Shown in pieces: positions 1 to 33,277 of a stretch of DNA of 33,277 nt. How positions within the stretch are numbered: the first letter of the stretch is position 1; each line of letters begins with the position of its first letter. The position numbers and the translations under genes were made by a program. The stretch is from Spirochaetaceae bacterium (GTDB lineage: Bacteria; Spirochaetota; Spirochaetia; B11-G9), in contig DAOWEB010000368.1 of assembly GCA_030638735.1 (NCBI GenBank), forward strand, positions 1 through 33,277, given 5' to 3'. Below the pieces are notes generated by a model. It was not told the DNA's origin and ran no database searches. It worked only from the letters and a program-made list of their open reading frames with translations.

Positions 1-850
1 GGACGGGCGAGTATAATAACCTCTTAAAATGGGCATTGAACATAACTCATTTTTATCCAGTATTGTACTACACTTATCTGAAAAGGCACACATTTTTTCT
101 AAATTCCTCAAAAAAATGCAGATCCTGTATTCTGTAACTCTCACTGATCTTGAATAGAAACTGTAATCCATACAACTTCTCCCAAAGCTATTCTTCCACC
201 GGGGTTTCTTTCTTTTCTTAAATTCCTAAATTAAACAGTTGTAAGATCTGCATCATTCAGTAATTCATAATCAACTGCAGTAAACTAGCTCCAGAGTCAA
301 ATTCCCCATTTGAAATTTCTTAAAAATAACACTTTAACTCTAAAAAGCCTACGTCAGTTTGGACTTCCAGACATTTCTAAGCAGGAGAAGTGATAACATA
401 TGACATCACCCGAATTCTCTATATTTCATAAGCTTAAAAACAATACAATTACATCCATAAAAAACAAATAAGAAACACAGAGAACTCAGGAATAAATTTA
501 CTCTAAACAGTTTTCCTAAAATAAAACGATATAACCAATAATTACCAAAGGATTTACTAAGACCTGATATTTATTACTTTTTGTTATACCGCAACTGTGT
601 ATCTACACACCCATTCCAGACTAACCCTACCTACCCCACCTGTCCAGCAAATTTTTCTTTCAGTGGGGTATTTTAATTTACCATACGGGTATAAGTACTT
701 ACCATTTTCAGGCAACAACCCCCTCAACAAAGTAGTTTACCTAGTTACAATTATAAAACATCTAAAACTGAACTGCGTTAAACACACAAAACGAGAATAT
801 TAAAACAAACACTTATGGTATTATGTCAGGGATTGGAGATGCGCGCAGCG
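1..850. other. AT-rich stretch with no recognisable gene
   Basis: No ORF here has a recognisable protein, a good ribosome-binding site or a family motif. The plus strand is conspicuously poor in G and rich in A, T and C. The 68-residue ORF starting at 597 has low-complexity composition and no motif. I see no tRNA cloverleaf, CRISPR repeat or mobile-element end. It may be spacer DNA, decayed sequence, or the flank of a gene outside the window. Confidence 0.6.
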
Positions 851-904
851 GTTTGTTTTTATGTAGGGATGCCCCTGCGTGGGCGTCCATATATAAAAAC
901 AAAC
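851..904. repeat. 54-bp imperfect hairpin (palindrome family, long form)
   Basis: The arms gtttgtttttat (851-862) and ataaaaacaaac (893-904) pair, and the same axis continues into a GC-rich core, ggatgccc (867-874) with gggcgtcc (881-888), around a 6-nt loop. There is one mismatch and two G-U pairs over 24 pairs. It lies past the 3' end of the Mut7-C gene, after a second hairpin. It could be a terminator-like 3' structure or a small mobile palindrome with AT-rich outer arms. Confidence 0.8.
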
Positions 905-923
905 GGAACCATCGCAAAGCCCG

Positions 924-966
924 ACCTGCTGTAGGGGCGAACCTTGTGTTCGCCTCTATGGCAGGT
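924..966. repeat. 43-bp hairpin at the 3' end of the Mut7-C gene
   Basis: acctgctgtaggggcgaac (924-942) pairs with 948-966 around a 5-nt loop, cttgt. That gives 19 pairs, three of them G-U. The inner part has the GTAGGGGC...-type end shared by the other palindromes in this window. It begins 13 nt beyond the stop of the Mut7-C gene. No U-tract follows on the minus strand, so it is not a classic intrinsic terminator. Confidence 0.8.
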
Positions 967-979
967 GACACCCCAATAA

Positions 980-1726
980 TTACTGCAAATCCATACCTGT
1001 CATTTTAATAAAATTGTTGTAATGACTTCCCTTCCAGTATATTTTACCACAGCTATCGCAGACCTTGAAATTATCATAGTACATTGCTGTTTTAGGAGCC
1101 AGTCTGTCCAGAATATCCTTCTTATCCACCTGTAGAAGTTTTCCGTTGCATTGGGGACAGCGGGAATAGAGGGATAGAGAGTCTATAAGGTCAAATCTTT
1201 CCAGTACGGCATAGTACTGAAGGAGAACATTCTGAGACCTTATCCAGTATCCCCTTTGAATTATGGAACGTTTTAACAGGTCCCTGTCCCTTGTCAGCAC
1301 AATTCGGTTTTCCCGGGCAGATATTTCCGCAATCTCTTTGTCCTTATATGAATTGCTGTAGAGAGTGTCGAATCCTCCTATGCGCAGGTATCTGGCCAGC
1401 TTTCCAAGATTTACATCGAGTATAAACAGAGCCCCATTTGAGGAGAGCAGTCTTAAAGGCAGGGGTCTAAGTTTTGTTGCATTTTTTATATCCAGGGACT
1501 CAAAAACAGGGTAAACAGATATTCTGTCATTAGCCTTTACCTGATATGAGAAGTCAACAGAGTTACTGTTTACTAGAATTAGATCTACCTCTGTATGGGG
1601 AACATTCTCCGACTCAATAAGATCCTTTACAGTCTGGCCCGGATTGGTTTTAACAGTAAAACTAACCTTTTTTTTCTCTACTACAAGAAAATCATTTAGC
1701 TCTTCATAGAATCTTATTGTGACCAT
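980..1726 (-). CDS. Mut7-C RNase-domain protein with N-terminal ubiquitin-like fold
   Basis: The predicted 248-residue protein has three parts. Residues 1-80 resemble the ThiS/ubiquitin-like domain often fused to Mut7-C proteins. Residues 100-180 are a PIN-like nuclease domain (LDVNLGKLARYLR, with acidic D104, D120, D147 and D149). The C-terminus is a zinc ribbon with C190, C193, C223 and C226. Family knowledge suggests an RNA-cleaving or RNA-binding protein; its substrate is unknown. The ATG at 1726 has no evident ribosome-binding site, but an extended -10 lies directly upstream, so the message may be leaderless. It is the last gene of the leftward series and is followed by two hairpins. Domain assignment is solid, role inferred. 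Confidence 0.85.
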   Translation of the reverse strand: MVTIRFYEELNDFLVVEKKKVSFTVKTNPGQTVKDLIESENVPHTEVDLILVNSNSVDFSYQVKANDRISVYPVFESLDIKNATKLRPLPLRLLSSNGALFILDVNLGKLARYLRIGGFDTLYSNSYKDKEIAEISARENRIVLTRDRDLLKRSIIQRGYWIRSQNVLLQYYAVLERFDLIDSLSLYSRCPQCNGKLLQVDKKDILDRLAPKTAMYYDNFKVCDSCGKIYWKGSHYNNFIKMTGMDLQ

Positions 1727-1733
1727 TAAGCTA

Positions 1734-1742
1734 ATTATATCA
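1734..1742 (-). promoter_or_regulatory. Candidate extended -10 promoter, possibly leaderless
   Basis: On the minus strand TGATATAAT fits an extended -10 (TGN followed by TATAAT). It ends 7 nt before the ATG of the Mut7-C gene, so transcription would start at about the start codon. No good -35 is visible. Sequence-only prediction. Confidence 0.4.
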
Positions 1743-1844
1743 TCAATATAACAACTCTAAAATTATTCTTACTATTTTTACCTGGAAACTATAAAAAACC
1801 ATGTTACCGATACTAAAACAGGAAAAATTGCTAATATTAAGTAT

Positions 1845-2303
1845 TTACATTTCAAGCTTATCCTGTTCTAAAAAATCCGGAAACATATACAGGATCTGAC
1901 CTTCGCTCGAAACTTCTACATTTGCATGCCCACGGGATGCCAGACTGTTTAAAATAGTTTCTGTTTCTTCTATAGGAGCATCTATAAACAGTGCAGTCCG
2001 GGCAACAGTAACTTTTCCACCAGCCTTTTTTGCTGCCCTGAGAACCATGTTTTCCAGTTCAAGCTTTCTTTTTTTTGCATTTGGTTTACTGTCTATCATT
2101 TTTTTACTTTTTGCAGCCAGCCTTGTAATACCTCTAATAAGAGAACCTGCACCAAGAGCAACAAGAATCCAGCTCCAGAAAGGAAAACCCATATGCATAC
2201 CCATTCCCATAGAGGAAGATCCCCCATATAAGAAAAATGGAATAGATATCATTACAGTACCTGTTATTACTTCGCCAATTGCGCTTTTTCTATGTCTTCC
2301 CAT
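1845..2303 (-). CDS. Small membrane protein with C-terminal winged-helix-like domain
   Basis: I chose the ATG at 2303 rather than the GTG at 2333. It has an AGGA ribosome-binding site 7 nt upstream, and the longer version would start inside a palindrome. The 152-residue product (MGRHRKS...) has two hydrophobic segments near its N-terminus, with a Gly/Met-rich linker (GGSSSMGMGMHMG) between them. A basic stretch follows, then about 60 residues that look like a winged helix (VLRAAKKAGGKVTVARTALF ... FPDFL). That domain resembles wHTH tails on small bacterial membrane proteins. It follows aat by 4 nt and is probably co-transcribed. Function unknown; a membrane-tethered regulator is one possibility. 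Confidence 0.7.
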   Translation of the reverse strand: MGRHRKSAIGEVITGTVMISIPFFLYGGSSSMGMGMHMGFPFWSWILVALGAGSLIRGITRLAAKSKKMIDSKPNAKKRKLELENMVLRAAKKAGGKVTVARTALFIDAPIEETETILNSLASRGHANVEVSSEGQILYMFPDFLEQDKLEM

Positions 2304-2307
2304 TGTT

Positions 2308-3051
2308 TTATCCTGTTTTATTCGTTGGGGCACGGCGCGCCGTGCCCTTACAATCTATCAGATTGTGCCAGTTCCCTCTACGGGTATCTGCCTCTAACCC
2401 TTTATTTAACAGTTCCAGATATTCTTGTCTAGCAATTTTTACTGCTCCCAAAGACTCAAGATGGGGTGTGTAGAGCTGGCAATCTATCATTGAAAATCCT
2501 AATTTACCAAGGGTTTGTGCAAGAACAATAAAGGCTGTTTTTGATGCATCAGTTTTTTTTGAAAACATTGACTCTCCAAAAAAAACAGAACCTATAGAAA
2601 GACCATACAGTCCTCCTACCAACTCGTTATCTTCCCAGACCTCCAGGGAATGGCCCCATCCCAGTTCATGAAGGCTTATATATGCATCTTTCATTTCTGA
2701 GGTAATCCAGGTTCCGTCCTCATGTTTTCTGGAAATTCCTCCACATGATTTAATAACTTCCCTAAACTGATTATCCATAGAAAATGAAAACCTATGCTTT
2801 TTAAAATTACGTTTCATAGATTTTGAAATATGTATATTTTCAGGGAAAAGAACCATTCGGGGATCCGGACTCCACCATAAAATAGGTTCCCCTTCTGAAT
2901 ACCAGGGAAATATTCCCTGTTTATAAGCTGAAAGAAGCATTCCCGGAGAAAGATTACCCTCCATACCGACAATACCTTCAGGACTGGCATTATTTATATC
3001 CGGAAACTGGAAATGTTCAGTCTCATTTATGTATGGAAAAGAGCTATCCAT
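2308..3051 (-). CDS. aat: Leucyl/phenylalanyl-tRNA--protein transferase
   Basis: Aat transfers Leu or Phe from aminoacyl-tRNA to proteins with N-terminal Arg or Lys, creating primary N-degrons for ClpS-ClpAP. The family signature is clear: GNLSPGMLLSAYKQGIFPWY, WWSPDPRMVL, the HELGWGHSLEVW stretch, GGLYGLSIGSVFFGESMFS and the LGFSMIDCQLYTPHL core. It starts 3 nt after the clpA stop, with AAGGA as ribosome-binding site, so the two are probably translationally coupled. The C-terminus is odd: after the usual end (about WHNLI) the frame continues through a GC-rich palindrome that encodes roughly GTARRAP before a TAA. These extra residues look acquired rather than functional. Identification is very secure. 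Confidence 0.95.
   Translation of the reverse strand: MDSSFPYINETEHFQFPDINNASPEGIVGMEGNLSPGMLLSAYKQGIFPWYSEGEPILWWSPDPRMVLFPENIHISKSMKRNFKKHRFSFSMDNQFREVIKSCGGISRKHEDGTWITSEMKDAYISLHELGWGHSLEVWEDNELVGGLYGLSIGSVFFGESMFSKKTDASKTAFIVLAQTLGKLGFSMIDCQLYTPHLESLGAVKIARQEYLELLNKGLEADTRRGNWHNLIDCKGTARRAPTNKTG
2324..2351. repeat. 28-bp palindrome inside the 3' end of aat
   Basis: A perfect 20-bp palindrome (gggcacggcgcgccgtgccc, 2328-2347) sits within a 28-bp element whose ends (gttg...ttac) match the GTAG...CTAC termini of the other elements with two defects. It is much richer in GC than its surroundings. It forms the last sense codons of aat, upstream of its stop. Confidence 0.9.
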
Positions 3052-3054
3052 TAA

Positions 3055-5316
3055 CTAATCCTTAACAGATATTACTATTTCATCATTTTTAATATCTGCT
3101 GTTGCAACTCCACCATCTTTCAGCTTTCCAAACAAAATCTCATCTACAAAAAAGTTCTTAATTTTATCTTCTACCATTCGGGCAATATTTCTTGCACCAA
3201 ACTCATAAGAGTAACCATGATCTGCAATCCATATTCTACAGGAAGAACTAAGTTCCAAAGTTACATTTTTCTCTGCAAGAAGTATAGAAAACTCTGATAT
3301 TTCTTTATCTACAATCTTGAGGATTACTTCATTTTCCAGTTTGTTAAATGAAATAATCTTATCCAGTCTATTTCTAAACTCAGGACTGAATGTTTTATCC
3401 ACTGCATCTTTTATAGCTTCATCGGTAATTTTATAATCACCGAAACCGATAAGATCACGACCTATATCCCTGGCTCCTGCATTACTTGTCATAATTAATA
3501 TAATATTTCTAAAATCAGACTTTCGTCCATTATTATCTGTAAGGGTTGCGTAATCCATAATCTGCAGCAGTATATTAAAAATATCAGTATGAGCTTTTTC
3601 AATCTCATCCAATAATAAAACTGCATGGGGTTCTTTTCTTACAAGATCAGTAAGAAGCCCGCCTTCTTCATATCCAACATAACCTGGAGGAGCTCCTACA
3701 AGCCTGCTGACAGTATGCTTTTCCTGATACTCACTCATGTCAAATCTATGAAGTTTTACCCCAAGGGTTTCTGCAAGCTGTCTTGCAAGTTCTGTTTTTC
3801 CAACTCCTGTTGGACCTGCAAAAAGAAATGATGCCACAGGTTTATCTTTCTTCCCAAACCCTGCTCTGGATCTCTTTATGGCCTGGACCACTGAATCTAC
3901 AGCCATATTCTGACCAAAAACCAGGTTTTTCAATTTATCTCCCAGATTCTGTAACTGATCAATCTCACTGCTTGAAACTGTCCGTTCAGGAATACCGGCA
4001 ATCCGTGCAATAACTTTTTCTATTTCTCCCTCATCGATTTTTGACGGTTCTTTATCTTTATCACCGGTACGGTATGAAAGGATCTGAAGCCAGGCACCGG
4101 CTTCATCAATAACATCAATAGCTGTATCCGGCTGATGCCGCTCACGCATATATTGGGAAGAAAGGGTCACAGCAGATTCAAGAGCTTTTTCTGTATATGT
4201 AACATTATGATAGGACTCATACTTTTCTTTTAGGCCATTCAGTATCTGAAGAGTTTCTTCCATTGATGTTTCTGGTACATTAATTTCCTGAAAACGTCTC
4301 GAAAGGGCACGATCCTTATCAAAACTTTTTTTATATTCAGAAAAAGTAGTAGATCCCATACAGCGAAGTTTTCCTGTTGCAAGTGCCGGTTTAAGAAGAT
4401 TTGATGCATCCATGGTTCCTCCGGATACAGCTCCGGCTCCCACAATTGTATGTATTTCATCTATAAAGAGAATAACTTTTTCCTCTCTTTTCAACTCTTC
4501 TATTATCTTTTTCATTCTTTCTTCGAAATCACCACGAAACTTGGTTCCAGCAAGAAGTCCACCCATATCCAGAGAAAAAATTCTATAGCCTTTTAGAATA
4601 TCAGGAACTTTGCCCTCTTCAATCCTCGCAGCCAGACCCTCTGCAATTGCAGTCTTACCTACTCCTGGTTCACCTACTAAAACAGGATTATTTTTTAACC
4701 GCCTGCAAAGAACCTGAATTGTACGCTCAATAATATCCTCCCGCCCAATAAGAGGTTCAAGCTCATCATCGGTTGCAGCCTTATTCAGGTTTCTGGTATA
4801 TAGTTCAATTGCAGACTTACGCTGTTTTTTTCCATTTGGTTCAGCAAAATCCTCATTATCTAAAAATTCTTCATCAGAAGGATTCAGAAAGTATTCGTCA
4901 GCAGTCCTGCTAATAGCCTTTAGAAGAGAATATCTGGTAAGACCTGCCTTGCGCATATAATATGACCCATGAAGAGATTCAATATCAAAAACCGATACAA
5001 GAATATCATTCAGATCAACAGTATTTTTAGAAGAAGTTTCAGTATGAAAAATTGCACTTTCTATTACACTTTGGAATCCCGCAGTCTGAACAGGGTCACG
5101 ATCTTCAATATAAGGAACCATTTTAGAAAGATAGGAATCTACATCCTTTTTAACACTTTCTATATCAACCTGACACTCATTAAAAATACTCTTTATTTCC
5201 TCAAAAAATAATGCAATATGAAGAATATGCTCAGGAGTAAGATATTCATGTTTACGCTTTTTTGCCTCAAGATAAGCTGCATTTAAAGCATTTTGAACTT
5301 CATCAGATATTTTCAA
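3055..5316 (-). CDS. clpA: ATP-dependent Clp protease ATP-binding subunit ClpA
   Basis: ClpA is the AAA+ unfoldase that feeds substrates, including ClpS-delivered N-degron proteins, into ClpP. The translation shows a Clp N-domain ([27 protein letters not shown]), AAA-1 with Walker A GEPGVGKT and Walker [10 protein letters not shown], and AAA-2 with GPTGVGKT and [10 protein letters not shown]. The LIGFG loop has the form used to dock on ClpP. I chose the TTG at 5316, not the ATG at 5385. The TTG has GGAG 7 nt upstream and gives about 753 residues, the usual ClpA length and N-terminus (LKISDEVQ). With this start the gene overlaps the end of clpS by 14 bp. clpP is not in the window. Confidence 0.95.
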
Positions 5317-5620
5317 GAATACACTCCAGAGGAAAATCTTTTTCCCGGGCTTTTTCCTGAACCTGCCAGACCTTTGTACTGGCAATATCCAGAGGATAAG
5401 TACCTACAACGCCCTGACCCTTTTTGTGGACATCCATCATAATCTTTGTTGCTTCACCAGCAGATCTATGAAAAATATTTATAATAACATCAACTACAAA
5501 ATCCATAGTAGTATAATGATCATTAAGTAAAATAACCTTGTACATTTCAGGTTCCCGGGGTTTTGTATCAACCCCTTCATCCAGATCTGTACCAATATTT
5601 ATACCTGGAAAATCAGACAT
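5303..5620 (-). CDS. clpS: ATP-dependent Clp protease adaptor ClpS
   Basis: ClpS recognises N-degron substrates and hands them to ClpA. The 105-residue protein has a short flexible N-terminus and the core PREPEMYKVILLNDHYTTMDFVV, including the NDHYTTMDFV stretch that forms the N-degron pocket in characterised homologues. The DVHKKGQGVVGTYPLDIA helix-turn region is also typical. The ribosome-binding site is GGGGTG. The gene begins 14 nt after nifU and overlaps clpA, so clpS-clpA-aat forms one compact N-degron module. Identification is very secure. Confidence 0.95.
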   Translation of the reverse strand: MSDFPGINIGTDLDEGVDTKPREPEMYKVILLNDHYTTMDFVVDVIINIFHRSAGEATKIMMDVHKKGQGVVGTYPLDIASTKVWQVQEKAREKDFPLECILENI

Positions 5621-5634
5621 TTCAACACACCCCT

Positions 5635-6243
5635 TTATCCATAAGTACCACCATACAAGTGATTGTACTCATGAAGAAGTTCAAGAGTTTTGTCCTTACA
5701 TTTACCACAGACAGTACCTATTTCCGTCTTTTCCTGAAGTTCTTCGTAAGTGGTGACTCCCCGTTTTACCTGATCTTCAATATCCTGATCTGTAACTTCC
5801 TTGCACTCACATATCATAACAGCAGTATTACCTTTAAAAGGATTATCTCTACCCTGCTTTTCCAGATAATCATCAATAGCAGTTCTTAATGCTCTGTCAC
5901 CCAGCACAGAACAATGGAATTTATGATTTGGCAACCCACCAAGTTGGTCTGTAATATCTGCAGGAGTTATTTTATATCCTTCAGCAAGAGTCATTCCTTT
6001 TACAAAAACAGATAGCATTGAAGTACTGGCAATAGCACTGGCACATCCGTAAGTTTTCCACTTACAGTCTGTAATAATATCATTTTCAACTTTTATAGCA
6101 ACAAGCATTTCATCACCACAGGCCATACTTCCAACTGTCCCACTTCCGTCGGCATTGAATTCTGTTTCATCAGTTAAAATATTCCTTGGATTTATAAAAT
6201 GATCTTTTACTGTTTCTGTATATACCCAGTCCGGTCCACTCAT
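5635..6243 (-). CDS. nifU: NifU/IscU-type Fe-S scaffold with BFD-like [2Fe-2S] domain
   Basis: This is a scaffold on which iron-sulfur clusters are built from sulfur supplied by the adjacent desulfurase. Residues 1-130 are IscU-like with the three ligand cysteines at C42 (ACGDEM), C67 (YGCASA) and C111 (HCSVLGD). Residues 140-190 are a BFD-like domain with C145, C147, C179 and C182 (CECK...CGKC). At 202 residues it lacks the C-terminal Nfu domain of full NifU, so it is a two-domain form. The ribosome-binding site AAGGA precedes the ATG. It lies 38 nt downstream of nifS. The nearest name is nifU; iscU/nifU-like is equally acceptable. Confidence 0.9.
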   Translation of the reverse strand: MSGPDWVYTETVKDHFINPRNILTDETEFNADGSGTVGSMACGDEMLVAIKVENDIITDCKWKTYGCASAIASTSMLSVFVKGMTLAEGYKITPADITDQLGGLPNHKFHCSVLGDRALRTAIDDYLEKQGRDNPFKGNTAVMICECKEVTDQDIEDQVKRGVTTYEELQEKTEIGTVCGKCKDKTLELLHEYNHLYGGTYG

Positions 6244-6276
6244 TATTTTTTTCCTTTATAACTAATAATGGGTTCC

Positions 6277-6291
6277 CGACGCTACGCGTCG
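6277..6291. repeat. Palindrome overlapping the nifS stop codon
   Basis: cgacgc (6277-6282) and gcgtcg (6286-6291) are inverted around tac. On the minus strand this supplies the last codons and the TAG stop of nifS. It looks like a degenerate member of the palindrome set seen at other gene ends here. Confidence 0.65.
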
Positions 6292-7466
6292 CCCAATTTA
6301 TTTCCTGGAGAAAATGTTGACATCTTTCGTATTTTTTCGATGATATCCGGTAATATGGATAACACATAATCAACATCTTCTTCTACATTAAATCTGCCAA
6401 AACTAAACCTTATAGAGCCATGGGCATTTTCAATATCAACACCGGTTGCAATAAGAACATGAGAAGGTTCAAGGGAGCCTGTGGCGCACGCTGATCCTGT
6501 TGAAACAGCAACACCTGCCAGATCAAGATAAAGAAGAATCGATTCACCCTCTGCACCGGGAAAAGATATATTTAAAGTCCCGGGTAATCTGTGGTCAGAA
6601 TCTCCATTAATTTCGATATCAGGAATTGACTTCAGAAGACCTGTTTCAAGTCTGTCTCTCATTCCTTCTATTTTACGATTCTCAACTTCAAACTCAAGCA
6701 GGGCCATCTCTGCAGCCTTACCAACACCAGCAATTCCAGGTCCATTTACTGTACCTGCACGAAGACCTTTCTCCTGATGACCCCCGTGAATAAAAGATGC
6801 AATTTTTAATCCCTTTTTTATATAGAGCCCGCCGACACCTTTTGGACCATAAAACTTATGGCCCGAAAAACTTAAAAAATCAATTTCAAGCTGCTTTACA
6901 TCTACTTTTATTTTTCCAAGAGCCTGAACAGCATCAGAATGCATCAGGGCCCCATTTCTATGGGCAATAGAGCTTATTTTTTTTAGGTTCTGTATTGTAC
7001 CAATTTCATTATTTGCAAGCATAATAGAAACCAGAGCTGTTTTATTATCAACTGCTTTTTCAAGTTCATCAATATTAATCCGCCCCTTTCCATCAACACC
7101 TATAAAAACTGTTTCCATCCCTTCATTACCCAGTTCCCTAACAGTCTCCAGAACACTGGGATGTTCTATTACAGAAGTAATTATTTTATTTCTCTTACTG
7201 GAAGCAGAAGTAAGGAGAAATTGTTTTAGAACCATATTATTTGATTCTGAACCACCGGCAGTGAAAATTATCTCATTTTCTTCTGCATTTATAAGAAGTG
7301 CCACCTGCTTCCTGGCCCATTCAACTTTACTAATAGCTTCCCTGCCGAAAAAGTGCATACTGGAGGGGTTCCCGTAAATATTAAAACTATTTGTAAGCTC
7401 TTTTATCACTTCAGGGTGCAGGGGTGTGGTTGCGTTATTATCAAGGTATATTATTCGTTCATTCAT
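6282..7466 (-). CDS. nifS: Cysteine desulfurase, NifS/IscS family
   Basis: A PLP enzyme that takes sulfur from cysteine for Fe-S cluster assembly. Family landmarks are visible along the 394 residues: YLDNNATTPLHPEV, NPSSMHFFG, FTAGGSESNN, H102 (SVIEHPSVLE), the PLP lysine K204 (SFSGHKFYGPKG), GLRAGTVNGPG and the catalytic cysteine C327 (STGSACATGSLEPSHVL). The longer active-site loop fits the IscS/NifS group rather than SufS. The start has GGAGA 6 nt upstream. It is directly upstream of the NifU-type scaffold. The last residues (about NKLGDA) and the stop derive from a palindromic element, so the C-terminal tail may have been remodelled. Confidence 0.93.
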   Translation of the reverse strand: MNERIIYLDNNATTPLHPEVIKELTNSFNIYGNPSSMHFFGREAISKVEWARKQVALLINAEENEIIFTAGGSESNNMVLKQFLLTSASSKRNKIITSVIEHPSVLETVRELGNEGMETVFIGVDGKGRINIDELEKAVDNKTALVSIMLANNEIGTIQNLKKISSIAHRNGALMHSDAVQALGKIKVDVKQLEIDFLSFSGHKFYGPKGVGGLYIKKGLKIASFIHGGHQEKGLRAGTVNGPGIAGVGKAAEMALLEFEVENRKIEGMRDRLETGLLKSIPDIEINGDSDHRLPGTLNISFPGAEGESILLYLDLAGVAVSTGSACATGSLEPSHVLIATGVDIENAHGSIRFSFGRFNVEEDVDYVLSILPDIIEKIRKMSTFSPGNKLGDA

Positions 7467-7567
7467 AGCTTATCTCCAGTCTCCTATAAGAACTAAAAAT
7501 AAGCACCTTAGGGCTAATAGTCAAGATCTGAATGCAGTATAATAAAATTAAAATATAGATGAAAAAA

Positions 7568-9592
7568 CTACTCCCCGGGGCCATAATAAACAGAGCGATC
7601 CTTACCACTCCTGTCAAAATGAGAAACCTGGACTTCAACAGGAAGAGCTCTTCTGCCAAAGTCAGAATCCCTTTCAGTTCTGAATTTCAGAGTATATGAC
7701 CCGGAAGGCTTGCTTCTTAAATGAGGAAGTATTGCATTAATACCTGATGGACCATAAAGAGGAAGGGTCAACCCTCCTGTTTCCTTACTCAAAAACTCCA
7801 GTTCAGGAGATTTATCGTTATCATTAACATAAACTGTGTAAAATACAATACCATTATTATTAAGATAATCCAGAGTTTCTGTAAGGCTGTAGTGGGAAAA
7901 CGCTTCCTGGTTTAATTTGCCTGAGGAAAGAAAAATAACAGCTTTTCTGGATCCTCCTCCAATAAGCTGAGTTGAGGCCAGACGCATTCCAAGATCAAAA
8001 CTCCAGTTTTTACTGTAATTTGTATTTACACTGAGAGAATCCTTAATCTTTTCAATACCAGACCCCTGTTCAAGGTCAAGAACAGGAATCTCTTCTGCAG
8101 TGATAATACTGATCACCCCCCGTCCCTCTATGGAATCAAGAAGGTCTTTCATGGCATCTACTTTAGCTGACCCTGAAACTTTTATTATATCAGAACCTTC
8201 TACAAGATAGCTGATATCTACAAAATCTGTTTTATTCCCGGATGAGATTAAGGACATACTGCTATTTGTATAACTATCTTCTGCAAGTAAAAAATTATTC
8301 TCCTCAAGACCGACATATTTAGAACCATCAACTGTGCTGATAGTTAGTTCAACCAGAATATTGGGGAAATCATCAGAAAGTATTCGATCTATACTGAGAT
8401 TTAGCCCGGTATACATCCTTGTATAATCTGTCAGGAGAGTCACTTTGTTCCCATTGAAATCGATAGCAACAATATTACCGTTAATATCTTTAAAAGCCTT
8501 CATTAATCTGGCTGTTTGTTCCAACCCCGCAAATACCCTGAATGATTCATCATAAATATTAAACAGAATAATTCTATTCCCGTCTGCAATCAGATATTCA
8601 TTTTCTGAAAAAGAGGATATCCCCTCAGGAGCAATAAGTAAGTCTGATTTGTAAGATTTTATATAATTTCCCTGGCTGTCAAAAAGATACAGTTCTTTTT
8701 TTCTTCCATCTGCAACAAGAACCTTATTCTCTATAAAAATAATTCCCGTAGGCTGTTTAAATCCATTAAAATACTCGTTTTCCTTACCAAAGGAAAATAT
8801 AAAATTCCCCTCATAGTCAAATTTTGAAACCCTGCCGTTCCCGCTTTCAGTTACATATATATGGTTTTCTCCATCATCTGTAAAAAACTGGGGTCCCAAC
8901 AGCTCACCGGAACCACTTCCTGGACTACCAAACCGGAAAATACTCTTCCCCCCTTTTGAAGATCTAATTATCCTGTCACTGGAATATTCAGAAATAAACA
9001 GATAATCTTTAGTTTCAATAATATCAAAAGGATGATTTATAGCTGAAAGCCCTCCCCTGAAGGTTTGTTTAACCACACCATTTACAGAAAATTTCTGAAC
9101 TTCATTTGTTGCAAAAGAAGAAAGATAAAATCCACCATCAAAGGTCGGAAACCCGGAACTGGGGCGTTTAAAAATTGAATACTCATCTGTTACACCAAAA
9201 ATCTCATGAAAAAAAACATATCTCGGAGTCTCTTTAAGGTCAGGACCCATAGTACGAAGGTATTTTATATTATCAACCTTGACTCTAAGGTCGATACTAC
9301 CCCCTCCCTTTTCCAGAATATCTGTCCAGTAAGCAATAGCAGCATCCGTAAAACCTGCACGATAATGTGCATGCCCCAACCATAATTTTGTTTTTTCCCA
9401 ATAAGGTTTTAAAGATAGAGATTTTTCCAGAGAAAGAATAGATTCATTGAATTCACCCCGATGATATGAGATAACACCCCACTGGAATTCATGATTAGCA
9501 TCAACTTCATCCAGATCTATCTGTGCATAAAGTTCAAAACTGAAAATAAAAAGGAGAAATATTAACAAAAATCCATTAGTTATTTTTTTCAC
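7568..9592 (-). CDS. Secreted TPR / NHL-type beta-propeller / vWA-like protein
   Basis: The 674-residue product starts with a signal peptide (KKITNGFLLIFLLFIFSFELYAQ). Two TPR-like units follow (about 35-100: FQWGVISYHRGEFNESILSLEKSL...), then a run of NHL/propeller-like blades at about 130-390 (for example GPQFFTDDGENHIYVTESGNGRVSKFD). The C-terminal part (about 480-620) resembles a von Willebrand A domain (RKAVIFLSSGKL...NGIVFYTVYVND) but lacks an obvious DxSxS metal site. The start is a GTG with no strong ribosome-binding site. It lies 37 nt downstream of the TPR gene. Likely an envelope protein-interaction platform; substrate and partner unknown. The domain reading is by eye. Confidence 0.75.
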   Translation of the reverse strand: MKKITNGFLLIFLLFIFSFELYAQIDLDEVDANHEFQWGVISYHRGEFNESILSLEKSLSLKPYWEKTKLWLGHAHYRAGFTDAAIAYWTDILEKGGGSIDLRVKVDNIKYLRTMGPDLKETPRYVFFHEIFGVTDEYSIFKRPSSGFPTFDGGFYLSSFATNEVQKFSVNGVVKQTFRGGLSAINHPFDIIETKDYLFISEYSSDRIIRSSKGGKSIFRFGSPGSGSGELLGPQFFTDDGENHIYVTESGNGRVSKFDYEGNFIFSFGKENEYFNGFKQPTGIIFIENKVLVADGRKKELYLFDSQGNYIKSYKSDLLIAPEGISSFSENEYLIADGNRIILFNIYDESFRVFAGLEQTARLMKAFKDINGNIVAIDFNGNKVTLLTDYTRMYTGLNLSIDRILSDDFPNILVELTISTVDGSKYVGLEENNFLLAEDSYTNSSMSLISSGNKTDFVDISYLVEGSDIIKVSGSAKVDAMKDLLDSIEGRGVISIITAEEIPVLDLEQGSGIEKIKDSLSVNTNYSKNWSFDLGMRLASTQLIGGGSRKAVIFLSSGKLNQEAFSHYSLTETLDYLNNNGIVFYTVYVNDNDKSPELEFLSKETGGLTLPLYGPSGINAILPHLRSKPSGSYTLKFRTERDSDFGRRALPVEVQVSHFDRSGKDRSVYYGPGE

Positions 9593-9629
9593 AAGTTACA
9601 ATATACCCCGTTTAATTAATGATATCTAC

Positions 9630-10304
9630 TTATAGCTTAGATTCACCCACTACAGACCTTAGATGAGATGCTATAACCTTATTACTTCCTGCAAGAGAGA
9701 AAGCCTTCCGTAAATGAATCAGTGCTTCATTATTTTTTCCTGCTTTATAATAAGCCCATCCAAGGGAATCAAGATATGCGGGATATTTACTTTTTAGTTT
9801 AACAGCCTTTTTACAGGAAATAATTGACTCCTCCGGATCCAGTCCCTCATTTGCCAGAATATAACCAATAGAATTTAAAATATTAGGGTTATCAGGTTCC
9901 AGTACAGCTGCTTTATTTAAATATTCCAGGCTCTTTTCCACCATTTTTTGAGAATAACTTATATAACTGAGATTCCCGTATATCTGTGCTGATTCAAATC
10001 CGGCATCCAAAAGTTCCGTAAGCTCGAATTCCGCCAGTTTAAATCTTCCGGTAATTGAATAGATATAACTTAATATTAGTCTGCACTGATATACCATTAA
10101 AATATCTGTGTGATTCGTGACTACCTGCTCCAGGTAAAGAAGGGCTTTGTCATAATTTTCTAAATTTGTATAACAGATTCCCAGGTAATAAGACAGATCA
10201 AGATATTCAGAAGGATCGTCCTCAACAAGTAAAAATTCCTCTAAAGCGCATCGATAGTTCTTTAAATTTAGAAATCGTAAACCAATTTTCATATAGTCAG
10301 ACAT
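9630..10304 (-). CDS. TPR-repeat protein
   Basis: The 224-residue protein is almost entirely tetratricopeptide repeats, with about five units, for example YYLGICYTNLENYDKALLYLEQVV, VEKSLEYLNKAAVLEPDNPNIL and LDSLGWAYYKAGKNNEALIHLRKAF. It has no signal peptide or membrane segment, so it is probably cytoplasmic. AGGAAG precedes the ATG. It begins 8 nt after galK and precedes the secreted TPR/propeller gene, so the three are probably co-transcribed. TPRs bind proteins; no specific partner can be named. Confidence 0.8.
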   Translation of the reverse strand: MSDYMKIGLRFLNLKNYRCALEEFLLVEDDPSEYLDLSYYLGICYTNLENYDKALLYLEQVVTNHTDILMVYQCRLILSYIYSITGRFKLAEFELTELLDAGFESAQIYGNLSYISYSQKMVEKSLEYLNKAAVLEPDNPNILNSIGYILANEGLDPEESIISCKKAVKLKSKYPAYLDSLGWAYYKAGKNNEALIHLRKAFSLAGSNKVIASHLRSVVGESKL

Positions 10305-10312
10305 TTAACTTC

Positions 10313-11521
10313 CTATTCATTATCAGTCTGTTTGATATTAGAATATATGATTTTAGCTTTTCCCGCAGGTTCACAGATAAAATACTCTGCTTCAAATCCA
10401 AAAATACGGTCATACTCCTCAAGTCTTACATCATATTTCGGAAATGCATCCTCTCTCATCAATGAAATTGTACATCCGCAAAATCCCGGTCCTGCCATTC
10501 GGGAACCGGCACAACCATCAATTTCAGCTGCTCTTTTTACAAGCCAGTCAAGTTCAGGGCAGGAAACCTCAAAGTTATCCCGGAGGCTCTCATGAGACCG
10601 GTTCATAAGCCTGCCGAAGGAAAGATAATCCCGTTGCTCCAAATGTCTTTTTCCATCCAATACACGCTGATTTTCATCTACCACATGAAGACAAAGCCTT
10701 CTTGAAGCTTCAGACAATTTGCCCATACTCAGATCAAGGTCTGTCTGATTAAAATCTCTAAGACTTGAACCAGAACTCTTTAACTTGAGAATATCAACAC
10801 ATTTTTTACATTCTGCCTGCCGTTCCCTCAGCTCTTCTTCACTATCAACAACAGGAACATTACTGTTTGTAATAACAAGTTTATATTCACTGAGGTTAAA
10901 TGGAATATTTGCATATTCAAGAGTTCTGACATCAAGATAGACGGAGCTGTTTTCTTCTGCGTAATATGAACAAAACTGATCAGTAAGTCTTTCAGAATTA
11001 CCTATAAATGCACTTTCTGACAGGTAGGCAGCCTGAACAAGCTGAATATCAGTTATTCCAAAATCAAATAGATTTCTAAGAGCCAAAGCAGAAGCTATAC
11101 CAATAGCTGCCGAAGATCCAAGACCTACTCCATGAGGGATATCCCCCAATACAGTTATATCCAATCCTTTAAAATTATATCCCTGTTGAATAAATTCGTA
11201 TAAAACACCTTTAATATAGTTAGCCCAGCGATCTTCTCTTTTATATTTTAAATTTGCAATGGTAGTCTTTTTCCTTTCTCCTAAATCTGAAGCAAAAAAA
11301 CGCAGCGAATTATCATCTCTTTTGGACATAGAAACTTTTACAGTATTATTTATTGCAACCTGAAGAACATAACCATCACTAAAATCTGTATGCTCACCAA
11401 GTAAATTTATTACTCCCGGAGCCTCAGATATCACTTCCGGCTCTATTCCATACTCAGATAAGTGAATTTTTTTCATATCTTCCAGGGAAGTACCTTTCAC
11501 ATTATTACCACCGATAACCAT
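10313..11521 (-). CDS. galK: Galactokinase (GHMP kinase family)
   Basis: Phosphorylates galactose at C1 in the Leloir pathway. Three GHMP motifs are present: APGVINLLGEHTDFSDGYVL near the N-terminus (GEHTD contacts the sugar in characterised galactokinases), the phosphate loop GVGLGSSAAIG, and the C-terminal AGSRMAGPGFCGC. The catalytic-Asp region reads TDQF where MDQF is usual. No other gal gene is nearby, so the sugar specificity is inferred. The ORF track starts at a TTG (11551). I prefer the ATG at 11521, although a GTG at 11500 with GGTGG upstream is also possible. A promoter with TATAAT lies upstream. Confidence 0.87.
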   Translation of the reverse strand: MVIGGNNVKGTSLEDMKKIHLSEYGIEPEVISEAPGVINLLGEHTDFSDGYVLQVAINNTVKVSMSKRDDNSLRFFASDLGERKKTTIANLKYKREDRWANYIKGVLYEFIQQGYNFKGLDITVLGDIPHGVGLGSSAAIGIASALALRNLFDFGITDIQLVQAAYLSESAFIGNSERLTDQFCSYYAEENSSVYLDVRTLEYANIPFNLSEYKLVITNSNVPVVDSEEELRERQAECKKCVDILKLKSSGSSLRDFNQTDLDLSMGKLSEASRRLCLHVVDENQRVLDGKRHLEQRDYLSFGRLMNRSHESLRDNFEVSCPELDWLVKRAAEIDGCAGSRMAGPGFCGCTISLMREDAFPKYDVRLEEYDRIFGFEAEYFICEPAGKAKIIYSNIKQTDNE

Positions 11522-11614
11522 ACTATTAGAAAAACAGCTGAAAATCAACAAAATCTTTTAACCGACGCAAAAAGCCTCTTTTATTTCAGACCTGGTGTTC
11601 TTAAAATATTAAAT

Positions 11615-11644
11615 ATTATACTATGATAACATGATTAAAAACAA
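11615..11644 (-). promoter_or_regulatory. Candidate sigma-70 promoter for galK and the genes after it
   Basis: On the minus strand TTGTTT, an 18-nt spacer and a perfect TATAAT. It lies about 94 nt upstream of the preferred galK start. It could drive the whole series from galK leftward. Confidence 0.5.
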
Positions 11645-11711
11645 AATTGCACTTATTATTTTTTCTTCTGTTCTCTACGGAAAAAATCAGGTCTTATTGA
11701 CATGCGGAATA

Positions 11712-12971
11712 TTAGCTAGTAAGTCTCTTTTTATCAATGAGTTTGGGTATTAATGGTGTAAAAGCAAATAAAATGGGAAAAATAAGGATAATCTCCAGTA
11801 GATTATCCTGTTTTACCGGAGTTGAAGCTTTTAATATAATCATAATTAATGCTGAAACCAGCTGGATATACCATAACATATCAAGCTTACTTCTCCACTT
11901 GCTGCCTTTTTTTAAATACAAAATTGCTGCAGGAATAACGAACAGGGCAATTGGATTTATCATAAATAGATTTAAATTGTTAAAAGAATAGGTATGACCT
12001 GTGAAGGCAACCATAAAAAGGAGAACTGAACCTAAGAGTCCCAGAACCAATCCCCAAAAAATATTTAAGACAACAAAAGGAATTTTATGATTTTTTCTAC
12101 TTTGGTAATTTAAAAGTACAATGAAAGAAGATAACAATAGAGAAATAATTATAGCTTTGCCATAGGGAGGGGTATAGCTTTCAGGAATTCTTACTCTGTC
12201 TTCATCCTTAGAGATAATATTTATTGAGTCAACCAGTGGAACAATTTCTCCTTTACTATTTTTATAATTAAAATCTTTAATAACGTTTTCAAGTGTATCC
12301 GGTAGGTACATCTCCTGCCAGATTGTAATATCTTTATCAATTCCAGGGCCCTGGAGAATGGAAAGAGAAGATCCTAACCCGGTTTTATGTGCAGTAAATC
12401 TCAAAAAACTTTTCCTGAAAGTTGAACCTTTGTTTAGTTCTGTTTTTATTTTTAACTGACCATCTACCGCATCATTGATATAGTCTCTGATTCTTGTGGA
12501 GCAATTATCTTTATAGTGATGATATTGATAATTTCTGTTCTCCGGCAGAACCATTATATTCAGGTTATTATACATTTCAAGTTTATTTTCTGCTGATAGA
12601 TTAAGTACATATTCGGTAATATTGCGTTTTTCCTGTAATACTGAAGAAATATATGATTTTGTGTAGGCAGCATAAGCCATATATAACATATGCCCAAATG
12701 CAAAGTTTTCAAAAAATTTATCTTCTTCAAAACTAAAATTTCCAAAATCGTAAAAAATATCCCTGCCATTTTCTTTGTTTTTAATTGCAATTCCAGTATG
12801 TCCAAATAATGAATAAACTGGATCTCCCTGACCAATTATTAATAAACGAACTTCCAGACTATCACCCATAATATCAAGTGTTTCAGCATTAGATGCTAAA
12901 ATAAAAAGAAATATTACAATTAGTAGAACTTTGAAATACTTTATAAAACCAATTTTTAAGCTTACACTCAC
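11712..12971 (-). CDS. DUF4105 (Lnb N-terminal-like) periplasmic/membrane protein
   Basis: The 419-residue protein begins with a hydrophobic signal or anchor (FKVLLIVIFLFILASNAE). An extracytoplasmic domain follows with the DUF4105 hallmarks: PVYSLFGHTGIAI near residue 55, the FAFGHMLYMAYAAY region, and HHYKDNCSTRIRDYI with a likely active cysteine at C157. The second half (about 270-415) has roughly five membrane helices. DUF4105 has the cysteine/histidine pattern of papain-like or NlpC-type enzymes, but its reaction is not established. The start is a GTG with GAAGG upstream. It lies between rpmE and galK, probably a separate unit. Confidence 0.82.
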   Translation of the reverse strand: MSVSLKIGFIKYFKVLLIVIFLFILASNAETLDIMGDSLEVRLLIIGQGDPVYSLFGHTGIAIKNKENGRDIFYDFGNFSFEEDKFFENFAFGHMLYMAYAAYTKSYISSVLQEKRNITEYVLNLSAENKLEMYNNLNIMVLPENRNYQYHHYKDNCSTRIRDYINDAVDGQLKIKTELNKGSTFRKSFLRFTAHKTGLGSSLSILQGPGIDKDITIWQEMYLPDTLENVIKDFNYKNSKGEIVPLVDSINIISKDEDRVRIPESYTPPYGKAIIISLLLSSFIVLLNYQSRKNHKIPFVVLNIFWGLVLGLLGSVLLFMVAFTGHTYSFNNLNLFMINPIALFVIPAAILYLKKGSKWRSKLDMLWYIQLVSALIMIILKASTPVKQDNLLEIILIFPILFAFTPLIPKLIDKKRLTS

Positions 12972-13053
12972 CCAGAGCCTTCTTCTTTAAATTATTAAAA
13001 GCGTTAATCCCTTTATTCTATATTTGTCAGTTGCGTGTGTTTACTAAAATACA

Positions 13054-13081
13054 GTAGGGGTGTATTGCAATACACCCCTAC
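13054..13081. repeat. 28-bp perfect palindrome after rpmE
   Basis: gtaggggtgtattg (13054-13067) is followed immediately by its exact reverse complement (13068-13081), with no mismatch. It lies 22 nt beyond the rpmE stop. No T-run follows on the minus strand. Same length and the same GTAG/CTAC ends as the element at 30432. Confidence 0.95.
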
Positions 13082-13103
13082 ATATTAAACCATAACGAAA
13101 TTA

Positions 13104-13313
13104 CTATTCTGCAGATTTAACACCATATTTCTTATTAAATCTCTCAATTCGTCCTGCTGTATCTACAAGTTTCTGTTTCCCTGTATAAAAGGGATGACAT
13201 GCTGAGCATATTTCAACTTCAATATTTTTTACTGTTGATTTTGTCTGAATCTCGTTACCACAGGCACATTTAATGGTTGTCATCTCATATTTAGGATGCA
13301 TTCCAGTTTTCAT
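13104..13313 (-). CDS. rpmE: 50S ribosomal protein L31 (zinc-binding form)
   Basis: The correct start is the ATG at 13313 ([10 protein letters not shown]), which has GGAGGAAAGA directly upstream. The ORF-track start 39 nt earlier would add a non-conserved tail. The 69-residue product carries the zinc site CxC...CxxC (CACG and CSACHP) and the family end [20 protein letters not shown]. It follows rho by about 90 nt, the rho-rpmE order common in bacteria. A perfect palindrome sits just downstream. Keeping all four cysteines marks it as the zinc-dependent paralogue type. Confidence 0.95.
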
Positions 13314-13402
13314 TCTTTCCTCCGTTGTACTAAGTACAGGTCTTTGATGCATTTTAATCGCCTGTATTAGCTTCCTAACTACCTATCTATATATAAAATA
13401 TA

Positions 13403-14944
13403 TTACTTTGTATTCATCGATGCCAGGAACGCCTCATTATTCTTACTTTTACGCATCCTGTCAATCAGTAGTTCGATAATTTCCATATCATCCATAGGAT
13501 TAATTACTTTTCTTAAGACCCACATTTTATTCAGTGCATCCTCAGTAAGCAGAAGTTCCTCTTTCCTGGTACCGGACTTCTTTATATTGATAGCCGGATA
13601 GAGTCTTCTATCTGCCATTTTCCGATCAAGATTGATTTCCATATTACCAGTTCCCTTGAACTCCTCAAAAATAACTTCATCCATTCGGGATCCTGTTTCG
13701 ATCAGAGCTGTGGCAACAATAGTAAGACTTCCGCCATCCTCAATATTACGGGCAGCACCAAAAAACCTTTTTGGTTTATGAAGTGCATTGGAATCCACAC
13801 CACCAGAAAGTATTTTTCCGGAAGTAGGAACTGTTTGATTGTAAGCTCTGGCAAGTCTGGTAATAGAATCCAAAAGAATAACAACATCACGTTTATGCTC
13901 AACCATTCTCTTTGCTTTTTCTATAACCATTTCGGCTACCTGAACATGACGGGTTGCCTGCTCATCAAAAGTAGAAGCAATAACTTCCCCTTTTACACTG
14001 CGTCTCATATCTGTAACTTCTTCGGGTCTTTCATCGATTAGTAAAACAATAAGAAAAACTTCAGGATGATTAGTAGTAATTGCATTAGCTATTTTTTGAA
14101 GAAGAATTGTCTTTCCTGTTCTTGGAGGGCTAACTATAAGACCTCTTTGCCCCTTTCCTATTGGACAAAAAAGATTGATAAGACGGGTGGATACATTCCC
14201 ATTCAAAGTTTCAAGATCAAGACGTTCTTCCGGATAAAGGGGAGTTAAACTCTCAAAAGAAACCCGGGACTGTGCAACTAAAGGATCATCATCATTAACT
14301 TTCTCAACTCTAAGCATGGCAAAGAAACGCTCACCCTCTTTAGGTGGACGAATTTGACCATAAACAGTATCTCCAGTTCGTAAAATAAATAACCGAATTT
14401 GTGATGGAGACATATAAATATCATCAGAACCAGGCAAATAACTATTCTGAGGAGATCGGAGAAAACCGTAACCATCAGGAAGTATTTCCAAAGAACCATA
14501 GGCATAAATTATGCCCCCTTCCTGGGTATGGGCTTTTAAAATAGCAAAAATAACTTCCTGTTTCTTCATAGTCATTAAAGTATCAAGACTAATACCAAGT
14601 TTTTCACCCAGATCTCTTAATACAGGGACTGTCATCCTGGAAAGGTCATTAATACTTAATTTCTCTTTATTTTTATTATCAATTGGTTTGGGTCTGCTTC
14701 TCTGACCTGGCCGCGGCCTTGGTTTCCTCTTGGGAACTACCTTTCGTGGGGCTGCTGCAGTATTAGTTTTATCCTCAGTATTTACACCTTTTTCAGGATT
14801 TTCGCTAATCTCTGCTGAATGAGTAGAGACATCACCTTCATCCTTACTGGAAATTGTTTCCCGAATAAGTTCTACTCTAATTTTTTTTCTCTTTGGACGT
14901 GTAACTACTTCAACTTCTGAGGCTTCAGCTTCAATCTCCGCCAT
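13403..14944 (-). CDS. rho: Transcription termination factor Rho
   Basis: Rho is the hexameric RNA-translocating ATPase that ends transcription. The 513-residue protein has a Rho_N helical domain (about 96-140, [23 protein letters not shown]), a cold-shock-like RNA-binding domain (about 145-220, [15 protein letters not shown]) and the ATPase with Walker A PPRTGKT (273-279) and [14 protein letters not shown]. The Q/R-loop region [16 protein letters not shown] is intact. It is about 95 residues longer than the E. coli protein because of a basic, disordered-looking N-terminus rich in Lys, Arg and Pro ([16 protein letters not shown]). GAGGAAG precedes the ATG, with a good promoter upstream. Confidence 0.96.
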
Positions 14945-14980
14945 TGCTTCCTCTCTTTCAATTTCATCTTTTATCAGTTT

Positions 14981-15009
14981 GTTATATTTTATTTCTAAAT
15001 ATGAATCAA
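14981..15009 (-). promoter_or_regulatory. Candidate sigma-70 promoter for rho
   Basis: On the minus strand TTGATT, 17 nt, TATAAC. It lies 36 nt upstream of the rho ATG in the otherwise empty 162-bp gap after cinA. Good spacing and near-consensus boxes. Confidence 0.6.
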
Positions 15010-15106
15010 TATTTATCTGACTTATAAGACCAGTACTAAAAAATTAAACTATGCATTTTATTATAGGATTTTTACATTTGATCTTGAGGTCATTTTTAAG
15101 AACTTC

Positions 15107-16363
15107 CTAACTATATTGCCACTGGGCACAACTGTCAAGCCTTTCAGGCATGGTCAATGCAGTTTCTGCCAATAACAATGCCGCAATTACAGTTTTTCTT
15201 CTAATCAAATCTCTGGAACCGGAAAATTTAAAGCTCAAAGCTACTGTTTTTGCAGCTTCATTTTTTACTGCAATCCAAACTTTACCTGTATCCTCATCTT
15301 TATCATTGGATCCGCCAGCATAACCTGAAACTGAAAGAGATAAGTCAGAACCTGAAAGTTCCATAACTCTGGTAGCCATTTCCTCTGTAACTTCTCTGGA
15401 AACAGCTCCATAAACTGTAAGAGTTTCCTCTTTAATTCCCAATATCTTAAGTTTTGACCTGTTAGTATAAGTTACAAGGGAACCCCATATAACTTTGGAA
15501 CTTCCAGGGATATCTGTAAGAAGAGTTCCAATTAGTCCTCCTGTAACTGACTCAGCAATACTAATTTTCCTTGAGTTTGATGATAAAGAGTTAAAAAGTA
15601 ATTCTGCAGCTGTCAAATTACCAATTATTACCAGTTCTTTTCCGAAAAAATCCTGGAGATATTTTAAGAACCGGAGTCGGCCCCCCTGGGTCCCCCCTTG
15701 AAGATAGAGGCTTATTTTATATGCTTCAACTCTTGTCCCCCAGGTAATATACCTGCTGTTATATGTGACACACGCATCTTCAAGACTTGATTCACATATA
15801 AGAAAACAGGATGCTGTAAGAGTCTCCGGTTGCTTAAGATTAAATTTTCCAATTATTCCAGGTATTACAGAATTTTCAAACATACTCCGCATTTCGACCG
15901 GAGGTCCGGGCAGACAAAATATAAGAGTACTGCCTATATAACCCGAAAAACCAGGTGCTGTACCGCATAGATTATGAAGAACAGTAAAACCTTCAGGAAT
16001 ATAGGCTTGTTTTTTTCGTGATTCATTAATTTTATCAGGAAATTTATTAAGTAAGCCAGTCCATATATCATTATCCAGAACCAAATCAACACCAGCTGCA
16101 TTTGCAATTATATCTCTGGTGATATCATCAGAAGTAGGACCCAATCCGCCGGTAATGATTACGAGATCAAGTTTATTTTTTCTGATTTCAATAAAAAAAG
16201 GAATATTTTCATTATCAGGAATGAGCACAATACTGTCGACACTAAATCCTATTCCTGATAATCTGGAACTTAAATATTTCCCATGACTATCCTGTATTTT
16301 ACCTGAACTTAACTCCGTACCTATAGCAATTATTGATGCTGTAAATTCTTTAGACACCACCAA
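15107..16363 (-). CDS. cinA: CinA family protein (molybdopterin-binding-like domain + PncC-like domain)
   Basis: CinA proteins act in pyridine nucleotide recycling: the C-terminal PncC-type domain deamidates nicotinamide mononucleotide, and the N-terminal COG1058 domain is linked to ADP-ribose pyrophosphatase activity. The N-terminal half shows AIGTELSSGKIQDSHGKYLS, TGGLGPTSDDITRD and FCLPGPPVEMRSMF. The C-terminal half shows IAESVTGGLIGTLLTDIPGSS and SLVTYTNRSKLKILGI. Two departures from usual: AESVTGG for AESCTGG, and SVSGYAGG where A(I/V)TGIAGPxGG is expected. Activity of the C-domain is therefore uncertain. The start is ambiguous (TTG 16363, GTG 16360 or 16357), each overlapping the upstream bactofilin. 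Confidence 0.88.
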   Translation of the reverse strand: MVVSKEFTASIIAIGTELSSGKIQDSHGKYLSSRLSGIGFSVDSIVLIPDNENIPFFIEIRKNKLDLVIITGGLGPTSDDITRDIIANAAGVDLVLDNDIWTGLLNKFPDKINESRKKQAYIPEGFTVLHNLCGTAPGFSGYIGSTLIFCLPGPPVEMRSMFENSVIPGIIGKFNLKQPETLTASCFLICESSLEDACVTYNSRYITWGTRVEAYKISLYLQGGTQGGRLRFLKYLQDFFGKELVIIGNLTAAELLFNSLSSNSRKISIAESVTGGLIGTLLTDIPGSSKVIWGSLVTYTNRSKLKILGIKEETLTVYGAVSREVTEEMATRVMELSGSDLSLSVSGYAGGSNDKDEDTGKVWIAVKNEAAKTVALSFKFSGSRDLIRRKTVIAALLLAETALTMPERLDSCAQWQYS

Positions 16364-16763
16364 CCGTCTTTTTAAGTTTTTCTACTCCTGCAGAAAAGAT
16401 ATCCACTGTTTTGGGATCTCTTATCATCTCGCATTTACCCTTAAAAACCACTCCATCAGCAATCCTTAATCTTGCTGTACGTATATTCCCAAAAACTTTA
16501 CCTGAAGTTAATATTTCCAATTTATCACTGGCAACAATATTTCCATGAACTACACCTGCTACCACTATGGAGCCAACCTGAATATTAGCTTTGATTACTG
16601 CACTGTCCTCAATATAGAGAGTGCCTGTAGATATAATTTCACCCTCAAGCTTTCCATTTATTTGAAGAGAATCTGTAAAACGCATTATCCCTGCAAAAAC
16701 TGTTTCCCGGCCAAGAGTAGTAGCCATTTTATTAGGACTGTTTTTATTAATTTTCTTTGACAT
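16350..16763 (-). CDS. Bactofilin (polymer-forming cytoskeletal protein), copy 1
   Basis: Bactofilins self-assemble into filaments without nucleotide and recruit cell-wall enzymes or set cell shape. This 137-residue protein has the central beta-helix pattern of repeating short strands (FAGIMRFTDSLQINGKLEGEI, GTLYIEDSAVIKANI, GSIVVAGVVHGNIVA, LEILTSGKVFGNI, LRIADGVVFKG) with short polar tails. It overlaps the start of cinA and lies downstream of the cyclase-tail gene. It differs clearly from the second bactofilin at 21669, so they are distinct paralogues rather than a recent duplication. Confidence 0.9.
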   Translation of the reverse strand: MSKKINKNSPNKMATTLGRETVFAGIMRFTDSLQINGKLEGEIISTGTLYIEDSAVIKANIQVGSIVVAGVVHGNIVASDKLEILTSGKVFGNIRTARLRIADGVVFKGKCEMIRDPKTVDIFSAGVEKLKKTVGGV

Positions 16764-16823
16764 ATGATCTGTTTCCCGACGTTTAATTTTTATTTACTAC
16801 ACTGATCCAATAGGTGTTTTATT

Positions 16824-16851
16824 GTAAGAACTCGATAAATCGAGCACCTAT
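16824..16851. repeat. 28-bp imperfect palindrome overlapping a stop codon
   Basis: The core ctcgat-aa-atcgag (16831-16844) lies inside a 28-bp element with gtaag...cctat ends. A second pair of arms, aataggtg (16809-16816) and cacctatt (16845-16852), encloses it. The TAG stop of the cyclase-tail gene (16848-16850) is inside the outer arm. Confidence 0.7.
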
Positions 16852-17069
16852 TTAGAGGTCATTACAAAGACACCATCCCAGTCTTCCGCAGGAGGGTTAT
16901 CAACATAGTGCTTACATCTGGCATAGTAAACCTGGGAAGGACCATCTTCAGAATCTATCTTAAGGGCTTCTGCAAATAATTTACAAGCACCTTTAAAATC
17001 TGAAAGCTTATATTTTTTTCTTCCCTGAGCAAATATATCCAGTAATTTCTTTTTATTTTCACTAATCAT
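16848..17069 (-). CDS. Small TPR protein with the C-terminal tail motif of adenylate/guanylate cyclases
   Basis: The 73-residue protein has one TPR-like hairpin (AQGRKKYKLSDFKGACKLFAEAL). It then has the sequence GPSQVYYARCKHYVDNPPAE followed by DWDGVFVMTSK. From memory, GPSxxYxxRC...PPxxDWDGV is the tail found after the catalytic domain of many class III cyclases in spirochaetes and related bacteria. Here it stands alone without a cyclase domain. Its ATG overlaps the stop of the response-regulator gene by 4 bp (ATGA), so the two are translationally coupled and may act together. No signal peptide. Function unknown; a stand-alone docking or regulatory module is plausible. Confidence 0.7.
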   Translation of the reverse strand: MISENKKKLLDIFAQGRKKYKLSDFKGACKLFAEALKIDSEDGPSQVYYARCKHYVDNPPAEDWDGVFVMTSK

Positions 17070-17797
17070 AATAATTCTCCATCCGGGTCATCTGACTGTA
17101 CAAAGTGCTTATGAATTCTCTGATCCAGTTCCTTTAAAAAGTCTCCATTTTTATTAGACTCAATCTCTTTGTCAGTCAACCTGGATATTTCTTCCTTAAA
17201 CTCATCCAGAGATACAATGGCCTTTTCTGCTTCTGTAGAGACAAAACTACAAAAATCAGCAGTAGAATCATCCATTGCAACGTCAGGATTTGATCTCGAC
17301 AAAATCTGCTCCATAGGCTCTCTTAATTGATTTAAAAAAAATAAAACCGATTCACTGAATGATTCTATCTGATCAAATCGTTGCTCTTTAACAAGATTCT
17401 GACGATGGATTTCTCTATTCTTTAATACCGCTCTAATCCGGGCTATTACTTCAGAAAAATTAAAAGGTTTGGTTATATAATCATCAACTCCAAGCTCAAA
17501 GCCTTCAATCTTATCCCGTACATCATCCATAGCAGAAAACATAATAATAGAAACATCTTTATACTCAGAATATGCCGGATCCTGTTTTAAAAGCCGCGTA
17601 ACCTGCCAGCCGGAGAGCTTAGGCATTACATTATCAAGAAGGATCAGATCCGGCTTGAATTCTGAAACCATCTCCAATGCTATAATTCCATTTTCTGCAC
17701 GCGCAACTTCAAAACCAAGTTTCCCGAGCATTACATCAAAAAAATCAAGATTACGGGGTTCATCATCAACAATTAGAATTTTTGCTTTTTCTTCCAT
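17066..17797 (-). CDS. Response regulator with receiver domain and unknown C-terminal domain
   Basis: Residues 1-125 are a receiver domain with the acidic pair D11/D12, phospho-acceptor D55 (LLDNVMP), S88 at the switch position (MFSAMDD) and K110 (ITKPF). The remaining 118 residues are helical, have no recognisable DNA-binding or enzymatic motif, and may be an interaction domain. No histidine kinase is in the window. The ATG has no ribosome-binding site, and a promoter-like TTGACA lies 29 nt upstream, so the mRNA may be leaderless. Coupled to the cyclase-tail gene downstream. Confidence 0.88.
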   Translation of the reverse strand: MEEKAKILIVDDEPRNLDFFDVMLGKLGFEVARAENGIIALEMVSEFKPDLILLDNVMPKLSGWQVTRLLKQDPAYSEYKDVSIIMFSAMDDVRDKIEGFELGVDDYITKPFNFSEVIARIRAVLKNREIHRQNLVKEQRFDQIESFSESVLFFLNQLREPMEQILSRSNPDVAMDDSTADFCSFVSTEAEKAIVSLDEFKEEISRLTDKEIESNKNGDFLKELDQRIHKHFVQSDDPDGELL

Positions 17798-17803
17798 TAA
17801 TAT

Positions 17804-17832
17804 ATAATCCTATACTTGGAGGCTCTTGTCAA
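17804..17832 (-). promoter_or_regulatory. Candidate promoter for the response regulator, possibly leaderless
   Basis: On the minus strand TTGACA, 17 nt, GATTAT (4 of 6 to consensus). The -10 ends 6 nt before the ATG, so transcription would begin at or next to the start codon. The lack of a ribosome-binding site fits. Confidence 0.45.
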
Positions 17833-17843
17833 TTCAAATTAGT

Positions 17844-17860
17844 CCTTCGACAAGCTCAGG
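17844..17860. repeat. Short 'CCTTCGACAAGCTCAGG' repeat-like word after lnt
   Basis: ccttcgacaagctcagg lies about 22 nt beyond the lnt stop. From memory this word is the core of a dispersed repeat in many unrelated bacterial genomes. Only one copy is in this window, so its repeat status here is not shown. Confidence 0.4.
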
Positions 17861-17882
17861 AACCGAAAAATTAAGGATACCA

Positions 17883-19529
17883 CTATTTATTGAGCTGTAA
17901 ACGTAAATAAATTGATTTTATTATACCTATTAGTATTAAAACAAAAGCAAGAATAATTGATGTATAAGCAAACCAGTCACCCAGGGCGGTATAAATAGTT
18001 GATCTTTCTGTATAAACAGGAACATCTCCAACCAAATAATCTTCAGTAAAGGGTTCAAGAAGAGAAATTATTCTTCCATCAGGATCAATTATTCCCGTCA
18101 TACCTGAATTAGCACTGCGAACAAGACTTCTCCTGTTTTCTATTGCCCTGAAAACAGCCATCTCCAGATGCTGCATCTGTGAAGACAAAGCACCTGACCA
18201 GGAATCATTTGTCAGGTTTACAATAACATCAGCACCATTTCTTACAAAGTTTCTCGATAAATATCCAAAAACATCTTCAAAACATATTGGAGTCGAAAAT
18301 TTTACACCACCAGTTTCGAACACAGTATATTCAGTGCCCTTTTCCCAAAAATGTAGATCATGATTGATAAGAAACTGATATACACCAGGAAGAATAGACT
18401 CATAGGGAAAGTTTTCTGTAAAAGGAACCAGATGGATCTTTCTATAGGTATTTTTAAGCTTTCCATCCTCATAGAGTAATACTGCATTATAATCCTTCTT
18501 GTTATATGAACCATCAGATAATACAGGAGGCAGATTAGGATTTTTCAACTGAACATCATCATTACCAAAAAGATAGGGAACATCTTGTGTTGCAAGAAAC
18601 GTTTTAAGATCATTTACAAGCGCATAGCGCTGCTTGTCAGTCCTGTACCTTGAATGCCAATCAACACCTGGAACAAAAGCCGTCTCTGACCAGATAACAA
18701 TATCCGGATTTTCTTCTACAGCCTTCAGACTTAAATCCTTCAGGATATGAAAATTCCGTTCGTATGTTGTTTGGCCCCCCTCCCAGGAGTCAGAATTATG
18801 CTGAATAAGGGCAACCTTCCATTTAGGAGAATCAGAATAATCTGTCATTACCAGAAAACCGAATATCAAATTCAATACAACCAATCCACCATAGAAATAA
18901 CTATCCACCCGATGGATCCTAAAAAAATCATTAAAACCATTTATTCCATTTTTTAAGGCATTTCCCAAATAAGCGGAGGGCAAAATTACTAAAAACGAGA
19001 CGCCCCACACACCGGTTACAGATGCGATTTGTATAAATGGTTTAATAGTTGACATTGAATAACCAATTATTCCATACGAATACCCTACAAAGCCTTTTGT
19101 GCGCAGATACTCATAAGCTACCCAGCATAACGCCTGAACCAGATATCCATACCTGGGGAAAAGCTTGTCAGCAAGCTTCAATACAGGGAATAAAATTATA
19201 AAATAAGTTGCGTAAATTAGCGGAACAATAATAATTGTTAAGGGATGAAAAGCATAAAGCCAGTAATTAAAGAGTGCATACGTAATAGCACCATAAAAAG
19301 CACCATAGGGAACAATAACCTTCCAGCTGCTTGTATGTACAACAATAAAAACAGGAATTATCGAAATAAAAGCTATTGGTGCAATACCCCAGGTAGATAC
19401 TACACTGGGAAAGGCTAATGAAAATAATACTGAGGATAAAACAAGTAATAGCGACTCGACAGTTGCTTTTTTAAGAATCATTCCAATATTATTTTTTTTA
19501 ATATTTTTTTCTGAATCAGAAGAATACAT
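17883..19529 (-). CDS. lnt: Apolipoprotein N-acyltransferase
   Basis: Lnt adds the third acyl chain to lipoproteins at the inner membrane. The 548-residue protein has about seven hydrophobic helices (residues 27-230 and the last 30) and a nitrilase-type domain with the triad E283 (VIWSETAFVPG), K365 (YRKIHLVPF) and C417 (TPICFED). The NLTNDSW motif is also present. I start at the ATG at 19529 rather than the TTG one codon upstream. It follows hup by 3 nt and is probably translated with it. Its presence fits a lipoprotein-rich diderm such as a spirochaete. Confidence 0.94.
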   Translation of the reverse strand: MYSSDSEKNIKKNNIGMILKKATVESLLLVLSSVLFSLAFPSVVSTWGIAPIAFISIIPVFIVVHTSSWKVIVPYGAFYGAITYALFNYWLYAFHPLTIIIVPLIYATYFIILFPVLKLADKLFPRYGYLVQALCWVAYEYLRTKGFVGYSYGIIGYSMSTIKPFIQIASVTGVWGVSFLVILPSAYLGNALKNGINGFNDFFRIHRVDSYFYGGLVVLNLIFGFLVMTDYSDSPKWKVALIQHNSDSWEGGQTTYERNFHILKDLSLKAVEENPDIVIWSETAFVPGVDWHSRYRTDKQRYALVNDLKTFLATQDVPYLFGNDDVQLKNPNLPPVLSDGSYNKKDYNAVLLYEDGKLKNTYRKIHLVPFTENFPYESILPGVYQFLINHDLHFWEKGTEYTVFETGGVKFSTPICFEDVFGYLSRNFVRNGADVIVNLTNDSWSGALSSQMQHLEMAVFRAIENRRSLVRSANSGMTGIIDPDGRIISLLEPFTEDYLVGDVPVYTERSTIYTALGDWFAYTSIILAFVLILIGIIKSIYLRLQLNK

Positions 19530-19532
19530 CAA

Positions 19533-19838
19533 TCAATCTCTAAGATTCCAGGCAATCTCTTTCAACTGTTTACCTGGTCTGAAAACTGCAACGCCATGAG
19601 TCTCCACAGGTATTATTTCACCGGTTCTGGGATTACGGGCTCTTTCGCGCCCCTTTCGGGTACGTATCTCAAAAGTTCCGAAACCCCTTAATTCTATTAC
19701 CTGATCAGAACTGAGAGCATCTTTCAGATGATCAAACAACTTATCAATTACTTTATGAATATCTGAACGATCAATGTCCAGTTCTTCGTAGATATTATCA
19801 ATAATTTCTGCTTTTGTAAGCTTACTGTTTGATTCCAT
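19533..19838 (-). CDS. hup: HU/IHF-family DNA-binding protein
   Basis: A nucleoid protein that binds and bends DNA as a dimer. The 101-residue sequence has the helical dimerisation part (LTKAEIIDNIYEELDIDRSDIHKVIDKLF) and the DNA-contacting arm with RNPRTGEIIPV, followed by VAVFRPGKQLKE. The extended N-terminus (MESNSK) and an acidic patch differ slightly from E. coli HU. GAGGAAT precedes the ATG. It lies 21 nt after rpsT and directly upstream of lnt. HU versus IHF subtype is not resolved. Confidence 0.93.
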   Translation of the reverse strand: MESNSKLTKAEIIDNIYEELDIDRSDIHKVIDKLFDHLKDALSSDQVIELRGFGTFEIRTRKGRERARNPRTGEIIPVETHGVAVFRPGKQLKEIAWNLRD

Positions 19839-19859
19839 TAATTCCTCTCACCTTTTAAT

Positions 19860-20126
19860 TTAGGCAGTCATGGAATTTAAGACTTTAGTAAGTCTGGATT
19901 TCTTCCTGGCTACAGTTTTTTTGTGAAACAGTCCTTTACCAGCTGAAGTATCAAGAAGTTTAATAATGGAAGTAAGCTCGTTACCGGCTTTATCCTTATC
20001 ATTCTCTTTAACTGCTTCTAAAAATCGTTTTTTTGCAGTAAGAATTGTGCTTTTTGTCATTCTATTCCTAAGTCTTCTTTTTTCACTCTGTCTGTACCTT
20101 TTTGCAGCTTGATCTGTCTTTATCAA
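19860..20126 (-). CDS. rpsT: 30S ribosomal protein S20, TTG start
   Basis: The 88-residue basic protein carries the S20 signature AAKRYRQSEKRRLRNRMTKST and LDTSAGKGLFHKKTVARKKSRL. It binds 16S rRNA in the small subunit. The start is a TTG at 20126 with a strong GGAGG 5 nt upstream, and no ATG alternative fits the conserved N-terminus. In E. coli rpsT also starts at UUG and is autoregulated at translation, so the rare start may be conserved control. A near-consensus promoter lies just upstream, and hup and lnt follow closely. Confidence 0.93.
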   Translation of the reverse strand: MIKTDQAAKRYRQSEKRRLRNRMTKSTILTAKKRFLEAVKENDKDKAGNELTSIIKLLDTSAGKGLFHKKTVARKKSRLTKVLNSMTA

Positions 20127-20149
20127 TGTATCCTCCAGGATTAATATTC

Positions 20150-20178
20150 ATTATAGTAACAATTCAGCAAATTATCAA
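20150..20178 (-). promoter_or_regulatory. Strong candidate sigma-70 promoter for rpsT-hup-lnt
   Basis: On the minus strand TTGATA, 17 nt, perfect TATAAT, 23 nt before the rpsT start. A second overlapping pair (TTGACA at 20192-20197, 17 nt, TAATTT at 20169-20174) may give a tandem promoter. This suits a highly expressed ribosomal-protein operon. Confidence 0.7.
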
Positions 20179-20238
20179 AATTACAGCTAACTGTCAAGAT
20201 ATCTACTGGACAAGCTTAATTTATGGACATCACAAAAG

Positions 20239-21162
20239 CTATTGGTCAGCAAAAAAAGTTTCCAGTATTGTCCATTTACCGGAATCTTTCTTCATAAAAG
20301 AATCTAAGGGAACAGTAAAAAATCTACCATCACTTGAAACAACTGTAATCTTTTTAGTTATTACATTAGTATCCAGAACCTTAAACTGCTCCTCACCGGA
20401 TAAGACTCTACTTCCTTCAGATGGGTACTTATGTTTTTCTTCCAGATAAAAATCATACTCATAGGATAAACAACACAGTAAACGTCCGCAAGGGCCTGAT
20501 ATTTTCATAGAATTCAAAGAAAGGCTCTGTTCCTTTGCCATTTTTATGGAAACAGGTTTAAGCTTATCAGTTACACCATTACAGCAGTAGTTTCTACCAC
20601 AAACTGCAAGCCCTCCTAATACTCTGGATTCATCCCGAACACCAATTTGTCTAAGTTCAATTCTCATTTTAAAAATTGATACAAGATTCTTAACCAGGTC
20701 TCTAAAATCCACCCGCGACTCGGCAGTGAAGAAAAAAAGTATTTTAGACTCTTCAAGTAAATAGTGGGCTGAAATAAGTTTCATATCAAGTTTGTGTTCA
20801 ATTATTTTTATTTTACAAAGCCTTAAAGCTTCTTTTTCCCTCTCAAGGTTCTTCTCATATTTAGAAAGATCCTTTTCATCTGCAATCCTGATTATATTCT
20901 CTATATTATCTTTTTCAGATTTGCAAATACACTTCACAGGTCCAAGGACTACAGCAAGATCTTTACCATATCTGGAATTAATTATAATAAAATCACCTCT
21001 TTTGACCTGATCATCATTTTCCATTCTACAAGTTTGAGTTTCACTTGAATGTAAAACTTTTACCGTACAATAATGTAACTCACTTTCACCACAGCTCATA
21101 TTAGAACAAGAAGCATGGTTTACAACTTCTTCGCTTACCTGGTTATCTATATTGTCACTCAT
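20239..21162 (-). CDS. ricT: PSP1/RicT (YaaT)-family protein
   Basis: RicT family proteins (B. subtilis YaaT) bind an Fe-S cluster and, with RicA and RicF, control RNase Y-dependent RNA maturation. The PSP1 core is here: the RGDFIIINSRYGKDLAVVLG segment, then CGRNYCC (C188, C193, C194) and SGPCGRLLCCLSYE (C225, C230, C231), the conserved cysteines. The N-terminus adds a Cys-containing tail (CSNMSC) and there is further Cys at 78-80 (CIC). At 307 residues it is somewhat longer than the B. subtilis protein. It lies 21 nt after a YaaR gene. No RicA or RicF is visible in the window. Confidence 0.88.
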   Translation of the reverse strand: MSDNIDNQVSEEVVNHASCSNMSCGESELHYCTVKVLHSSETQTCRMENDDQVKRGDFIIINSRYGKDLAVVLGPVKCICKSEKDNIENIIRIADEKDLSKYEKNLEREKEALRLCKIKIIEHKLDMKLISAHYLLEESKILFFFTAESRVDFRDLVKNLVSIFKMRIELRQIGVRDESRVLGGLAVCGRNYCCNGVTDKLKPVSIKMAKEQSLSLNSMKISGPCGRLLCCLSYEYDFYLEEKHKYPSEGSRVLSGEEQFKVLDTNVITKKITVVSSDGRFFTVPLDSFMKKDSGKWTILETFFADQ

Positions 21163-21183
21163 TTTCTTACTCCTGAGTTAATT

Positions 21184-21669
21184 TTATTTTAGAAGATTAA
21201 CAATAAGTCCATTAATTTCTTCAATTTTTTCAAGAATAAAGAGCTTATCCGACTGATTCTGTAATACACCTGCAGCCAAACGCTCAAGCTTCTCATCCAC
21301 TACTCTGATTATTGTATACTTTTTTTGTTTTTTCAATGGATTAAAATTTGATCCGGCACTTGTATCGACTTCAAGAGAATTCTTTACTACAAATCTTAGA
21401 AATTTAGATACCGCTCCTTTATAAACCTTTACATTTTGAAGAGTGGGAAGTTCTTTTAAGTTCTCTCCGGCTTCATGAATACTATCCAGAAGATCTTCCA
21501 GATCCAAATCCGAATAATCAATGGAGTCAAAACCTACAGCTTGATTTTTGTCAATATCCAAAAGTGATGAAAAGCTTAACTTTTTAACTTCACTTTTATC
21601 TACTTTTTTTCTGGAAGTACTTGAATTTTTTTTCCGGTATGATCTACCGGAAGCAGTAATTTTTTCCAT
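21184..21669 (-). CDS. YaaR-family protein (DUF327)
   Basis: The 161-residue protein has a basic, Ser-rich disordered N-terminus (about 1-30). An alpha-helical domain follows with the YaaR pattern: LEDLLDSIHEAGENLKELPTLQNVKVYKGAVSKFLRFV, then KKYTIIRVVDEKLERLA. Function is unknown. In Firmicutes yaaR lies close to yaaT, as here, which supports a shared role. Its start overlaps the bactofilin stop by 1 bp (TAATG), indicating translational coupling to a cytoskeletal gene. The family match is by motif memory, not by search. Confidence 0.8.
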   Translation of the reverse strand: MEKITASGRSYRKKNSSTSRKKVDKSEVKKLSFSSLLDIDKNQAVGFDSIDYSDLDLEDLLDSIHEAGENLKELPTLQNVKVYKGAVSKFLRFVVKNSLEVDTSAGSNFNPLKKQKKYTIIRVVDEKLERLAAGVLQNQSDKLFILEKIEEINGLIVNLLK

Positions 21670-22109
21670 TACTGCCCGATTTTTGCAGGGTTATACTTTT
21701 CGAGTCCTTCCCCTTCTATGAAATTCGATGATAATTTGGAGTTATCGGGAGCCGGAGCTTCATCGATACTTGCAATCAGACACACCCCGTTAAGAATGAC
21801 ACCATCTTCGGAAATGAGACGGGGAGTTGAAACATTACCTATCAGCATACCTGTTGATAAAATAACAACCTTCCCCTTAGACACAATATCTCCCTTGACC
21901 ACACCGCCAATAACAACTGTATCTGCTTTAATTGTACATTCCGCCCGACCGTTTTTGCCTATTAATACTTTCCCGTCTGTTCTGATATTACCTATAAAAT
22001 CACCATCAATACGCAGTAATCCATTAAGTTCAAGATCTCCGACAAACCTTGTACCATCTCCGACAATAGAATTTATAAATACACCGCTTTTTCCAAGATG
22101 ATCACTCAT
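21669..22109 (-). CDS. Bactofilin (polymer-forming cytoskeletal protein), copy 2
   Basis: The 146-residue protein has the bactofilin beta-helix repeat (FVGDLELNGLLRIDGDFIGNI, GKVLIGKNGRAECTI, DTVVIGGVVKGDIVS, KVVILSTGMLIGNVS, LISEDGVILNG) flanked by short polar tails. It sits directly downstream of a membrane-anchored M23 peptidase and is coupled to YaaR. Bactofilin next to an M23 endopeptidase recurs in bacteria where the pair sets cell curvature or helicity, and bactofilin affects helical shape in Leptospira. A role in spirochaete body shape is a reasonable inference. Confidence 0.92.
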   Translation of the reverse strand: MSDHLGKSGVFINSIVGDGTRFVGDLELNGLLRIDGDFIGNIRTDGKVLIGKNGRAECTIKADTVVIGGVVKGDIVSKGKVVILSTGMLIGNVSTPRLISEDGVILNGVCLIASIDEAPAPDNSKLSSNFIEGEGLEKYNPAKIGQ

Positions 22110-22146
22110 GCTTAATTATTCCTATTGAAGTAACAAAGATTTTATT

Positions 22147-23172
22147 TTAATGAATACCAGAATTAATATCGAGAAATCTCAGAGGATCAACCACCTGAGA
22201 GCCTATTCGAACTTCAAAATGAAGATGCTGCCCTGTAGATAAGCCTGTATTCCCCATTGTACCCAACTTCTGACCCTGGGTTACAGTATCACCTTCTTCA
22301 ACATAAACCTTATCCATATGTGCATATTTAGTACTATACCCATAAGAATGACGTATTATAACATAATTACCAAAACCCATTGCATCGTACATTCTCTCTA
22401 CAACCTTTCCATTTGCGGCTGCATTAATTAAAACACCACGTCTATATGAGGCAATATCTATACCTTTATGCAAATACCACTGTCCTGTAAAAGGGTGTAT
22501 TTCCGGTCCAAAATAGTTAGTAATTCTGCCAATACCTGAACCAACAGGCCATACAGTAGGTAAATCTGCAAGAAGATCTCCCTGGGAAGCAAAAATATCT
22601 GTAACCATTTCCAGAGACTCTCCGGACTTACTTAAAAATGTTTTTAAACTCTGAAGGTCTGTAATTTCCTTTAAAGTACCACCATCCTGTTCCTCAATAT
22701 CATAAAAAGAAGCCAGATCACCACCCGCATTAGAATCCGGATTGGTACTGTTTACTTCTATTCCCAGGATTCCCAGAGTACTGTTCAAAGAAGTCTCAAA
22801 ACTTCGGGAGACCTTTCTAAGCTCATTCACCTCATCACGCATAATCTCAAGACTGGCACTGGTATCCTTCAATGCTTCTGTTTTTGTACTCAGTAATTGA
22901 GAAAGTCCGCTGAACTGTGTACTGAAAACAAAAAAAACAAGAATAATTCCCGAAAGAATAAAAGAGATAAATACAAGTGAAAATACTGAAATTTTAAAAT
23001 TGAAGATTTTCTTCTCTGAGTGAGGAATCAGCATAACAGTAAAACGCTGCTTACCCAGTTTTATTACTTTTTTATAAAACCCTGCAACAGCAGAACCTAT
23101 CATGCTGAAATGTCTGATAAAAAAATCCAAAACTATATTTTCAACTTTTTTATAGTTATGAGCCGATGACAT
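22147..23172 (-). CDS. Membrane-anchored M23 (LytM) peptidoglycan endopeptidase
   Basis: The 341-residue protein has one transmembrane helix (about 60-83), a short coiled coil (about 95-130), a linker and a C-terminal LytM domain. The domain retains the metal site: H235 and D239 (HKGID), H285 (YAHM) and the HLHFE pair (H316, H318). It is predicted to cut peptide cross-links in the periplasm. The ATG has GGAGGAG 5 nt upstream, and a strong promoter lies 25 nt further on. Gene order M23-bactofilin-yaaR-ricT suggests the cytoplasmic N-terminus (about 59 residues) may contact the bactofilin filament. Confidence 0.93.
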   Translation of the reverse strand: MSSAHNYKKVENIVLDFFIRHFSMIGSAVAGFYKKVIKLGKQRFTVMLIPHSEKKIFNFKISVFSLVFISFILSGIILVFFVFSTQFSGLSQLLSTKTEALKDTSASLEIMRDEVNELRKVSRSFETSLNSTLGILGIEVNSTNPDSNAGGDLASFYDIEEQDGGTLKEITDLQSLKTFLSKSGESLEMVTDIFASQGDLLADLPTVWPVGSGIGRITNYFGPEIHPFTGQWYLHKGIDIASYRRGVLINAAANGKVVERMYDAMGFGNYVIIRHSYGYSTKYAHMDKVYVEEGDTVTQGQKLGTMGNTGLSTGQHLHFEVRIGSQVVDPLRFLDINSGIH

Positions 23173-23196
23173 TCAATCTCCTCCAAAGAATGAATT

Positions 23197-23225
23197 AGGA
23201 TACCATTATGATAAAATATTGTCAA
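23197..23225 (-). promoter_or_regulatory. Strong candidate sigma-70 promoter for the M23-bactofilin operon
   Basis: On the minus strand a perfect TTGACA, 17 nt, TATCCT. It lies 25 nt upstream of the M23 ATG, between divergent genes. Confidence 0.65.
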
Positions 23226-23231
23226 ATGTAA

Positions 23232-23298
23232 TTGACGTCACTAATTCTACGTGATACTGTTTTTGTGTAATCTGTTTCCAGGAACAGAATAGTATAAT
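23232..23298 (+). promoter_or_regulatory. Plus-strand promoter region for tatD-dusB with an inverted repeat
   Basis: Two candidate promoter elements face tatD: TTGACG-17 nt-TACTGT (23232-23260), and a perfect TATAAT (23293-23298) that lacks a -35. The inverted repeat tctgtt-N6-aacaga (23271-23288) covers the place where that -35 should be, which suits an activator or repressor site. Prediction only. Confidence 0.4.
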
Positions 23299-23311
23299 AA
23301 TCTTCACCTTA

Positions 23312-24097
23312 ATGGAAAATCTTATGAAACTGTTTGATACTCATGCTCATATTGGGCTAATTACAGAAGACCCAATTGACCAGCTAATAATTACCCAGGA
23401 AGCAAAACAAGAGGGAATTGCACATATTTTAAGCATCTGCAACAATCTCCAGGATTTCTTTCAGGTTTACCAGAACCTTTCAACAGCAACACATATATAT
23501 CATAGTATCGGCGTTTCTCCTTCAGAAGTTATGCATCCGGGAAAGGATTGGGAATTAAAAATTGAAGAAGGAATAAAACTAGATAGAATTGTAGCTATTG
23601 GAGAAATTGGTCTTGATTATTATAGGAAATTTGGAAACAAAGATTCTCAAATAGAATTATTTATCAGACAACTTGAGCTTGCTCATCAATACAATCTACC
23701 TGTTGTTATACACAACAGAGAAGCTGGAAGAGATGTACTGGAAATTTTAAGAGATAAACTTCCTCCAAAGGGAGGAGTTCTTCATTGCTATTCTGAAAAC
23801 TGGGAATTTGCACAAGAAGCTCTGAATCTAAATCTTTATTTTTCATTTGCAGGGAATGTAACTTACCGGAATGCCCGGAATCTTCATGAAACTGCAAAAA
23901 ATCTGCCCCTGGACAGGATTCTTATTGAGTCAGAAAGCCCTTTTATGGTGCCCTCCGCTTTTCGGGGAAAGAGAAATAAACCAGCTTATTTAAAAGCAAC
24001 AGCTGAATTTATTGCAGAACTCCGGGAAGAAGATATAGAAATGGTAAGTTCAACTCTTTATGAAAACAGCCTACGTTTTTTTGGACTGAACTCATAA
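23312..24097 (+). CDS. TatD-family metal-dependent hydrolase (DNase-like)
   Basis: TatD proteins are TIM-barrel, two-metal nucleases. The 261-residue protein has the N-terminal DTHAHI, the GEIGLDYYRKF acidic site, and the histidines in VIHNREAG and VLHCYSE. The C-terminal RGKRNKPAYL element is also there. One departure stands out: the usual (E)TDSP metal-ligand motif reads ESESP, replacing the conserved Asp with Glu. Activity may be altered. The start could instead be the ATG at 23324 (MKLFDTHAHI), which fits family N-termini better but has only a weak ribosome-binding site. It lies 16 nt before dusB, probably co-transcribed. Confidence 0.9.
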   Translation: MENLMKLFDTHAHIGLITEDPIDQLIITQEAKQEGIAHILSICNNLQDFFQVYQNLSTATHIYHSIGVSPSEVMHPGKDWELKIEEGIKLDRIVAIGEIGLDYYRKFGNKDSQIELFIRQLELAHQYNLPVVIHNREAGRDVLEILRDKLPPKGGVLHCYSENWEFAQEALNLNLYFSFAGNVTYRNARNLHETAKNLPLDRILIESESPFMVPSAFRGKRNKPAYLKATAEFIAELREEDIEMVSSTLYENSLRFFGLNS

Positions 24098-24113
24098 TTT
24101 CAGGATTGATAAT

Positions 24114-25094
24114 ATGAAATCTCCTCTTTTCCATTCTATTAAAATAGGAAATGTAACAATCCCGGGGAATTTATTCCTTGCCCCCCTTGCCGGGTTTACA
24201 GATAAGGCCTTTCGATCAATCTGTATTGACCGGGGAGCTTCATTTACATACAGTGAAATGGTATCTGCAGAAGCTCTTGCCAGAGATAGTGAGAAAACCA
24301 GAAAACTAATGGAAAGAGCAGAAAATGAAAACCTTCTGGGAATCCAAATTTTTCTACCAAACGCAGATACTGCAAAACGTGCTGTTCCGGAACTACTTAA
24401 AGCCAACCCCACTGTTATTGATATAAACTGCGGTTGCCCTGTACCCAAAGTGGTAAAAAATGGCGCCGGTTCAGCACTAATGAAAAAACCGGAGATAATT
24501 GAAGAAATAATAAAAACAATATCCGGAGAAACTGATATCCCTGTAACAGTAAAATTCCGTACAGGATGGGATTTAAACTCTATTAATTATCTAAGCTTTG
24601 CAGAAGCAGCAGTCAGGGGAGGTGCAAGCTTACTCACAATGCATGGTCGAACACGAAGTCAGGGCTATAGTGGTGAAGCCGACTGGGAATCCATTAAAAA
24701 ACTAAAATCAGAATTTGATGTACCTGTAATTGGTTCCGGAAATATATTCTCTGCAGAAGATGCTAAAAGAATGCTGGAAACAACTGGAGTTGATGGTGTT
24801 CTTTTTGCCAGAGGCGCTATGGGCAATCCCTTCATTTTTGAAAGAACAAAAAATCTGCTTATGGGAAATGACTCCCCCTCACCAAACAGTATGGATGTTA
24901 AAATAAAAACAGCCTGGGAACATCTATCTCTGGCGGTCCACTATAAAGGAGAACAAACTGCGTGCAGAGAAATGAAAAAACAGCTATGCAGTTACACAAA
25001 AGGAGAAAAAGGTTCTGCAGCTCTGCGAAACAGAATTGTCAGGGCAGAAACCCTGGAAGAATATAGAGAAATTTTTAAAGAATATCTTTTATAG
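24114..25094 (+). CDS. dus: tRNA-dihydrouridine synthase (DusB-like)
   Basis: An FMN enzyme that reduces uridines in tRNA. The 326-residue protein has LAPLAGFTDKAFR at the N-terminus, the NCGCPVPKVVKNGAGSALM motif with catalytic cysteine C108, KFRTGW, TMHGRTRSQGYSGEADW and GSGNIFSAEDA for FMN phosphate binding. The short C-terminal helical domain follows. The motifs fit the bacterial DusB group; the exact tRNA position cannot be read from the sequence. It is the last plus-strand gene and converges on rlmB across a repeat-containing gap. Confidence 0.92.
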   Translation: MKSPLFHSIKIGNVTIPGNLFLAPLAGFTDKAFRSICIDRGASFTYSEMVSAEALARDSEKTRKLMERAENENLLGIQIFLPNADTAKRAVPELLKANPTVIDINCGCPVPKVVKNGAGSALMKKPEIIEEIIKTISGETDIPVTVKFRTGWDLNSINYLSFAEAAVRGGASLLTMHGRTRSQGYSGEADWESIKKLKSEFDVPVIGSGNIFSAEDAKRMLETTGVDGVLFARGAMGNPFIFERTKNLLMGNDSPSPNSMDVKIKTAWEHLSLAVHYKGEQTACREMKKQLCSYTKGEKGSAALRNRIVRAETLEEYREIFKEYLL

Positions 25095-25100
25095 AATCAA

Positions 25101-25251
25101 TATGATGCAAACATAACAGATATTAAATATAAATTCATTCTGATTCCAGAATCACATCTGTACGGAACGCAGATCTGTGTTCCCAACATTATGATGCATA
25201 CATAACAGATATTAAAAATAAATACAATCCGATTCAATCCATCACAAATGT
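25101..25251. repeat. Direct duplication of about 60 bp in the dus-rlmB gap
   Basis: Copy 1 (about 25101-25161) and copy 2 (about 25190-25251) share tatgatgca, acataacagatatta and gattc in the same order, with scattered substitutions. The best-matched 47 bp agree at about 40 positions. The palindrome at 25160-25187 lies between the copies. The gap separates two converging genes. The copies have diverged, so the duplication is not recent. Confidence 0.8.
25160..25187. repeat. 28-bp palindrome between the two duplicated copies
   Basis: ggaacgcaga-tctgtgttcc (25164-25183) is an inverted repeat of 10 pairs with one G-U. It sits within a 28-bp element with gta...aac ends. Same architecture as the elements at 13054 and 30432. 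Noncoding, 65 nt from each flanking stop codon. Confidence 0.8.
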
Positions 25252-25252
25252 A

Positions 25253-26020
25253 TTAGGAAAAATCCTGCTGACGCCTGATTTCATACATCATAATACCGGC
25301 AGCCACAGAAACATTCAGAGAATCAACATGACCTTTTGCTGGAATAGATATTAGATTATCACATTTTGTTCTGGTTAATTCACGCAGACCTTTACCTTCA
25401 GATCCCATTACAAGAACAACCCTGCCTGTAAGATTTGTTGTATTAATACTTGTACCATTCATATCAGCTCCATAGATCCAGAATCCAGCTTTTTTAAGCT
25501 GATCCATAGCCCTGCTGATATTTGTCACCACATTAATATTAACATAATTATCAGCACCAGCTGATGTCTTCGAGACAGTTGCATTGTCCTTAGCACTGTT
25601 TCTTGAAGGAATAAGAACCATATCAGCATAAAACTGATCAGAACTTCGTATAATTGCTCCAAGATTATGAGGATCAGTAACTCCATCCAGAATTATTACA
25701 AAAGCATTATCTGAATTCAGATTATCAAGATAGGTATCAAGGTCAGTATGGTTTTTTCTACCAGAACCTCCACCTTTTTTATTTTTTGAAACAGATCCGG
25801 ATGAACCAACAAAAACTATTCCTCTATGACTGGTGTCTTCTATTATTTTTGAGATTTCTACTTCAGATACCTTCAAAGTCCGGTATCCCTGTTTTTTTGC
25901 CAGATCAAGTATAACAGCACTTCTTTTGGATATTTTAGAATAGTAAATAATTCCATCAGATTTTTTCTTTTTAAGTAGCTCTTCAATACTATGAAATCCT
26001 GTATAAACTGTACCTTTCAA
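25253..26020 (-). CDS. rlmB: 23S rRNA 2'-O-ribose methyltransferase, RlmB/TrmH (SpoU) family
   Basis: A SAM-dependent SPOUT enzyme. The 255-residue protein has an N-terminal L30e-like RNA-binding domain (TVYTGFHSIEELLK...RGIVFVG). A Lys/Gly-rich linker follows, then the trefoil-knot motifs ILDGVTDPHNLGAIIRSS, LVMGSEGKGLRELT and SIPAKGHVDSLNVSVAAGIMMYE. The N-terminal domain makes RlmB (Gm2251-type) more likely than TrmH, but the target site is inferred. Its ATG overlaps the upstream gene by 4 bp (ATGA). Confidence 0.9.
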   Translation of the reverse strand: MKGTVYTGFHSIEELLKKKKSDGIIYYSKISKRSAVILDLAKKQGYRTLKVSEVEISKIIEDTSHRGIVFVGSSGSVSKNKKGGGSGRKNHTDLDTYLDNLNSDNAFVIILDGVTDPHNLGAIIRSSDQFYADMVLIPSRNSAKDNATVSKTSAGADNYVNINVVTNISRAMDQLKKAGFWIYGADMNGTSINTTNLTGRVVLVMGSEGKGLRELTRTKCDNLISIPAKGHVDSLNVSVAAGIMMYEIRRQQDFS

Positions 26021-26472
26021 CTTGTCTCATCTCCACCAAACATTTTAACCTTATCAATATCACCATTAAAATCTATGTCCTGCTCATATTTTTCTATCAT
26101 TGTCCCATCTAATATATAGACCCATATATCTATTTTCATATCAAAATTTGAATCAACCTCTCTTCTGACTATTATTCCATCAGAATAGAAATAAAGATCA
26201 TCCATTTCACCATCATGATTAAAATCCATTAATTCCAAAATCTTGTCACCATCAGAATTTGTTCTAATAAAATAATCTATATTCCCATCATTATTAGAAT
26301 CATATTCCTCTATAAAGGTACCTTCCATAGTTTTATCAAGCTCTAATAAAATATCAGTCACTTTTATTATTCGATCCATAGAAAAAAGGGTTCCGGAAGC
26401 TGTAAACAGTAAAAAAAACAGCATAAAGTATTTAAATTGATTCATCTTTTTACTATCGGATAAGAAGCCCAT
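26017..26472 (-). CDS. Small secreted protein with Asp-rich calcium-binding-like repeats
   Basis: I prefer the ATG at 26472 (an AAGGGA ribosome-binding site upstream) over the TTG at 26493; the ATG at 26445 is an alternative. The product is about 151 residues with a signal sequence (FKYFMLFFLLFTASGTLFS). Four or more short repeats follow: DSNNDGNIDY, DFNHDGEMDD, DSNFDMKIDI, DIDFNGDIDK. They resemble the EF-hand/dockerin-like D-x-N-x-D-G-x-x-D loops that bind calcium. No known family is recognised. It begins right after the dnaJ terminator, its binding site lies in the terminator stem, and it is coupled to rlmB. Likely a periplasmic or surface protein. Confidence 0.7.
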   Translation of the reverse strand: MGFLSDSKKMNQFKYFMLFFLLFTASGTLFSMDRIIKVTDILLELDKTMEGTFIEEYDSNNDGNIDYFIRTNSDGDKILELMDFNHDGEMDDLYFYSDGIIVRREVDSNFDMKIDIWVYILDGTMIEKYEQDIDFNGDIDKVKMFGGDETS

Positions 26473-26512
26473 AAAAAAAAGTCCCTTATACAATTTAATA
26501 TGCCAAGGGACT
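26473..26512 (-). terminator. Intrinsic terminator after dnaJ, overlapping the next gene's ribosome-binding site
   Basis: On the minus strand AGTCCCTT (26505-26512) and AAGGGACT (26480-26487) form an 8-bp stem, followed by a run of T residues. The hairpin begins 5 nt after the dnaJ stop. The AAGGGA in the 3' arm is the likely ribosome-binding site for the ATG at 26472. Confidence 0.75.
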
Positions 26513-26517
26513 CTAAT

Positions 26518-27651
26518 TTATCTCAACTCTGACAGAGGAATAGGTTCAGGGTTGTCACTCCCTTTTTCCAGCTCAGATAGTTCCTTTAACAATGATTTTG
26601 CTTTACCGCTCAATTTAACAGGAATATTTACTCTGATTTTAATATACATATCACCCCGTCTGCCGGCATTGTGAAGATACGGAATACCCTCACCTCTAAG
26701 ACGCAATATTTTATCATTCTGAGTTCCTGCAGGAATCTTAAGCTTAGCTTTTTTATCATCCAGTGTTTTCACCATCAGATCAGATCCCAGAGAAGCCTGT
26801 GTCATTGAAATCGGTATAACACAATAAACATCTGCTCCATCACGTTCAAAGTATTTATGTGGAGTAACAGTAATATATACATATAAATCTCCTGTTAATC
26901 CACCATTGGGACTGGCATTACCCTGACCGGGAATATTTATTCTTTTACCGGATTCAATACCAGCAGGAATAGTGACCTTAATCTTTTGGCTCTTCTGGAC
27001 TACTCCAGCACCACGGCAACTCTTACAAGGATTCTCAATTACATAACCATCACCATTACAGGTGGGACAGGCAGAGGCTATAGAAAAGAACCCGGAACTG
27101 CGTCTTACCTGGCCGCTGCCGCCGCAGGTAGGGCACATTTTCCTGCCGCCACCGGATTCTGCACCGGTTCCATTACAGGGAGAACATTCAATATGCCTGT
27201 TATAAGTTATTTGAACTTTCGTTCCAAAAACAGCATCCTTAAAAGGAATATTAAGGTTGTATCTTAGATCAGAACCTCTTGGTTGTGCAGAACGGCCACT
27301 GTGACCACTGCGACGACCTCCGCCGCCACCAAAGAACGAATCAAAAATACCACCAAAGTCACCAAAGATATCCTCAAAGTCTCTATACACTGTGGAATAA
27401 TCATGCCCCTGACCACCAGTCATGCCTTCTACACCGGCAAATCCATACTGATCATAGACTTGTTTCTTCTTTGCATCACTTAGAACTTCATAGGCTTCTG
27501 TGCCCTCTTTGAATTTCTCTTCAGCGCTCTTATCACCCTGATTTTTATCAGGGTGATATTTAATTGCAAGCTTTCTATATGCTTTTTTTACTTCATCTGC
27601 CGAGGCATCTTTAGATACTCCAAGCACTTCATAATAATCACGTTTTGCCAA
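26518..27651 (-). CDS. dnaJ: Chaperone protein DnaJ (type I)
   Basis: The Hsp40 co-chaperone that stimulates DnaK's ATPase. The 377-residue protein has the J-domain with HPD at 33-35, a Gly/Phe-rich segment with GG runs, four zinc-binding CxxCxGxG modules ([32 protein letters not shown]) and the C-terminal substrate domains. It starts 20 nt after dnaK. A terminator lies just downstream. The full zinc module marks it as a true DnaJ rather than a J-domain-only protein. Confidence 0.97.
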
Positions 27652-27671
27652 ACCAAAAACTCTCTATCTAA

Positions 27672-29624
27672 TTATTTGTCTGAATCTTCATCATCGATTA
27701 CTTCATAATCGATATCCTCAACAGTTCCACTACCGGACTGTGTTTCTTCACTATCCTGAGCGCCCCCGGCAGCACCGGTTGATGCTCCATCTGCTCCAGC
27801 TTCAGGACCAGCTGCATTTGCCTCTGTGCTCTTATAAATCTCTTCTGCCAATTTATGAGCTGTCTGTTTTAATTCTTCAGATTTAGACTTAATTTGTTCA
27901 ATATCACCAGCCTCAAGAGCTTTTTTCAAAACTTCTACACCTGCTTCTATAGCAGATTTGTCTTCTGCTGAGACTTTATCACCAAAATCTGTAAGAGATT
28001 TTTCAGTTGAATATATAAGAGAATCAGCCTCATTCCTAACTTCTACCTTTTCTCTCTCCTTGCGGTCTTCTTCTGCATGAAGCTCAGAATCCTTTACCAT
28101 TTTTTCAATTTCTTCATCAGAAAGTCCGGAGGAGGATTCAATTCTAATTTTCTGTTCTTTACCTGTTCCAAGATCTTTAGCAGATACATGTACTATACCA
28201 TTTGCATCTATATCAAAGGTAACCTCTATTTGAGGAACACCTCTTGGTGCAGCAGGGATACCTACAAGATCAAATCTACCAAGAGCTCTGTTCTGAGAAG
28301 CCATTTCACGTTCACCCTGAAGAACACTTATAGAAACTGCTGTCTGATTATCTGCAGCAGTTGAAAAAGTCTGACTCTTTCGTGTTGGAATAGTAGTATT
28401 TCTTTCAATAAGTTTTGTAGATACACCACCTAATGTTTCAATACCAAGAGATAACGGTGTTACATCTAAAAGAAGAACATCCTTAACATCACCGCCAAGA
28501 ATACCTCCCTGAATAGCTGCACCCATTGCAACAACTTCATCAGGATTAACTCCCTTATGAGGTTCTTTCTGAAATAAACTCTTAACTAATTCCTGAACAG
28601 CAGGAATTCTCGTAGAACCACCTACCAAAATAACTTCATCAATATCTGCAGGTGTAAGTCCCGAATCCTTAAGAGCATTAAGACAAGGCTGTTTTGTTCC
28701 CTCTACAAGCTTATTTACCATCTGCTCAAATTTTGCTCTTGTAAGAGTATACTGAAGGTGTTTTGGCCCTGATGCATCAGCAGTTATAAAAGGAAGATTA
28801 ATTTCTGTTGAATGGGTACTTGAAAGTTCAATCTTAGCTTTTTCAGCGCCCTCTTTTAATCTCTGAAGAGCCATTCTGTCCTGAGAAAGATCAATTCCAA
28901 AATCTTTTTTAAAACTCTCTATTAACCATTCAATTATTCGCTGATCAAAATTATCACCACCAAGATGAGTATCTCCATTAGTAGCTTTTACTTCAAAAAC
29001 ACCGTCTCCAAGTTCAAGTATAGAGATATCAAAAGTTCCACCACCTAAGTCATAGACGGCTATTTTTTCCTCTTTTTTATCCTTATTAAAACCATAGGCA
29101 AGAGCTGCTGCTGTAGGTTCATTTACAATACGCTTTACTTCAAGACCTGCAATTTTACCTGCATCCTTTGTTGCCTGACGCTGGGCATCATTAAAATATG
29201 CAGGAACAGTTATTACAGCTTCTGTAACAGATTCACCAAGATAATCCTCTGCTGTTTTTTTCATTTTCTGCAATGTAGCTGCAGAAATTTCCTGAGGAGA
29301 AAAATCTTTTCCATGTATCTCCACATGAACTTCACCACCGGATCCTTCTTTAATTGTATAAGGAACCATCTTAATCTCATCCGGAACTTCAGAAAAACGA
29401 CGTCCCATAAATCTTTTAATCGAGTAAACAGTGTTCTCAGGATTAGTTACTATCTGATTTTTAGCAGGCTGACCAACAAGCCTGTCATCTTTTGCAGTAA
29501 AACCTATAATAGACGGAGTAGTTCTCTGTCCTTCAGCATTCTGAATTACAACAGGTTCGCCCCCTTCCATTACAGATACACATGAATTTGTTGTTCCAAG
29601 GTCAATCCCAATTATTCTTCCCAT
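27672..29624 (-). CDS. dnaK: Chaperone protein DnaK (Hsp70)
   Basis: The 650-residue chaperone has the N-terminal ATPase ([39 protein letters not shown]), the linker [19 protein letters not shown] and the substrate-binding domain. The C-terminal tail ends in an acidic [12 protein letters not shown]-like stretch. AGGAGAT precedes the ATG. It is the middle gene of grpE-dnaK-dnaJ. The Ala/Gly-rich tail ([18 protein letters not shown]) is typical of bacterial DnaK. No hrcA or CIRCE operator accompanies it in the window. Confidence 0.98.
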
Positions 29625-29679
29625 TATTTTATCTCCTAAATCATATTACAAATATTATTACACATGGACACTACCATGA

Positions 29680-30312
29680 TTATTTATCATTCACTGTTTC
29701 AGCTTCGGGGCTGAGTACTTTAGGCATAGCCACCTTTACCTTTGCAGGCCGCAGCACCCTGTCATGAAGAATATATCCACTCTGATAATCCTCAATAACG
29801 GTCTGCATGTCATATTCAGAACTTTCTTCCATCCCAAGAGCCTCATGCTTCTGAGGATCAAATTCCTCACCAACAGCAACCATTCTTTTTAAACTCCAGT
29901 TCCTATCAAGCATACTTACAAACTGTTTCTCAATAAGTTCAATACCGGAATGAAAGCTCTCTGCATCAGTAGAGTCCTGAGATGATTTAATTGCTCTTTC
30001 AAAATCATCAATAATAGTTATTAAATCCAACAATAAATTGGAATTACCATACTTAATTGAATCCTCTTTCTCTCTGAGTATACGTTTTCTATAATTATCA
30101 GATTCTGCCTGTTTTCTTAAAATCTGGTCTTTTAAAGAACTATTTTCATTTTCCAGTGATGTAATTATATCCTTATTCTTTTCTTCTTCAGTCTTCTTTA
30201 CTTCTTCTTCACTGATATTATCCTCAGCAATAGTAAGTTCTTCTACAGAGTCCTTTCCCACCATATCTTCCTGTGGAATTTCCTCTTTCTCCTCTTTTTG
30301 CTTCTTAGACAT
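29680..30312 (-). CDS. grpE: Nucleotide exchange factor GrpE
   Basis: Releases ADP from DnaK. The 210-residue protein has an acidic, charged N-terminal tail, a long coiled coil (about 50-110: ITSLENENSSLKDQILRKQAESDNYRKRI), and the C-terminal domain with GEEFDPQKHEALGMEES and the ending GYILHDRVLRPAKVKVA. GAGGG precedes the ATG. It starts the chaperone operon and has a strong promoter upstream. Confidence 0.95.
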   Translation of the reverse strand: MSKKQKEEKEEIPQEDMVGKDSVEELTIAEDNISEEEVKKTEEEKNKDIITSLENENSSLKDQILRKQAESDNYRKRILREKEDSIKYGNSNLLLDLITIIDDFERAIKSSQDSTDAESFHSGIELIEKQFVSMLDRNWSLKRMVAVGEEFDPQKHEALGMEESSEYDMQTVIEDYQSGYILHDRVLRPAKVKVAMPKVLSPEAETVNDK

Positions 30313-30370
30313 ACCACCCTCGTTAAGTTAATTGTAATTGTTGATATTTTATTGATTTATCGTATGCCAT

Positions 30371-30399
30371 AAAATACTAATCAACGTGGGAAGGGTCAA
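30371..30399 (-). promoter_or_regulatory. Strong candidate sigma-70 promoter for grpE-dnaK-dnaJ
   Basis: On the minus strand TTGACC, 17 nt, TATTTT, giving a leader of about 50 nt before grpE. No CIRCE inverted repeat (TTAGCACTC-N9-GAGTGCTAA) is present, so HrcA control is not supported by this sequence. Confidence 0.65.
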
Positions 30400-30431
30400 G
30401 CTTTTTAGTTAAAAAATGTATTGATTGTAGA

Positions 30432-30459
30432 GTAGAGACGTTGCATGCAACGTCTCTAC
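30432..30459. repeat. 28-bp perfect palindrome after the SpiroCoCo gene
   Basis: gtagagacgttgca (30432-30445) is followed immediately by its exact reverse complement (30446-30459), ending 2 nt beyond the stop codon (30462). No T-run follows. The GTAG/CTAC ends match the element at 13054, but the central words differ. Confidence 0.95.
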
Positions 30460-30461
30460 AG

Positions 30462-33277
30462 TTATTTCTTTGGCAGGAGTTCCAGAATAAGCTCCACTTC
30501 TCCCCGTGACAATTTTGTAGTACTGGCTATTTCCTGGATTGACCACCCCTGGTGTGCCAGACGGGTTACTACATCTCTTGCACCCATAGACGGAGCACCT
30601 TTGCTCCCGGAACCTGATTTATTGCCTTCTTTAAGAATAGAGCCTAGTAATTTAACCTGTTCCTGGGCTTGTTTAGAGACCTCTTCCAGACGGGTTTCTG
30701 TTTTTGCAAGCCATTCCCGGGCCTTCTGCATATTTTCAATTCGCCCTTCAATATCTTTCAGAAGACCATCCAGGGCTTCAACCTGTTTTGCAGTCTCATC
30801 CGCTTTTTTCTTATTTCTTGAAAGCAGCTCAATTTTTAAAGTTAAATCATGGATCTTCTTAGGAATATTTGTTACCTCGTCACCAAGAGTCCTTATCTGA
30901 TCATCCAGATCACTCAGCTGCTGGAAATTTTTATCTACATTTACTGTAGTATTTTCAATTACCTGATCTTTCTTCTCCAATCGTTCAAATTTTATAGATA
31001 TTTCCTTTTCAAGTTCTTCAAGGTTTCTAATTTTTATCTGAATAGCCTGCAGATCATCATGGGAATTTGTTACCTGTTGTAATTTACTATCAACTGACTG
31101 AGAGATAATTATAAGCTTTTTAAAATCACCCTCCATCTCTTCTATACGTCTCTTTTCTGCCAGAAAACGACTAAGTTTGGCATTTACTTCATCTCCAAGT
31201 TTCTTAATTGAACCAAATTTACGCTCAGTTTCCCTGGCTTCATTACTCTGTGCTTCAACCTTAACAAGCTCTGATTTAAGATCTTCAATGGCTTCCTGTA
31301 AACTAACCTTTAAAGAATCAGCCCGATCAAATATCTTTGTCTGGTTGATAAATCCCTTTTGACGTTTGTCTATTTCCTGAAGATTTACTGCAAGTATTTT
31401 GTAATTCTCTTCTATCTTTCCATATAATTTTTTCTGAAGCTGATCTGTTTTCTCCCTGGTTTCTCCTGAAATTAATCTAAAATCTTTTACTTTTTTATCA
31501 AACTCAACTTGCATATCTCTATTTTTCTTCTGTATTTCCAGAATAAAAGTATCATATTCTCTATTAAAGTTTTCTAAAGAACTTTCAGTTTTACTTCTAA
31601 GATCTGCTTCCAGATGAATAATTCCAGCAGCGTTTTCCTTTAACTCGCTCTTAATCCTGGCTCTCTCCTCCTGGGTATTAATTATCAGATCCTCTTTTTG
31701 AGACTCAAAATCACTTTTAATCTGCGATATATTGTTAAAAATATTTTTTTTCAAATCTCCGTATCCGGAAGTCATTTCTTCTTCAGCTTCCTTCATTTCC
31801 TGAAGTATTTTCGCCTGCCAGACTGTAACTTCAGACTGTGAATTTTCTGTAACACCTATTAGTTCTTTTCCTTTCTGATCTACTATCTGCTCAATGTTCT
31901 TTAAACTAACATCAATATCTCTTTCTGATTTTTTTAGCCTGGTACTTACACCTGTATTAAATTCCACAAATTCCCTGGAAAATGATATATTGGCTCTCTC
32001 CTCAATTTCCAGAAGATTTTTCTTAATAGATTCTTCAATTGAATCCATAGATGTATCTGAATGACTCATTCTATCTTCTATTCTACCTTGAAAGTCTGAT
32101 ACCTGACCTTCGAACTTTACCTGATTGGTAAAAACTCTTTCCTGAAGATCCTCTAATTTATCTTTTAGTTTTTCATTATACTCTTTTTCAATTTCCTGTC
32201 TGATCTCTTCACCTGACCTGGCCAAATCTTCCAGGTTCTTATCAACACTCCCCTGCCACCCAATAAGTTTTTCTTCCATCACAACATTTCTATTTTTCAA
32301 ATCAGAAAAGAAATCATCTTCAAAAACTTTTAGTCCTTTAGCAACATTTTCATAAGCCCTGGTTTTCAGACCATTAAGCTCCAGCTCAAGACTATTTAAA
32401 CCGTCATCAAGTTCTTTCATCTCATCAGATAATTTTTGCTTGTAATCCAGCTGAGTTTGATCCTGTTGTTTCGCATAATCAAGAAATTCAGCTTCAATAT
32501 TGTTTGTTGTCTGTTCTATTGAAATTCTCAGATTTTTTTCGAGAGAATCAAGATCAGTGCTTATAGATTCCAGTTTTGTAAATTTATAGTTAATATTATC
32601 TTCGTATTCATGAACTCTGGATTCTACGCCTGAAATACGATCTCTGACTGTTTTATCAGAAGATGTAAGTTCTTCGGATAATTTTTCCAGTGCTTTTTTA
32701 TTATTATCAGATATTTCTGAATAAGTAGTTTCGAATTCAGACAGCTTTAAACTTACAGTATTATTAATTCCACTTAGATTCTGATCATAATCAGCTTTCA
32801 TACTTTCAAGATCTGATGATATTTTATGTCGAATACTATCAAAAGCCTCATTTTCAAGAGCTTTTCCTTTTTCTGCAGCTGTTTTTAAAGATCTAGTATA
32901 AACAGTCTCAACAACTCTAATCTGATCCTTAAACTGTAAAACTTTCTCATCTGCTTCATTTATAGCAGAAATAAAATATTCAGAACTTCTCTCAAATGAT
33001 TTCTTCATATCTGCTTCAATAGACTCAGTTTCTTCTGACTTTCTTGTAAATATTACATCAAAGCGATCAACAAGCTCCGCTGTAAGCTGCTCCCCGGACT
33101 GTTCCGCCTTGTAGACCTGTTCGTCCAAAAATTTTTGAATAGACTCTACAGCTTCAGCTTTCATGACATCTTTAGTTTGTTCCAGTTCACGTACAACATT
33201 ACTAAAATTGTTTATTTTCTTTTCATTGGAATCCAATTCATTTTTAATATGAGAAACAACTTTTTGAGTATCTTTAA
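30462..33277 (-). CDS. Very long coiled-coil protein (SpiroCoCo type), 5' end outside the window
   Basis: The protein is almost entirely charged heptad-like coiled coil rich in Glu, Lys, Ser and Asp, over more than 930 residues. The ORF-track start at 33236 is a TTG codon. The frame stays open to the window edge and still reads as coiled coil (KDTQKVVSHIKNE), so the true start lies beyond 33277 and this gene is partial. The C-terminus has a compact helical, helix-turn-helix-like end (QGWSIQEIASTTKLSRGEVEL). I recognise the general type as the SpiroCoCo family of spirochaetes; function unknown, possibly a cytoplasmic filament or scaffold. A 28-bp palindrome follows the stop. Confidence 0.82.
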   Translation of the reverse strand, partial: KDTQKVVSHIKNELDSNEKKINNFSNVVRELEQTKDVMKAEAVESIQKFLDEQVYKAEQSGEQLTAELVDRFDVIFTRKSEETESIEADMKKSFERSSEYFISAINEADEKVLQFKDQIRVVETVYTRSLKTAAEKGKALENEAFDSIRHKISSDLESMKADYDQNLSGINNTVSLKLSEFETTYSEISDNNKKALEKLSEELTSSDKTVRDRISGVESRVHEYEDNINYKFTKLESISTDLDSLEKNLRISIEQTTNNIEAEFLDYAKQQDQTQLDYKQKLSDEMKELDDGLNSLELELNGLKTRAYENVAKGLKVFEDDFFSDLKNRNVVMEEKLIGWQGSVDKNLEDLARSGEEIRQEIEKEYNEKLKDKLEDLQERVFTNQVKFEGQVSDFQGRIEDRMSHSDTSMDSIEESIKKNLLEIEERANISFSREFVEFNTGVSTRLKKSERDIDVSLKNIEQIVDQKGKELIGVTENSQSEVTVWQAKILQEMKEAEEEMTSGYGDLKKNIFNNISQIKSDFESQKEDLIINTQEERARIKSELKENAAGIIHLEADLRSKTESSLENFNREYDTFILEIQKKNRDMQVEFDKKVKDFRLISGETREKTDQLQKKLYGKIEENYKILAVNLQEIDKRQKGFINQTKIFDRADSLKVSLQEAIEDLKSELVKVEAQSNEARETERKFGSIKKLGDEVNAKLSRFLAEKRRIEEMEGDFKKLIIISQSVDSKLQQVTNSHDDLQAIQIKIRNLEELEKEISIKFERLEKKDQVIENTTVNVDKNFQQLSDLDDQIRTLGDEVTNIPKKIHDLTLKIELLSRNKKKADETAKQVEALDGLLKDIEGRIENMQKAREWLAKTETRLEEVSKQAQEQVKLLGSILKEGNKSGSGSKGAPSMGARDVVTRLAHQGWSIQEIASTTKLSRGEVELILELLPKK

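Follow-up and report, generated by a model that had tools for sequence, protein, structure and literature searches.

Probable double-foot REPs with GTAG and CTAC ends in a Spirochaetaceae genus, their likely association with a group-4 RAYT transposase, and the apparent exchange of their cores at orthologous sites

The window, by which we mean the whole stretch of 33,277 nucleotides that was analyzed, contains eight loci that the initial annotation had listed as members of one palindrome family. Among these eight, only 13054-13081 and 30432-30459 are perfect 28-bp palindromes with a zero loop and GTAG/CTAC ends (palindrome score 14, as compared to at most 9.5 in first-order shuffles of the window). 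The elements at 924, 851, 2324 and 25160 are imperfect or decayed relatives, but the loci at 16824 and 6277 had to be removed from the family, the former being a conserved hairpin and the latter a different repeat (Table 1). The idea that all of them lie at or just beyond stop codons was correct for 30432, 13054 and 25160; however, the 2324 element lies within an ORF, and the 16824 hairpin, which immediately precedes an ORF start, is separated from the closest called stop by about 215 bp.

Table 1. Palindromic features of the window. The designation double-foot REP stands for a very probable assignment.
Feature	Position	Strand	Location or context
Intact double-foot REP, core TTGCATGCAA	30432..30459	.	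2 bp beyond the stop of gene 30462-33236
Intact double-foot REP, GTAGGGGTGTATTGCAATACACCCCTAC	13054..13081	.	22 bp beyond a stop
Decayed double-foot REP, core GGCACGGCGCGCCGTGCC	2324..2351	.	Last codons of ORF 2308-3051
Decayed double-foot REP, CGCAGATCTGCG subfamily	25160..25187	.	Between convergent genes, 66 bp beyond a stop
Imperfect double-foot REP (TGTAGGGGCGAACC..)	924..966	.	Tip of ACCTGC/GCAGGT outer stem
Composite, 54 bp, imperfect GTAGGGATGCCC.. element	851..904	.	Tip of GTTTGTTTTTAT/ATAAAAACAAAC stem
Hairpin outside the palindrome family, centre GATAAATC	16824..16851	.	Vertically conserved
Separate repeat of about 44 bp (CGACGC/GCGTCG hairpin), outside the palindrome family	6262..6303	.	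Multi-copy in congeners

Exact copies of the 28-mer at 30432 are present at other places in its own genome, and its orthologous site holds other palindromes in G005 and G002 and none in G001. The element at 13054-13081 lacked a two-sided orthologous site for this comparison. Within the 28-mer at 2324-2351, a perfect 20-bp core (2328-2347) is bordered by feet that have decayed to GTTG/TTAC; an intact relative in G001 reads GTAGGGGCACGGCGCGCCGTGCCCCTAC, and G002 and G003 have a different palindrome in the corresponding place. Hairpins of −16.5 to −19 kcal/mol are predicted for 13054, 30432 and 2324, and the RNA fold of 920-972 reaches −33.7 kcal/mol. The element at 25160-25187 is a decayed GTAGGGAACGCAGATCTGCGTTCCCTAC, the intact form of which is found elsewhere in the same genome, and other palindromes occupy its orthologous site in G001, G003 and G004. 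The 851-904 composite sits within a multi-copy repeat of about 120 bp (approximately 819-941) and is missing from G001. With respect to the two loci outside the family, the 16824 hairpin is inherited vertically, since a similar centre is kept in congeners and the changes in its stem are paired; it is absent in G004. The site of the 6277 repeat is empty in G005 and filled in G001 and G004.

A genome-wide excess was observed: the window genome has 54 GTAG..CTAC palindromes, including multi-copy core subfamilies, compared to 9 matches of a reversed control pattern. In a sample of 560 kb from two congeners, 50 strong palindromes were counted versus 4 after shuffling, and 26 of these 50 were GTAG-type. 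A strict pattern gave 8 to 27 copies per genome in the six genomes of the genus. When the same pattern was applied to 142 genomes of the class outside the genus, more than one copy was detected only in G011 (7) and G127 (32), with a single match in three of the remaining genomes and none in the rest. The exact 28-mer of 30432 was found in at least 117 GTDB contigs, among others from Cyanobacteria, Bacteroidota, Chloroflexi, Calditrichota and Gammaproteobacteria, and all 30 cross-phylum carriers of it that were analyzed have 2 to 110 palindrome copies versus 0 to 1 control matches. Rfam models gave no matches within the window at the gathering score, and literature searches with palindrome sequence words returned unrelated papers only.

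Unlike REPINs, which consist of two inverted REPs and a spacer, the elements described here are single palindromes without a spacer. The small dispersed repeats of cyanobacteria that Elhai et al. described in 2008 are reportedly very small, with a shared structure, dissimilar sequences and nested copies, and are alike by description only. As in the REPIN/RAYT systems (Bertels and Rainey 2011, PMC3116915), short hairpin repeats are combined with a Y1 transposase. The GTAG-1 to GTAG-24 REP families of Di Nocera et al. 2013 are similar in having a GTAG end, the TAG of which is often a stop codon, and a short hairpin, and in being located mainly downstream of genes and sometimes within palindromes; in those families, however, an unpaired GTAG is present at one end only, whereas the feet observed here pair with each other, and GTAG repeats are unlisted for Spirochaetes or Bacteroidetes (PMC3733652). 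A closer match is provided by the double-foot REPs of TnpA_REP subclass 2.4, which Corneloup et al. 2018 (PMC6006769) equate with RAYT group 4 of Bertels et al. 2017. According to their report, one end of a long hairpin carries GT[AG]G and the other C[TC]AC, the REPs flank the tnpA_REP gene and are also found, in frame, within the gene itself, where they separate HuH from Y, and the HuH-to-Y region is of variable length, all of which is seen here as well. These REPs are described there as abundant in Cyanobacteria and Bacteroidetes and scattered elsewhere, which is matched by the patchy spread over distant phyla.

Among the palindrome carriers there is a divergent Y1/HUH transposase family that scores about 30-60 bits against NF047646, below the cut-off of 80, and palindromes were found both inside and beside genes of this RAYT type. 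On G000:C342, TTGCATGCAA palindromes border the transposase gene on both sides, two of them upstream (at distances of 71 and 191 bp) and one downstream (at 15 bp). At L545, L546, L196, L553, L554, L555, L560, L561, L562 and L563 a palindrome lies in frame within the transposase gene, between HUH and Tyr, and the internal core is also present outside the gene at L546, L196, L554, L555, L560, L561 and L563. An in-frame internal palindrome was also observed at the cross-phylum transposase loci L049, L107, L095 and L433, and the internal palindrome recurs in transposase genes of Chlorobiota, Flavobacteriales, Desulfamplus and Mariniphaga. For the window genome's own transposase copies, flanking palindromes were seen and an intact internal one was not. 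The distance from HUH to Tyr ranges from 63 to 128 residues in the 16 members with both motifs matched. On the transposase tree, foot labels and core labels require 3 changes each, which is the minimum, and none of 500 shuffles was equally low.

Several candidates were rejected. A canonical RAYT does not qualify as the partner, as neither G000 L004 (NF047646, 85.8 bits) nor the several in congeners are flanked by palindromes. The mere presence of RAYT/Y1 genes is not a general determinant, because G006-G009 have Y1 genes and their elements are no higher than control. A specificity loop encoded by the internal palindrome was dismissed as well, because this palindrome is read in differing frames (VETHGRASL, GRDARSCVST, RGDRPVAPT) and the encoded peptide is therefore not conserved. 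By inspection, G058 and G170 appear to have the transposase type without GTAG..CTAC palindromes. Not every core could be paired with a transposase (e.g. none was found for TATTGCAATA at 13054), and a Y1 match was missing in 3 of the 30 cross-phylum carriers, which may reflect draft incompleteness or a weak score.

Judging from these sequence comparisons, we consider it very probable that the GTAG..CTAC palindromes are non-autonomous double-foot REPs, which are tied to a group-4 RAYT (TnpA_REP subclass 2.4) HUH transposase of the same genome, each transposase lineage having its own cognate palindrome. The cores would differ because several such lineages exist, and many cores would share the same ends because each lineage sets its own foot type and core word. 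One of the two readings offered in the initial annotation was that of a mobile family with a diversifying core. The mobility is supported by the RAYT-type gene that carries or adjoins the palindromes, but drift within one family is not, given that the core is tied to the transposase lineage.

At orthologous sites in the relatives, palindromes of different subfamilies were found to have refilled the same places. Among the comparisons between the six congeneric species, 49 of 83 were occupied, mostly by another core, versus about 3% of other junctions; position and outer stem are kept and the core is changed. One copy is nested within a decayed relative (L105), and a strict-pattern search for self-nested copies gave zero. 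No target-site duplication was observed at the clean two-sided empty sites, of which there are few, and no excision footprint was established. This in-place turnover appears to be new. That different cores refill one and the same site in sister species, and that breakpoints fall at the palindrome centre, is not described in the available part of the subclass 2.4 account (PMC6006769). In the REP 'orthoswitch' of Nunvar et al. 2013 (PMC3686654), related strains have different REP classes flanking their orthologous RAYT genes, and older REP variants may in part give way to new ones. The orthoswitch is thus limited to RAYT-adjacent REPs, whereas the exchange described here was observed at ordinary dispersed sites.

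The cores of mobile palindromes could be exchanged in place by replication and repair. Hairpin tips would break or make the fork stall, and the broken arm would use the shared ends to copy a different palindrome, by ectopic conversion or by template switching. This is possible, albeit somewhat doubtful. Partial copies located just upstream end within −1 to +4 of the palindrome axis in 14 of 29 cases, and partial copies form half-unit arrays, e.g. at L060, L112 and L305. The foot type is common to a site in 34 of 80 pairs versus 23.2 expected (permutation p about 0.011), a test that uses hand-assigned classes. At L304 the flanks are nearly identical around different cores, and hairpins reportedly arise through template switching and are maintained by it (PMC8794818). 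On the other hand, a single clear half-and-half chimera was found, which also led us to reject the joining of half-elements as the route of core diversification, and core-specific transposases would be a simpler source of whole-word replacement.

Rather unlikely, in our view, is that the sites are ordinary insertion hot spots, where different palindromes entered the middle of an already existing stem independently in each species and no replacement occurred. Exact centring in longer flanking inverted repeats (≥6 bp) applies to 8 of 48 elements versus 0.30 expected, and to 9 of 120 cross-phylum elements versus 0.43 expected. In other families, GTAG REPs have been described as inserting into palindromes (PMC3733652). 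However, the outer stem was never found empty at L302, L303:16352 and L304, which are six- and five-species sites, and at the L271 site G000 retains half of an older element next to the new one, while G003 has a core deletion.

It is highly improbable that the palindromes persist because they serve as bidirectional transcription terminators or as hairpins at mRNA 3' ends, the pairing being selected while the sequence drifts. The placement of 12 of 20 elements between convergent genes, versus 46 of 276 junctions, would be in keeping with such a role, as would the strong predicted hairpins and the outer-stem pairing that is maintained across species. Yet a T-tract is absent outside the elements (the first 10 bases in the congener sample contain T at 0.27-0.35 and A at 0.37-0.40), copies occur within ORFs and even in frame in transposase genes, the distribution is patchy among relatives with identical words across phyla, and whole subfamily words are exchanged instead of drifting. 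No support was found for a canonical terminator role, and the selection on hairpin structure that the initial annotation had offered may be a secondary effect, visible in the paired outer stems and the preference for convergent gene pairs, but leaves the pattern unexplained. Chance palindromes or assembly artefacts are a negligible explanation despite the draft state of the genomes (290-431 contigs), in view of the control and shuffling counts given above, the presence of named isolate records among the carriers, and element flanks that are unique within contigs.

For double-foot REPs with cognate group-4 transposases, the transposase would work in trans, with single-stranded hairpins of the replication fork as its substrate, and new copies would land in the centre of a pre-existing palindrome or hairpin. 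Older cores would be lost, such that the site and its outer stem would outlast any single core. It is plausible, and we propose it tentatively, that double-foot REPs compete for few permanent hairpin sites, in which the site and outer stem are inherited for a long time and the 28-bp core is repeatedly swapped for the cognate word of the active group-4 transposase, either via centre insertion or via conversion through the shared feet.

Higgins et al. (cited in PMC6006769) are said to have raised a gene-conversion origin of REPs in 1988, and the questions of how REPs move and why their sequence diversifies while structure and ends persist have been standing since that year. The present genus represents a natural experiment in this respect, with fixed sites, conserved outer stems, a core that names its transposase, and partial copies that mark strand breaks, and it allows two mechanisms, exchange driven by the transposase and repair at the hairpin tip, to be told apart directly. 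Identical palindrome words in distant phyla mark the horizontal transfer of a mobile element that is very small, and the six sister species, with the same landing sites and different palindromes, offer a rare view of repeat turnover.

The initial annotation had grouped at least seven palindromes and a degenerate one at 6277, all at or beyond stop codons, into a single family, explained either by hairpin selection or by mobility with diversifying cores. The family stands for the members listed in the table, with 851 as a composite, and first-order shuffles of the window gave palindrome quality far below that of 13054 and 30432; 16824 and 6277 were ruled out as members.

Palindromic elements and other repeats in the window (window coordinates)
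Position	Feature	Sequence	Remarks
13054	Intact 28-bp zero-loop palindrome	GTAGGGGTGTATTGCAATACACCCCTAC	Perfect
30432	Intact 28-bp zero-loop palindrome	GTAGAGACGTTGCATGCAACGTCTCTAC	Perfect
2324-2351	Decayed family member		
25160	Decayed family member		
924	Imperfect member within outer stem		
851	Composite element		
~819-941	~120-bp repeat		GTAG-type elements on stem tips
16824-16851	Hairpin, not of the family	GATAAATC (centre)	Upstream of bactofilin-like gene
6262-6303 (6277)	Different ~44-bp multi-copy repeat		CGACGC/GCGTCG hairpin

Within 2308-2351, the palindrome at 2324 encodes the C-terminal residues GTARRAPTNKTG of ORF 2308-3051, and the element has thus changed the protein end. Several further copies of the ~120-bp repeat occur in the same genome and its congeners. 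The hairpin at 16824 keeps its centre in several congeneric species, with paired stem changes, and is lost in G004; the orthologous site of the ~44-bp repeat is empty in G005, single in G001 and double in G004.

The genome-wide excess that the initial annotation had proposed to look for is present: GTAGRGR..YCYCTAC has 54 matches in the window's own genome (a 4.33-Mb draft in 431 contigs) compared to 9 for the reversed control; the 54 sort by core word into multi-copy sets, among them TTGCATGCAA, CCCTATAGGG, TAGCATGCTA and CGCAGATCTGCG. The five congeners carry 26-61 palindromes each. Among 148 genomes of the class, a stricter pattern was found in more than one copy only in the six genomes of the genus and in two others (G011 and G127). 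Yet at least 117 contigs of many phyla hold the exact 28-mer of 30432, with named isolates (e.g. Runella, Anabaena, Taibaiella, Desulfamplus) among their sources; 30 such genomes have 2-110 copies each against 0-1 for the control. On viral contigs (IMG/VR, L435 onwards), which may be phages or misclassified host DNA, 109 stretches match GTAGAGACG-N10-CGTCTCTAC, with perfect cores at 46 of 107 distinct sites. This is how an element that spreads horizontally is distributed.

Canonical RAYTs (NF047646) are present without association to the palindromes and were rejected as partner. A RAYT-type gene, which the initial annotation had proposed to look for, does exist: in palindrome-carrying genomes, a class-wide search revealed a second Y1 group, which is divergent and has a variable insert that splits it. 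Many of these genes contain an in-frame GTAG..CTAC palindrome between the HUH and Tyr motifs, with the core ATTCATGAAT (L546, L555), CAAGATCTTG (L196), ACGGTTTGAAACCGT (L554), CACGGCCGTG (L560, L561) or CAAAATCTTG (L563), which is usually the same as the core outside the gene. The transposase gene G000:C342 is flanked on both sides by TTGCATGCAA, the core of 30432. With a profile of the group, the same arrangement was found in Chlorobiota, Flavobacteriales, Desulfamplus and Mariniphaga. When 26 transposases were placed in a tree, mostly without the insert, the AGAC-footed and GGG-footed types separated into two clades. Foot and core labels, which for degenerate or flanking copies were assigned by eye, require in this small sample three changes each, the least possible, compared to means of 7.3 and 6.3 for shuffled labels, and none of 500 shuffles was as low. 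Cores and transposases are thus tied to each other. In Stygiobacter and in a genome labelled Melioribacter (L412, L413), 20-bp palindromes around Y1 transposase genes share the ends CAGT..ACTG and differ in their cores, possibly a parallel case with other ends.

The elements are of a known kind. As described by Corneloup et al. (2018; PMC6006769), TnpA_REP subclass 2.4, which corresponds to group 4 of the RAYTs in Bertels et al., is common among Cyanobacteria and Bacteroidetes, with scattered occurrences in other groups, and double-foot REPs flank its gene and sit in frame between HuH and Y, the arrangement seen here. With reserve, we file our elements as double-foot REPs of this subclass, by that published description rather than by the authors' own profile.

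In a 560-kb sample from two congeners, where a simple ORF rule served for gene calling, convergent gene pairs host 12 of 20 placed elements compared to 46 of 276 junctions. For 6 of 17 genes the TAG stop codon comes from the GTAG of the element; no T-tract was found at the elements of this sample. Elements lie exactly in the middle of longer inverted repeats (at least 6 bp) more frequently than by chance (8 of 48, 0.30 expected), and do so across phyla too (9 of 120, 0.43 expected). Partial copies lie just upstream of 29 of 720 oriented elements, and for 14 of the 29 the end falls between −1 and +4 bases from the palindrome axis, the expected place of the hairpin loop; L060 and L112 consist of half-units in tandem that end on the axis. 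In G001, GTAG palindromes have a second repeat family (CTGGTCGCAACTTCG..) close to their centre (L345, L348). The second REP-like family CTGGTCGCAACTTCGTTGCTGCTCGCCTATGCATCC, with many near-identical copies in all congeners, was seen near such centres and within the 6277-type repeat (L345 and L348 in G001, L196 in G004, L272 in G005).

Orthologous element sites were compared in the six species, as the initial annotation had suggested, with flanks mostly 70-87% identical. At the same position there is usually a palindrome, but one of different sequence. At the L302 site the outer stem is largely paired throughout, enclosing the cores GGGAACGGTTTAAAACCGTTCCC (G000), GGGACAGGTCGCGACCTGTCCC (G001), AAGACGCAAGATCTTGCGTCTC (G002), AGAGACGCACGGCGGTGCGTCTCT (G004) and AAGACGCACGGCCGTGGGTCTC (G005), the last two being variants of one word, and a 40-bp form in G003. 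All six species differ at L303:16352. The L304 flanks aataatC|..|Gaatcaatta enclose AGGTCGCGACCT in G002 and AAAAAATCTTTT in G005; the site of 30432 holds GTAGGGATGCCCCTACCTGGGCATCCTAC in G005 at equal distance from the stop, a long form in G002 and nothing in G001; at L009, G000 and G005 have the stem ATAATCTG/TAGATTAT in common around differing cores. Scored automatically, 49 of the 83 comparisons were occupied, few with the same core; some sites count here from more than one reference. Element-free window junctions were occupied in 0 of 92 cases; because three palindromes turned up at junctions of this kind when 134.5 kb of aligned sequence was scanned separately, a fair baseline is ~3%.

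The comparisons show the family, its cognate genes, the tie between core and transposase, the turnover at fixed sites and the breakpoints at the centre. Beyond this, we infer that single-stranded hairpins are mobilised in trans, that new copies land on palindrome centres and that the older core is then lost, a step for which the transposase and hairpin-tip repair are both candidates. Foot type is shared within sites in 34 of 80 pairs versus 23.2 (p ~0.011, with hand-assigned classes), which tips the balance a little towards conversion via the shared ends. Core turnover at permanent sites seems to be undescribed in the REP literature compared, and is the part worth following.

Follow-up and report, generated by a model that had tools for sequence, protein, structure and literature searches.

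Why does a spirochaete encode as a separate small protein the tail that some of its class III cyclases carry at their C-termini, and with which partner would such a free tail work? The question is raised by tail73, a gene in the window analysed here (the whole stretch of 33,277 nucleotides from a Spirochaetaceae bacterium). An earlier note on this DNA had seen in its product either a docking module between a phosphorelay and cyclases or the relic of a lost cyclase. The features concerned are the following:

19533..19838, minus strand: HU-family DNA-binding protein, upstream cluster member (named from sequence, not by Pfam)
17883..19532, minus strand: lnt, upstream cluster member (named from sequence, not by Pfam)
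17066..17797, minus strand: response regulator of 243 aa, receiver domain PF00072 (E=1.6e-26)
17076..17080, minus strand: GGAGA, Shine-Dalgarno-like site of tail73, a few bases 5' of its ATG
17066..17069, minus strand: ATGA, 4-bp stop/start overlap of regulator and tail73, read from the sequence
16848..17069, minus strand: tail73, stand-alone 73-aa ORF with ATG start (MISENKKK...DWDGVFVMTSK)
16350..16763, minus strand: bactofilin, next gene downstream of tail73 (PF04519, E=1.5e-26, 93 bits, cut-off 27.9)
15107..16363, minus strand: frequent cluster member which we take to be cinA-like (named from cluster membership, not by Pfam)
13403..14944, minus strand: rho, end of the conserved cluster (named from sequence, not by Pfam)

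tail73 and the tails of class III cyclases

As judged from the reading frame, its conservation, an AlphaFold model and dN/dS ratios, tail73 consists of one TPR-like hairpin, a capping helix and a C-terminal PPxxDWDGVFVMTSK tail. The model (pLDDT 87.6) has helices at residues 4-21, 25-38, and 43-57 and an extended segment at 58-73, with pLDDT <50 at 71-73; in Foldseek it weakly resembles TPR units such as Sgt2 and PP5 (E 0.4). With Pfam, the single sequence reaches 15.9 bits for TPR_2 (PF07719 and relatives, cut-off 27) and shows no match to the PF00211 catalytic domain, and the profile of 60 orthologues matches consensus TPR proteins with E down to 7e-39 (a many-repeat design).

This is a real gene under selection. 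The short form is conserved, as all 80 orthologues retrieved from Spirochaetia (scan with one genome per species) are exactly 73 aa long, and a 60-sequence sample contains 26 invariant positions, including G16-R17, D42-G43-P44, R51, P59-P60, D63-W64-D65-G66-V67-F68-V69, and the terminal K73. In comparisons within the genus for which dS allowed an estimate, dN/dS was 0.02-0.13. In 67/80 orthologues the start is preceded by a motif of Shine-Dalgarno type, which control positions show in 20% of cases, and in the window it falls within the last codons of the regulator gene. The overlap with a receiver-domain gene, described in the earlier note, is confirmed by the shared ATGA; the same -4 start relative to the regulator end is found in 39/80 orthologous loci, the rest lying within about 80 bp. 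The homology to cyclase tails is what would speak for a relic of a lost cyclase. The constant length, an own start with a Shine-Dalgarno-like site, a dN/dS of about 0.1, the phylum-wide conservation and the lack of any cyclase remnant in the reading frames upstream of the start refute this reading, as do, for a pseudogene in general, the fixed ends, the purifying selection and the clean upstream frames. In a single locus of family f24, where tail73 was otherwise not detected, the gene is frameshifted just before DWDGV (L188 in G582, frame 4002-4274, minus strand), with PPPMIGTAF replacing PP.DWDGVF, representing either ongoing decay or an assembly error.

The identification of the protein as the TPR-plus-DWDGV tail of cyclases has held along its whole length. 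All three further matches of tail73 in its own genome at E <1e-4 are C-termini of class III cyclases (E = 8.5e-11, 5.9e-8, and 7.1e-5), and no such tail is present at the other cyclase loci examined there. PF00211 was found in the 10/10 fused-tail proteins examined by Pfam, which were drawn from many families and most of which also contain CHASE2, HAMP, 7TM or receiver/kinase input. Fused tails score 27-76 bits with the tail profile and end 0-7 residues from the C-terminus in 25/25 cases; this terminal, exactly ending position of the motif in both forms suggests that a free C-terminus matters. Stand-alone and fused forms fall broadly apart in a 73-residue tree, which is poorly resolved and unrooted, and tail73 evolves more slowly than the fused tails. 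Within the class Spirochaetia, fused tails are present in 134/140 genomes with tail73 vs 94/255 genomes without it. Two genomes deserve mention: G043 (loci L042 and L161), which is 96% complete, keeps tail73 while its only cyclase is tail-less, and in G191 (L164 and L168) two cyclase ends resembling the tail were found, both of which break off ahead of WDGV and have no DWDGV. In both genomes, tail73 itself may be the only remaining carrier of the full motif.

Among 395 Spirochaetia genomes, counted from the listed matches, tail73 is present in 140, a regulator orthologue in 148, and both in 127, so that tail73 occurs without the regulator in 13/140 genomes and the regulator without tail73 in 21/148. 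A phylum profile search added at least 110 further Spirochaetota genomes with tail73 outside this class, from about 25 families; named carriers are Alkalispirochaeta alkalica, Gracilinema caldarium, and Candidatus Marispirochaeta associata. When genome contigs were scanned with a pattern for the short form, the best 80 matches were all from Spirochaetota. Outside the spirochaetes, a plasmid search gave only cyclase-borne or unannotated tails plus one TPR protein, and an alphaproteobacterial Ruegeria cyclase also bears the tail at its C-terminus.

Neighbours of tail73 across the phylum

In Spirochaetia, the cluster reads HU - lnt - regulator - tail73 - bactofilin - (cinA) - rho, a conserved unit larger than the regulator-tail73 pair of the earlier note, in which the bactofilin, the truly constant neighbour, had not been noticed. 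It lies directly downstream of tail73 in 88/88 Spirochaetia loci, and the regulator lies upstream in 85/87; among eligible loci, rho is found in 72/72, HU in 67/69, and lnt in 63/72. Of 85 loci, 66 have cinA, sometimes as its C-terminal domain alone. As housekeeping genes share this neighbourhood, adjacency by itself proves little within Spirochaetia. Outside the class, however, the bactofilin is still the next gene in 38/38 loci with enough sequence (one locus cut by a contig end, and L188, which belongs to Spirochaetia, were left out of this set), while the upstream genes are mostly unrelated, coding for polyprenyl synthetase, aldo/keto reductase, flagellin-like protein, TIM, YbbR, MscS, TetR, TruA, and CysS, among others. 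The coupling to the receiver gene claimed in the earlier note stands for Spirochaetia, although the two genes are separable there, as the genome counts above show. In the other classes the regulator is usually not adjacent, and it precedes tail73 in five loci of families f48 and f61. One of these five loci (L176) even has HU-lnt-regulator-tail73-bactofilin, so the order is probably older than the class split, and the ancestral arrangement appears to have been HU-lnt-RR-tail-bactofilin-(cinA)-rho.

Losses from this arrangement take several forms. The regulator abuts the bactofilin where tail73 has been cleanly lost (e.g., L140), and many genomes keep the bactofilin without tail73. In loci that lack the regulator (L036, L042, and L151-L154), tail73 follows lnt or HU and is still placed before the bactofilin. 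In two loci of family f10 (L135 and L136, from G016 and G074), lnt and rho still flank a regulator gene, with neither tail73 nor a recognisable bactofilin there. Upstream of tail73 in G125, tandem regulator-like matches (contig C72, 2779-3162 and 3324-3998) perhaps correspond to a duplicated or split regulator. A natural regulator-tail fusion, which would have counted strongly as evidence, was also considered, and the 319-aa open frame of L024/L070 was rejected as such, as it is out of register and the regulator ends with the usual -4 overlap.

In the regulator itself, D11 and D55 of the receiver are invariant in the alignment, and D12, S88, and K110 are conserved in at least 90% of sequences. 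Its AlphaFold model (pLDDT 84.9) combines the receiver, which is the part covered by the best PDB matches, with a predicted long helical hairpin (helices 114-168, 177-214, and 220-236) whose shape resembles a dimerisation hairpin; no Pfam family and no known output domain were matched by these C-terminal ~110 residues. Regarding the bactofilins, those of this locus in Spirochaetia (e.g., 16350-16763) mostly end in (V/I)D(I/V)F(S/A)xPxxxLK, an ending found with or without tail73 and missing in the other classes inspected. The window contains a second bactofilin (21669-22109, minus strand) directly downstream of an M23 peptidase-like gene (22147-23172, minus strand), and pairing of bactofilins with M23 peptidases has been described in other bacteria.

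Candidate partners and competing explanations

Bactofilins are present in 232/234 genomes with any tail vs 61/161 tail-less genomes. This co-occurrence is not independent evidence, because it is confounded by lineages that lost tails, cyclases, and bactofilins together: except for one incomplete genome, the bactofilin-free genomes tested were also without cyclases, and in families f3, f4, f9, and f18 of Spirochaetia the tested genomes had neither bactofilins nor class III cyclases. Evolutionary rates have also been compared. After correction by rho, the correlation of distance matrices was 0.49 for tail-regulator, 0.49 for regulator-bactofilin, and 0.26 for tail-bactofilin, the background with lnt being 0.26-0.30 and the permutation not phylogeny-aware. 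The first two values exceed this background, and the tail-bactofilin value does not rise above it (0.30 in this comparison), so a direct contact of the two proteins is not supported by rates, and the rate correlation is too unspecific to single out the direct partner. Adjacency points to the bactofilin as partner of tail73; the regulator is favoured by its tight coupling and by the correlated rates. A regulator that contacted both proteins on one scaffold would fit the two kinds of data alike, and such a chain is the model proposed here.

On this basis, it is tentatively proposed (probability about 0.42) that tail73 is an adaptor which works with the adjacent bactofilin through a docking surface that cyclases share in cis, and which the regulator probably controls. 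The TPR hairpin and the free C-terminal DWDGV...K peptide would form the docking surface that many cyclases carry C-terminally, and tail73 would be placed on a bactofilin-based scaffold. In Spirochaetia and some other lineages, tail73 is presumably co-transcribed with the orphan response regulator, judging by gene order, and the phosphorylated regulator might switch or load it. Cyclases with a tail might occupy the same site in cis, which would couple their placement to the state of the scaffold. All physical contacts, the direction of regulation and any effects on cAMP or shape are what we infer, and the conserved docking module of the earlier note survives as a possible reading of the sequence. 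The broader version, in which phosphorelay switch, free cyclase tail and bactofilin filament would form a phylum-wide module placing and tuning cAMP-producing cyclases on the cytoskeleton, is unlikely as it stands.

Other explanations distribute the same evidence differently. If tail73 acted in trans on class III cyclases under the response regulator, binding the catalytic dimer or displacing the cis tail and thereby altering cAMP, the bactofilin would be a mere neighbour. Such a role is in agreement with a whole-length homology to cyclase tails only, with the excess of fused tails in tail73 genomes, and with the tight coupling to the regulator, which also gives the best rate correlation of tail73; nevertheless, it is unlikely, since the bactofilin adjacency is stricter than that of the regulator and is kept across unrelated contexts, and since tail73 persists in G043 beside a tail-less cyclase and in G191 beside cyclase ends without DWDGV. 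The opposite possibility is a plain accessory factor of the bactofilin, regulating polymer or membrane, in which the likeness to cyclase tails reflects ancestry only, with no present signalling. The invariant adjacency and the loss of the regulator from loci where tail73 stays would be explained in this way, but the DWDGV...K end has been kept in both forms, suggesting a common partner, and with the tail-bactofilin rates at background level we regard this role as distinctly unlikely. Still more improbable is that a functional tail73 has nothing in common with bactofilin and regulator except membership in a housekeeping super-operon. The conservation of HU, lnt, and rho as further neighbours agrees with this, yet the super-operon is mostly gone outside Spirochaetia and the tail73-bactofilin pair remains. 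The adaptor proposed above would, if true, mean that second-messenger enzymes and a cytoskeletal scaffold have one docking module in common. The position of tail73 between a phosphorylation switch and a cytoskeletal gene hints that signalling and cell architecture are connected in spirochaetes in a way not recognised before.

Relation to known systems

The regulator-tail73-bactofilin module combines domain types that are known, but no description of this combination was found: the literature searched yielded no paper mentioning 'DWDGV' or describing such an operon, and no published bactofilin locus in which either a response regulator or a TPR/cyclase-tail protein is encoded. As no described function was found for the DWDGV tail of cyclases, tail73 offers a tractable stand-alone version of it with a likely partner gene. 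With the tails of class III adenylate/guanylate cyclases (CHASE2-, HAMP-, 7TM- or receiver-linked) it has in common the TPR hairpin, the RC..Y...PP..(D/N)WDGV...K signature and the C-terminal ending; unlike these cyclases, it is a separate gene of fixed 73 aa without sensor, membrane or catalytic domain. It is also comparable to TPR adaptor proteins, given the match of its family profile to consensus TPR and the likeness of its model to Sgt2/PP5 units, although it has one repeat plus a cap, falls below the Pfam cut-off as a single sequence and ends in DWDGV. Finally, the PF04519 bactofilin downstream of tail73 occupies the same HU...rho locus as bbbA of Borrelia, which lies between hbb and rho and whose product was put off to another study by the authors in 2026 as functionally divergent (PMC13393453). 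In Borrelia, hbb and rho flank bbbA directly, without tail73 or regulator. The adjacency to tail73 described here suggests a possible role for bactofilins of the LbbA/BbbA type.
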